Positions 1-64,000 of a stretch of 64,000 nucleotides of DNA are shown in pieces. The stretch is from Fennellomyces sp. T-0311 (Eukaryota; Mucoromycota; Mucoromycetes; Mucorales; Lichtheimiaceae): the NCBI GenBank assembly GCA_025266875.1, contig JALLLT010000030.1, forward strand, positions 310,001 through 374,000, given 5' to 3'. Made by a program: the position numbers and the translations under genes. Under the pieces are notes generated by a model, which saw only the letters and a program-made list of their open reading frames with translations, was not told the DNA's origin and searched no databases. How positions within the stretch are numbered: the first letter of the stretch is position 1; every line of letters begins with the position of its first letter.

Positions 1-297
1 CTGTTAGAAACTATTCGAAGTACCAGAACGGCAGGGCAACTGCATTCTCCTTTGGCACTAACGATAAATACAACAGGTAACCTGTTTCCAACAAGAGTAT
101 TTTTTAACCTTTATAATTGAAGTGCTCGAGTGGACATTTTGTGTTTTAAATTTATGATATTTATATATGATTGCTATGCTTATACCAAACGACTAAAGCC
201 AAATTTGAAGCTACTTTCCAACACAAGTCCGTTTGCTAGTCAAAGCAGTTGGATTTGTTCTATTTAAAAGTTTCTTTAGTGGCCAACATCATCCGTT

Positions 298-892
298 TTA
301 TGTGTTTTCCGTCTTGTTATGCGCTTGGTGCTCTTGCTGCTCGCGATTCGCTATGCGTGTCTGGTTCAAATTAACATGGTAATAATTTACGTTATACGTG
401 ATTGTTGTCGGATATCTTGCTCCGTCGGGGTATTTAACAGCGACAGTATGGTGGTCTTTGTCACCATCTACCACGACCCAACCACCGGCTGGAAGTGTGA
501 CAGAAAAGCGAGTGATCTCGTGCCCATCATTTATACGGGTGATCTGTACATCAAGTAGTATATTAGTAGCTTCCAATATCGTAGTAACTATTAAGCATAC
601 ATGGAGTCGAACGCTATCCATACGGTTCTTAAAAAGATTACAATCAATGTTAGTGTAGTGACAGCATTCCTTTTCGCCAGGAGAGATATCTTTTTTGAAG
701 GCACTGTAATTATACGAGTAAGTTGAAATATAACCACTTTTTTAACGAATATAGCGCATACCGGCTTTTTAAAGTGGTATATTGTTGAGCTCTTATAATA
801 GTGTTGTCACTGTGCTTATTATAGACACAGTAGCTGTATGTGTAGTATGGCTGGATAGAAAGAGTAAATACCAGAAGAAATAAAAAACGCAT
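298..892 (-). CDS. CVYN-family small secreted protein, copy 1
   Basis: Three exons (892-762, 703-601, 543-298) give 159 residues, phases 2 and 0, GT-AG borders. Residues 1-20 are a signal peptide starting MRFLFLL. Exon 1 carries YCVYNKHSDNT, exon 2 SPGEKECCHY and DCN, exon 3 FSVTLPAGGW and DGDKDHHTVAVKYPDG. Four cysteines (one in YCVYN, the CC pair, one in DCN) suggest two disulfides in a secreted protein. After the conserved module the protein runs on about 30 residues into a Gln/His/Asn-rich tail ending in NKTENT, longer than most copies. An ATG four codons upstream (904) is possible, but all intact copies align from MRF or MHF. A TATA-like element lies near 950. The family's function is unknown to me; secretion is inferred from the signal peptide. 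Confidence 0.8.
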
Positions 893-1043
893 GGTAGTAT
901 TCATGGTATATAGGGCTACACTACCTTTGTACACAGCTAGCAGACTACTTATATTGCTTGATTTAAGCTTACCAATGCAATTCATTATAACTTTGTGGAG
1001 ACGATTTTGTTATTTTCTTTATCTACGACGCATAAGTTAAATG

Positions 1044-1356
1044 AGATAAAGAAATTAAGGTTTGAGGAGGCTTCCTGAAGTTTTTGGTGTGGTTATGTGT
1101 GTGTGTGGACGAAGTAATTCGTGAGACTCTTTATAGGAGAGATTTATTCCGGGAAAGAGAGAGAGAAACACAAATTGGAAATAGACTATTCTTACGCTAC
1201 CGCATGTTACACCAGATACAACTCATTGGTCTCCCGATACCACTGGATACGACACTTCCTGAATCATTCAATGGAAGGCATCTTGAAACGTGCACTTCAA
1301 TGGATTCCTTTTATAGACAAAATCCGAGGATATGCACTATTCAGATGGCTTGCTAG
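1044..1356. promoter_or_regulatory. conserved upstream block of copy 1
   Basis: The stretch upstream of copy 1 contains GATAAAGAAATTA at 1044-1056 and, further out, CTTTTATAGACAAAATCCG followed by ATGCACTATTC around 1310-1343. The same words recur upstream of copies 5, 6 and 8, usually closer together. The GATAA core resembles a fungal GATA-factor site, but that reading is inference. Nothing else was recognised between 893 and 1947. Confidence 0.45.
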
Positions 1357-1947
1357 ATATACCTTAACAAAATGAAAAGTACAGCAATATATCCATAAAC
1401 TTAATAAGCAGCATTATTGTGCATTGAAAATTATTCAGATACGTATCGATAAGGTTTTCGTATCTACACTTGACAGTCGCAAGGATATACATATACATAT
1501 ATATTTTATTATCCCCAGGTGCCGACGATGTAGCTTAAAGGTTTTGGAATTAATATTTACTGGCTCCACTTGTCTTAAGAATAGGGCATACTGATATTCT
1601 ATAAGCGGCTAATTAGGTCCTTTCCGATACCATTATCTAATGGCGACAAAAAAGCAGAAAGTAACCGTGTATACACCACTCTATATTCTGTACCCTGTGT
1701 TAAACTCGTTTCTATTCTACGTAATATATATGCAAGTAATTAAAGCCAAATGTAAAGCTGTCATATTTCGGGGCGTCTAACTCGCTGTAATTGACTTTTT
1801 CCATTTAAAAGGATCTTCAGTGACTAACGCTTCCTGCTTTAACGGTTTCGGACTTATTTGCACTGGGTACATTGGTTCTTCAAGACTCCTTGAGAGCGTT
1901 TGGTTAAATGGGCATGAAACTTTAGGCCATCTTGAATTATTGTGTCG

Positions 1948-2443
1948 TCATATATCCTTCCATCCCCCCCCCCATTTAACTGCTACAGTGCGGTGCATCC
2001 TATCACCATCTCCTACTACCCAGCCACCAGCTGGAAGCGTAACCAAAAAGCTGGTAACCTGCTGCCCATGGTACCTGCGACTGATCTATGTACGTATCAA
2101 TAAACACACTGGCATGTTTTCAATATCAGAGTAGCTAGAGCAACAGACATGAAGAGTGATAATATGATTTGGGCTCCCTTGACGATTGTAGTCTCTGTGG
2201 CTGTAATGACAGCACTCCTTGCCACCACATGGTATCCTTTTGATAAAAGCGCTGTGCTTTAGAGTAAATCAGTATATGCAAAGATATTTTTGCATAAAGA
2301 AAACGATCTTACCGGGATGCTAGAGTAATATATGGTTGAGCTTCTATAACTGTCTCGTCAGTATGTTTGTTGTAGACACAGAAACAGTATGCGTGGAACG
2401 GCAGGATAGAGATGGTAAGCATTAAAAGCGACACTAACTGACT
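1948..2443 (-). pseudogene. CVYN-family copy 2, broken
   Basis: All three exon blocks can be traced: exon 1 about 2443-2312 (HAYCFCVYNKHTDETVIEAQ), exon 2 about 2251-2150 (GGKECCHYSHRDYN) and exon 3 from 2085. Four faults are visible. The start codon is gone: the position aligning with MRF reads Ser-Gln-Leu. The DCN cysteine is Tyr. The donor after exon 2 is GTCTGT instead of GTAAGT or GTATGT. In exon 3 a run of ten C on the plus strand (1964-1973) sits where other copies encode PDG, and the frame after it stops at 1948-1950, whereas the next frame continues with a plausible tail. The homopolymer could be a sequencing error, but the lost start and cysteine argue for a real pseudogene. Confidence 0.7.
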
Positions 2444-3104
2444 ATTAAAAGCTAGAATTTGAGGAGATTTCCTGGGCCACTAAACAAATCGTATATTACA
2501 GCGCCCACTACTATAACCCTTAATAGTCAAGAGCAATAATATTCATACGGATATTACTAGAACACATTGAGAATAACCATGAGCGGCTCAAATTGCTATG
2601 GTGTGAAAAGAACTATATGGGCATTCAAACTGAGGTGATATATCTTTAACAAGAATTTATAATATCATTACAGCAAGTCAGTATTCTGCATATTATTGAT
2701 GTAGACAGCGCTTCCATAACTTTAATCGACAATTGATGCAGAGGAGATCAACAAATATTGCTTGTATTTGGCAACAGATTATTAATTACCAAAAAAAATT
2801 ACAGACGGGATGACTTGCCAATGTGCTCTGTCATATTGTTGTCTTGTGATGGTAGCAATATCGAAAGGACATAGGTGAAGTTAGATTCGAATATTATGTG
2901 CCTTACATCCTATGTACGTATAGCCATGACTTATCAATCGTTCTCACTAATGGGTCTTTCGCGTACTCAAATTAGACTTGGGTTACTTGAAGAATTTTTA
3001 GTGCTTGACACATACATCCACTTTAAAGCCTTTTTTTTGACTTTATTTCGCATTTGTAAATTTTGCATTTAAAGCTTCGCCATACGCGTCTACCTAGATT
3101 CGAT
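2444..3104. other. spacer between copies 2 and 3
   Basis: No gene recognised. Short reading frames here have no family resemblance. The part next to copy 2 (TTTGAGGAGATTTCCTGGG near 2458-2476) resembles the upstream block of copy 1 (TTTGAGGAGGCTTCCTG near 1060-1077). Confidence 0.5.
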
Positions 3105-3629
3105 TCAAACAGACATGTCATTATACTCCTGCGTTTCTAGCGGATAATCCGTTCCGTTTGCATATTTCACGAGCACAGAATACACGTCTTTGGTACCAGG
3201 TACCTCGGCCCAGCCACCAGCAGGAAGTGTTACAGACAAGTGAGAGATCCACGCCCCATTACTAAGGCGACTGATCTGCTCGTCGACAATAATTCAGAAG
3301 TCTTTCTAACAACAGAATATCAAAGGCATACCCAAAGTTTGGTTGGCTCCTCCTGAGATTTCAGTCGACTGCAGTCAAATGTAGTGTAAGGACAGCATTC
3401 CTTTTCACCAGGACTTATCTGTTTCTTGAAAGGTCTGTATTTGATTGTATGAGTGTACCGTGATGATACAGATTTTTTTTTACTGGGATAGCATATACCT
3501 ATTAGGGGATCCGGAGTACTGTTCAGCTTCTATAATTGTGTCATCGGTGTGCTTGTTGTAGATACAGTAACTGTATGTATAGTACGGCAGAGCACAGATA
3601 GTAAAGGTTAAAAGAAATATAAACCGCAT
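3105..3629 (-). CDS. CVYN-family small secreted protein, copy 3
   Basis: Three exons (3629-3499, 3434-3332, 3275-3105) add to 405 nt, giving 134 residues with phases 2 and 0. The signal peptide MRFIFLLTFTICALPYYTYS is followed by YCIYNKHTDDT, then PFKKQISPGEKECCPYTT and a DCS variant of DCN, then LSVTLPAGGW. Exon 3 departs from most copies: the DGD...HTVAVK segment reads VPGTKDVYSVLVKYANG, so the acidic DGD triplet is lost while length is kept. All four cysteines are present. TATAAATA lies 59 bp upstream of the ATG. Unknown function; secreted by inference from the signal peptide. Confidence 0.82.
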
Positions 3630-3687
3630 GATGTTGTCACTGAGACTGTGCGTATTGGTTCTGTAACCATGATGAATGCTGAATAAA

Positions 3688-3695
3688 TATTTATA
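3688..3695 (-). promoter_or_regulatory. TATA box of copy 3
   Basis: TATAAATA on the coding strand, 59 bp upstream of the copy 3 ATG. The same octamer lies at the same distance upstream of copies 6 (8538-8545) and 11 (18636-18643) and 37 bp upstream of copy 8 (11599-11606). Close variants lie 35-60 bp upstream of the other copies. Confidence 0.6.
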
Positions 3696-4641
3696 CTTTT
3701 TGCATCCCCATCAATATAATATATTCACTATTTATAGCTCACATTGGGAAAAAAGATTTAGAAAAACTTCAATTTATTAAAAGTAATCATCAATGATGCT
3801 AAAGTACTTCAATCGTATTTGGAAATATGTGTAGTATCGCATCGAAAAATTCGTCTATAGCTTTCATGCGAGATCATGGGTGAGATGGTGCACAATAGAT
3901 GATGATGATCCATAATTTACCGCAGGCACCATTGGTTTGGCCACTTTGACAACTCTGTAGACACACATTCTCAAAATCTATTTTTGCAATAAGTTATAGT
4001 GTCGTCCGTATCGTCATTAAGAAAATATATAGAGTGTATAAATACAATCGGACGGCAAACATCAAATTTTGCAGTAACGCACCAAAAATTCAAGGAAGCA
4101 CATACATAGCTGAAAAAGTGTCGTGCACCTCGCTCAAAACGGTGACATTAACTTTCAAAAGCTGGTATTGCCGCTTCAACGTTCCGTACATCAGGTTCAA
4201 AAATCTGTGCAAGCTCTAATTAGGTACGACCACATCAAAAAATCCAAACACGTTCTCGACAATTTAGTCCGGGATTGTAGTAGGGAATAAGATATTAAGA
4301 GCGTAATAACTAGTAAAGATTAAGGTGACATTGTTGTACATGATTAAAAGCTGCAAGATATAATGTTGCCTTTTTATTACAGTAGGTCCTGTAAGCGAAA
4401 TGAATGTTTGTGAAGTGAACCCCCACAGTGCGCCAATCAGAAGGAAAAAGTACTGTATATGTCGCGTTTAAACTCAAAAACTATCATTTCCACTACAAGG
4501 GGCATTTGCTTGTCGAAATCTGATTCCGTGGCATGTGTACATACTCAAAAAACCCTTTATTGCTTGCTACTATCCATTTGACTTTCCATCTTAACACTTG
4601 GGCCACTCTTCAAGATTCCTTGTACGTGTTATCAAATTATG
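3696..4641. other. spacer, no gene recognised
   Basis: AT-rich spacer between copies 3 and 4. The short open frame at 4034-4219 has no signal peptide, no family motif and no recognisable homologue. Confidence 0.5.
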
Positions 4642-5176
4642 CTAAATGAAGGGTGTGCCATGCTCAATTATTATTAGATACTCTGTTCCGTCTGCATATT
4701 TAACCGCCACAGTGTGGTTCTTTTTTTCGCTATCTACAACAACAATCCAACCACCGGCAAGAAGTGTAACAGAAAAGCGAATAATCATTTTGTCAATATA
4801 GTAACGGGTGATCTATATACCACATAGGGGCATATTAGCAACTTTCCACCGACATGAAAGTAGCTAGTAGGACATACCCAGAGTTTGAGTTGTTCATGAT
4901 TAGTCATATATGGATTGCAGTCACGGTCGATATAAGGGCAGGGTTCCTTTCCAGCAGGGTACACCTATTTGTGAAAAGCATTGTACTCATAACATCAGTA
5001 AGTTGTTATAGACAGATTTTTTTACAGTGATGTAGAACCTACATGGCTGGTGGCGCAGGAGGATATTGTCAAACATCTGAAAGGGTATCATCGCTATGCT
5101 TGTTATAACCACAGTAGCAACATGCGTAATATGCTAAGACAGCAACTGTAGGAGCTGAAAGAGATAAAAAGCGCAT
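4642..5176 (-). pseudogene. CVYN-family copy 4, broken by two nonsense codons
   Basis: The gene is easily traced from ATG at 5174-5176 (MRFLSLSAPTVAVLAYYACC) through YCGYNKHSDDT, exon 2 (YPAGKEPCPY, RDCNP) and exon 3 (4812-4642, FSVTLLAGGW, HTVAVKYADGTEY) to a normal TAG. Two in-frame stops interrupt it: TGA in exon 1 just before the conserved QY pair, where other copies have Arg, and TAG at 4965-4967 where other copies read FHK-x-I-Y-P. One cysteine of the CC pair is Pro. Splice sites are still good (GTATGT donor after exon 2), so decay is recent and point-mutational. Confidence 0.8.
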
Positions 5177-5283
5177 GGTATTTTTAGTTAATTAGCTATA
5201 AAGCAAGACTTCTGATACCACCGTCCAGCGGCGAGACGAGTATACAATTATGAGTAGTCGGAGATTTACGAAACTGAGGTGGA

Positions 5284-5718
5284 ACAAACGATACAAAAAA
5301 TAAAAGAGATCAAGAAAAGTACCTTTAAAGTTTCAGGTATGCTTTATTGGATACAGCGTTCTATATTTTTATATTTTTCTGCGTATTGAATTAGTAATGG
5401 CAGTTTAAATAGTTCTTCGTCTTCAGAAGTGCCTGGATGGATAGATGACGTATATGATCCTTTTCCTTGTTCTGATCATGCGGATCTTAGGATGTCTTTG
5501 ACAGCCATCCTGCAGTGTAATTCCTGCATTACTATATTAGAGTCAAATAAATGTCCTGTTGAATTTATCTCATTCGTTCATACGGCGTAATCCTTAAGCC
5601 GTGTAGACAAACTACTATGTAAGTATATTTCGCAATGATGTTGGACCGATACGTGCTATCGGGCAGGAAATATCTTCTATTATTGTCTTCAATGGTTGTT
5701 ACACCACAGAAACTATAT
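5284..5718. repeat. 435-bp dispersed repeat, copy R1
   Basis: This segment is clearly alignable over nearly its whole length with 9597-10033. Shared words include TTCTGATCATGCGGATCT, CATTCGTTCATACGG and GGAAATATCTTCT. No terminal inverted repeats or target duplications are obvious. Just beyond its right end (5718 to about 5800, minus strand) are degenerate words matching exon 1 of copy 7, so R1 looks like a relic of a second copy-7-like gene (exon 1 plus long intron 1) whose exons 2-3 are gone. Confidence 0.75.
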
Positions 5719-5890
5719 TGTATTCTGAAATGCAAAAGATTTATATAGATAGCAGACAGTATGTGTATACGTAATTTTCCTTTTTTTAAACGTTTATTCT
5801 GCACTTTGGTCTTAATTTTACCTTTGACATTGTTGCTCTTCAAAGTTCACTGTACGCATTTTAGTTCGAGTTGGCTATGTATATATACGT

Positions 5891-6425
5891 TTATACACCA
5901 TATTCAATTTGTGTGCCATCGTAGTTCCTTCCGTCTGCAAATTTAACCGCAATAGTATGATGCTTTTTGTCACCATCTACTGCCAGCCATCCGCCAACCG
6001 GAACTGTAACTGCAAGCCTTGTGATTTGTGTTCGTTTTTTTCCATTCAGGCGCTCAACCTAGCCAGCAATTTCAATATCCAGGAACTTGCTTTTATTGCC
6101 AGGGCGGACATGTTTTATGACTTACGTGGAGCTTAATGATATCATCTCTTTCCCTACCTAGACTGCAGTCATATGCGGTATAGGGGCAACATTCTTTTCC
6201 ACCAGGATATATAAACTTGTGGAAAGGACTATGAATGTAGCATGATTAGTAGTTCGTGATACATACTTTTTTTTTTACAAGAAAAAATAAAACCTACTGA
6301 GAGACGCCTGCATATTGCCTCACAACTAGAATTGTATCGTCGCTATGCTTGTTATAGACGCAGTAACTGTATACGTAGCATGGCCAGACGGCGAGAGTAA
6401 AGGTTAAAAGGGATAAGAAGCGCAT
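5891..6425 (-). CDS. CVYN-family small secreted protein, copy 5
   Basis: Exons 6425-6298, 6228-6126 and 6058-5891 total 399 nt, giving 132 residues. Signal peptide MRFLSLLTFTLAVWPCYVYS, then YCVYNKHSDDTILVVRQY, then PFHKFIYPGGKECCPYTAYD. Exon 3 has a lysine/arginine-rich lead (NGKKRTQITR) before LAVTVPVGGW and DGDKKHHTIAVKFADG. The exon 1 donor must be GTAGGT inside the word CAGTAGGT; using the later GT would leave an in-frame TAG, and only the earlier one gives phase 2. Exon 3 is most like that of copy 6, so these two are probably sister duplicates. A TATA-like CTATAAAA lies about 35 bp upstream. Function unknown. Confidence 0.82.
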
Positions 6426-6560
6426 AATAATTGCTGGTAACGGAGTTAAAAGTGTATGCTTTTATAGTCATTGGAAAGATTACTTTTACTGCCTTTCTCC
6501 ACACCATAAAATTCATTATAACATGTGAGAGTTTTGCCGTTTATCTGAACCACAAAATGC

Positions 6561-6636
6561 GATAAAGAAATTAAATACTTAGGCTTCTTCGGTATCTTCC
6601 GATATGCACTATTATCCTTTTTATAGGTAAAGTCCG
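6561..6636. promoter_or_regulatory. conserved upstream block of copy 5
   Basis: GATAAAGAAATTA at 6561-6573, ATGCACTATTATC near 6604 and CTTTTTATAGGTAAA near 6618-6632, about 140-210 bp upstream of the copy 5 ATG. The same three words in the same order occur upstream of copy 6 (8592-8678) and, more diverged, copies 8 (11686-11750) and 11 (18692-18760). Confidence 0.5.
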
Positions 6637-7951
6637 GTAACGTGTATACAGAAATTGATAGATACCAGGATTTGTAATATTCAAAGTGAAATAAATTAAT
6701 ATTTGGCAACACTCAAACCTTGTGTAATACGAATATGGAAGTATACATACATGTCCGCTGAAAAGATCATTCCGTACTAGTTAATATTGCGATCACTTTA
6801 AACGATACAACTCTATAGTATTTATCGGCTTGCTTTACACCGTGTACTTCTGACAACTTCATTTTGTTTCTTCTGATTGTACTTCGTTACTACAGTAGTA
6901 ATATGTACATTGCATACTGTGTCTTGTTGAAAATGAAATGCAAGGCCTCCTGGAAGATACAATCAATATTTGTGTTAAATAGTTCACTTGGCCAACATCC
7001 ACGAACCTCAAAGAGATCCCGTTCAATATAAAGCCACTTAATAAATATCACACGACCATGAAATGCTCTGCAGCCACATTTTTATTAAATCCTTTTCCTG
7101 TTACGTACGTAGGTGCGGAAAACATAAGCGTGCATGAGGTAATCGAGTAATACTGAAACTCTTGCATTGGGTAAAAACGGTAGGAAGTATATGCTCAATA
7201 TGTACGGGCACTTTATAATGAATTTAGACTATAATATTGTAATGAAGTGACATAGAACGGCACCATAGTTTATCCGGATGGTCGCGTGTCACAGTTAAAT
7301 TAACAAACATGCAGACCGATTATTTAGTCAATGGAAACCCAGTAGTGAAATAAACAGACTCTTTCTTCCCACATAACCCTTCGACTCCGTATAGTTGAAG
7401 AAAAGTGGCCGTTTCTTGTTTGTACGTGGTGACTTAAGAGCTCTCACGAACGCTCACGACTGTACCGAATATTAACGACAGCGATGGATTATATAGTTTT
7501 GCACTTGTTGTCTACCGTTCCTGATTACTTTTGTTTCGCTTATAACTCATTGTATATTTATCGCCCAGTAATTGACTGGTATGTTCCCTTTCCCGTCATT
7601 AAGAAGTTTACATCCCCAAACCGATTGCTTAAATGTATCATTGTTAATGGGAGGTAGTGGCGCCTAAAAAGAAATAAACCCTCGCAACAATATGTGAAAA
7701 TTCTATGTATCTATGTAGTAGGGAGTATATGGCTAATAGTTAAAAAAAGTATGTATACAGTTTTCTTTTCTAGAACATAGTTTTTTTTTTGGCTTGTTCG
7801 CGGAAAAAATGGATTTTGGTTTAAATGCGTAAAAGGTTTTGAAGCAACTAATTTGTCATTCACTGTGACAATTTTCGCTTTGTTTTGCCGTTGACACTGC
7901 TACTTTCAAAGCTCACTGTAATTGTTGGTTTTGAGTTGAAGGTTCATATGC
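6637..7951. other. spacer with a faint plus-strand relic
   Basis: No intact gene. At about 7249-7312 the plus strand encodes fragments (DIERHHS, then VYPDGRVSQLN one frame over) resembling the DGD...HHTVAVK.PDG part of exon 3 with a frame change between them. If real this is the only family trace in the opposite orientation. Confidence 0.35.
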
Positions 7952-8479
7952 CTATACACCATAGATGACACGTGCCCCATCGAACGTTCTTCCGTCTGCA
8001 AATTTAACGGCGACAGTGTGGTTTTCTTTGTTACCGTCGACAACAAGCCATCCACCAATAGGTACTGTAACTGCAAGTCCGACGATTTGTCTTCGTGTTG
8101 CTCCATCTATGCGCTTAACCTAGATAATAATTTTAATATCTTAGGGACTTTGTTGCTTTTGCCGTCAGGAACAGCTTTGAACTTACGTGGAGCATAATGA
8201 TGTCGTCTCTACCCATACCTAGATTACAATCACGTGTAGTATAAGGGCAACATTCTTTTCCAGCGGGATATATAGTTTTGTGGAAAGGACTACATATTAT
8301 GATGAGAAGGACATGATACACAATAGATTTTTCTGCAAAAGTAGTACCAACCTAAGGTCCCCTGAATATTGTCTAACCTCTAGAATTGTATTGTCGTAAT
8401 GTTCGTTATAGACACAGTAGCTAAAGACATTGTAAGGTAATACGGCGAGAATAATGGTTAAAATGAATAAGAAATGCAT
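7952..8479 (-). CDS. CVYN-family small secreted protein, copy 6
   Basis: Exons 8479-8352, 8289-8187 and 8119-7952 total 399 nt, giving 132 residues. The start is MHFLFILTIILAVLPYNVFS, a signal peptide, followed by YCVYNEHYDNTILEVRQY. Exon 2 gives FHKTIYPAGKECCPYTTRDC. Exon 3 has RRQIVGLAVTVPIGGW and DGNKENHTVAVKFADG. Four cysteines conserved. Donors are GTTGGT and GTAAGT. It shares with copy 5 the basic insert before LAVTV and the short C-terminus ending YGV. TATAAATA at 8538-8545 and the GATAAAG block at 8592-8678 lie upstream. Function unknown. Confidence 0.83.
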
Positions 8480-8537
8480 TATAAAAGTTATCGGTAGTAA
8501 CGAAGGATATAACGTTGTTTTAATCTTTCGCTCATAC

Positions 8538-8545
8538 TATTTATA
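8538..8545 (-). promoter_or_regulatory. TATA box of copy 6
   Basis: TATAAATA on the coding strand, 59 bp upstream of the copy 6 ATG, the same spacing as in copies 3 and 11. Confidence 0.6.
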
Positions 8546-8591
8546 CTGAATTCATGCAGAATAACGTGCCTTGCATTTCCCTAGCAAAAGC

Positions 8592-8678
8592 GATAAAGAA
8601 AATAAAGTTTGACACTCCCTAAATATGGGAAACTGTCATGCAGTATGCACTATCTGCTTTTTATAGGTAAATACCGAC
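8592..8678. promoter_or_regulatory. conserved upstream block of copy 6
   Basis: CGATAAAGAAAATAAAG, then TATGCACTATCTG, then CTTTTTATAGGTAAATACC, matching the order and spacing of the block upstream of copy 5. No gene was seen between this block and copy 7 at 9181. Confidence 0.5.
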
Positions 8679-9180
8679 AAAGTAGTGTTAAGCAATTGGG
8701 ATACATTTGCAATTTACTAAGCTACGTATAAGAGAGCAAGACTAAGGTGTTGTATGCTAAAGTAATGTAAGCAGAAAAAAATATTACAAATTTCAACCTC
8801 CCTGGAAATAGATAAGTATTTTCATGAGTAGCCCTGACTAGTATACATCGTAATAACAGAAAAGCTGCTTTGAAATTATTCAAAATTTAAGTCATCTATC
8901 GCCAGTCTATCAAATGATATCCAGTGAGTGTCTGGTTAACAGCTCTTTGGCAGTGCTTAATATCATTATGTTCAATATCGTTATGCTCTACATTATTAAA
9001 GCTCTTTGCACATAGTGGTCATCCTGGAAACAAAGACTGTAAATAAATGTAGGATTAATGCTTATTCGAGTGGCCATAATTTATTTGAGAAGTTTTTCGA
9101 TTGCTAGAGCACCCGTTTGTTTAAATTGCTTGCAATCATGTTTGTTACTTAATTTCGTTGCAATTCATCAGTTTGGTGGT

Positions 9181-10144
9181 TCAGCTTGCACCATACTCAA
9201 TGACTGTCTCAGTATAATTCCTTCCATCTGGCCATTTAACAGCTACAGTGTGATTTACTTTGTCACCGTCTACTGCGACCGAGCCACCGGCAGGAAGTGT
9301 AACCGAAAACATAGCGAGCTGTCCGTCATTAATACGGGCAATCTAGAATTACACGGTTAGTTTTCCTTGAGAATTTCCTGTGTGGAAGCGGTTTTACCCA
9401 GAGTTCGACTATGGCAAATCGGTACTTGCTTGGATTACAATCAAATTCAGTATACGGGCAACATTCCTTTCCTTGCCAAAACACCTCCCTAAAAAATGGA
9501 TTGCTACTCGTTTTGATGAGTTTGCAGTAATAAAGATATATTTTCTTATGAAGTGGGCAGAACCTACATACCGAATGATTGGTACGGAGTGAAGTGAATC
9601 AACGGTACAAAGAATGAAACGAGACTTATAAAAGTATCTTTGAAGTTTCGGATATGCTTTATTGAATGCAACGCTCTATGCTTTTACATCTTTTTGTGTA
9701 TTGAATTAGCGATGGCAGTTTAGATAGTGTTTCGTCTTCAGAATTGCCTGAATGAATAGAGGACGTATAGGATCCTTTCTTTCGTTCTGATCATGCGGAT
9801 CTGAGGAAGTCTTTGACATCCGCCATGCAGTGTAATGACCGCATTGCTATATTGGAGTCAATTCCATGTCCTGTTGAGTTTATCCCATTCGTTCATACGG
9901 TGTAATTCTTAATCCGTGTAGACAAGCTACTATGTAAGTACACTTCGTGATGATGTTGAACCGATATGTGTTATCCGATAGGAAATATCTTCTCTTATTA
10001 TCATCTGTGGTTGTTTCACCACACGGACTTATATTGTCGAACACTTAAATATGTATCATCGCTATGTTTGTTATAGACACAGTAGCTATACATATAATAC
10101 TGTAAAGTAGTGGCAGTAAGAAATAAAAGAGATAAGAGGTGCAT
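9181..10144 (-). CDS. CVYN-family small secreted protein, copy 7, with enlarged intron 1
   Basis: Exons 10144-10020, 9503-9398 and 9342-9181 add to 393 nt, giving 130 residues. Signal peptide MHLLSLLFLTATTLQYYMYS, then YCVYNKHSDDTYLSVRQY; exon 2 has FWQGKECCPYTEFDCNP; exon 3 FSVTLPAGGS and DGDKVNHTVAVKWPDGRNY. Phases match the family. Intron 1 is 516 nt instead of about 50-80 because it contains repeat copy R2, which reaches into the end of exon 1 and supplies the GTGAAA donor. The conserved GGW tryptophan is Ser here, as in copy 9. Whether the long intron is spliced correctly cannot be told from sequence; the reading frame is intact on both sides. Confidence 0.68.
9597..10033. repeat. 435-bp dispersed repeat, copy R2, inside intron 1 of copy 7
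   Basis: Second member of the repeat also found at 5284-5718, in the same orientation. It fills most of intron 1 of copy 7; its right end overlaps the last codons of exon 1. No terminal inverted repeats seen. Confidence 0.75.
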
Positions 10145-10998
10145 AATAGTGGCGGCAAAACTAGAATTAAATATATATGTAGGCTATTTATGCTACTTGC
10201 ATTCCTATTATGAAATTCATTATACGTAACAAGGAATTTTGTTTGCACCGAAGATAAGAGAAAAATGATAAAGAAGTTTAATTTCGGGTATTCCTAGGAT
10301 GTGGAAATGTACCTTAATTAAGTAGGGTGTGCATGGGTATATTTTATAATATATCATCGCAGATAAAAGTAAGCATTTTTGCATGCGGCATTTCATTTAT
10401 CAGAAAATCGGCCGTTCCTTAAAGGGATACACGGATAGTGAAAAAAAAACACTGTTTATTAAACAGAATACACATGGCTTCTATCATCGTTTCAAGTGTT
10501 AGCGTATTCCAAGCCTTCGTTATGCAGATGGGAACTTCCGTACATATCCAAACTGACCCGCCCTAAAGGTGAAGAAGCACTTGACTTTGATAGCCCATAA
10601 CATTGAATTCAATTCAATTCAAGCTATCAAGTGATGTGAAACTCCTAAAAATCATCTCTCAACTCCTTGCTCACATACAATGTATTGGTGCGCAACGTGT
10701 AGTCCTGACCGTTATGCAGTAAACTGCTCATATTGTCGCATAAACCGCGTGATCATATTCTGACCTTATTCCGTACTTTGTATTTGTTTTTTGGCGACAA
10801 GTATCTTTTTTATACGGAGATACATGACCATTGCTGTTGATATGGATAACTCTAAACAATAGATATATTTGCAAGCACACGATTCCTAAATTATCGTAAT
10901 AATTTTCATCTGCAGTATGCGTTTGACATTATTTCCGGCAACTAGCATTGCTTTAAAGAAATTTTAGCTTATTCTGTAATTCTTGATGATATTTTTCT
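10145..10998. other. spacer between copies 7 and 8
   Basis: No gene recognised. A GATAAAGAAGTTTAA word at 10267-10281 matches the family upstream block. A CATAAATA element at about 10195-10202 is the likely TATA of copy 7. Confidence 0.45.
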
Positions 10999-11562
10999 TT
11001 AATATTTGTAGTATGCATCAGGTTTAAGTTTGGGTACTACATTGTAGTAAGCATTATAAAGATTGAGGACTCTTCCATCTGGATCGAATACCGTTATTCC
11101 TGGATGTTGGCTGGTACCACCGACCTCGATCGAGCCTGTTCTAGGACAGTTAACCTGGTAAGTATCGATGTGTCTTTCATTGCTATAAAGCCCGAACTAG
11201 ATAATGGCAATTTATAATACGTACTGTAAGTTTTTAACCTCGCTTATTATAAAACTTACAGTAATCCTGATTACCGCAAGTGGATTTAACGTTGGGTTAC
11301 ACTCCTTTGTGGTATGAAGGGAGCATTTCCTGTTACCAGCGTGTACTCTATTATCGTAAATATTTTATATCTCGATTAGTAAATTTTATGTAAATCATTA
11401 TGCTACATGTGAGTTCGGCATAGCACCTACCAGGTTTGGTCCTGAACGTACGAACTTAATAGATATTGACGTATAATCTTTCTGCTTGTTATAGTTACAA
11501 AAGCTGTATACAAAGCACGGTAAAACAGCAAGGATAACGGTGAAAACGGATGAAAAGCGCAT
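10999..11562 (-). CDS. CVYN-family protein, copy 8, divergent
   Basis: Exons 11562-11427, 11345-11260 and 11196-10999 add to 420 nt, giving 139 residues. It keeps the layout (MRFSSVFTVILAVLPCFVYS, then FCNYNKQ; exon 2 AGNRKCSLHTTKECNP; exon 3 with VFDPDGRVLNLYNAYYNVV) but is the most diverged copy: the CC pair is CS, the HTVAVK core is HPGITV, and an extra cysteine appears in exon 3 (VNCPRTG). Intron 1 is phase 1 rather than 2: only the donor GTGCTA with the second AG of the acceptor word AGAG keeps the frame. TATAAATA lies 37 bp upstream and the GATAAAG block at 11686. It may have taken a different disulfide pattern. Function unknown. Confidence 0.7.
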
Positions 11563-12690
11563 AGTATTGGTAGTAAAAATGTAATCACATATGTAAACTA
11601 TTTATATTAGCATTTTTATTAGCAAACAGCTCACAGAGTCGATATCACTATGATTATTTTGCAAACAGAGTGTAAGAGATCAAGTGATAAAGAAATCTGT
11701 TTAGGAGTAGCGTACAGTGCCGCTATGCCTTTTATAGATAAAATCCGATGAAGTGGATGTTTCAGAATTCGAATACTTAGCGCATGTGTATCAAACCGGC
11801 AAACTCGTTAATACCGCAATATATTTTAAAAATAAGATGATATTCTATATCTCAACTTCGTTGTTAAATGTAAAGGACATTAACAAAGTTCACTTCAACA
11901 GTATTTAATCGCAAATTCGGCTGAGTTTGTAGAGTGAGTTTCCAAAAGACAGACATAAGGTCAAAGTCAAGATACTTTCTATTGAACAAACTACATACCT
12001 TGTTATGTGTGCGTATCTGGACAGAGTGACCATAATATACTCTCCTGAAGATCGAATAATAACCACGTTGCCTAACTGTGACGAAAATGATTATCGTGCA
12101 GAAACTGAGTTTATGTGAATGACCAATCTTGATGTATAAAACTCGGATGAAGGGGTGGAATGACCTACAGACAAATGATTTGGACTCTGTCGATAGCTTT
12201 ATTAAAGTTGCTATAGTCGTAATGGTGGGAACAAAAAGAAGAGATAAAAGTGCTTATAATGAAAAGCTGACATCCGTCATCGGTGGATAGTAAGATCCAG
12301 CAAAGATCAAATTCACAGTCAATCTCAAGCTCAACGTCAGTTCTTTTATATATTCTATCCGACAAATATTTTGAATATAGAATAGGTCATTATTCTATCC
12401 ATATTATGTGGTAACAAAGTAGTTGTCAAAGGATGTAAAGATGCTTTCATTTAAGCAGAAGCCTATACGTATTTGTGCTTTGAAACCAAAAGCGAACTCT
12501 AATAAGATGTGCATGTACGTTGCTACCGTTACTTATTTCAAATGACGAACAAAATCCAAGTGTAAATCTGTATCTTTGATTTCGTAAACTTTTGCGTGTT
12601 GAATTTAGTCATGCTTCATCTAGTAAACTTTCAGAGTACTAGCATCATCCGTATTTAAGGGCGTTCAGGCTACGTCCTACATTTAGAAGA
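11563..12690. other. spacer between copies 8 and 9
   Basis: The family TATA and upstream block of copy 8 lie at 11599-11606 and 11686-11750. Beyond them nothing was recognised; the minus-strand open frame at 12165-12365 has no family motif or signal peptide and is probably chance. Confidence 0.45.
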
Positions 12691-13252
12691 CTATCTTTGG
12701 ATCCTCACGGGGTCCCATTTTGCACCATACTCGATGACTAGGTCAGTGTAGTTTGTCCCATCCACCTTTTTGACTGCTACAGTATGGTGCTCCCTGTCAC
12801 CGTCCACTGTTACCGAGCCATCAGCAGGAAGTGTAACAGAAAAGTGGGTCTTCTTTACTTGCTCAAAGACTCGAGCAACCTAGGCAGTACTTTCAATTAA
12901 TTCGAAATTAAAACTTTCAAACGTCAGGACTACTGCGACTCACATAGAGCTTGACTACAGTTTTCGGGTCTTCGATATTCGGATTACAGTTAGGGTCGGT
13001 GTAAGAGCAGCACTCCCTTCCACTGGGAGGATAGACTACTTTGCGGAAAGGACTATATGCTTATATAAATATATGACGGTAACGGTGTCATTTTTTTTTT
13101 AAAAAAAACACCTACTTTACATGCTCAGTGCTAAATTTGTACTGTCGCACGTCCAATTGTGTGACATCGCTGTGTCTGTTATAGACGCAGTAGCTGTATG
13201 CGGAGTACGCCAAGGCGGTGAGGGTAAATGTTAAAAGAGGTAGGAAGCGCAT
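12691..13252 (-). CDS. CVYN-family small secreted protein, copy 9
   Basis: Exons 13252-13116, 13052-12944 and 12879-12691 total 435 nt, giving 144 residues. Signal peptide MRFLPLLTFTLTALAYSAYS, then YCVYNRHSDVTQLDVRQY. Exon 2 reads FRKVVYPPSGRECCSYTDPN with CNP following; exon 3 FSVTLPADGS and DGDREHHTVAVKKVDGTNY, then IEYGAKWDPVRIQR. As in copy 5, exon 1 must use a GTAGGT donor to give phase 2. All four cysteines conserved. The C-terminal YGA segment matches copy 7, suggesting these two are close relatives. A TATAAAAT element lies about 43 bp upstream. Function unknown. Confidence 0.82.
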
Positions 13253-14485
13253 GATGTGGTTGGTAGGATTGATTCTGTAGCCGTTACGCTGGCATTTTAT
13301 ACTGCTTTTATCCAACCCCCCCCCCAAAAAAAAGAACCATTGACGACAAGCGAATGTTCATGACATATGAGACCACCGATCTCAACGCAGCATATAAGCA
13401 CTTAAACTAGTCGATAATATTTTTATTGATTCTTAAAATGACCTCATCTGTCAATGAGAGATATCGACTTTTTTTGTGCAATTTGAACAAGTTGCAACTT
13501 TCTCTGGATATACGTATAGGAGGGCAGCTTCAATCTGTTAGCATATCCTTCGCGTAGTATTTACGGAAATTTAACGCATTGATTTCTTTATACTTCATAT
13601 AATTCATTGTGAAAGCGAAACTAAAAGCCTCCTAAATGTGATAGCTGATAGCTATTACATATGCTAACGGATCCATTCTGGCAACACTCAACGCGGGACT
13701 TCAAAACCAGTCCTAAAGCAACCAACGAAGCGTCGATCGTGAAATGACTTCAACATGACTTTTTCATTGATCCATCCTATTTGAAAAAATAAAGTATGAA
13801 GATGATTAGTAAAAAGTATCTAGCAGCTATCAGCATTCGTATATTGCCTATAAGTGAATGGCAAGATTGTACACGCTTATATACGGGAGCTATATACTTT
13901 ACATCCTGAAGCTAGAGCTAGCAACTGGGATAATTAGGCCAGAGGACCGATTGAATGTTACACCACGGCCTGACCACTCGGAACACTTGAATTTTTAATG
14001 ATTATATTCGTAAAGCCTCACTTTTTTTACTACTATTATGTTCTACTTCTTTTCACAGTGTGACTTTAAAACGAGTATAAGTAGCGAGGAATCGCATAAC
14101 AAATGAAGCAGTTAACTACACACATACAATTTGAATATATCCTCAAGCAAAAGTCTTGACATTCTTTGATTTAAACAAGCCAAAAGCGCTGTGATCTATA
14201 CTTTTGTTAACTCAGAAACCTCAAATCTCTTTTTAAACCCTTTATTACGGTTCTTCGCGAACTATTGTTCACAGCAATACAAAACCCCACAACAGCATGT
14301 GCCTCATTTTTACGGACTTTGGTTAGGGATACTGGTGTCGGATAAACATATTTGACAAGGCACAGTCCTGGATACGTGACCGTTGGGTACCCAACCGTAT
14401 TCTGTAAAGCGAGTTGTCAGCTAGAAACGCAATTAAAAAAGTTATACATTGTTACAACGTTTCTGGTTCTCCAGAAACGCTGATA
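13253..14485. other. spacer left of the MITE
   Basis: No gene recognised. Low-complexity runs (C9 then A8 near 13315-13330) and AT-rich sequence only. Confidence 0.45.
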
Positions 14486-15176
14486 CAGTGGCCGCTCGCT
14501 ATAATGATATTTTTTATAACGATATTTCGATATAACGATATAATTTCCAATTCACCGGGGTGGTACGCGGTAAAATATCGTTATATTTATATAGTGATTA
14601 GTTATATCACTCATCCGAAATATCGTTATATCGAGCGAACCAATGATGGTTTGCTTGGCGCTACTTCGCTTTTTCGGGTCAAGTTTCTGGATCGTTTTTC
14701 CAAGAAATTAGATGACCTGAATATCCAATTCATCTTCAACTACCGTCAAATCAAGAAGGTCATTCAAATGTCATTTTCTTTCCATTCTCGAGAAAATCGG
14801 AGTTTCTTCACCATCCTCATGCCCTTATCTTTATGCAACCGCTTCTGCCTTCTGGATTGTCACCTACCTTACAGGTTCGCAATTATCGAAAGTAATAAGG
14901 CAAGATGACATATTAAAAAATAAGTGATAATGATGTATGTCAAAAAAGCATCCATACTTTATTACCGCCCATTTAACTGTTTAATAGACACATTTGCATT
15001 TCTTTGTAAGATTCTAGAGCTTTTTTTTCGTTTTTTTCATGCGCAGATGTATATGAGCTATGGGTAACTATTTAGCCGGATATTTCTTTTCGGAGTGTTA
15101 ATTTTATATAACGATAATTCGCTATAACGATATGACTTTGGCTGCACCGTCATATCGTTATAGCGAGCGGCCACTG
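14486..15176. mobile_element. 691-bp pogo/Tigger-like MITE with TA target duplication
   Basis: The left end starts CAGTGGCCGCTCGCTATA at 14486 and the right end is its inverted complement finishing at 15176; 24 of the first 25 bases match. TA flanks both sides (14484-14485 and 15177-15178), the target duplication of Tc1/mariner elements. The CAGTGG start followed by CTCG.TATAACGA is typical of pogo/Tigger termini. Subterminal regions hold repeated ATAACGATAT/ATATCGTTAT palindromes. No transposase is recognisable inside, so it is non-autonomous and would depend on a transposase elsewhere. An open frame crossing the left end (14414-14908) appears to be chance. Confidence 0.85.
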
Positions 15177-16274
15177 TAATCACTCCAGCGTCAACTCCTA
15201 ATTATGTTTAGATTAGTTCAAAAGTTATGATTTATTTTATAGAAGGCAATTGACCTGCTCCTAAAGGTATTAGGTCCCTAAGTTCAGATTATGTTCTAGG
15301 TTAGTCATTACGTCCTTGACAATTCCATCTTAGGCAAGGTCATGTCGGTCGATCCACAAGTTATAAGTCTTTGAATTTTCAGGTCCAACAGCTTTGACTG
15401 TTTGAAGATGACCATTGGTCCATATCTGTCCGTCGTGAATCATAGTAGCCTGCAGAAATTTTGCCATATACTTGGTTCTGGACGATGGACCCATTATTAA
15501 ACAAGCCAAAAAGCTTTATATCTTTTTTTCAGCTAAATCGCCCTTTTCTAATTCTTTTCTGAACTTGTTCTGTGCATCTGAGTTCATATGACTTTATACA
15601 CAACAGGCTCTAATCACAGTAACCTTGTAACGAGTGAAATCTGCCTGCGCGACCTACGGTTTCCTTTGCTAATTTTTAGTCATATTTTATAATATAATAG
15701 GCATTCATTCATCTTCCTTTTATCTTTTATTTCAACCTCTTTATTAGTGTGTGACCTCTGTGCAAGTATAATAGCCTGGTTTTCCAGAGCGAATAAAGCA
15801 TGAACCAATACTCACTTTATACACCAACATTAGGCAAAGTCTTGATATCTTTTTGATCTGAATAAGTCAAACATGTTAAGATCAATTACTTATGTTAAAT
15901 CATCCAGTCTACACACCTTTTTATAACTCTTAACTCATCTGTGTGAAGTACCGTTCACGATCTAATAAGCCAACGCATCGCCTTTTGGAAACGATCCAAC
16001 GATCGTCTGTTCGACAATGTTCCCGTTGACGTTATTCCACCACTATGTTAAATGACGGGAGAATTTTTGAGTATAATATAAGAGGTGCCGTTGATGTGAT
16101 AGTATGCATATTACGTATTGATCGTAGTAAAATACAGTATAATCAATTTTTATTTTAAATGATAAACTCAAATACAAAAACTAGTATTTCTATAGATGAA
16201 TGGAGGGCAAAATTGGTTTTGGCTGTACGTTTCTAACAAAGCAGGAACTCTAGCAGTCAGTGTCATTGACTGAC
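15177..16274. other. spacer right of the MITE
   Basis: No gene recognised. Three loosely similar stretches (near 14160, 15490 and 15840) share words such as AACAAGCCAAAA and a pattern of CTTT/AACTC motifs, suggesting an old degenerate repeat, but the similarity is weak. Confidence 0.35.
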
Positions 16275-17004
16275 TTAGTAAGTTTCAGTCTTGTTGTGCA
16301 GTTGAGGTAGAGTCGTATTCCGCAAGTTATGTTGAATCTTACTCTCCAATTGATGTTGGGACTTGTTATGCAGCTGCGGTCGGGTGTTGCTCTCCAATTG
16401 ATGCTGAGCCTTGATCTGCGATTGATGTTGTTTGTTTTCGAGATCTGTACGTGTCTTGTTCAGATTTAAATTCCACTTTGCGGCGTACACAATTTTTGTT
16501 TCCTGATAGACCCTTCCGTCCGGCCATTTAACAGCTACAGTGTGATGTTGTAAGTCACCATCTACTATAAGATCGCCAGATGCAGGAAGCGTGACCGAAA
16601 ACTGGCATACTCCCATTCCCTCCGGAGACGCACGCTGGATCTAAATACGTACTTTTAATAAGTATTTTGACAATCTATTAACGTCGGAACAAAAGACATA
16701 CCCAAAGCGTAACCACGGAATTGGGAAGCAAGTATGGGTTGCAGGATTGACTGGTATGGGGGCAGCACGAGTTAGCACCTGCAGCTACCTGCTGATCAAA
16801 AGAGCTATGTATATGCATGAGTAAACTGTGATAAAAAACCGCCTTATATAACATAACTTACCTCCATCTTTCTTTACCACTTCTAGTGTCATATTGATGT
16901 ACGTTTAAAACTGTGTTGTCGCTATGCTTGTTGTAAACACAGTAGCCGTATGCATAATACGGCAAGGTAGTAAGAGTGAATGCTAACAAGGATAAGAAGC
17001 GCAT
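16275..17004 (-). CDS. CVYN-family secreted protein, copy 10, with long repeat tail
   Basis: Exons 17004-16862, 16804-16702 and 16640-16275 total 612 nt, giving 203 residues, the longest copy. Signal peptide MRFLSLLAFTLTTLPYYAYG, then YCVYNKHSDNTVLNVHQY. Exon 2 has the CC pair and SCNP but lost most of the KE.. context (AAGANSCCPHTSQ). Exon 3 has FSVTLPASGD and DGDLQHHTVAVKWPDGRVY. After the module a tail of about 70 residues is rich in Gln, His, Asn and Lys with internal repeats of QHQLES and PQLHNK. The tail resembles a longer version of that in copy 1. Function unknown; the tail could bind polyanions or metal, which is speculation. Confidence 0.8.
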
Positions 17005-18064
17005 GGCGCGGATAGCAAGAGTGTAATTATAGTGCTGTACTTCACAGGTGTACAACGACATTTATATTCCTTTCATCCTCAATGTATTCATTGTCAATTA
17101 TGGAAGTTTTTGTCTTTCATTTTTCACAGACTGTAGAAAACGAATCAAAGAGATCCGGGCCCTAGATACGCACATTCGGTCACCGGATGATATCCAGTAA
17201 TATGAAATACTATAACTTTTTGAATAAAAGCTGAGACAATGAGCACTGTAATCTGTTTAGTAGAAAGCGCGACTTTCTGAAAGTGATACAAAATGAAGGA
17301 GAAACAAATCATATATCAGAAGTGATGTATCCTTTAATGATGATGATAGAATCATTATAAGACTTTAGGCGCGCTATATATATACGTAAGCGCTTCCATA
17401 CCTGAATTTGACATAAAAAAAGCAGAGTACCTTCTAAAAGCACTATACAAGTTGCTGCAACTTTTATTGTAGATTGCAGTAGCCCAGAACAAGTGATATG
17501 TTTTCATACATTTAGAGAGGTGTGTGAAACCATCAAAGTTAGGGCTTCTGCTTTCCTTCTCTCGACGAATAGAGTATACCCGTATTTTCCTTCATTGCAT
17601 AATTAATAGCCCACTGACATTTTAATGACATGAAAGGCCTTATCAAAGAGCGTAGATATTTTTTTATATTTTCATTCGTTTGAGCATTAAGCAGAATATA
17701 TGTACCACTTCGAAACTAGAATCTGTAAAGGAATCATAATGCTACAGTTTATTTTATGAGCGGTAATGGATCTGTTCCTAAAGAAGTTGTAACATACGTG
17801 CTTCATCTGCATTTATTTTAATAAATTTCCAACAAAGCGCTACTACAGCATTTCCAGAAGGAATCTTTGATTCATTGTATTAACTTATACGTTTGTATTA
17901 AAAGAAGTTTTCTGTCGACCAACAGACATCGCCCGTCTACTGCGCCTAAGACTAGCTAGCATTATGCGATTTATAATGAATTTTTGCTTTAGGACTAATG
18001 TCGTCTTTCTGCAAGGTTTTCTGCGCGCGCCTTGTTCAAATTTGGACCCCAATTTGCAACAGCC
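17005..18064. other. spacer, no gene recognised
   Basis: A TATA-like element for copy 10 lies near 17060-17068. The rest shows no family motif or other recognisable gene. Confidence 0.45.
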
Positions 18065-18577
18065 TTAACTGTATTTGTAATAGAACTTCCCATCAGCGCG
18101 ACTAAAATACACACTGTGGTATAGATCGTTTCCCACTATTTCTACCAAGCCATTGTTATGAAGCGTAACTGAAAAGTAGCTAATCTTAAATCCTTCTCTA
18201 TGATTCGCACGCCCGATCGAGATGGTCTCCTATGATAAGTATGCTAGAACTTAACATCAAGTTAACTATGTTATAACTAAAGCTTGGCAATATCATCTCA
18301 GGTCATATTTGTAGTGGAGGACTGATTGGTTTGAAGATAACATGCGCTTTTGAACGAAAATATTGTTTCATTGAAGATGCTATGCATTTTGGAGAGTAAA
18401 TTGTAATAAAAGATTACGAGGTATATAACACCTACTCTAGGCTTTCGCTTTTGTTATCCTTGTGATACTGACGTAGACGTAGGACTGAATCATCGCGAAG
18501 CTTGCTGTAGACAGAATAGCTGTGTGCGTAGTACGGAAAATAGCTAGAGTGAATGCTAACAAAGATAGAAAGCGCAT
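18065..18577 (-). pseudogene. CVYN-family copy 11, broken
   Basis: The signal peptide region starts normally (MRFLSLLAFTLAI) from ATG at 18575-18577, but one base is missing right after it; the following YYAHSYSVYSKLRDDS continues in another frame. The YCVYN cysteine is Ser. Exon 2 has an in-frame TGA at 18298-18300, lacks the KECC context and has a poor donor. Exon 3 (18226-18065) is still open and reads YFSVTLHNNGLVEIVGNDLY with a normal stop. TATAAATA at 18636-18643 and the GATAAAG block at 18692 survive upstream. Confidence 0.75.
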
Positions 18578-19130
18578 AATGCTGATAATGAAAGTGAATC
18601 GGTGGTGTACGTATCCTTCCGTGGAATATCCATGATATTTATATTAATTGCTGTTGCTCGCAGGAGCCGTTGTCTTTCCTCTTGCGCGAAAGATAAAGAA
18701 ATCGAGCTTCGGGGTCTCTGAACAACTTCAGAAACATGCACTCCTATGCCTTTCGAGGGTAAAGAGCGAGATAAGAAAAAGCTACATTTTCATGTTATTG
18801 CACTGCGCCCATTGAAGGCGGAGCTGCCGAGATCATAACATTCGCTACCAACTTTTTATACATACAGACTGGATTTATGCGACGTGTGATAGCAACGGTG
18901 ATATTAAAGTGGCCAGAAAGAGCATTATAGTCGCACGACTTCCTCTGGATTTGCATGACAATAGAAAGAATCCCCTGTAGAATCAATCTGTATACCCTAA
19001 TCCCCACAATACCGCTTTGAACTGTGCGCAGTAGTAGCTGCCGTCAAGCGTAAGCCGAAAGAGCTGCAATTTCAATTTCAGTGCAGTGAAGACTTTCTTA
19101 AGCTGTTTCTTTTCAGCCTTTAATCAAATA
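18578..19130. other. boundary between the array and housekeeping genes
   Basis: Holds the TATA box and upstream block of copy 11 and the 5' flank of SAP18. No further gene recognised. Confidence 0.45.
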
Positions 19131-19847
19131 ATGACCACGACGATCGATCGCGAGAAAGTATGTGATTTACTTCTCTTTCTTTAGCTGATTCAACATTTAT
19201 TGACACAACCAACTACAGGAATGTCCCTTCTTGCTTAGAATCTTCACAAAAAACAATGGTCATCACTTGTAAGTTCTTCGTGTCGGCTGGATTCAATGAA
19301 ACGACGCTAATCCACGAAACAGACTCAACGATTTCACGGTGACCAGCGTACCAACCTCGGATGAGCTTCAATTATATACCTGGTAAACAAGCATTGATTA
19401 TAGGCTGTGCGGATCTAATGGCGTAAATATAGGAGAAATGCCACGTTAGAAGAATTAGGACAACTTATCCAAGAAGTGGTCCCTGAAGCGCAACACCCTG
19501 ACGCGCGTATAGCGTTCCGTCTGATTTATCTTGACAGCCAAAGAGGCGTGTACCGTTCACGAGACTTGGGTCGCGTCATGAATATCAAGCCAACACCGGA
19601 TCAATCAAAGACGTTGGAGGAATGTCAGTTTTTCATCGGCGACTACTTGGACGTAGCTATCTATGTTGGACCACCACCATCACGTGGAATGGGACGACGT
19701 GGCAGTGACTGGGGACGCGATAGACCACGAGACAGACGCGACAATCGATTCAATGCTGGTGGTCGACGGGATAGAGATGGAAGGGACAGGGACGGACGGT
19801 TCCGACGAGACGACCGCGCTTTTGGTGGACGACGTGATCGCTTCTAA
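19131..19847 (+). CDS. SAP18: SAP18-like Sin3/splicing-associated protein
   Basis: Four exons (19131-19157, 19219-19268, 19323-19382, 19433-19847) give 183 residues. The N-terminus TTTIDREKECPFLLRIFTKN and the following VPTSDELQLYTW and IGDYLDVAI are diagnostic of the SAP18 ubiquitin-like fold. In animals SAP18 works in Sin3-HDAC and in ASAP/PSAP complexes at exon junctions; a similar nuclear adaptor role is inferred. The C-terminal 50 residues extend past the usual SAP18 fold as an Arg/Gly/Asp-rich tail (GMGRRGSDWGRDRPRDRRDN and on), typical of RNA-binding RGG-like regions. Introns are 54-61 nt. The Sds3-like gene at 25.9 kb is another Sin3-complex subunit. Confidence 0.88.
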
Positions 19848-20127
19848 CTGCCAGTCATTGGATTTGTTCACAAACGGGGACATTAAGCAAAAAAACATGT
19901 GTAATAAAAGTGTTGTCTTTCACGCCGCACAATCGATGGGATGGTACTCCGTACGTTGCCATGTGCACACTGCTTCATCTGTACCGATGGAAAATGCTTT
20001 GCTGGATAGTTGCTATGATGCACAATCGAAAAGGAGTACTAACGGGAGCCTCGCTGAGCGCGCGGAGAAACAATATTTTGCATTTCGAGTCGAAAAACGA
20101 CACGAGACCCTTTCTTCCTTTGCCAAC

Positions 20128-21667
20128 ATGGATACCGTACAAACCAACCAACAAGCTCAAGCCCAGAATGACTCGGCACACCCTAAAAATGCCGTCGTCA
20201 ATGAGTATATCTCGGACGCCGAAGAGGAAGAGGACGACGACGATGTACAAGTTGACAATGTCGAAGAAGGTAGAATCTACCATACCATTAAAATCTTCTT
20301 GGACATTCTAATCCAACAATGCCACTTTTAGGCCTTTTGGACGATTATCCTGATGACACTGAGGTTTGTACTGGCGCAATCGTCTGTCGTACTTTCTAGC
20401 ACCGGAGGCTTATACGGAAGTGTAGGAAATCGATGCTATCCACAACCGTATCTCAGATATCTCGAAGCTCGGTCTCGAACGGTTCAAGAATCTCGAGGTA
20501 AAGCGTGCAGGATAGATACGGTGCATATGCTCACATTACTGTACAGCGTATCTGTCTGCGCCAGAACTTGATTATAGATATCGAAGGACTGGAGCCGCTG
20601 CGCGAAACGCTCAAGGAATTGGATCTTTATGACAACAAGATATCGCATATCCGTGGCCTCGCAGAGCTGACAAATCTCAGGTGAGACATCCAATCCTGGC
20701 AAACGCATCGTTGTTTCTAAGACAATGCAGGGTACTAGATCTCTCGTTCAACAAGATCAAGCATATCAAGAACGTTGACATGTTGACCAATTTGGAGGAC
20801 ATTTACTTTGTCAGCAACCGCATTTCCAAGATTGAGAACCTGGACAAGCTTGAGCTCATCACCAACTTGGAGCTGGGAGCCAACAAGATCCGAGTAACGT
20901 TATTGGGCAGAGTAAAGTGAATCCCTGCACACTGACATTGAAACCCCTAGGTCATCGAGAACCTGGACAAGCTTGTGCGCTTAAGGCAACTGTGGTTGGG
21001 AAAAAACAAAATTGCTAGACTCGAGGTAATGACTTTCCTGCAGCGCGTGCACTGGTTCTCTAACTCGTGTCGTATCCACCAGAACTTGAGCCCACTCGCC
21101 AACCTTCGTATTCTGAGTATACAGAGCAACCGTCTCACAAAGCTCGAAAACCTGGAGGATCTTCATAATCTGGAAGAGATCTATCTTTCGCACAATGCCA
21201 TTGAAAAGCTTGAGGGTTTGGACAACAATGTGAGTTTCGACAAGGCTGGATCGACCAATGACTGATCCACCTGAAATAGCTCAAGCTGACAACGATCGAT
21301 ATCGCCAACAATCGAATCACCCACATCGAAAACCTGTCCCACCTCAAGAACCTGGAGGAGTTCTGGGTGCGTATTCCAGCATTTCCCGCATGACGTGCAT
21401 TAACGACGGATTCTAGGCAAACAACAACTTGCTTGAAAACCCATGCTATAACGAGTTGTCTGCCGAGTTGGGCAAGCTCGAGAACTTGACGACGGTGTAC
21501 CTCGAAGGAAACCCAATGCAAACGGAGAACCGGGCGACGTACAGAAACAAAGTGCATATGGCCTTGCCACAAGTGAAACAAATTGACGCCACGTGAGTGC
21601 TATAATAAGGAGTCCTCAGGGCCTTTGACTAATCTTTCCGTCTGGTTTTTTTAGATACATACGATAA
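20128..21667 (+). CDS. SDS22: Sds22-like PP1 regulatory subunit, leucine-rich repeats
   Basis: Ten exons: 20128-20269, 20332-20363, 20426-20497, 20547-20680, 20731-20893, 20951-21025, 21083-21229, 21280-21366, 21417-21592, 21655-21667, giving 346 residues with every phase consistent. After an acidic N-terminus (SDAEEEEDDDD) come about eleven 22-residue repeats of the Sds22 type (LDLSFNKIKHIKNVDMLTNL; LEEIYLSHNAIEKLEGLDNN) and the LRR-cap ending in DATYIR. Sds22 binds the catalytic subunit of protein phosphatase 1 and acts in its maturation and in mitosis, mainly in the nucleus. Several introns fall at repeat borders. Its stop lies 6 bp from the stop of the convergent HAD gene. Confidence 0.93.
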
Positions 21668-21673
21668 ACTGTA

Positions 21674-22792
21674 TCACCTTGTTTCGTTTTGTACATTATT
21701 AAAACCGCTCAAGATACGGGGATACAAGTCATGCAGTGTCAGGATAGAGTCGGTAGACTGAGGCTGCGCTGTTGGCACATCCTCATAGGACAACTTGCCT
21801 GAATACCAAAAAAAAATATGAAAAAAACGCCTCCATCCGTCTTTCTCAAGAAATTTACCTCTTTCTAACAATAGCGCGTTCCATCCAGCATTAAGAGCGC
21901 CTGCAATTTTTTTTATTTAGATTCGTGCGTAACGTCAAGTTCCCAGACAAAAACATACGTACCACGATAATCTGCGTGCAAATCGTCTCCAACATGCAAT
22001 GCTTCTTTTGCACAAACTGGTGGGCGCACATTTCGCAAGGCGACATCAAAGATTTCATGTGCAGGCTTTTCGTATCCACATCGGTAGCTAGGCAGCACAA
22101 AATCCAAATGCTCCGTCATCTTTAGGTTTTTCAGAACATCGTCTACATATCAAACAGTTATCACGGTGACAAGCGTATCTTGAAATCAACGTACGCAGAC
22201 GCTCGTCGGAATTACTTATTACCCCCGTTTTAATTCTTTGTCGTTTGAGTTGTTGCAGTGTATCGATGGCATCGGGAAAGGCCGCATAGCCAACGTCCGA
22301 TGAAAAACGTATGTACAGTGAGTTGAATAGTTTGGCAAAATTCGGGTCCAAATCTAGTCTTCATGAGTACTACTTTTATCACAGTATATATTTGATACCA
22401 CACCCTGTTTAGAGACACCCGCAGTGATGAATGTATCGTAGACTAGCTACGAAAGGATTACGTATAAGTCAGTTGACCAACCATCGACGCGATGTGTATA
22501 CCTCTTCCCACCACCGTCTAGGACTCATGCCTTCACGAAAACCGTAAAACGGATGCCGATCCATCTGCTTTTTGAAAATAGGTCCAAATGCCCTTGACAG
22601 CCCTTCTCGAGTTACATGAATCCCTACGTTCGAGGCTTCTGCCATCTACAACGAAATTGCTTTGGCTTCCGCTGACAGCTTTGTCCATCACTGTAATCTT
22701 ACATACTGCGCCGTTGTACTTCCTCGAGGTTTGAATAAGGTGTTATATGCATCGAAGGTAACGAGTTTAATCGCGTTTTGTGCTGGCCCCAT
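21674..22792 (-). CDS. HDHD3-like HAD hydrolase
   Basis: Seven exons (22792-22703, 22645-22502, 22446-22404, 22353-22195, 22142-21963, 21900-21859, 21798-21674) give 260 residues. HAD motif I is present as TFDAYNTLF near residue 13 (the second acidic residue of DxD is replaced by Tyr, as known for HDHD3-type members), motif II as GVISNSDERL, and motifs III/IV as YEKP and HVGDDLHADYRGALNAGW. The cap segment REGLSRAFGPIFKKQM, then MSPRRWWEE, matches the HDHD3/REG-2 subfamily. The replaced DxD residue means phosphatase activity is uncertain. The gene is convergent with SDS22, with a 6-bp gap between stop codons. Confidence 0.85.
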
Positions 22793-23306
22793 GAAAGAAA
22801 AGGATATTGAAACTACTCTTAGAGCGAAATCTTCTTATTCCGAGGTCGTTTATAGAATGGAAAAATCAGCATAATCTATAAACAAACAAGAGAATAAGAT
22901 AGCGCTACCTGCAAAAACAACAAATAAATACAATATAATGAGTATTAGTAGATAAATCTGATCGACACCACATACACAGCATTTTCGGAGAAGTGTCGAT
23001 ACGTTATACTTTTATTTGATGTACGAAACAAATATATAAAGCTATTACTCTAATTCTACTGACTCAATACCCCTTCGTCACCCCAGTACATCTTTTAATG
23101 GTTCAAGTACTTGGAACCGAAAGTGGTTTATTCTGATCTTCTAAGCCAAATGTAGGGCTACGTAGCATTCCTGTTCAATGTCCTTCGCTTGCTAAAGCAG
23201 GGTTAGACTTATACATGCAGCGGAAACCATCGTTTATTTTAAAATTCATGATCTTGTCTGCACTTGCTACTTTTGCTCTTACTCAAAGCTTACTATGCCA
23301 GTTTTT
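22793..23306. other. spacer, no gene recognised
   Basis: 5' flank of the HAD gene and 3' flank of CVYN copy 12. The words TAAGCCAAATGTAGGGCTA near 23141 resemble the 3' flanks of copies 1 and 2 (near 196 and 1741), so the duplicated unit extends past the stop codon. Confidence 0.4.
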
Positions 23307-23847
23307 TTAAAACGGAAAGTTTGGGTCATTGACCACATTTGTCGGATAGTCTGTTCCGTCGTATGCTTTAACCACGACATTGTAATGATCCTTGTCGCCA
23401 TCTATCGTAACCCAACCAGCGCCGGGGACCGTAACAAGGAGACGAGAAAGCTCATTTCCGTTGTTGATACGCTTGATCTAAGTTAATAAATAAATTAGCG
23501 ACCTTTTTTGAAAGTAGTACGTAGGCACAAAAGAGCTACATACCCGAAGTGAGACCTTTTCATTCGGGTTTCCAGACGGAATGCAGTCAGTGGCAGTGTG
23601 AAGACAGCATTCTTTTCCGCCTGGATTTATCGTTTTGTTGAAAGTACTACACATATACTTCAATGAGCGTGTTGTGGCTAAAGATGTTCATTTACAAAGA
23701 TGACACATACGGGTGGCCTGGGATAGCAGGCCCATACTGTATGACATCCATAGAAGTGCCATCGCTATGATTGTTATAGACGCAGTAGCTGTATGCGTAA
23801 TGTGGAAGGATGGAGAGACCGAGAATTACAAGAGATGGGAAGCGCAT
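23307..23847 (-). CDS. CVYN-family small secreted protein, copy 12, outlying
   Basis: Exons 23847-23711, 23646-23544 and 23477-23307 total 411 nt, giving 136 residues. Signal peptide MRFPSLVILGLSILPHYAYS, then YCVYNNHSDGTSMDVIQY; exon 2 FNKTINPGGKECCLHTATD with DCI in place of DCN; exon 3 LLVTVPGAGW and DGDKDHYNVVVKAYDGTDY. Phases and cysteines match the family. It is separated from copy 11 by SAP18, SDS22 and the HAD gene (4.7 kb) yet keeps the same strand and intron layout. Exon 3 is most like that of copy 3. A GATAAATA element lies about 52 bp upstream. Function unknown. Confidence 0.82.
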
Positions 23848-25853
23848 AGTAAAATCAGTGGGGCTGTGTTATTCCTACACAATAACATGTATACAACCTA
23901 TTTATCTCTTTTGTGTACCCAACAAAACGCAGCCAAAGAAAGTCGTCAGATTCATTTTCCCCCGGTACTGCGATCAGTGTGCGTATCCTGCAGTGCATAG
24001 TTGTTCCTGCTACTTTATTAGACGAAGCAAGGTACAATGGATTTCTACCGTTGATGAAATGCGCCTAAGGTCTGTATTGTACCTCGTCATTACACAGTTG
24101 CCAAGAAAAAAAAAGAGTTGACATACAGAATGAGAAAAAATCAGTATATCTTTCAGTGATGCGTCCTTTACGGTTAGCACTATTATCACTGGTGAGCCCA
24201 CATCTTGAGACGTTGTATTTGCATGGATGCTCTGAACCCCATTCGATTGTTGTCAGTAGTATCAAATAGTATATGAATCTGTGAAGAGCAAGAATTTTTA
24301 TACTGAACTAGCCAATGGATGGTACAGAAGTGTATTAAACTAGCCTTCCGCAAGTTATGTACAACCAAAAAGGTAGTCCCAACAGATCGAACTGATACTG
24401 AAATCACACAGAATGGCCTTACTCTTTAACCACATAAGCCTCCTGGAAATCCCCATACGTAAATACTATGCTATGTCAGTATCCTGGAAAGAGCCGTTTA
24501 TATTGCTATTGGAAACTGACAAGTCCATAATTTACTCCTGGATAGAGTAACATGAACGGCTGAAAAAAGCCAGGAAACTTAGTTTACTTTTACTATCTGT
24601 ACTCATCATATCCAGGGATGAAGGAGCCTTTGGGCATACATCGTAATATATAACTGTATTTGACACCACTTCATGCTGTGCATTGATTACGGACAGCACA
24701 CTGGGTAGACATCATTGTTTAATTAATCTTATACGAGCTCAGTGTACTGCGCTATACCTTATTAATAGAGTTGAAATGGTCATATATCTTGTTAATAAGG
24801 GAAGGACATAGATTATATTAGATGCTGCCGCTCACCTTTTCAAGGCAAAGTGGAATACAGAGAATTCCAGTCCTGTCAAAAGACTTGTGTCACGATGAGC
24901 TGCATAAATAACCTCGGGTACACAAAATTAGGAGATGAAAAGGTTTAGGAAAAGATAATAACATTGCAGAACAAATGGCACGTATGTATAGAGTCACGAA
25001 TAATGACGCAAGCATTGCGATTTCCCTTTATATCGTGTCATGTTACCATATCAACATGTCTCAATCCCTGTCACGAGCCCCCATCAGTTTGCCTGTGCGT
25101 TAGGAGATGGAAAGGTGCGTACTGTTATGAAATGGATCGATGTATGGCTTTATCCATGGCCCAGGCTGGGTAGTTACACCGCATATGCGATCATCATTTT
25201 AAACACTGAGCGTTATCTCATCCAACATATGTTCTGCATCACATGGATTTGATCCTTTGATCGTGCCTACTGTACTCCTAGGATCCTGATTACTGAAGTA
25301 TATAGTCATTAATCCGACAAGCCTACCTTTCGCATCAGATATCTTTGTACGTCACAGTTTAAAGCGATTCCGAACCGTCCAAAAACACCCGAGCAAACGC
25401 AACCATGACAACATCGGTTTCTCACAATGTCAAGTCATATAGAATTCTATGCTCTTACGCAACTTTTTACTCGATTTGATTCGTTTCTGTTGACGACGTT
25501 GCATTGGATAATCGTAATAGGAAGCGCAGTACCACGGTTTGAAACTATAAAATATTCACGGATACATTTTGCAGCATTGGGATTCAATAGAAAGCTTTTA
25601 AAAGATGCGTTGGTATTAAGATGTATAAAATACAGAGAGGATCAAATAAAACCAATGGAGCATGTCATATCACTTACAAATTTTACTACTCAGGCTAATT
25701 GCTTGTCTCTCAACATACCCGAAAGATATTACTCCTTAGTAAAATGAACCCAAATACGATCTACATATATATAAGTATGCGAAACGGATAGTTATTGTAG
25801 AACGATCAAAGAGAAGGATTATTATTTACAGATGAATAAAAAAAAAGGTATCA
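23848..25853. other. 2-kb region without a recognised gene
   Basis: Short open frames exist on both strands (for example 25427-25747 plus), but none has a signal peptide, domain or splice context I recognise. No CVYN fragments found. Confidence 0.45.
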
Positions 25854-27753
25854 CTACTTCTTTTTGTTTGTCGGTGTTGACTTTTTGTTCGTTATGGGAA
25901 CCGAATCCTATGTCGCATACACAAAAGCCTTAATATCTTTTTAATCCACTCACCCCTATACACTATATATACTTACGATGCGCATGGCATGTAAATCAGA
26001 TTGTAAGTCATCCTCCTTTAGCTTGAACACGAGTGTCGGGCGTAAATGCAAAGAAGACCTAGTTAAGGATGATACCGAACTAGTACAAGCATTATGGTTA
26101 TGTTTTTTGAAAAGGATATCAGACAGCTGTTTCCGCTTGTTCGCCTTGCTTTCCCCATTTTCTAATCCACGTCGTCGCAGGGTTCGCTTCAACATTCTTG
26201 CTTGGGATTCCATAACAACATCTACGATGGCAACGGTCAGCACCGAAACAGCAACGGGAAAAGGGCAGTGTACCATATGATAATTCACAATTGTCCTTTT
26301 CTTCCTTCAGCTTGCGTCGTTTCTCCTCAAGAGTAGCAAACAGCTTTTCACGCATTTCTTGCTTTTCAGCCTAAACGAATAGCCGGCGTCAGATTGCAGT
26401 TGGGATCCTCTTGGACCAGCACGTACCAAATATTCCTCCTCAGCGTGAAGTATTTCTCGATCAAACTGCTTGTCCGTCACTTGCTCCTGGTATTGCCGAA
26501 ACAGCCGCCCGTTGTCGATGGTCTTTGCCCGTATCCTTTCAAGCTCCGCAACGCCGTCTACATAGGATGCGTGTGTATCTAGTGGATCACGGGCAGTCAG
26601 AACACGGCGGCCGCATGCGCATACAACACCTACTGCTATGAACCTGCTTGATTTCGGACTGGATGGAATTCAATTTGTCCGCATAAATTCTATACCCGAA
26701 GGTTTTACAAAGGAAGGCATGAGAAATCAAAAATAACACCCATTCCCGGAGCCCTCTCACCGTTCTTTGTTGTCCGTAAAGTCCATGTTGATCTTCTCTA
26801 TGCGTGCGCTGAACTCCTTTCGCTTCTTATGCCGTCTGCCATCTGCTGCTCCGTCGAGTGCTCCTGTAGCGTTTGTAAAAGACTCTGAGTGTGTTTCCTT
26901 TTTCGGCCTTTTTCCAACCACACAATTTACCTTCGTACCAAGCTTCGGAATCGTCTGCTTCGCTTAAATATAGACCGTTGCCCGTAGTCGTCGTGGTTGT
27001 ACTGCTTGCGGCAGCCGTCATTGTGTAATGCACATGCGACTGCTGTTCCTCCATGACAGGAGCCGCTGACTGTGGCTGTGGTTGCTGTTGCTGTTGCTGC
27101 TGCTGCTGCTGCTGCTGAGGAATGTGGGAAGGGTGAATGTGATGGTGTACATGGTATTGGGCGGTGTGGTGGTGAATATGCTGTTGCTGCTGCTGCTGTT
27201 GTTGTTGTTGTTGCGGTCGGCGCTGGGAATACACGCCCCCAGCAATGGCGTGATTCGAGCTAGTCGATCGATAGGTATAGCCCGCAGTTTCCTGCTCATG
27301 ACGCTCATAAACCTGCTGGTGGTGCTGGTAGAGATAGTGATCCTCTTCCTGCGGGGCAGACATAGCAGCATGGTGGTTATGGTGGTGGTGGTGAGTGTGC
27401 TGGTGGTGATGAGTATGGTGGTGGTTGTGGTGGTGCTGGTGCTGGTGATGCGGATGGTAGAACGGAGACGGCGAAGGAGACGGCGACGAGGACGACGGCT
27501 GCGGTACTGGACGGTGATCTGCATTCGACGATGGAGGTGGTGCCGGCGGGGGAGCGAATGGCTTTTGTTGCAATGCAGAAGACGTCCTTTGTAAAGCAGG
27601 GGCAGCAACGGCGGTAGAGGACGGCGAGTCGGTCTGAGACTTCGACGTGGTGGCAGTGGCAGTAATGTCAGCCGCTGGTGCTGGTCGTCCGGTTGAGCTA
27701 GCAAACATAAACGGCTTGTCGGTTTCCAGCATGGAGGTAGAAGCGATTGGCAT
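25854..27753 (-). CDS. Sds3/BRMS1-like subunit of an Rpd3L-type deacetylase complex
   Basis: Seven exons (27753-26919, 26863-26761, 26689-26634, 26578-26427, 26370-26274, 26200-25977, 25907-25854) give 506 residues; lengths sum to a multiple of three. Residues 1-270 are low-complexity: Pro/Ser-rich, a long His-rich run, and two polyGln tracts. The conserved part is a coiled coil: RIYADKLNSIQSEIKQVHSN, ELERIRAKTIDNGRLFRQYQ, TLEEKRRKLKEEKDNCEL, then TLRRRG and PTLVFKLKEDDLQSDL, the order seen in Sds3-like proteins. These scaffold Sin3-HDAC complexes in the nucleus. Exon 1's donor is uncertain (GTTGGA or a nearby GT). The last exon is inferred from a clean GTAAGT...TAG intron; without it the protein would end five residues later. 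Confidence 0.82.
27070..27250. repeat. CAG/CAA microsatellites coding polyGln
   Basis: Two trinucleotide-rich runs (about 27085-27120 and 27178-27220, read as CTG/TTG on the plus strand) encode two runs of 10-13 Gln in the Sds3-like protein. Mixed CAG and CAA codons suggest slow, interrupted expansion. A CAC/CAT run at about 27375-27455 encodes the His-rich segment. Confidence 0.85.
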
Positions 27754-27984
27754 TCTTCAACGAACGTCTCTCAGAACAACCGAAGCGGCGGACTAACTTG
27801 TCTGACTTTGATAAGCCACTCCAGCGGCTTTATGCCTGCGAAATGATGCCAACCGCCAGATATGTCTGGGCTAATCGCCAGCAGTTGAAGTACTTGCTCG
27901 ATGGTCCATTCGTCGTACTGGTCGTGCCTTTTTACTTTTTTTTTCAAAATAATTAAAACAGGAATTACTATAATAAAGAAACAA

Positions 27985-30900
27985 CTAGTATCGCCGATCG
28001 CGACGGTCGTCACGACGGTCTCCATAATCACGAGAATGCTGGTGCGAGCGATGGTGATGATGACGCCGATGAGATGAGGACGATGTGGGGGTATGGTGAG
28101 AATGATGATGCGTGGATGAAGTGGACGACCGACTCTCGTCTGCCTTGGGTGCGGGTGGTGGGTTGTTTTTCAGATGGTTCCAAATATTGACCAGGTCCTT
28201 GTACTTGGGCCGCTTGCTGGGCCAAAACCGCTTGACATACAGCCACATGTCGCGATGGTACTTGTGCCGTTCTTGCCGACTGCGGTTGCTCGGTAACCGA
28301 TCCATCGTCCTGTCTATGCACTTGCCGATCTTGCCCACACATTCCTTGATGAACGCAGGCACCTTATCCTTTTCCAGCTTGTTGGTTTCATCGCGTAACC
28401 GCAGCAACACCGATCGCACGGGCTCCAATGCCCGCTTGGCCTCATCTTCGTCGTAACTCGCATACATCTCCTCCGTATCGGGCTCCTTGTTCTCCTTTTC
28501 GGTCTTCTTCGCGGGTGCAGGCGACGACCGGCTTGCAATTTTGCTCTTGCGCGCCGGCGTGCCCGGAGATGCCCGTGCCGGCTCTTGGGGTAATGGTCGC
28601 GCATGATCATCTGGCTGACACGTTGCCGCAACCACGTCCTTTTTGAATTTGCGAGTGGATTGCTTTTGCGGGTTTGATGGCCGATTCTTTTCATCTTCAG
28701 CGAGCACCTTGAGCAACTGCTCAGCCCGACGAACCAGATGGATAGCTTTGGGCGTCCGCTTATCATCCTTGTCCTTTGCCCCTCGTCGACCAGATTCATC
28801 ATCGTCATCTCCTCCGTGATTCAGGAAAAACTTGTCCTGCAAGCCCAACTCTTTGTCCGCCTGGATCAGCGTCCAACTGCCAAACCCATGCCTATCGACG
28901 CCCACGAGCAACATGGCATCTTCCTTTTGGCCCCATGCACAGGACCAGCCTTGAACGCGCTTGGCTCCCAGCGACATGCGGAATTTGAGGGGGTTGTTCA
29001 TGGTGTTCATTCGTTGTCGTAGCACTTTCATGTCATGGTGGCGTTGCAGTACCTGCCCTGCATTGACACTTTGGATGCCACGCCAGGTGAAGAGAATGGC
29101 CTTTTGCTTTGTGTGTCGAACTTCTCGTAACATTGTCTCTTCGTCTATTGGCACTGGCTTTGAAGAAGATGATGCTGCCTGCAGCTGCTCGGTGATTTTC
29201 GTTTTGCACGCATTCACTAAATCGTCGCACAGAACCAGGATCGTGGCCTTTTCCTTTGCTTCCAGATCCGTGTCGCGCACTGCTTCTTCATATCGTTTCT
29301 CCACATCGCCATACTTGAGCAGACTTCGAATCAGTAATCGCAGGTCCTTTTCGCTAATATCATCCGACTTTCCGTTGCTCTTGGCCTTGCCATTCGACAC
29401 TGCACTCTTTCTTCGTCGCTTTCTCGCACTCTTGTCAGCTTTTTCTTCATCCTCAGAAAACTCGTCAATGTGATTCTCGCGATATGTGCGTCGATTCTTT
29501 TTCGCAGCCCGTTCAAAGAGCGACAGTTCATGTTCAATGATCTTTTGCTCTTCGTTGGCGCGTCGTTCACCATCAGGAATAATCTCGTCCCAACTCAGAT
29601 CGTTCGCTGTACCACCGTAATCCGAGATCTTGAATTGCGCCAAAAAGTCCTCACTTCCCAACGCGCTGTCTTCACCTTCGAGTGTTTCGGTGTGCTCGGC
29701 ACGTGCCAGAATATCGTCCAGATCCATATCATTCAGTTTTTCAGTGTTCTCGTTGGACTGGAACATGTTTTGCGCACCAAATTTGAGAATGGCCGACATT
29801 TCGTCCTTGCTGAAGGGAAGCTGGCGGATCTTGCCCGATGCGGTCGTCAGGGCGTTGTCAGGAAGCAGCGACAAACCGGACGTATCCATCTGTTTGATGA
29901 TACAGTATTCCAGCACCATCTTGCGCTTGGCACGTTCAATGATGTTTTCCTCCATGGTGCCTTTGGTCACGAAACGATACACGTTCACCGACTTGGTCTG
30001 GCCGATACGATGGGCACGCGACATGGCTTGCAGATCGTTTTGGGGATTCCAATCCGAGTCAAAGATAATGACGGTGTCGGCGGTAACCAGGTTGATACCC
30101 ATGCCACCAGCACGCGTAGATAGCAAGAAGACAAAATCAGGACTGTCCGGGGCATTGTAGTGATCGATTGCCTTGGCACGCTCCTCTGTACGCATTCGTC
30201 CGTCCAGTCGTTGGAATGGATGGCCACGCAGAGTCATGTACTCAGACAAGATGTCCAACATCATCACCAATTGCGAGAAGATAAGCACACGATGACCATC
30301 CGATTTGAGACGCGTCAATAACTTGTCCAAAAGCACCATTTTGCCGCTATTCTCGACGAGACCACGGAGTTGCTCGATGCGACTGGCGCGAGCCAGCTCG
30401 GTATCCTGGAACAGAAACGGATGGTTGCTGGCCTTCTTGAGTTCGATGGCAATATTGAGCCATTGTTTCTTGTTCTTTTCTGAGCCGCGGTTGAGCACTT
30501 CAAAGTTCTTGGTGAGGATATTCTTGTACAGATCGCGCTGCATATCGCTCATTTCCACGCGAAGAATGCGTTCGGTTTTGCTTGGAAGTGACTTTTCGAC
30601 ATCCTTTTTCAGTCGACGCAACATGATGCTCTTGAGGCTTTCATGGAGCTTTTTGATCTTCTCCTGCTGGTGATCGTCATCCTTGTCGAGATCAACGTTC
30701 AATTCGCTGAGGTCCATTTCGGGCATTAAAAAGCCAACCAGCGCCAAAAGCTCCTTGACGCTGTTCTGCAATGGTGTACCGGTGATAAGCAGGCGGTTGA
30801 CGGTGTGGAAACTCTGCAAAGCCTCGTACAGCTGCGACTCGGAGTTCTTGAGACGATGGGCTTCGTCAACAGCGAGATACTGCCACTTGAGCGCACCGAG

Positions 30901-33422
30901 TTCGGCACGGTCCTTGAGAACAATTTCGTAAGTGGTGACGAGAATGTTGAACTTTAGCTTCTTGGTGCCGGACAGATAGAATTCTTGATCACGGATGACT
31001 TGACGCGATTTACGGTTGCCGACATAACAGATGGCATTCATATCTGGAGCCCACTGTTTGATTTCGTTCATCCAGTTGTCTGCGGTGGACAGTGGTACAA
31101 CGATCAAGAACGGACCAAAGATCGAGTGCTTGTGGAACAAGGTGCTTAAAAAGCTAATAGTCTGAACAGTCTTTCCAAGACCCATCTCATCCGCAAGAAT
31201 ACCGTTCTTATTATTGCACCACAGCCAGTACATCCAACTTGCGCCATGCAGCTGGTAGTCACGCAACGTGCCTCCAGTAATAAAACTGGGTTGCTCTCGC
31301 AGAATGGAGAATGTCGGACGCGATTTGATGTAAGCGGCAGATCTTCCGGGAATCTGCTGGCTCTGCTCTCGGTCCAGGAAACTGTCAATTTCGGATTGGT
31401 GGTTGTCGGATATGAGTTCGGAGCTTTCCCACGTGCTGTCGTCATAGTGGAGTCGCTTCCATTTGCAAAGATATTCGCAATCCGGTGGAGTTCCTTTCAT
31501 GGCTATGATTCGGTCGACTGTGCGCCATTCTTTTATATCTTCGCGTCGTCGCTCGTTGTTGATGTCCTGCTGTTCGATTTCTTCCTGCGTCGTTTCGGGA
31601 TGTCGCCGGAACTCCATTTCATCGTACACGAAGCTCTTGATATAATTTTCGAGCTTTCGGAATCCCTTAAAAGACTTGAGGTATTCGTACGTGTCCCATG
31701 TGTCGTGCAAATGAGACCACGACTTCCATTTTATGAGAAATTCCATGTTTCGTTCAGGCTCATCCTCCGGGTCATCAGCTACGCAAGCAATAAATCAGTT
31801 ATATGTGGTTGCCATGGTTACGATTGCCATACCAAACTGCGCCCGCCTTTGATGGTCATGCACGCTTTCGATTACATCACCTTCTTCTTCTTCATGCTGA
31901 GGGGTATATGAATTCCGTGCATAAGTGTCATCTTCGTCCGATAACCCCCACAAATCTGTTTTGTCTTCGTTGTAGTTTGTGATTGTTCGCTTTCGCGTTG
32001 AATACCGCAAAGCATCACTGGATGCCAACCGAGTTGCTAATGAAACTAGTTAGATATGCACCAAAGACGTTGAGCACATTATAAAACTAACATTTCGACT
32101 GCCGCTTTTTGGCACCTTTCCGTCGTGGGCGACCGTACGTTTCACTATCTGAGCTTTCTTCCGAAACGTTGTCACTTTCACTCTCTTCATCAAATTCAGC
32201 CCATTGATCTGCAAGATATAACCCGTTAATTTAACCGGTTAGCAAAAATGTTAACGAATAAACCTACTGTTTTGTGGATTTCTCGCAGATCTTCGTTGAC
32301 TACTTCGCTTTGTACCGTTTCTCGGCGCGCCGTAATCATCGCCACTACTGCTATCTGAAGTGGCATCGTCGCTTGCATCACTTAGTTCAGACTCTTCATC
32401 GGATAACGGTGTCGAAGCCTAAATATCGCATTTGATTAGTCATGAGCACGGAGTTTCGAACAGAATAGAAAAAAAAGGTTTACCGCATAACTACTTGATT
32501 TTGGGGCTGCTCGTCTCGATGATCGGCGTAAGCCATACAACTCGGGATCCAAGTAACGGAAATCTTGCTCCTCATCTTCGCCGACACGCCTTCGTCGTTC
32601 TTCACTTTCACTGACTTCTTCAAAAGTGTCATATCCGTTGTTTGTGTTGCTGGCTGTGATCGGGCGATCATCATCATCGTCGTCATCATCATCATAGTCG
32701 TCTTCTTGATCCCACCGAGGACTTGGCGTTAACTCTTCACCGTTGGAGAAGGGGGAGTCGTCAAGCAATGGTGAGGCACCGGACACTGCATTTTCCTCTT
32801 CTTCATCTTCCGAGAATAGTACAATCCGTTTTCTACGCTTGCGTGAAGCAGCCATGTCTAGGCTGTCGTTATCCGAGGCGGTAGCACCCGAGTCTCGCTT
32901 TGTTGGTATTCCGCTGGTATATTCTTCTTCGGAATCTAACAAGAATAAGGTTGTATGAGTATGTCATTGTCGATTGCAATGAGCCAAGAGAGTTATACAA
33001 AGAATAAAGGAAGAAAGGCATGAAAAAGGTGGTTTTGGAAAGGGAAAAGCTTGCGATGGTTGGGGGTCAAAATAACAAAACAAGGACGAGAGCATTGAAG
33101 AACAAAGAATAAGAACGTTGGTCGCCAATGCTGGAAGAAGGAAACTTGACAGCAGAAGTTTTTTTTTCTAAATCCATTGTCATGGCACGCGTTCCATAGT
33201 AACTGAATTTAAGCCATCGATGGGGGTAACCGAGCAAATATTACAGATGCCAACAATCAAGAAAAAAATAAGAGAGAAAAAGAACAAGTGATGGAGACAG
33301 GTGCTTAGCTGGACAGAACAAGGTTTCATTGCAAGGGAACATGTGGTCATTGGGAATGGGAATGGGGTATTGAAAGGGTAAGCCAGTTTTTTTTTGAGAT
33401 ACAAAGCGAACTTACCATGCAT
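27985..33422 (-). CDS. CHD1: CHD1-type chromatin remodelling ATPase
   Basis: Six exons (33422-33416, 32935-32484, 32418-32268, 32208-32092, 32036-31833, 31778-27985) give 1574 residues. The acidic N-terminus is followed by tandem chromodomains (about 285-375 and 395-450; [20 protein letters not shown] and [16 protein letters not shown]), a SNF2 ATPase ([12 protein letters not shown] near 505, DEAHRLKN near 617), helicase C ([19 protein letters not shown]), SANT/SLIDE-like region, and the CHCT helical domain (about 1426-1516, [20 protein letters not shown]). The last 58 residues are Ser/His/Arg-rich. Chd1 spaces nucleosomes over transcribed genes, binding H3K4me through chromodomains. The first exon is only seven bases (ATG CAT G), behind a 480-nt intron; this start is inferred from splice phase. 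Confidence 0.93.
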
Positions 33423-33987
33423 TGGGTGAGAACAGACGCAGTAGGACTCCAAACAGAATTTTCAGATTTTCATCAAACGATTTTCGTTCAGCGGTGTGGC
33501 CGGGATGTTCATTCAATTCTTGTTTCACTCCGTTCCCTTCAAAACAATTTTATACTCGCCATTTACTCCCTTCTCCTCCAGCAATTCTGCGAGTTCTTCA
33601 TGCTCAGGAGAAGGAGAGTGGTACATTTTTTTTTGACAGCGAAGATCGCGCACTAACCTATTACCCCCACTCAATAAGTGACACCAACCGTGAAGGAAAA
33701 AGTTACTCAATTTGTTTCAAATGTAAATCAAGGTCCGAGAACGTTATAGCTATCAGCCAAACCGCGTCCATTATACGCAACGGGATTGCTTGTTGTTATA
33801 AAGCGCAAAATACCCCTTATAGAAGTTGAAAGCTTCGTTTCTGGAGGACAATCAATCACCTGATGATTTACGTAACCCATCAATGCCGAAGGTTATTAAG
33901 GAACTCGGATACCGTACCCGCAGCACAATCTAGCGTGCATTTCGAATGACTTTCTATTCTTACCAACCCGTGCATAAAACATAACGA
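33423..33987. other. spacer, no gene recognised
   Basis: 5' flank of CHD1 and 3' flank of GWT1. No domain-bearing frame seen. Confidence 0.5.
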
Positions 33988-35770
33988 CTACAGCTTTACT
34001 CTAATTCCGAATTGACGCCACAGAATCCATGGTAGCAGCGATACGATTGATATATACCCGAAGCATACCGCTAAGCTCACCGCTGTCGATGCATACAGTG
34101 TTCTCATACTGAGATTTACCAATCCAGTGAGTATGTTCGCCTAGAGAACATCACAGATTAGGCATCGTCTCAAAGAAAAAGAGCAAAAAATAATTTTCAT
34201 CTACCCAGAGAAATGTCAAAAGACTGTTGATGTTGACGGCATCCAAGAGACTCGGACCGCGGCCGATCGATGGATTGAAATATTCCGACCATATCAACGA
34301 TGACAACAATGTCAAACTAAAAGCCACGACCCAAAAGATATATGGCAAGTTTGCCTACGGATATATATGGTTAGCACACGCTTTGACATACAACTATAAT
34401 AACTTACCATACGGCGAGACACTTGATGGTTCTCAACCAATAGACGCCACGCTCCCAGTAATAACCACATTGCCACAGCGCGCAATGATAACTGGGCAGC
34501 CGCTTGCTTGGTACCTGACGCTTTGCTTACACCTAACCATCGAGATTCCAAGGTATCGGCAAGTGACGTTTTGAAAACAACCGTTCCTGAATCAAGCCCA
34601 AGAAGGAAGATCGCCAGATAACCTAATTTTTTTATTTGTATCGGGATTTAATTCACAAAAACATGTCTCTCCTTTTTTTCCATTACCTGCAAAACTACAA
34701 ATGCCCTCTTTGTTGGCACTGATCAAATCCACACGAGGTGCCTCAAGAATCCACTCCTGTAGACCCTGAAATAATAATAGTTGATAACCTTGCTTTGGAT
34801 TAAGTTTAATCAGCCTTTTGTGTCAATTTTTTATTCAATTACCTAGTCCGACGGCCAATCCAAGAATTGAGAATGGAACCCACTGGTGCAAGAAGCTGAC
34901 CAAGGTGACAAAAGGTGGCAAAAAGCCCAATGTGATAAAAAAGTTCCAATGCAATCCATATTCTGAAATATGTTCCTGCCCAATGAAAAGGTATCAGCAT
35001 TTGGAAAAATCTTACCCGCTTATCAATATTTTATTACCTGGTAGTCTACGCCTTTGGTCAGGATGAAACGCGCAAATCCCAGAATAAGGATTGGTAATGC
35101 TGAACGAACAGCGCTGACTAAGGTCCTTATCTTGGTTTCCTCAGGTTTATGGTATAGGTACGCGCGAGAAGATACAATGCCGGAAGAAAATACGACCGCG
35201 CCGACACCTACATCCATCTTTGACAGCTTTTTAGTACTTGCGACATTTTGAGAGAAATGGTAGTTACCAAAGATGTTCCAAAGGTTTCCACTTTGGCAAA
35301 CCGACGAGGGAAAATGGGAAAATCGACCGCAAGAATTGCTACGCATGTCACCATCATGATACCAGCTCGATAGACAGTGAGGAAGGTTTTGTATCCACTC
35401 TGACTTGTTGCTTCAGTTTCTGCTTTCTCGGTTTCGGGAGCAAAGGAGACAAGGTAACCCAGTGACAGGAGTGTAAGTGTTACCAGTGCTGCATGGTCAG
35501 CAGCTACTGTTTGACTGGCCAACACAGGGCCAATATAGATGACTAGTTGAATCCAGAAACCATTCACTGGGATGAGCGATCGTTTGCTTAACGTTGTCCA
35601 AAAAAAGTGCGATGCCTGTCACTGTGGTCAGCACTAATTTAAGTTGTATAGTGTAACTGGCAACATACAACAAGCGATGAGCACACGGCAAGAACTTCAT
35701 GAATTGTTCCACCTGTGCAATTAGAAACCCATTCTTCTTGGGCTCGTTTGTAATCTTCGTCGCGTATCAT
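33988..35770 (-). CDS. GWT1: GWT1-like GPI-inositol acyltransferase
   Basis: Eight exons (35770-35669, 35615-35268, 35217-35038, 34975-34843, 34765-34687, 34622-34408, 34354-34205, 34140-33988), about 450 residues, multi-pass membrane protein of the ER. Diagnostic segments: [11 protein letters not shown] near the N-terminus, [39 protein letters not shown] joined across an intron to [20 protein letters not shown], and [14 protein letters not shown]1 acylates the inositol of GPI precursors so that GPI mannoproteins can be anchored. One junction is unresolved: with the strong GTAATT donor of exon 4, exons 4 and 5 differ by one base in phase; a weaker GTCGGA donor ten bases earlier repairs the frame. 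Confidence 0.9.
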
Positions 35771-36022
35771 GTTGAAAGCGAACACCGCTCGTGCTAGCCA
35801 ATTTATTTCGGTATTATGTAATGGTTGTCAGGGCCCAAACTGTCCATAGCAACAAGACAATTGGTTTGTCTCTATGGATACCTATCAAGAACAACATATG
35901 ACTTGCAATAACCACATAAGAAGCATCGAGTTAATCATATTGCTATATTCAATGTGTGATATGTAGTACTTTTGACATTCTTTTTTTCTGTCTGCTAGGA
36001 GAAAAATGGTTTGGTGTTGCTT

Positions 36023-37900
36023 TTACAAAACTGACTTTAGGGCACGCTCGACTTCTTCCCAGTCATCAGTTTGAACTCGAGTGATTGGCCTATTGAAGTG
36101 CTCTTCGATTGCACGCATATGTTCCCAGCTTCGACGATCGTGGACAAAATTGATACTGACACCGGTGCGACCGAAACGTCCGGTGCGACCTACACGATGG
36201 AGATAGGCTTCAGGCTCAGGGTTGTTATGGACGTCGAGAGGCATGTCATAGTTAATGACAACACTGATTTGCATAATGTCAATGCCGCGCGAGAGGACAT
36301 TGGTTGTGACTAAGATCTTGGATTCGCCACGACGGAAATGATCCATTACTTCATCACGTTCTTCAGGTGACATCATACCGTGTAGCGATAAGACGGCATG
36401 GCCTTGCTCTGTCATTCGTCTGGCAATTTCATCAGCAGTTTCGCGGCGCTAGATGAGATAAGTCAAAACATACATACACCATTTGATTCTTGATTGCTTA
36501 CACGACAAAAAATGATACTCTGACTGACTGTTAAGAGATCGTACAAGTTGCAGAGTACCTCGTACTTGTGTTCCTCATTCTGACAGTCCATATAGAACTG
36601 CTTGATCGTATCAACGCTCAATTCTTCGCGACGCAGAGAAATTTCGTGTGCGTCGGGAGCAAATCGAGGGGCGAATCGACGGACATTATCGGGAAAGGTG
36701 GCGGAAAACAAGACAATTTGAGGATCACTCTTTAACAATCTATCATTATGCATTAGGATCTGAATGTCCTTTTTCATGACACCTATCACTAACCCTTTGA
36801 TGCGGATACTTTGATCACCCAAGCCATCTTGATCCAACATATTGTCGGCTTCATCCAGCACAAACACCTTGATTTTATCCACTGGAAGTTGTCGTCGTCG
36901 GATGGACTCTTGAACGGAGCCTGGAGTGCCAATGACAACATGATCACTCATAGTTTTGTAACGGTGGTTACCACCTCTAACAACCAGGCCAACGGTTGTT
37001 TTGGTAAATTTAGCCATGCTTCGAATCACATCACCAATCTGGATAGCCAGCTCACGTGATGGAGTAAGGACAATCGCCTTTTTCGGGTTTATCCAGTTAG
37101 CATGATGGATTGAAGAAAAACTGAAAGTGTTGTCAAATGTACCTGAGGCGTGTTCACACTGGGATCAATGCGGCTTAAAATGTTGAGCGAGAACGCAGCA
37201 GTTTTTCCTATACAAGCCCTTAAGTCATTACTCCTTTCCTTTCGCTTCACGGATCGCAAAGATTACCTGTTCCACTCTGCGACTGACCGATCATGTTTTT
37301 TGGTCTAAGGATAACGACACGTTAAAAAACACGCCTTCCGCATCATTGCGTAATTCGACTTACGGGTTAGAAAGAAGCATAGGCAATGCGCGTTCTTGGA
37401 TCTTGGACGGCTTGGAGAAATTCATCGCATAAAGGCCTTGCAAAAGTTCATCGCGTCTGTGGCATAGCATCAATAGCCGCCCGCAACCCATGCAAAGAGA
37501 AAGTACTTACAGGCCGAGTTCTTCAAAGCTTTTCACCGACGACAACGGACTGCTGCCATCCGCGTTATTGGCGGTGCGGACGCGCACGTCGTAAGAACTC
37601 TCTATTAAGCCCGTGTTTCCTGATATCCACAAATGGATTAGATGAAATGTTTCTCCTTTGTTACTGTTCCACATACCATTGGCGGCAACATCAAACCTGG
37701 GCTGGTTTTGTGGGGTACCTATTTTTGGTATTCATAACACCATTCTGCACGTTAAACAAAGGAATGACAAACCTGAAGTACCCGAATTCCATTGCTGTGG
37801 ACCTACTCAGAAGCGTGAGTGCTCATGTTCTTTTCGCCGATTGGTCAAACGTACCACTTGGAGAAGTCAAATCGCCAAGACGGACGTTAATGCTGCTCAT
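36023..37900 (-). CDS. DBP5: Dbp5/DDX19-like DEAD-box RNA helicase
   Basis: About nine exons from ATG at 37898-37900 to the stop at 36023. The first exons are short ([15 protein letters not shown]...) and lead into [10 protein letters not shown] and SFEELGL. Helicase motifs: Q motif [11 protein letters not shown], motif I QSQSGTGKT, Ia TPSRELA, Ib TPG, II DEAD ([20 protein letters not shown]), [54 protein letters not shown] and [11 protein letters not shown] are specific to Dbp5, which remodels mRNPs at the cytoplasmic face of the nuclear pore. Exon borders in the N-terminal third are inferred from phase and GT-AG only. Confidence 0.9.
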
Positions 37901-38233
37901 TCTGAGTTAACTGTTGCTGCAAAAAAGTGTCAGATCGGCGATGATAAGGTGTGATCCCAGATAACATGTTGCAAATGAGTGCAAAAGCGCTCAAGCCGCG
38001 ACAGACTTTGAGCGTCATTCACACAATAGTATGACTCAGCATAGGATCTTTGCGATTGTGCTTACTTTAGCGTGAATAAAACAGGTGACAGTAACAGAAG
38101 CAGAAAGAATTTGGAAAAAAGAGTATTTATATGGAATTTCCGCAGCTTTTATTTCAACGAAAGCTCATGATTGCCTTCCCTTTAAGTTTGCTACACGATA
38201 ACGTGATTAATGGATTTGTGAGTGTTTCAGCAA

Positions 38234-38890
38234 TCAGAATTTACGATGAAGGTATTGACAGGTGTAGTAGCTAGAGTCAGCTAATACCAAAAAGACATAT
38301 TCCGTCGCCAATTCACTTGGCTGGCCTGACGCGTCCCGTAGGCACTTGCTTGCCGAATGTTTCGATCTTCTCAGGCGGAAACGATGTAGGTATCAGAGGT
38401 GTCCAGATTGGACCGGGTGCCACTTCATTGACTCGGATTTATTAGAAAACGAGCGGTTGCGACAAGTAGTGAGTGAATACCAGAAAGGCATTTTTAGTGG
38501 AAGAATAATCCAACAATGAAGAGCCACGGAATGCTGTCATCGATGTTGTGCTGACAGTTACAGAGCTGGGCACCCTATGTGTCATGTAGTGCATGTTTTG
38601 TGGCATAGAATTAACCAAATACAACAAGTACAGATGCAATGGGCTGCCTTATTGTTTCGTCATATGCATGTCTTACTGTTGACTCTGAAAGTTCGCTCCA
38701 TCTGTTCCTCAGCCAAATTTTTGATGGATTCGACAACGTGTTGCTCATCAGCATTTTTTACTACGATATCGATCCTACCAAACTTATAGACGTACTGTCT
38801 ATGGCCTTCTTGCGCACCGGCCACTACTGCCTTCGACATCCTTCTTTGTGTCTGCTGCACCCTTTTTCTTCGCGAAGATGGTAAAAGATG
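38234..38890 (-). pseudogene. short-chain dehydrogenase/reductase, decayed
   Basis: Recognisable pieces in order: KKGAADTKKDVE, FGRIDIVVKNADEQHVVESI, LAEEQMERTFRVN, SSVTVSTTSMTAFRGSSLLD, YSSTKNAF (catalytic YxxxK), RVNEVAPGPIWTP, then GQPSELATEYVFLVLADSSY. They match the classical SDR family related to bacterial YhdF/general-stress oxidoreductases. Breaks include stop codons in the KFGRID approach, TAA-TAA before the RVNEVAPGP segment, and a one-base insertion between GRVR and GQPSELA. The N-terminal Rossmann GxxxGIG segment was not found upstream. The gene is clearly dead. Confidence 0.75.
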
Positions 38891-41614
38891 GTGATCTTTG
38901 ACAGGCTTTGAAAAGGCTTCAAAGGTATTTCCAGGTGCTTTAGCAGCCCCTCGTTGTAAATGTTACTTTTTCAATTTTCAGAATGTGCTGTTAACTCAAC
39001 GAGATGGTGAGTGAGGAGGTGAAATCATTGTACCATATTGCAAAGAAATTGTGCGCGATATGGAGGATAATCGGAAGAGTGTGAACGAATAGAACGAAGT
39101 ACACAACCAAGTCATGGAGCGATTATGAAACGAAAACAGATTACTGTTGATCCCCTCCGGGAACTCAGTCAATGCTTCGTTAAGCTGATTGCGAATTAGC
39201 GTCCGTATGGATCATATTATAGTAAAGTGCCATGTACTTTTCGTTATTAATGTGTTCATAATATAAGTTGCGAGAATATAAACACAGCACGATTAAAGAA
39301 ATACAAAAGTACATTATAATCAGGAGCTATAAGCAACATTCTCGTAGAGATGCATTAAAGACATACTCCAACCACATACCTTTCCGCTTCTCTCACTGGC
39401 ACTGTCTTCATGCAGGCTCTCCGTCATCACGTTCATTTCCTCAGCAACGCCTACATCCCTCATCTTCATGATCAAATCATTTATATTATAGTTGATATAT
39501 GAAAAGCCTGGTATTCCTCTGATTAACAACGCAAGTACGTATATTGCGCATACTAAACGAAATCACATTATGAATGTTGTAGATTCCACACCATGCTACT
39601 CCTCACTTACTTATCAGGATCGTCAGGCTCTCGATTCTGAACAGACAGAAAGTCTTTAGAAGCCAGGTGCACAGCAATCTACCTTTTCAGGTATACTGGA
39701 AACCCCAACGAATATGATACGGAGCGCTTCCTACGTGCCGCATGACGAGCTATGTCTAGAGAATCCTGCATGTCCGTTTCAAAAGGCATTCCACAAGGAT
39801 ACCAAGCAAGCTGGGTCCCGGAGACACATTACAACCGGACCGATTTTTAGATGTTACGCTTGTCACGCAATCAACTCCGTTTCCTGGCAAGACTTTACTT
39901 GTATGGAACGTGGCCAGCAGTTTGTTTCACAAAGAGTACACGGACCCTCGCCGCTACAGCGCCACAAGCCTTCAATAAACTTGCAATCCTTCGATAATAT
40001 GCATGCCCAAGGTGCAAATCAAGAAGCGAGGCCGCCAACTCCGGTATGTACATCAATCAGGAAATCAGTACTTTTCATTATAATTACAGCTAAATACTAA
40101 GATTCGCTACTTTAGGTTACGATGGGCCAAGTGGCACAAGCGCCGCAAAGCCGATGACTACTGTACAACCACCAAAAAATTCAGTACCGATAGTTTGGAA
40201 GGCTAGAGTTTGGTTTTTTAATTCGCTTATCGTCGTCTACAGAACTGACGCTTATCGTTTCAAGAACAATCAATACTGGAAGCTGATCAAATAGCGATGA
40301 CGATAACTGTGCCAACAGTAAGATTTCATCCGCAAAGGATCCGTGTACCCATCACCGAGGAAATAGCACTGGCCAAAGTTCGCTTCTTCAATTGTTTCTT
40401 TCCAAGCTGTAAGTAACACTTTGGTCGTCAAACCGACTTGTCCACTCGCCATATTCCAACCCACGATACAGTGAGTGACTTCCACCTTTCTTTTATCTGC
40501 GATGTTTGCGGAAAAGAATATAAATACACGCGTACTGGCTCACAGCAAGAAGTGATAGTGAAAGAGCAGCCTAAAACGAAGACGCACTGACGCGGTTATT
40601 TAAACGTCTTCTTGTCTGTATATCTGCAATATAGCTTTCTCCTATTAAATTTTTTACGTGTCAAATATATGCATTAAACTTTTCAGAAGGAGTGTACGTA
40701 TTTCAAACTCCCGACAGGCTTATACGTACTATCATTTTGAGTGCTAAGCCCGGATCTGGTGGTCTATATATGTAATGCCATATTGCGCGCGTTATTCACA
40801 TGACTGCTTGACCCATTGACCTTTTTAAATGGTCAACGGACCACATGTGAGCCCTTTTGATTTGCTTTCGAATGTATATATACATGTACCAGCACAAAGA
40901 AAACGATACATATTAACTGAGGTACTTTCAGCATACACTGCGTAGTGTACTTTTTAATGTGCACTAATCTGTATATGCTATTTTCTCAGCTCATGTTGCA
41001 GCCTTACTGCAGAATATCAATCAAGGGGCCCAGGAGAGACCACTTTTTTGCGGCAGAAATCTTCGAGATTTGTAATCTAATCCGTCTATACCGCAGAAGT
41101 GCGTCTAATACACTCATTATTATACATATGTAGTTACTTCGACTACAGATATCAAACATCGTAGTGATTATAATCTTCTTCTGATATGCACTGTCTCCCC
41201 GGCACCTACAGTAGTTATATGTGACCACTCTGAGTTTAGAGCAAAAGTAAGGAACGTTTGTCCGTATACATAAGGAGGAGGGAGCAAATTGCATAAGTAT
41301 ATTTCCTCATATTTCAGTAGTATGAGTTGCCAGTGTTTACTAGCAAAAAGCTCATCATATTTTTAACACGAATTGTTAGCATTAAGGTAGTACGGCACTC
41401 ACTCACTCCTATTCTCCATACTAATCAGCAAACTTTAACTTGTCGATAAGGCTTTCGTGTATGCAGGCCGTGCATCCGTATGGCAAAAAGCAGGAATCAA
41501 ACCGCCAAATATAACAAACAAACATATTTGTTTCTTCCGTGGTCACGATATAAATAGCCGAATAATAAATAAGCAATTGGCTTTTAGGGTTTCCTTCGTT
41601 TACTCATTTGTATC
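38891..41614. other. 2.7-kb region without a recognised intact gene
   Basis: Several open frames (39714-40100 plus, 40270-40485 minus, 41004-41294 minus) show no domain I recognise. Between about 39660 and 40100 pieces in different plus-strand frames (PHDELCLENPACPFQKAFH; TPFPGKTLLVWNVASSLFH) look protein-like and may be remains of a decayed gene. Confidence 0.4.
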
Positions 41615-42751
41615 ATGAATCCTACTGATACCACAAACTTATCGCCAACGTGCGGAACTGAGAAACGGCCAACTACTCACAGACGTCTGTGGCGATACAT
41701 CACTGCATTCTCTCTCACAGCCTTGGTTATTCTCTGTGGCGCCACTGTTCACGGCAAAGCTGCCATCCAAGTCACACCGAATGGAACAAAGCACTTTTAC
41801 AAACGATCCCTAGACACTTCGGGTTTTGATGTTCAAACAAGAGATATTGGAGACAAGAGTCATCTCTCGATATATGCCAATCTGGTGCCCATGATATCGA
41901 TCAATAACGATCCATTCTTTGAAACGGCCAATGTCCGACGACTCTTTGCGGTCGGTGACGTGCATGGATGTCTCAAGGAGTTCAATGAACTGCTGGCCAA
42001 GATTGAATATGATTACGAGCTAGGCGATAGACTCATTCTGTTGGGTGACCTTGTTAACAAGGGACCGGATAGTGTCGGCGTAGTTCGACGTGCCAATGAA
42101 CTGAAGGCATTGTGCGTCCGTGGCAATCACGATAATGTGCTGATTCGTATCATGGGGTATCTGCGGGGTCACAACGTTCGTGAAAATACAAAAAGTGGTA
42201 AAGCAATGCCTGAAGGCCCGGTTGTTGATCCAATCCTGTTTTCGTTGCCACATTGGGAGATTGCAAGGTAAAAAGCAAATCTAGGAGAAAGTATGGTTTT
42301 GTGCTTACTGGATTACAGACAGATGACGCAAAATGACTACGAATACCTTGCATCGTGTCCCTTGATTCTTGGTATTCCTGGTCTCAACTCCCTTTTCGTG
42401 CATGGTGGAGTGGATCCTAGAAAATCACTTCAAGATCAAATCCCTTTCTTTGTCATGAGTATGCGAGGAATTGATCTGGATGGAACGCCCACATCAGGTC
42501 GAAACTATTTATTAAATTGGTCCGACGAATGGAACTTGTTCCAGCTCGCTAACATGTCAGCTGTTGAAAAACCATTCACCAATGTTTACTACGGACATGA
42601 TTCCGTGCGCGGACTGCAGCTCAAAACAAACACATTCGGGCTAGATTCCGGATGCGTATTTGGTGGCCAGCTATCTGCGCTCGAACTGAAATCAGGACAG
42701 CTTACCCAGATTCAATGTGGAACTTACGCCAAGTCTCCTACCAGCAAATAG
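41615..42751 (+). CDS. Ppn2-like ApaH-type metallophosphatase (vacuolar polyphosphatase candidate)
   Basis: Two exons (41615-42267, 42319-42751) give 361 residues. A single transmembrane segment at about 27-46 (ITAFSLTALVILCGATVHG) makes a type II membrane protein. The rest is a PPP-type metallophosphatase of the eukaryotic ApaH-like group: GDVHG (about 113), GDLVNKGPDS (about 143), GNHD (about 169), VHGGVDP and YYGHDSVRG, all metal and phosphate ligands intact. Yeast Ppn2, a zinc-dependent vacuolar endopolyphosphatase, has this architecture; that assignment is by family logic. Its downstream neighbour on the same strand is an SPX-RING protein, also linked to phosphate. Confidence 0.8.
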
Positions 42752-43148
42752 CTTTCTGCAAATCATACACGTACATCTCCCTCGTATCATAATAAAAATC
42801 ATTTCCATGCAACATCAACCGATACGTCTGATAGTACATGCAGAATTATTTGTATGCGATGATCTACGTGGCATTTCGACTGCTCTACAAAAACAAAACA
42901 AACCTTCTTTCCTGAACTATTCTAAACATGCACTTTCAAGGAACGAGGACAGCCGGATCACCGCTAGTTTTAGGTTCGATGGAGGCGCTCAACAATGGCA
43001 ATGTGTTACAGTCGAAAGCGCTGATTCGTTCATGTTTCACACACGTGTGGTCGTCTTTCAGCTGGGGTAGGTTGTGTCACTTTTTTCTTCTTTTTTCTTT
43101 TCAGCGTCAAATCCCAGAGGAAAAAACAGGACGAATGTCGGCATCGTC

Positions 43149-44934
43149 ATGAAGTTTGGCAAACAGCTTGAAAACGAATCGGAAGACATTCCTTCGGAAT
43201 GGCGCCCATATTTGATCCGGTACAAGGCTTTGAAAAAGCTGATCGCGAAAGTCGCCATCGAGATCGAAAAGCGTGGTCTGTCAGCAACGTTCCTACGAGA
43301 AGCTCTTTTGAACAAAGCAACAGGCGACGATGGTCCCAAGATACGGTACTACTTTGCAGGTTGGGTTATACTAGTTTCCATGGTTATCAGTCATACTAAT
43401 CTAATTGTATGTAGGCGAACCACCGAACGTTCACCCTTGCATACAGTTTACCTACGATCCCGATCAATCTCGAGTGGATGACCTTTTAGCACGAGTGGTT
43501 GCAAAGAACACACCGGACGACTCGAGTGAATCCGAACAAAAGCCCAAACTTCATTACAGACGGACCGAAAACGATACCGATTTTTTTACCCTTATCCGCA
43601 ACGCAGAAACGATTCCTCCCACGGATGACCATGTACCCAGTGACACAGAAAGTGTCCATTCGAGTGATTCCGATTCATCTTCCGTCAAACGACGACGCAA
43701 AAGCGATGCCCAGCTCTTTTTCCGAGAACTTATGGATACCACGCTATCGACAAATCGAATCAGCGAGTTGACAACCGATGGAGAAATCGAGATTGTATCG
43801 TCGGAGCCTTCCCAAAAAAAGCAGATGCGGAGCATCGTGATCGAACTTGAGCGTGACGACGAGTTCTTTACAGCGCTTATGAAGGAATTGGATGAGGCGG
43901 CACTGCTTCAAGATATCACAAGTCAACAATTCGAACACGACGTGAATGAGCTGGAACGTCGGATGGCTAAAGTGGTATGTTTTCCGTTGATCGTGTAAAG
44001 GTTACTGGCTAACAGCCCCCACAGGCATCACCAAATCATGTTTCCGATATGTATGCATGGCGTGCTATTTTCAATCTGTACATGGATGCGCAGATTTTCC
44101 GAGGCAAAGTCGAGTCAGATCGAACCATACGCTCGGTTAAAAAGTCCAAAGAGCAGTTGGAATGGTTTACCACTCAATTGAAGGACCAAAACGTATTGGC
44201 ACGGCTGAAGAGCAAGGCGTCCAAGGATTCATTCGAGCAGTTTATTGCCTTAAATACCGAACTAATCACTATGAAGCACTATCAGCTCCTTAATCAAACG
44301 GCGGTTACCAAGATTTTAAAGAAGCACGATAAACGCAGTGGTCTCACGTAAGCTACCAGCATATCGACCGGATTATCAATGGTTAACGGTCTATTTCGTT
44401 TTAGTGCAAGTACTAGTTTTCCTACTTTTATCCAAGATAGTCACTTCTTCAACGTCAAGCTGGCCGACATTCTGTGTGCTTCACTCTTGAATAGGCTACT
44501 GACTATTATTCCGCAACCGGATGACTACTGTAAGCTTTTTGAATGGAAGAAAAAGAAAGTGTACCTGGATTGCTAACATGGCATGCGAATTAGTATGTCC
44601 GGTGTGTATGGTGGTTGCCTGGCGACCAATTCGACTTTCTTGCGGCCACGTGTTTTGTGTTCGATGCTTAATCAAGGCACAGCGCAAGAAGATGGAAAAT
44701 TGTCCAATGTGCCGTCAAAAGAATGCTGTCAAGTACGCGAGTGCGCACAACTTGGATATGCCGATGCAGAACTTTTTGAAACAATACTTTCCGCGGGAGA
44801 TCAAGCAAAAGAAACGCGACAACGAGCACGAGCAAGCATTGGAAGACATTCAAGCGATGACTGGTCGCAAATATACCGAAGAACAACTGATGCGGATGAA
44901 CCAGGAACACTCACAACAGTGTCATATCATGTAA
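43149..44934 (+). CDS. SPX-RING ubiquitin ligase (Pqr1/NLA-like) with C-terminal CaaX box
   Basis: Five exons (43149-43359, 43415-43974, 44025-44347, 44405-44529, 44594-44934) give 519 residues. MKFGKQLENESEDIPSEWRP starts an SPX domain; its first helix bundle has YKALKKLIAKV, the lysine patch that binds inositol pyrophosphates. The SPX core continues to ILKKHDKRSGL. Within SPX there is a long acidic/serine insert. A C3HC4 RING follows at about 408-446 (CPVCMVVAWRPIRLSCGHVF, CVRCLIKAQ, CPMCRQ). Fungal and plant SPX-RING ligases degrade phosphate transporters and so cap phosphate uptake; the same role is inferred. The protein ends Cys-His-Ile-Met, a farnesylation-type CaaX motif. Confidence 0.88.
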
Positions 44935-45011
44935 ATAACCCAAATTATCTAGACTAACCATATCATTATATTCAACATTATCTATAATAACGTATGCGCA
45001 TTGTACAATTA

Positions 45012-45961
45012 TTATCGACTAAAAGTATCATTCATTGCATGTAAAACAACGTCTTCACTTGGATCTGCCCCAACAAATGCCAAATGGTTCGCGGTTGCGT
45101 AGTTTTGGACACTACATGGCCTGATTTCGAAACGTACTTGGTCCGGTAAGTCCAATGTGAGATAATCCACGTATGATACGACAAAAAGGTCAACTTGACA
45201 ATCTATTGTGCGAGTATGAATGTCATTGTTGTGATGATTAAAAATTGGGGCACGTACCGTTAAATGACCATCCACGGTCGTCTACGCGTAGGCAGCCATT
45301 GTGTTTCCGTCCGCTTGGTACTCGCATTCCGTCGAGATCGTGTGCATAAAGTGTAGTACCCACAGGCAAATCATTCGAAGCAACACTAACGAAGGGTGCC
45401 AGATTTTGTCTCGTTGAGCCCAGTCCAAAAAGGTTCTTTTTGCGCTCGCTTTTCCCAATGAGCTGGAACGCACCATCTTTTCTTGGACTAAGATTGATCA
45501 AGTCGCCGTTGGCTAAAAGACACTTATTTGGATTGAAGCTTAATTCGATTGTCACTTTTGGATATTCTACGGAAACCTACTGTGCCTTCCATTTTGCATC
45601 GATCAAGCATATTTTTCGGTATCATTGCCAGCGTTTGATTCCGGTCTCCAGTCACTGGTACCTTGGGTTGTGCACCTCCCAGGAAAATCCGATTGCCTTG
45701 TCTGTCTTCATCCCAATCGTTCTCCCGAGGCACCCAATAATGCGTAAGAGTGACTGGATGGTTGTAACAACTTGGATATCTTTCGTGCATAGCCTTTGGT
45801 CGCCGACTCGGTGATTTCGAATGATCGGCTTTGGCGTTATGTACAAATTTCGCTAACAGGGACTTCCATGGATGTGGTGGTTCTACCGGCTCTGCCGGGA
45901 CTGTGATTAAAAAAAATGAATGAAAGAATAGCCAGAGAGTGACAAATATTGAAATGAACAT
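45012..45961 (-). pseudogene. secreted 3D-like protein with one frameshift
   Basis: The N-terminus is a signal peptide (MFISIFVTLWLFFHSFFLIT). The protein continues with TLTHYWVPRENDWDEDRQGN and LDRCKMEGT, then the frame changes near 45585; the next frame carries CLLANGDLINL, KKNLFGLGS, PFVSVASNDLPVGTTLYAHD, LDGMRVPSGRKHNGC and RVDDRGWSF. After a clean intron (45257-45203) the last exon runs from 45202 to 45012. The later segments resemble a 3D/double-psi barrel domain in fungal secreted proteins of unknown function. Apart from the one-base shift everything is intact, so it may be a fresh pseudogene or a sequencing error; a GT-AG intron does not fit. Confidence 0.6.
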
Positions 45962-45980
45962 GATCGATGATTAATGCAAA

Positions 45981-45999
45981 ATAATAATAATAATAATAA
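45981..45999. repeat. AAT microsatellite
   Basis: About six ATA/AAT units immediately upstream of the 3D-like gene's start. Confidence 0.8.
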
Positions 46000-46411
46000 A
46001 GAGGTAATGCCGATATATATGAAAGTAGAAAAAAGTTTTACGTATAACGGGAGCTGAGCAATTTATACATTCTGCACTGGAATGTCGATCATGACGCGAG
46101 TCAAAATAAACACGTCAATTTTGCGACTTGAGAGATTCGATTCAGAACCAAAAGATAACCATACTGATGCAAAACCCGGTCCCTTACCATTTATCCCGTG
46201 TTTTATGTAATAATTTGGGAATTCCCAACACACGGCGTGTTGACTATTTCAAATTCTCTGCTGTCTTGGCTTACTATATTTGTCTCGCTGTGCGTATAAT
46301 AAAAGGAATTCTTTGTTGCTGCAAGAGCCCATCCGTTTATAGTTTCATGCGATATCCATTAGTGTTGTGTCAGTGTGCGCGGTTTCCATGACAACTACAC
46401 ACACCTCCTTT

Positions 46412-46499
46412 CAATTCATATAGCCAGATTGTCGACTGCCGCCGCGTGAATGAAGCGAGAATGCCTAGACTTTTTATAATTACGTCTGGCTATGAATTG
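46412..46499. repeat. inverted repeat in the PKA subunit upstream region
   Basis: CAATTCATATAGCCAGA (46412-46428) is the near-perfect inverted complement of TCTGGCTATGAATTG (46485-46499), differing by a two-base insertion, with a loop of about 55 bases. The surrounding 45962-47271 holds no recognised gene; a TATATAAAGG element lies near 46796. Confidence 0.55.
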
Positions 46500-47271
46500 A
46501 GTGCGCAGAGACAAGTAAATAACCTCCATCAGCATTTGGATATACTTTTCAACCACGCGCTGGACAAGAGGTTCATGGGATACTATAATTAGACCGTCTC
46601 ACAATCTTTCAGTGTCAGACGACACATCATAAGCATTCTTCGCTGGCGATACCAATGCACTTACATGCACGTAGCAACCGCGAAAGCGCGTCCAGACAAC
46701 CCACCCAGCAACAAACTCTCCGGTGTGACCTCGACGGTTGCGGAAGCGGAGCATAGAAGAGTGTGACAAGTAAAAAAAAATTTTCAACTGAGGGTCTATA
46801 TAAAGGCATGAACCCTCGGCGGTTGTGGATTCTGCATCTTGACTCTGTACTGGTAAGTTTTTTTTCCCTCTTCATGATGAACTACGTGATCCGGCGTGCG
46901 TGCTGCAGACAATGATGATTTGGATTATTGCTACTAAACCCAGCTCATTTTGATGATCACTGAAATAACGAATGTTTCCACAATATCTGAAATCTGCAGC
47001 TGCACGCAGGCCGTGTTGTCTTTGTGCTTCTGATGCTGACTGTGTTTTCATAGACGAGCGGTTGTTCTGCAAGGGGAGCGTTGGATTAGTTAGAGAGCAA
47101 GGATAAAAAAGCAATAAAAAACGTTTTTTTTGCTGAATGAAGTTTTGGGCATAACCCCTCGTACGCTATTTCCTCTCCTGTCATGAGACTTCACCGTTTG
47201 AGTACAAGCACACTTTTTCGCCCTCTCTTTTTTCTTATCCTTTCTTTCTTGCTCCCATTCCAATCCCCATC

Positions 47272-48610
47272 ATGACCATCGATAGCAATTTCAGCTTTGC
47301 CGAGAACAGCGAATACAATGACCTGCTGGCGGAGCTCCACGCGCGTTACTGTCAAGCTGGGGGAACTGACGATGTCCTTCAGTTTTGCGCCAACTTTTTT
47401 AACCACAAGCTCGAAGAGCAACGCATAGCCTTTCGGCATCACAAGGCAAGGCCGGGACTGTCGGTCTTGACCACAGCAGGACCCACAAACACTCTGCCAC
47501 CCGAAGAACAGCATCCATTGTCGGCCGCGCCCATCGTACACCATGAGAACAATGGCAGCGCTGAGCGGGTGACTTACAGCTATTCCGACGACGAGGACGA
47601 AGACGACTACGATGAAGATGAGCAGATGGACACGCTTGGGTCACCCATCTCGTTCCCACCTGCTGCATACAATGGGGCTCGTCGTGTGAGTGTGAGCGCC
47701 GAAAGCATGACACCGTCGTCGGGCAACGACTACCCAAAGCAGATCATCCCCAAGTCGGAGGAGCAGTGCGAACGCATCAGGGTCAGCGTCACAAACAACT
47801 TTCTGTTCAGGAATTTGGATGAGGAGCAGTATCAGGACGTGGTGCATGCCATGGCCGAGAAGCAGGTGCATATCAATGAAAAGGTCATTGAGCAAGGAGC
47901 AGTGGGGGATTACTTTTACGTGGTCGAGTCGGGGACGTTCGATTGCTATATCGCAAAGAACGAGTTGGAGCCGCCCGTCAAGGTCACCAGTTATGAGGCT
48001 GGGGGCAGTTTCGGAGAGCTCGCGTTAATGTATAACGCTCCCAGGGCAGCGACCATCGTAGCAACGTCTGAGGCCGTGTTGTGGGCTTTGGATCGAGTCA
48101 CTTTCCGCACCATCCTCATGGAGAACACGTCGCGCAAACGCCGTCTCTATGAATCCTTCCTCCGCGACGTGCCTCTCCTGAAATCTCTCGAGCCCTACGA
48201 ACGGCACAAGGTGGCCGATGCGCTCGAATCGGTGTACTTCAATGATGGCGAGGAGGTGGTTGTCCAAGGCGATATTGGTGATCGATTTTACATGATTGAG
48301 TCGGGTGATGCCATCATATACAAGGACGGCACGGAGGTAAATCGACTGGAGCGAGCTGCCTATTTCGGAGGTGAGTCCACCATGCTCCATAAGGAGTATC
48401 CAGAGAAGCTCACGCGCTTTAACTGTTTCCTCCCTAGAACTTGCATTGCTGAACGACAGCCCTCGCGCTGCAACCGTGGTTGCCCAGGGACGACTGAAAT
48501 GTGCCACGCTGGGCAAAAAAGCATTCACTCGACTTCTCGGCCCCGTTCTTGACATCCTGAAACGCAATTCGGAAAATTATCATGCCATCATCAGCCAGCA
48601 ACCAGCATAA
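47272..48610 (+). CDS. cAMP-dependent protein kinase regulatory subunit
   Basis: Two exons (47272-48370, 48438-48610) give 423 residues. The N-terminal helix pair ([37 protein letters not shown]) is the dimerisation/docking domain. An acidic linker precedes the inhibitory site [10 protein letters not shown] (about 136-145), with phosphorylatable serine as in type II subunits. Two cyclic-nucleotide binding domains follow, each with its phosphate-binding cassette: [17 protein letters not shown] (about 248) and [17 protein letters not shown], the second split by the intron. It holds the kinase catalytic subunit inactive until cAMP binds. The 5' region is long (about 1.3 kb to the next gene), suggesting complex transcriptional control. 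Confidence 0.93.
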
Positions 48611-48863
48611 ACCGCCTTCTTTTTCTCAGTAGAACATCCTTATCTATTACATATTTGATATGCATCAGTACATTACTTTCATTTTTGACATCTCGTCAAC
48701 CCCCGCCCCCTCAAACACACACATAAATATATATATATATACATCCAGTTTGTGCTGTCAGTGCTTTTAGTGATAAGGGGATCATGGGGTAGGGAAACGT
48801 GGAACTTTCTATTGCGTGTGTCAGGAAAAAACAACGTGGTAATGTAGACATACAAAGACAGCA

Positions 48864-50584
48864 TTACAAGATTGTGCACACCACCCCTGCAACGACAGCT
48901 ATTACTGCGATCACAAACAACTGCACGCTCTTTGACCGTGTAAGTGGCTTTTGCATCAGATTATCAATAATGCTCTGCAGTTGATCAGCAAAAGCTCCCA
49001 GGGAGAACTTGGCTTGAACATGTTCTCGACCTTGTCGGCCCATCTGCGCTCTGTCGTGCTTGCCAGTGATGAAATCCTTGATACCGTTGCCCCAGGCAAC
49101 GGGATCCGAGGGCAGCAATAGTCCAGTTTCCTTGTCGACGATGGTTTCCATGGGACCACCCGAATTGTCGGCAATCACCGGGACACGAGCATACATGCCT
49201 TCAACGGGCGTAATACCGAAATGTTCGTTGGCGGGTGTGTAAAGCATCAAATCCGCATGGCTCAGCAGGAATGTTCGTTGTGCGTCATTAAATGAGCAAA
49301 GGAAAACAACCTGTGAATCCACCGGGGGCTTTTCAATTGATGATGGGAATATCGTAAACGTTTTTAATCCAAACTCTTTTTTGGCCAGTTGATCCAATTC
49401 CTCCAAATACTCGACATTCTCCTTGACTCGTCGATCATAACCACCTGTGTCGATATAGCATTTGTGTCAGTTTAATTTGATCCTGTACCGCTCTGGTATA
49501 TAAGTAAAAAAAAACCACGTTACCTGCCAGAACAAGGCGGTATTCGGAAAGCGTTTCACCAGATACCATATTTTTCAGTGCTGCAAATGCACGCAATGCC
49601 AGCTCAACGTTCTTTTTTCGCTCGAATCGATTAATTGACAGGAATGTCTTTTTGGGGCTTTATAGCAGCTTTTTTTTAATTTCTCACATTCGACGAGAGT
49701 GCTTCCTCTCCTCACTTACCATTCTAAAATCTTGACAGATTCGTCGTTCATATCGACAGATCGATCATATGCGGCGAAATTAATCGGTGGGTACAGGATT
49801 TGTGGCGTCTGCTTAATGGACCGGAAAGACTCTTTAAAGACGAGACCCGTGTAGCCGCTATTAACAGCAATTGTATCGGCCATTGCTTTGTGACATTGCA
49901 TTAGAAGACGCTTGTGCTGGCTTATCCAAACACACCTGTAGTCCATTCTTCCAACGTATCGACAGGCACACGGTACAGTTGCTTGAGAGTTGATTCGCGC
50001 GTCGTCAACAGTTTGTCTGGGTGATGGCAGTAAAAGAGGACCTTTTTTTTTTACCGAGAATGTTAGAATCATGCAGCTGGCTATTTTCCTAAAACAGCGA
50101 TTACCCGTGCGGAGCTCAAGGATTTGAATAAGGGAATGCATGCGCTCAATTGATCTATGAAAAGAACATCATACTGCTCGGCGTCCTGGTAGATCAATGA
50201 AAAGGCCAACACGATCTGACGTAATATAGCGCATAGAATATAAAATCGACCGAAAATTGTGCGGGGCAGCCAATCGCCGCGAACGTTTACTTTTAATGTG
50301 CCTTGCAAAATAAACCTGTCAGCACACTCCCCCTTCAAAAAAACAGGCACACGTTGCTAACCGTCGCGCGTCTCCTCGAAGCAGTGTTTGGGATCATGAT
50401 GACTCGTGTAAAAGACAACGTGATGGCCTTTGGATTGCATTCCGACCGCGGCATCGACTACCAATCGCTCAGCTCCACCTAGAACCAAGGGGATCAGTGA
50501 TTCATGGACTGAACGTTTGATTGAATGGTTACCAATGCCGAGATCTGGGTGAATAAACGCGATCTTGAGCTGCTTTTGGCTCAT
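48864..50584 (-). CDS. ALG2: ALG2 alpha-1,3/1,6-mannosyltransferase
   Basis: Seven exons from ATG at 50584, about 450 residues. Exon 1 ([18 protein letters not shown], 50584-50533) joins exon 2 ([12 protein letters not shown], from 50478) to rebuild the glycosyltransferase-4 glycine loop. Further landmarks: [39 protein letters not shown], and in the large last exon the GT-B donor site [21 protein letters not shown] hydrophobic C-terminus ([18 protein letters not shown]) anchors it in the ER membrane. ALG2 adds the second and third mannoses to the lipid-linked N-glycan precursor on the cytosolic face. An ATG 18 codons upstream is in frame, but family alignment favours MSQK. Its start lies 143 bp from that of LSM8, on the opposite strand. 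Confidence 0.93.
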
Positions 50585-50727
50585 GCTATGTTGGAGGCTG
50601 CTCGTTGGGTGGACGACGAATGCTGTAATTATCGACAAGCAGTCACTGGCTATGGATTAAAGCAAGCAACACGCCCTCCACGCTGCCTTTCTTTCACACC
50701 CAAAAAAAAAAAAGAGCTGAACCAACA
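50585..50727. promoter_or_regulatory. shared divergent promoter, ALG2/LSM8
   Basis: 143 bp separate the two start codons on opposite strands, so both promoters must fit here; a run of 12 A lies at about 50702-50713. Confidence 0.6.
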
Positions 50728-51181
50728 ATGAGTCTTTTACAGCAATTTGTGGATCGTAAGTCATTAAATCGCTGCCACGAGGAAAATATCATAACCTGAC
50801 TGTCAATACATAGTCAATGTTCTTGTAATCACGATGGATGGGCGCGTGCTGGTCGTAAGTGTTAAAGCAAGCGATCGAACCGATGGTTTACTCACGTGTT
50901 TACTTTGACAGGGTAATTTACGCGGAACAGATCAGAGTGCCAATGTAATTCTGTCGAACTGTGAAGAGCGAGTCTTTTCGGTGGATGGCACTGAGATCAT
51001 AAAGCTCGGTCTGTACATTATTCGCGGCGACAGCGTGTAAGTAAAAAGTCGCGGCACGCCGGAAGGCGATGGCTGATAGCATGTGTTTAGGTGCACGGTG
51101 GGGGAGCTGGACGAAGAGAAAGAGGGGGACATAGAGTGGTCCCAAGTACGAGCCGAGCCATTGACAGCCACACATCTGTAA
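50728..51181 (+). CDS. LSM8: LSM8, U6 snRNA-associated Sm-like protein
   Basis: Four exons (50728-50755, 50814-50854, 50912-51036, 51091-51181) give 94 residues, the normal length. Sm1 (VLVITMDGRVLVGNLRGTDQ, ANVILSNCEERVF) and Sm2 (LGLYIIRGDSV) are complete, and the C-terminus RAEPL is typical of LSM8 rather than LSM1. LSM8 defines the nuclear LSM2-8 ring that binds the 3' end of U6 snRNA for splicing. Half of the gene span is intron. Convergent with TFIIE-alpha (77 bp between stops). Confidence 0.93.
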
Positions 51182-51257
51182 ATCATCCATTATATTTCCT
51201 TCTCATGTACCATATTTGCTTTTCCGTTATTCATTTATCGTATATCAATCCAATGAT

Positions 51258-53057
51258 CTAGCTAGCCTGCCAATTCTGCCACGCCTCGTAGTACGCCTTG
51301 TATTCTTCCGTAGTCATGTTTCGTTGATCCTCTTCCATGACCTCGTTCAAGGGCACCATCCTGCCATTCACTGCAATTCCTAGATTAGCGTCTCCCTCAC
51401 GAAATGAATCCTCTCTGCTTTTTTTTATTACCTGACACAAGTGGGATGTCTTCGTCGTCTCCAATTTCTTCCACATTGTCTTCTTCACTCATGTTTCTAG
51501 CGCACACCCTGTGTTTAGCACAAAGCTGCGACTGCGACAAGCTCGCATACCTTTGCCCGTTGGCGTCAGGGCTGTAGTATTCGTTGCCATTAGTGACCGT
51601 CTCGAACTCTTCATCATCGTCGTCGGCATCCATGGTCTCCACGCCGCCGGTTGGAGCAGCTTGACTCAGGGACTCGTAGTATTTTGCATAATCTAACAGG
51701 TGCATCAGCAATCTCTATCATGGTTCTCTATGTATGGACTTTACAATCATGTCGATCAGCATCAAATTCTTCCGTTGCAACCTCATCAAAGGTCTCGTCT
51801 TCGTCGTTCTTCTCAGTGTCTTGTGGACGGTCGCCAGTACCAACCAATGCATCCGACACAGTGCTCCGTTGATGCCACACCGGTAGCATGTTTTGCTGTC
51901 GCTTTTCTTCTGCCTCTTCCTGTTTCGCTCGTCGTGCCGCCTCATTGTCCATTTGCAAGTCCACAATGATTTCACCTTGGCCTGCACCGGTATCCTGAGC
52001 AATGGCAAGTTCGTGCTCCTCTGTAGTCTCCGTTAACAATCACCAGCGCGTCATAAAAGCACCGCAATCCATTACCTCTCGAGGCACCGTTGCCGCGGGC
52101 TGTGCCACCGGTGGGTTTGAATATATAGCTTTGCCACACGTGAATGAACCATCATTGTCAAGGCACCATAAAAACACTTACTTTGCAGGAATCGTCAATG
52201 AGTCGGTTTGCTTTAGTAAGGAGATAATGGGCTGCGACTGTTCTCGTAATCTGCATGGCTTTTCGTGAGACCCACAAGATACACACACATACACAAAAAA
52301 GACAATCAGCTTTACCGCGTCAATTCCTGCTGGCTTCCTTGAACGCTTTCCGAGTTGTCATTTTCTATGAGAGGAGTGGAGCAGACGTCGCAATGGAACA
52401 GACCGTCGGTTGGATCGATCAAAGAGACAGCTTCCAGAGGCAAATACTGACGTTGACAGTTTGGACAGACATAACCCTTATTTTCTGATTCCTATAGAGA
52501 CACATGAGCAACAGTAACCAAGGCGACAAAAGTGATGTGGATATTACCGTCCGCAGATTGTCACGAACGTTGGTCTGCATTTTGTACATTTTCCACTTGA
52601 CCACATCTACGAATTCTTTATAGTCGAGGTAGTAGTATGTCTTAGGCACCGCCCGCTGATCCTGTTTCCGGGCCTCCATGCGCGTGGCCCTTTTATATAC
52701 AGATAGATATAGATAGATAGGCGATAATTAGGCTCGATTCTGTAGGTTTGGTGTGTGGTACGCACATCTTTAATAGTCGATCCTCTTTCAGTTTTCCGCA
52801 TATTCTATGGATATCTCGCGGCGACATTTTCAACGACATTACTAAATCGTCTTCACGAACACTGAGAGAAGGCAGCTTTAGTTTCCTTGCATGCGTGGAA
52901 CAACTAACATGATTGACGAGATTCCGTTTTTTTGTCTTTACCCATTGTTATTTGGTGTCGAGTTATTTAACTCATCGAGAATTACGATATACTTCGGATC
53001 ATAGAAAGCGCGGGCTACTCTAGCAACGAGAGCCTTTGGTATCTCCATTGAACTCAT
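51258..53057 (-). CDS. TFA1: TFIIE alpha subunit (Tfa1)
   Basis: About ten exons from ATG at 53057 (a second in-frame Met follows at codon 4); first exons 53057-52942, 52885-52766, 52689-52548, 52491-52316, 52250-52182. The N-terminal winged helix (FYDPKYIVILDELNN, REDDLVMSLKMSPRDIHRIC, YYYLDYKEFVDVVKWKMYKM) is followed by a zinc ribbon (VCPNCQRQYL, HCDVCSTPL). Later parts are PIISLLKQTD, the acidic-basic MDNEAARRAKQEEAEEKRQQ, DYYAKYYESL, a strongly acidic stretch, and a conserved end with MTTEEYKAYYEAWQNWQ. TFIIE-alpha recruits and stimulates TFIIH at RNA polymerase II promoters. Intron 2 contains a GATA microsatellite. Borders of the exons between 52180 and 51740 rest on phase arithmetic. 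Confidence 0.9.
52700..52720. repeat. GATA microsatellite in a TFA1 intron
   Basis: AGATAGATATAGATAGATAG, a tetranucleotide run within the intron between the second and third exons of TFA1. Confidence 0.8.
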
Positions 53058-53162
53058 TTTTTTGGTTGCTCTACTAAAAAGAAAAAGAAAACGTTTTGGG
53101 CAAAGCTTGCACGCACTATTTTATACGCTGAGAATGAACAATAGTGCGTTCTGTTTTAAGCA
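53058..53162. promoter_or_regulatory. shared divergent promoter, TFA1/THUMP methyltransferase
   Basis: Only 105 bp lie between the two opposite start codons, so the promoters overlap. Confidence 0.6.
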
Positions 53163-54549
53163 ATGTCAAAACACGCTCATTTACTTTTCCAAGTGCCAGA
53201 AGGTAGCAACATTAGCAAAAGACCGAAAAGCCTGCAATCCGTAACGCCAACATGATTCAGGTCTGGAATTCGTCGCCAAGGATGAGATCAACGAAAAATT
53301 GTTGAACAAGTTCCCAATGACGATTGTCGCAGACCCCAATACTGGTCGAGTGCATACGGTTTGTTATAGTCAGCTAGCGACGGTCCTGGAAGCACTCAAG
53401 TCGGTTCATCTACTAAGTGCTCAATCCATTATGGTTGTCGCATCCGAGCAAGTGATACCCCAATCCATCTTTGACGATCCAGAAAAGACGTGTCAGTTTA
53501 TATCCGATACAACGGAACAAACAGCCTTCGATCCCATCCTATTCGCATTGGATCCACATCGCGCGTCTCCAACATTTCGTGGTACTTTTCACAAGCAACA
53601 AGTGCGGTACTCCATCAGCTCACCGGTCCTGGCAAGTCATATCGGATTCGGTTTTGGAAATACGCATCCGGAATGGAAAGTCAGTCTGCAAGAGTTCGAT
53701 TACGAGATTGTTGGAACATGGACACGCGAAGCTAACAAGACGCTGCTGGATCTTGCGAACACCAGTGATGAAGAACAGCCGATCCTGCTGTGGATCGGTG
53801 TGACAATGAAAACGCTGGATCCAAAGTACCGCAATCGCAAGTTCTTTGGAAAGACAAGCTTGAATCCATGCATTGCGTACTGCTTGGCTCGCTTAGCCAA
53901 TCCAAAGGCCGGTCAGGTCGTGCTTGATATGTGCGCAGGCACTGGCACGATTCCTATTGAAGGCGCGTCATGCTATCGCAACGCCCTATGGATCGGTAAC
54001 GAAGGTAAGATTCGCGCTATGCAGCGACAAGGACTGATCGAATGGATTCAGTGCACGAGAAAACCTTGTGCGACAAGGCAAGAGGGAATGTCTTGCACAC
54101 GGGATTGAGCAACGTCGAGCTGTTGCTCGGAGACGGCCGACGTCTTTGTCTCCGGGACGAGAGTGTTGACATCATTCTAACAGGTACGGTTTCACAAATG
54201 CATGCCCACGGACGAGTCGCTCAAAAAGGCATAACAACGTAGATTTACCGTGGGGTTTCCGCGAAGGATCGTTCGTGACCATCCAGAAAGTAAGCGCATA
54301 GGGCAGAAAGGAGAAATGAGGAAGCTGAACCGGAGTCTCTTGCCACAGCTGTACCCGAAATTCATGAGACAAATTGGAAGGGTACTGAGGTCCAAAGGCA
54401 AAGCATACATCGTGACACAAGGACACAAGCTTTTCAATCGAGTCTTGGGTTACCCATGGTGCAAAGAGCTGTGGAGTGTCGACGAGGTGAAACCAATCGC
54501 CATCGGAGGCTACAAAGTGTCTCTGTACATACTTTGCAAAAAACTGTAA
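53163..54549 (+). CDS. THUMPD3/Trm14-like tRNA guanine-N2 methyltransferase
   Basis: Exons 53163-53202, 53261-54004, 54052-54183, one short exon starting near 54243, and a last exon to 54549; roughly 390 residues. The start MSKHAHLLFQVPEGLEFVAK matches the N-terminus of THUMP methyltransferases. The central region has a THUMP-like fold, then SLNPCIAYCLARLA and SAM motif I VLDMCAGTGTIPIEGA. Motif II is WIGNE, motif IV the N2-guanine signature DLPWG (D split by an intron), then LLPQLYPKFMRQIGRVL. Family members methylate guanine 6 or 7 of tRNAs; exact target unknown here. The border between the last two exons is uncertain: a 35-nt intron or a 50-nt intron both keep the frame. Confidence 0.85.
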
Positions 54550-54641
54550 TGAACCCAAATGGAAAATGTACATAGTATCACACACATATATATATTTGCG
54601 CTTTCTTTTTTCTCGTAAGAAACAAAAGAGGTCGTGCTAGC

Positions 54642-55487
54642 TTATTGCTGGTGAGGCTCAACCTCGAACTGCTGGTGTCTGTTGCTGTCGGTCTTGCGAG
54701 CAGTCAAGGAGACCTTGCTGCCTGGGTCATTCGAGTCAGCCTATATAAGGAATGCATCAGCTTCATCGGTTGCGCGCCCTCTCTCCATCCGTACCCTGAC
54801 ACTCAGCACCAGACGAGGGTCGGCGCGAGCATAGATATAACCGTCGCGAAGACCGAACCGCTGATTGCTTGTCCTATGGGCTTCGTGTCAGTAGTCCACG
54901 TTTGCCGCGCCACTTGTAGAACTGCTTTGTATTACATTGTCAATTTACGACCATATTGAATGACTTCCGCGTCGGCCTTTAAGTCGCCTGTTTGCACGCC
55001 CCACCCCAAAGCATTAGCCACTTTTTTATCGTCCCGAAAGGTATGATCATGCTACTAGCTTAGCAGGAAATGTCACTGACCTCCAGAGATATCCAACACT
55101 GCAATGAAACCGTAGAGTCAGAAAGCCGGGTACGTGCAAAGAGGTGGCAAAAAATAAAAATAAAACTTACCATGGCCAGACTTTTTGTTGATAATGTAAC
55201 CGTCGTCATAGCGCCAGAGCTGGTTGTCGTTATCCTCGGCGTCGTGGTCTTTCTGATGAGCCAGTGTTGGACTTTAGCAAGGCGTTCATTGCTTGGTGAT
55301 ATAGACAAGTACCTGAGAATAGACGATCAACGCGGCGGTGGGCTTCAAGAAACGCGCGTGTGAGTGAGCGTTTCACGAACAAACAACCAGACTGGCATAC
55401 CTCGGTGCTTCCATTATCGATGTCGAACACCATGCCACTCTGGAGCGACTTGATGTAGAAGTAACAATCCTCGGGAAAACCAGGCAT
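54642..55487 (-). CDS. ricin-B-like beta-trefoil lectin, splice model tentative
   Basis: Beta-trefoil repeats are plain in successive exons: FYIKSLQSGMVFDIDNGSTE; HQKDHDAEDNDNQLWRYDDG with IINKKSGHVLDISGGD; ADAEVIQYG; FGLRDGYIYARADPRLVLSV; ADSNDPGSKVSLTARK. QLW and VLDI are the core motifs of ricin-type lectins, common intracellular fungal proteins. Starting MPGFPEDCYFYIK there is no signal peptide. Most introns are clean, but the first needs a weak GTCTGG donor to reach the next exon in phase, and another uses the acceptor CACGAAG. About 180-190 residues if correct; a recent pseudogene cannot be excluded. Convergent with the methyltransferase gene (92 bp between stops). Confidence 0.6.
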
Positions 55488-57179
55488 GTTTTTTCAAGTG
55501 ATAAAGGAAAAAGGAAGCGAGAAACGAAGAAAGGAAAGGGGCTATTTATGCGGCAGGCGGACATGGAAGAAGTTACACAGCAGGCTAGCTATCTGCAAAT
55601 GGCCAGGTGCTCTGGGATCAGATTGAAAAGTACGTCGGCGCAAGTATACTTAGCCGCGGTGCAACATGGCGGCCCGAGCTTGCCGTTGCAGCTATGTTAA
55701 AAGGCGTCATCAAAATTTGCAAAAGGGTATTACAGCCTTCCCTTCTTTTAACCGCTGAAAAAAAAATGCTCCGCTCCCGAAAACTGGGTTCTGGAAGAGA
55801 GGTGAGCAAACCAAAAAAGAGCTTGGTGAGCGTTGCTAATCAACGTTTCGTGTCATACGCTTCAATAGTCCTGTCCATCTACGAGAACGTGCAATGCAAA
55901 AACGCCTTTGAATCAACACAAAGGATGGCTTTGCAATGTCCAACATGCTGTATTTTGATCGCGCAGGTTACGACAAAAGCATATCGGCCAGTTCAGCAGT
56001 TCCCCGTTATTTTTCGCGTTGTTCGAGTTGCACTGGCAGCAAGTACGCGTAAAAGGAGCAGGATCAAAAGGGGAGCCTGTTTTTTGGCAGCACAGCAGTG
56101 GCTACGGTTACAAGGGCAACCATATTGTCGTGAATGCATGGGCCGCCAAGCTCTTACCTAGTAAGCGTCTGAAACCGTCACCCAAAGCACGATTATACTA
56201 AAACGCAAACTAGCAGACGTTTATACCCACCATCAAAATGATCATCCACGCAAAAAAAAGAAGATATTGCGTATTGGACAGGAAAGCAGCATATGACAAA
56301 AGCAAAATACTCAGCCTCGTCCGCCGAGCAGGAAAACGGTAAAGGTCATCGCCCTCACCATTTTACTCTTGTCCGAGTTATCTTTGCACCTCGTTTCATT
56401 ACGAGACATGAAGCGCGGGTGCAGTATACGACAAAAGCATCCGCGCGCCCTCAGGCATCTGCTGCAAACATGCATGCGGTGACATTCAATATTTAGGTAC
56501 GTTGCAAGAAGATGGTGTCTGCATTGTTGTTTTAAAACCTTAAGTAGAGGGGGATGGCCCACGGCCGAATGGCAAACGATGACGGGGGGAACCCAACACT
56601 AAAAAAAGTAGCTCATTGGAATTTGAAGGCCAGGATTAGGGATACAATCGCTGAATAAAACAGTGTATGGCGCCCCGTTCTCTGTTATAAAGGATGGATA
56701 AGAACTGTGTCTGCAACAAATGCTTGGATTTCTGGACGCAGTGTTTGGAAGGTTGCAACTCGGCTCGGATCACAGACACTCTGAACGACAAGTTGGGGTT
56801 GTCGAGTAAGATTGGAATACGGCGATTGATGATCGATTGGTAGATGCCAGAGCCCACATGTGCATTATTGGCAAACCTTGACGACCGTGAATGTGGGGTT
56901 AAAGTATTGTGTCAGACATGTTTCTGGGAGATTACTTAGTGCTGATCCGAAGGTATAGTGTGTATAAAAGTTGCTTGACAGCATTCGAAAAACACATGGA
57001 GACTCTCAGCAGAAGGCACAGCGTTGCATGTGTAAAATAGATGCTACATAACCAAAGCAGGTAGTATGCCATTTAACCTATGTAGCTATTGGTCCATAAG
57101 GGTATTGATTGAGCCTTAATGATGGCAACGAAGAAGAGATCAGTAAAGGATATAACATGCTGTACACTTCTTTATTTAA
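55488..57179. other. region with a possible LIM-like relic
   Basis: No firm gene. On the plus strand at about 55930-56150 LIM-like pieces occur in two frames: CPTCCILIAQ, RYFSRCSSCTGSK and GQPYCRECMGRQA, with cysteine pairs in the right order but the H of HxxC missing and frame changes between them. This is either a decayed LIM protein or chance. The rest to 57179 shows nothing recognisable. Confidence 0.35.
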
Positions 57180-59198
57180 CTAGGTCATAAATATCATGCC
57201 GGAGCCTTCATAGACAGTGGCGATCTTTTGAATTGCATTAATAAAAGCAGCTGTTCGGTAGTCCACATTCTTCAGGTTGGCAGTTTGCCGGGTTTCTATA
57301 CGACATCCTTAAGTATCAACAATACGGATCTAGTAGCTTTTTTCACTTTTTACCTTCACATGAGCTGATCATCGTATCCTCCAATCCAGAGTAGATCAAA
57401 TCCGCTTCCTCGGCGCCATGCACAATCTGCTTGCGTTCTGCCTCGGTTAAGATGCGACCCGCATTTTCCTCCACAACAGTCAGCAACTTGGCGCGAACCG
57501 ACTCGTCCCATTTCTTGTTCATGCGACCAAAGCGAACATGAGACAAATTCTTGAGCCATTCAAAGTATGAAACAGTGACACCACCCGCATTAAGCAACAT
57601 GTCAGGGATCACTACGACGCCACGTTTTTCAAGAGCTTCATGAGCACCTGGCGTAATGGGACCGTTGGCAGCTTCGCCCACTATCTTTGCCTTGATGTTG
57701 TTCACATTGCGCAGACCAATTTGGCGCTCAAGTGCGGCAGGAATAAGGATATCACATTCGCGTTCAAGGACTTGAATGGGTGTGTCGATGATTTCAACCT
57801 TGTCAGAAAAGTTTCGGAAACTACCCGTTTCACGATGATGCTTGTACAATGATTCAATGTCGAGCCCATCGCGAGAATAGATGGAACAGTCTCGCTCGCC
57901 AATACCAATCACCTTGGCTCTACGTACGTAGCAGAAGTGTCAATAATAAGTGGATTGTAACTTGTTTTTGCACTTTTACCCGTTGGTTTCGAAAAACTTG
58001 GCGGCAAAGTAACCGACGTTGCCGAAGCCTTGGATGATCACGGTTGCATCCTTGATTTTGCCGCTTAGACCTGTTTTCTGCTGAACTTCGGGATACGACA
58101 GAAATTCTCGAACACCCTGTACATTTCGATCAGTTTCAGTGTTCCAATGTAAAATATACGTAATGCTTACATAATAAACACCGAGACCCGTTGCCTCTGT
58201 GCGACCACGCACACCACCCTGCGCCAGCGGCTTGCCGGTAACGCAGCCCTGCGCGTTGATATCGGCGGGGTTAAACTGCCTATATGTATCCATGATCCAT
58301 GACATTTCTCTAGGTCCTGTGCCCACATCCGGTGCCGGCACATCCACACCTGGGCCAATGAACTTTTTCTGACAAAGCTCCATGGTATACCGACGTGTTA
58401 TCCTTTCCAGCTGGTCCAAGGTATAGCGCTTTGGGTCAATCTTGATACCACCCTTCGCACCACCGACTTGCAAAGAAAGCGCTCAGTTTCCAAAAATAAT
58501 GCCTGTTAAACTCAAAATGGGTAAAAACTCACATGGCACATCCACCACAGCGCATTTGTAGGTCATCAGTGACGCCAATGCTTGACAGCACGAAATTTTG
58601 TTTCTTTAGTCAAAGCGCTCACTCATGCATACGCTTTTGTGTTTACCTTCTACTTCTTGCAAATCGACCTCTTCTGAATAGCGAATACCGCCCTTTACGG
58701 GCAACCGGTGACGCGAGTGCTGGGCCCGATACCCTACAGGTTAAATTAGCCCATACAATGTGCCAAAGAAAAAGGAGTCGAGCAAGTACCTTCGATCACT
58801 TCGGTTCTGCCATCATCTAGTTCTATAGGGAACGTAACACGTAGAACACTGTCGACTGCACGAATGTGGCCGAGTGTGCCTTCGGATACGTTACTCAGCT
58901 TGGCAGCGCGGTCATAATACATCTCAACGGATTGCAGAAAGTGAGGCTCGTGAGGCTCACATGCAGTTTGCAGGGCAGCTGAAAGGAATTCACGTTAGTC
59001 CAGAGAGTAGCAAGGCCAGGCGATGATGTCCTTTTTATACCTGTCGTCAAGCAGCGTTGAAGATGGACTTGCTTCCATCCCACTCTGTAAACATCCCCCG
59101 TGTTAGCGTGCATAGGCGCCGCGATTGATCACTTGCAATAACCCTTACGCAGATGAAACAGGAACAACTTTTGGTAGTCGACGACAAAGAAAAGCCAT
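57180..59198 (-). CDS. mitochondrial glutamate dehydrogenase, animal-type small form
   Basis: About nine exons from ATG at 59198 ([17 protein letters not shown], a mitochondrial-type leader) to TAG at 57180. Conserved parts: [15 protein letters not shown] and [20 protein letters not shown] (substrate and catalytic lysines), [37 protein letters not shown], the dinucleotide fold [13 protein letters not shown], and [23 protein letters not shown], with the end [20 protein letters not shown]. This matches GLUD1-type hexameric enzymes rather than the yeast NADP enzyme or the large NAD enzyme. It interconverts glutamate with 2-oxoglutarate and ammonia. NAD versus NADP use cannot be read reliably here. 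Confidence 0.9.
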
Positions 59199-60122
59199 AA
59201 CGGAAAAAGTGTAGAAGCAAGAAAGAAATGCGAAACAAACGGAAACCGGTAAAATTTATATTTCCCCTTGGCCCCCAACGCGATTGCTTGTTTGCTTATT
59301 TAGTCTACCGTCGTCTTTTCTTGCTTTATCAGCTGTAGCGCCATTCTACCGGCCGCACTCGCTCCTTCGCATTCGTTCTGCTGCAGACGCTGGTACATTC
59401 GCTTATGAAAGGGGATCACTCTCTTTAAAGGGATTAGTTTGGTTGGGTGGAAAGAAGCCAGCATGCGTCATGCAGTTTCTATTGGGCGTAGCCATTGTGT
59501 AGTTTCCCACGGTGGTGTGCTTGGTCGAGATCGTACCTTACGCCAAGTTTGGGCTCTTCCAATGTTGTGTGTGTTTCATCAGCGCACTCCCTCTTTTTTC
59601 CGCCAAAGAGGGTCAAGGTTTGAAATACTTCCTTTCCAATGGTGAATGATTAGCCGATGCACCGCAATGACGAGCGGAGCGAACGAAAGCAGGATCTAAA
59701 ATTTCGCCACCAACGCGTAAAAGCACTATTGCAAGGAAACGCAGATATATTTAACGGCTGTGCAACCGTCCGGGGGATGATTCGAGACATCTCCTCAACG
59801 CCATTCGGTGCAAAAAGACACATAAATGGAAAGAATGTCTGAAAACAATTGATTGGCGTGGTTTTTTTAGGTTAACCGTGCCAATCAGGGACAGGTCACC
59901 GTAGGGATGACGCGGTTACGGATCTACACCGGCCACTCGATGTTTTGGCATGCCAGTGTATGAAGGTAACGTACAAAAGCGCTGTGAGAAAGAAGAGTCG
60001 ATGGCGGCGGCATTGTGATGCCAGCCAGCCATTTATCGTGACTTTCAACACAGCAACGGCCACCCAAAAAATCCTTCTTTCTCTTCGCACTCCCCTCTCA
60101 TCAGCACCTTATATAATTAACT
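59199..60122. other. divergent intergenic region, GDH/COX6
   Basis: Shared 5' region of glutamate dehydrogenase and cytochrome oxidase subunit 6. CACCTTATATAATTAACT just upstream of 60123 includes a TATA-like element. No gene recognised. Confidence 0.5.
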
Positions 60123-60625
60123 ATGCTTCGCGCTGCTCTTACCGGTGTCGCCGTCCGCGCAACTGCTGTTCGTGCCGTTACTCCCATGGCTCGATCGACT
60201 GTCGTTGGTAATTTTAAAAATCGGACATTCCCATTCACACACGCACGCACACACACAGACTATTTACACGCGATAAACAAAAATTTATTTTAGTCAAGCG
60301 CTTCTATTCTGCCGGCCACGAGGAAGAGAGCTTTGAGTCGTTCACTGAACGCTATGTCAAGTTCTTCGATGCTGTCGACGATTTGTTCGAACTTCAACGT
60401 GGCTTGAACAACGCCTTCGCTTATGATCTTGTCCCTGCACCCTCTGTTATCGAGTCAGCACTGAGAGCCTCGCGCCGTGTCAACGATTTCGCTACCACTG
60501 TCCGTATCTTTGAGGGCATTAAGGAGAAGGTGGAAACCGATAAGCAGTATCAGCAATATCTGGAAGAGTTGGCACCTGTCAAGGAAGAACTCGGTCTCTT
60601 GACCAGAGAGGAGCTGGGTCTCTAA
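60123..60625 (+). CDS. COX6: cytochrome c oxidase subunit 6 (Cox5A family)
   Basis: Two exons (60123-60207, 60294-60625) give 138 residues. An arginine/alanine-rich mitochondrial presequence (MLRAALTGVAVRATAVRAVT) precedes KRFYSAG. The mature part is the Cox5A/COX6 helical repeat: SFTERYVKFFDAVDDLFELQ, GLNNAFAYDLVPAPSVIESA, LRASRRVNDFATTVRIFEGI, and the end LGLLTREELGL. It is a nuclear-encoded matrix-side subunit of complex IV. The intron holds a short AC-rich run. Confidence 0.95.
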
Positions 60626-62724
60626 GTAATAGTATTTATTTTTGTTACATTCTCTACCTCTATCTCTCCAATAAGGAAAAAAGAATAACTGTGTTACAAA
60701 TCATGTCCTTCTATATCAATGTTTGGCTCCTGGAACAAAGACATGACGTTTTCCATAGATTAAGTGAGAACCCGATCTTTTATGCAAGGGCGCTGTGATA
60801 GTGCATTCATTGGCTGATCGATGTGGAAAGTGCTTTGCGGTAGCATAATAAAAGTCCCGCTTTATTCTCATGGTATGCAAACATACACAACATAGTGCAC
60901 GACGTGATATGATGTGGATCATATTACCTGGTGCGGTTGGCGTCAATAGCCGAGTGCTTTCATGTTACAACAGCATCCGAATTTGACAGGTTGCTACATC
61001 CAGACAGGCGGCGTTCCGGGAAGGGGCTGAAATCACATTTGTGGGAAACTTGCTTGCTCCCTGGTCCATACATGCCCTTAAATAAGGTACAGGGCGTTAC
61101 ATTGAGTCGAGATCCAACAATGAAAATGTATTACCACTTATATACATCTGATAAGCCAGCTGTTCTATAAATACTAGCAATGTATGCACAATAGCCTTGT
61201 CAATTGCTCTTGGATACCCGACGCAAGTCGTCATACTTTATTTAATCTTTTTGGCATAGGTTATCTTAACATATATACTGCTTACTTATGCATGACTATA
61301 ATCAGAATAGAAGTATAACTATATTTTGAACCTTAGGAATAAGAACTTGAAGGGATTTGATGAAAACGAATTTGGGGGTTGCAAAGGTAACAGAATCTGC
61401 GAAAGGAGTGCCACACAGATGTATATTATTCTTCCAACTTCTGAAAAAGGAAAAAAAGAACAGAGGTGCCCGATCCACCGAGTATGTATATGATGGGGAG
61501 AATGTTTGCTGATCATCAGTAGGGGCGTGGTTTTTTCAATTCCCTGAAAGATTAGTATAATTAGCGCAAAATAAAAGCTGGATCCAAAAATGGAGAGCTT
61601 ACTGAGGCTAATACACAGATTATTGATCCGGAAAGATGAAATAAAAAGATAGTTGGCATTAGTATCAAGTTATATGAAAAATTGTAACCAGGTAATATAT
61701 GGCCTGGTAGTCATCTGCAAGGAGACAACCTCGCTAAACTACATTTACATATCTCATCGATCGATCGATTATACTTACACATTCAGCCTTGGTGTGAGTT
61801 GCTAGCGCGACAAAAGAAAAGGGTATTCAATATCATCACATTTCAGAAAGTTACATATAATCTTTACTTGAACCACAATTATAGCAATAAGAAGGCTTTG
61901 GGTGAGGCATCGATTTATGATTTCTTCAGATGTATCTTGGATGTAAAAAAAAAAAGAAAGCAATTCGGGGAGCAACCGAAAGAAGCGGTCGAATTCCCGT
62001 TTCCATATAGATATTAAATACTCTCGAAAAGTCCCTGATCGTCTGACAGTGTCACGTTTTCAGGGCGTATGGTCATAAAGGAAAATGTATGAGATATCGA
62101 GGATGTGCATACGGATATAGCAACTCGAGAAGGTAAACAACTCAGCAATCTCATGGTTGGCTTTGAGCAAATATTTCCCAGTATTCGGTTGCAGTATGCA
62201 GATCATTTCCATCCAGTTAGTCGGGTAACTGAAGTGTACATAACGCTGGCGACTTTAACTACTGTCCTGAACTGATGGCAGCATTACCTCCCTCGTGCAT
62301 GAATCTGACAACACCAAATGCAACAGGGTTGCTATCGCACATATTCGCACATGTAATCGGTGTGGAAAGGCCACTAAATTTTTCTCATGGGAACTAAAAG
62401 GAAAAGAGATCGAGAGGCTTAGGGGGGCTATTCAATAACTGCATATTTCATTGTGCTTTTCCTTTACTGTCAAGCATGAGTTTCTTTTTGCCTCCCACTG
62501 ATCCTCCTAGTAATATCCAAGGCAAAACAAGGCAAAGCTTTTTGGTTGTGGGGCAAGCCGATTAATTTCGTATGACGGGTGTTTCTCACCCTCAGAAAAT
62601 TAACCGTATTCACCCGATACTTTTTAGGCAATCGGCTTTGAATTTGACTCAATGCCGGATTCAAAGACAGTTTATCAGATGATGGAAGCAATATACGCAG
62701 CATTTTCCACTTTGCACATCATTT
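60626..62724. other. 2.1-kb region without a recognised gene
   Basis: AT-rich with short open frames on both strands, none with a domain, signal peptide or splice pattern I recognise. Confidence 0.45.
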
Positions 62725-64000
62725 ATGCTTTCAAGACTTGGACGGAAGGCGACCACGTTCGCTAAAGGGATATCCACACGACCGCAAGGTACTCCGTTAC
62801 TAAGCAGCCGACAACGGTTGTCACCACACAGTCAACGGTGGTACTCGTCACCTGGTAAAGACGGGAACAAGAAGAAGCCACAGCAAGACGAAAAGCCATT
62901 CGAAATCCCCAAGGCATTCGAAGACTTTTTTGGAAACAACAAAGCTGGTAATCAGCAAAAGCCTGGAGGACAACGACCTGACCCGCCATCCCCTCCACCA
63001 CCTAGTGCCAATGTAGTTGTTGGCACTCTCCTGGGTACCTATGTCCTGTACAAGCTGACTGAACCGAGTGAAAAGGGGCGCGAACTTACATGGCAAACTT
63101 TCCGTTCCTCATTGCTGGACAAAGGTGTGGTGGACCGACTGGTGGTTGTCAATCGGGACACTGTGCGTGTCTATCTGCGACCGGAAGCCGTGACGCTCGG
63201 TGTGAACCGTAACCAGACATTCTACTTCTCGATCGGTTCGGTCAACAGCTTCGAGAATAGTCTGGAAGCAGCTCAAAACGAACTCGGTATCCCTTCAAGC
63301 GAGCGTATTCCAGTGACCTATCGTGACGAAGTGAGCCTCGGGAGCGCACTGATACACTTTGCACCAACGTTACTCCTCATCGGTGCTTTCCTTTACCTGA
63401 GTCGGCGCACTGGTGCTGCAGGAAGTGGAGGTGGTCAAGGGATCTTTGGTATTGGGAAGAGCAAGGCGAAAATGTTCAATCAAGAATCCCAGGTCAAGGT
63501 TAAGTTCAAGGATGTGGCAGGTGCAGACGAGGCCAAAGAAGAGATTATGGAGTTTGTCAAATTCTTGAAGAACCCTGCAGCCTACGAACGCCTTGGTGCG
63601 ACAATTCCCAAAGGTGCCATTCTAAGTGGCCCTCCTGGCACTGGCAAAACCTTGTTGGCCAAAGCAACAGCGGGTGAAGCAGGTGTACCGTTCTTGAGCG
63701 TCTCCGGATCTGAGTTTGTCGAAATGTTTGTTGGCGTCGGTCCGTCCCGTGTGCGCGATTTGTTCGCAACGGCGAAAAAGAACGCGCCCTGCATTATCTT
63801 TGTGGATGAAATTGATGCGATTGGCAAGGCACGTGGCAAGGGAGGTCAACTAGGCGGGAACGATGAGCGGGAAAGCACGCTTAATCAGCTGCTGGTAGAG
63901 ATGGATGGCTTTGACTCGAGCGAACACGTGGTTGTATTGGCTGGAACTAATCGGCCCGATGTACTCGACCCTGCATTGATGCGTCCTGGGCGATTCGACA
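62725..64000 (+). CDS. Afg3-type mitochondrial m-AAA protease, N-terminal part
   Basis: Open from ATG at 62725 to the window edge, 425 codons, no intron seen. A mitochondrial leader ([20 protein letters not shown]) and a charged linker precede TM1 (about 97-111, [15 protein letters not shown]), the intermembrane domain ([30 protein letters not shown]) and TM2 (about 214-230, [14 protein letters not shown]). The AAA module follows: [20 protein letters not shown], Walker A GPPGTGKT (about 302), pore-loop FVEMFVGVG, Walker [10 protein letters not shown] (about 357). The metalloprotease HEXXH domain lies beyond the edge. [14 protein letters not shown] after TM2 favours Afg3 over Yta12. It degrades inner-membrane proteins and processes ribosomal protein MrpL32. 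Confidence 0.93.

Follow-up and report, generated by a model that had tools for sequence, protein, structure and literature searches.

The tandem array in the window

The window, a 64,000-nt stretch of contig C107 of Fennellomyces sp. T-0311 (Mucorales, Lichtheimiaceae), carries twelve copies of one gene family, all on the minus strand between positions 298 and 23847, as located by a direct-repeat search and by direct reading of the stretches. Eleven copies share an exon-1 block that constitutes direct-repeat family D1; the block of the twelfth, at 18541-18596, constitutes family D12. The array extends beyond the window: an atypical copy immediately ahead of it, at C107:308612-309120, has YCAYS in place of YCVYN. 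Chance repeats as the source of the array were ruled out by the common gene models, by identity with NCBI proteins and by the presence of members throughout the genome. A first-pass annotation had described twelve minus-strand copies in tandem, and the direct repeats, the reading and the gene models all confirmed this description.

Seven of the twelve copies are uninterrupted three-exon genes with GT-AG introns of 56-69 nt in phases 2 and then 0, encoding proteins of 132-203 aa. They are c1 (298-892; exons 892-762, 703-601 and 543-298; 159 aa), c3 (3105-3629; exons 3629-3499, 3434-3332 and 3275-3105; 134 aa), c5 (5891-6425; exons 6425-6298, 6228-6126 and 6058-5891; 132 aa), c6 (7952-8479; exons 8479-8352, 8289-8187 and 8119-7952; 132 aa), c9 (12691-13252; exons 13252-13116, 13052-12944 and 12879-12691; 144 aa), c10 (16275-17004; exons 17004-16862, 16804-16702 and 16640-16275; 203 aa) and c12 (23307-23847; exons 23847-23711, 23646-23544 and 23477-23307; 136 aa). 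An automatic splice search picked the same seven copies, and for c1 its model was identical to the hand-built one. The c9 model equals NCBI protein P0004 at every residue, and c9 was the copy used for structure prediction. P0001, P0009 and P0010 correspond to c5, c1 and c10, respectively, but are either incomplete or spliced differently; P0009 is a fragment, and P0001 matches c5 across exons 2-3 except at two junction residues. All seven proteins have a YC.YN strand behind a hydrophobic leader (judged by eye) and four cysteines in the pattern C, CC, C. The repetitive polar tail of c10 corresponds to direct-repeat family D13.

For the remaining five copies (c2, c4, c7, c8 and c11), every GT-AG reading was enumerated and motif filters were applied. 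This enumeration gave no open three-exon reading for c2, c4 or c11, which we therefore consider dead. In c2 (1921-2442, ends approximate) the usual start region is lost and the exon 3 frame is broken at a G run; exon 1 of c4 (4642-5176) has an in-frame stop; exon 1 of c11 (18060-18577, 3′ end approximate) is out of frame. The other two copies are doubtful. The exons of c7 (9181-10144) are readable, but an interspersed repeat of ~434 bp (9590-10023) lies between exons 1 and 2, and the gene has an open reading only if the first intron is 513 nt long. A genome search found this repeat at at least 40 near-full-length places including its own, the other 39 listed being 96-98% identical (40 of 190 candidates were scored); an older copy, ~80% alike over 300 bases, lies at ~5275-5721 between c5 and c4. 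The diverged copy c8 (10999-11562, 3′ end approximate) scored 78 bits, as against 187-215 for the seven intact copies, and has an open reading only if its first intron is in phase 1. In that reading it lacks one cysteine of the CC pair and hence the four-cysteine pattern, and it has SFCNYN where other copies have the YC.YN strand. The earlier count of three dead copies therefore stands, whereas that of nine intact copies is reduced to seven clear and two doubtful ones. The dead copies and the repeat insertion support the birth-and-death process that had been proposed.

Members across the genome and their variation

Exon-wise searches of the 45.6-Mb Fennellomyces sp. T-0311 assembly, followed by spliced modelling of ten stretches and the window, yielded 28 uninterrupted gene models on seven contigs: seven each on C107, C68 and C95, three on C144, two on C113, and one each on C118 and C79. 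They encode 27 distinct proteins, since the two C113 copies, which are arranged in inverted orientation, have identical products. Further family fragments outside the 28 models are present on C95, C107 and C46. Seven NCBI proteins (P0002, P0004, P0005, P0006, P0007, P0008 and P0017) match models in each of the three exons; in three of these proteins the N-terminus is longer (letters compared by reading). In a quick tree, many of whose branches were weak, the window copies did not form a single group.

The C, CC, C pattern was present in all 27 distinct models; because the model finder accepted only genes with the YC.YN motif, with the second and last exon-2 cysteines and with phases 2/0, the uniformity of cysteines and phases is partly built in. 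Across these models the most conserved positions were the first strand, the cysteines, the turn glycines and the acidic loops SDDT, DGDK and DGR. Variation was greatest in the loop that follows strand 2, in the segment leading into strand 5, in the hairpin of strands 5 and 6, and in the tail. The contrast of kept cysteines with strongly varied loops and tails, noted at first in the window, thus holds for the whole set, with the finder requirement accounting for part of the conservation.

Only 27 of the 378 pairs among the 28 models had dS up to 1. In 26 of these 27 usable pairs, whole-core dN/dS was 0.21-0.65; the remaining pair was near-identical. With loops defined from the predicted strands, dN was higher in loops than in strands in 26 of 27 rows. 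Loop dN equalled or exceeded loop dS in four of the 27 rows, each of which included a C113 copy; loop dS was undefined in one row. Among the seven window copies most pairs were saturated, and c5/c6 had dN of 0.21 and dS of 0.65. Positive selection, which the first-pass annotation had expected, was not seen by pairwise dN/dS in the usable pairs, a comparison of little power because most pairs are saturated. The pattern speaks for constraint with faster-evolving loops rather than for positive selection.

Upstream sequences of the 28 models were compared with 168 other pieces of the window. The sequence TTTCTTTATC was found in four of the 28 upstreams (0.03 expected from block shuffles) and in none of the other pieces. 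TATA-type sites were found in seven upstreams (2.1 expected) and in five of the other pieces. Both are confined to subsets of copies, and a promoter shared by the family was accordingly rejected.

Relatives in Mucorales and bacteria, and the predicted fold

A single window protein used as query matched three Fennellomyces proteins. A ten-row Fennellomyces profile searched against 5.8 billion sequences extended the set to Mucor flavus (E 6e-9) and to four proteins of bacterial or metagenomic origin (E 4e-7 to 3e-5); 15 matches in all had an E-value of 0.1 or less. With a twelve-row mixed profile, 112 of 1389 candidates matched with an E-value no greater than 1, and most of these matches are unnamed metagenome proteins that are presumed bacterial. 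The fungal matches of the mixed profile include M. circinelloides, M. bainieri, M. mucedo and Helicostylum pulchrum; its bacterial records include Usitatibacter, Desulfuromonadaceae, Smithellaceae, Deltaproteobacteria, Azospirillum and Nostoc. Two loci were found on GTDB contigs, one in Desulfuromonadaceae, with two adjoining copies, and one in Oscillatoria princeps.

When the mature parts were compared by hhalign, the Fennellomyces alignment A8 scored 83, 59 and 92 against bacterial alignments A9, A10 and A3, respectively, whereas the maxima over 40 column shuffles each were 20.3, 18.4 and 19.5. With the YCVYN strand removed, the scores were 57, 40 and 75, against shuffled maxima of 16.6, 23.6 and 15.1. 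The pairwise E-values were 7e-14, 7e-10 and 1e-15; the database E-values of the ten-row profile are the safer figure because the members of the aligned profiles were gathered by similarity. By these comparisons, the Fennellomyces family is evidently homologous to the Mucor and Helicostylum proteins and to bacterial proteins of exported type. A quick tree separated fungi and bacteria weakly, with support of 11.

The family is apparently rare in prokaryotes: it was found in at least 4 of 297 genomes in the phylum of G001 and in at least 4 of 292 in that of G002. These counts include the two genomes on which the comparisons were centred and one doubtful genome (G055), and they are lower bounds because only a few candidates in each genome were scored. 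G055 also has an array of 11 genes for AYAIYNH proteins, which was considered as a bacterial parallel and set aside. Without leaders, its profile scored 19.9, 19.7, 17.9 and 18.5 against shuffled maxima of 21.2, 18.3, 24.1 and 16.1, and because it did not clearly exceed the shuffles the match was counted as doubtful. Plasmids (searched with one bacterial query) and phages (searched with another) gave no match, and none of 26 pattern matches in viral contigs was confirmed; these searches lend no support to mobile spread.

Five uncharacterised Mucor and Helicostylum proteins (P0011, P0031, P0034, P0039 and P0119) have the core in common with the Fennellomyces family (99.6% profile-match probability). 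Unlike Fennellomyces, they show no large expansion among the matches of the twelve-row profile. The Usitatibacter palustris 'Secreted protein' (P0014) and the Desulfuromonadaceae protein PHH91_07315 (P0018) resemble the Fennellomyces copies in having a leader and a YCVYN strand, and bacterial proteins of this type further share the F..V.PGGK.CC...C block, the C-terminal glycine-rich strand pair and profile homology. Bacterial members differ in that they have no introns, are mostly single or paired in the genomes examined and, in several cases, have extra cysteines and longer middle insertions.

Structure predictions for c9 and for a related bacterial member, the latter built without fungal rows, gave confident beta-sandwiches (pLDDT 87.8 and 86.2) with the core strands predicted in identical order. 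The solved arrangements nearest to both predicted models are beta-sandwiches, namely domain 4 of cholesterol-dependent cytolysins, transthyretin and the PepT extracellular domain. Sequence searches for solved relatives gave best E-values of 0.17 for c1 and 1.1 for A5, whereas A2 had no match with an E-value of 10 or less. At curated Pfam cut-offs, none of 68 members and none of five window copies passed for the module; the single sub-threshold match was that of P0005 (18.6 bits; cut-off 27). Pfam recognised no enzyme domain, wall anchor or repeat domain in the copies scanned. NCBIfam (eight proteins) gave nothing above cut-off, PHROGs (eight proteins) gave no match, and in PADLOC eight of nine proteins had no match, the ninth (P0122) matching weakly in its phosphoesterase region. 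Nothing about a YCVYN family was found in the titles and abstract openings of the literature searched.

Two fusions were found. In P0122 (genome G337) the module (profile E 1.4e-8) stands ahead of a phosphoesterase domain (PF00149; 25.6 bits, cut-off 21.5); two of its cysteines are missing, namely the first and one member of the CC pair. In the metagenomic protein P0111 the module is followed by a DM9 repeat (31.1 bits, cut-off 26.2). The DM9 repeat was present beside the module in P0111 only, and was absent from all five window copies and all 68 members.

A possible repertoire of secreted binders

We propose, with a probability of roughly 45%, that the family encodes secreted binding modules in which a conserved scaffold carries variable loops, and that it evolves by birth and death. 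Each protein would consist of a hydrophobic leader and one predicted beta-sandwich domain that opens with the YCVYN strand and contains the four cysteines. The proteins would be exported, with two disulphides holding the fold, and would serve extracellularly as binding modules without enzymatic activity. The conserved strands would form the scaffold, the variable loops would set the ligand of each copy (a glycan, a protein or a small molecule), and the expanded Fennellomyces set would be a repertoire of binders. Modules that stand beside companions such as a phosphoesterase domain or a DM9 repeat often bind a substrate or surface, which is why we infer extracellular binding; both fusions would fit an accessory binding role.

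The expanded small secreted protein families of fungi are likewise small, cysteine-bearing and subject to tandem birth and death. In size, cysteines and mode of turnover the Fennellomyces family resembles them; it differs in having bacterial homologues with a common core and in showing no whole-core dN/dS above 1 in usable pairs. The proteins might instead be effectors or antagonists, e.g., antimicrobial proteins, directed against a host, prey or competitor microbe and diversified in an arms race, as had first been suggested. Small, cysteine-bearing, probably secreted proteins in tandem with dead copies and variable loops would suit such a role, as would the rows in which loop dN reaches or exceeds loop dS, all of which involve one of the two identical C113 copies. 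We nevertheless consider it unlikely, in view of the low whole-core dN/dS, the lack of PADLOC and PHROG similarity in the nine and eight proteins scanned, respectively, apart from the weak phosphoesterase-region match, and the homologues in bacteria of quite different groups; no result pointed to an opponent.

Purifying selection and a beta-rich, cysteine-bearing domain, with low-complexity tails in some copies (c10), would also be expected of proteins with a structural role in the cell wall or on the spore surface, retained in many copies for dosage or for developmental stages. The copies scanned have no wall anchor or repeat domain that Pfam recognises, and the bacterial members occur in organisms without a fungal wall, so that this explanation seems quite improbable. 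That the proteins carry a small ligand, whether as transthyretin-like or as metal-binding carriers, is very doubtful.

Genome-wide copies and relatives in other Mucorales and in bacteria indicate that the family is not a local invention of Fennellomyces. The main new point is that the family spans two domains of life and that its members share a core and a predicted fold. The term 'undescribed' holds for the libraries and literature searched: as first stated, no function was found in Pfam, in NCBIfam or in those titles and abstract openings, and the relatives reached by profile searches include unnamed bacterial and uncharacterised Mucor and Helicostylum proteins. In a more speculative history, to which we give little credence as yet, a small recognition domain that Pfam does not name would have passed between bacteria and a forerunner of the Mucorales. 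Introns would have arisen on the fungal side, and amplification in Fennellomyces would have produced dozens of secreted binders, a repertoire held in the germline, the loops varying by copy and the scaffold being kept.

What was a row of hypothetical fungal genes becomes a protein family whose core can be defined and which none of the Pfam and NCBIfam models searched covers. The bacterial members, present in one or two copies and amenable to deletion and purification, offer handles on function beyond the fungal copies, and the natural fusions to a phosphoesterase and to a lectin-type repeat offer further ones. If ligand choice lies in the variable loops, the Fennellomyces paralogues would form a natural series in which each loop could be matched to its ligand.

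Upstream element and recent copies of the YCVYN family

Four of the 28 YCVYN family models (uninterrupted three-exon genes modelled across seven Fennellomyces contigs) had in common a TTTCTTTATC element, located 122-162 bases upstream of the start codon. The four were tandem copies c1, c5 and c6 and the copy on contig C118. The element was found in 0 of 168 other window pieces. It is possibly a leader common to a subset of the family copies. Elsewhere in the Fennellomyces genome, two family copies lie ~1.2 kb apart in inverted orientation (C113:33929-36175, stretch L039). Their proteins are identical; the pair is a very recent duplication or conversion.

Family-like genes in prokaryote-search genomes

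In genome G337, the protein P0122 (L061:2315-3637) carries a YCVYN family module preceding a calcineurin-like phosphoesterase domain, and two cysteine positions of the module are altered. Genome G055 contains a tandem array of eleven genes for small proteins (L062:4219-10017) that resembles the YCVYN family in plan; the proteins carry leaders and an AYAIYNH start, together with a PH..HNG.HG block rich in His. Comparison of the mature parts gave no support for the array as a homologue of the family.

Repeats and remaining genes of the window

An interspersed repeat of ~434 bp is present in the tandem cluster as a young copy within c7 (9590-10023) and an older copy between c5 and c4 (about 5275-5721). 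Among the matches listed, the c7 repeat had 39 further near-full-length places at 96-98% identity. A TATAACGATATNTCG-like pair (direct-repeat family D16) occupies 14509-14557 and 15101-15149, and the reading frames near it may be transposon remains. Judged by eye from the ORF list, 19400-60700 looks like a region of housekeeping genes. Its putative products comprise two proteins, one SAP18-like and one LRR (sds22-like), as well as a CHD1-like remodeller, a DEAD-box helicase, glutamate dehydrogenase and a regulatory subunit of PKA.
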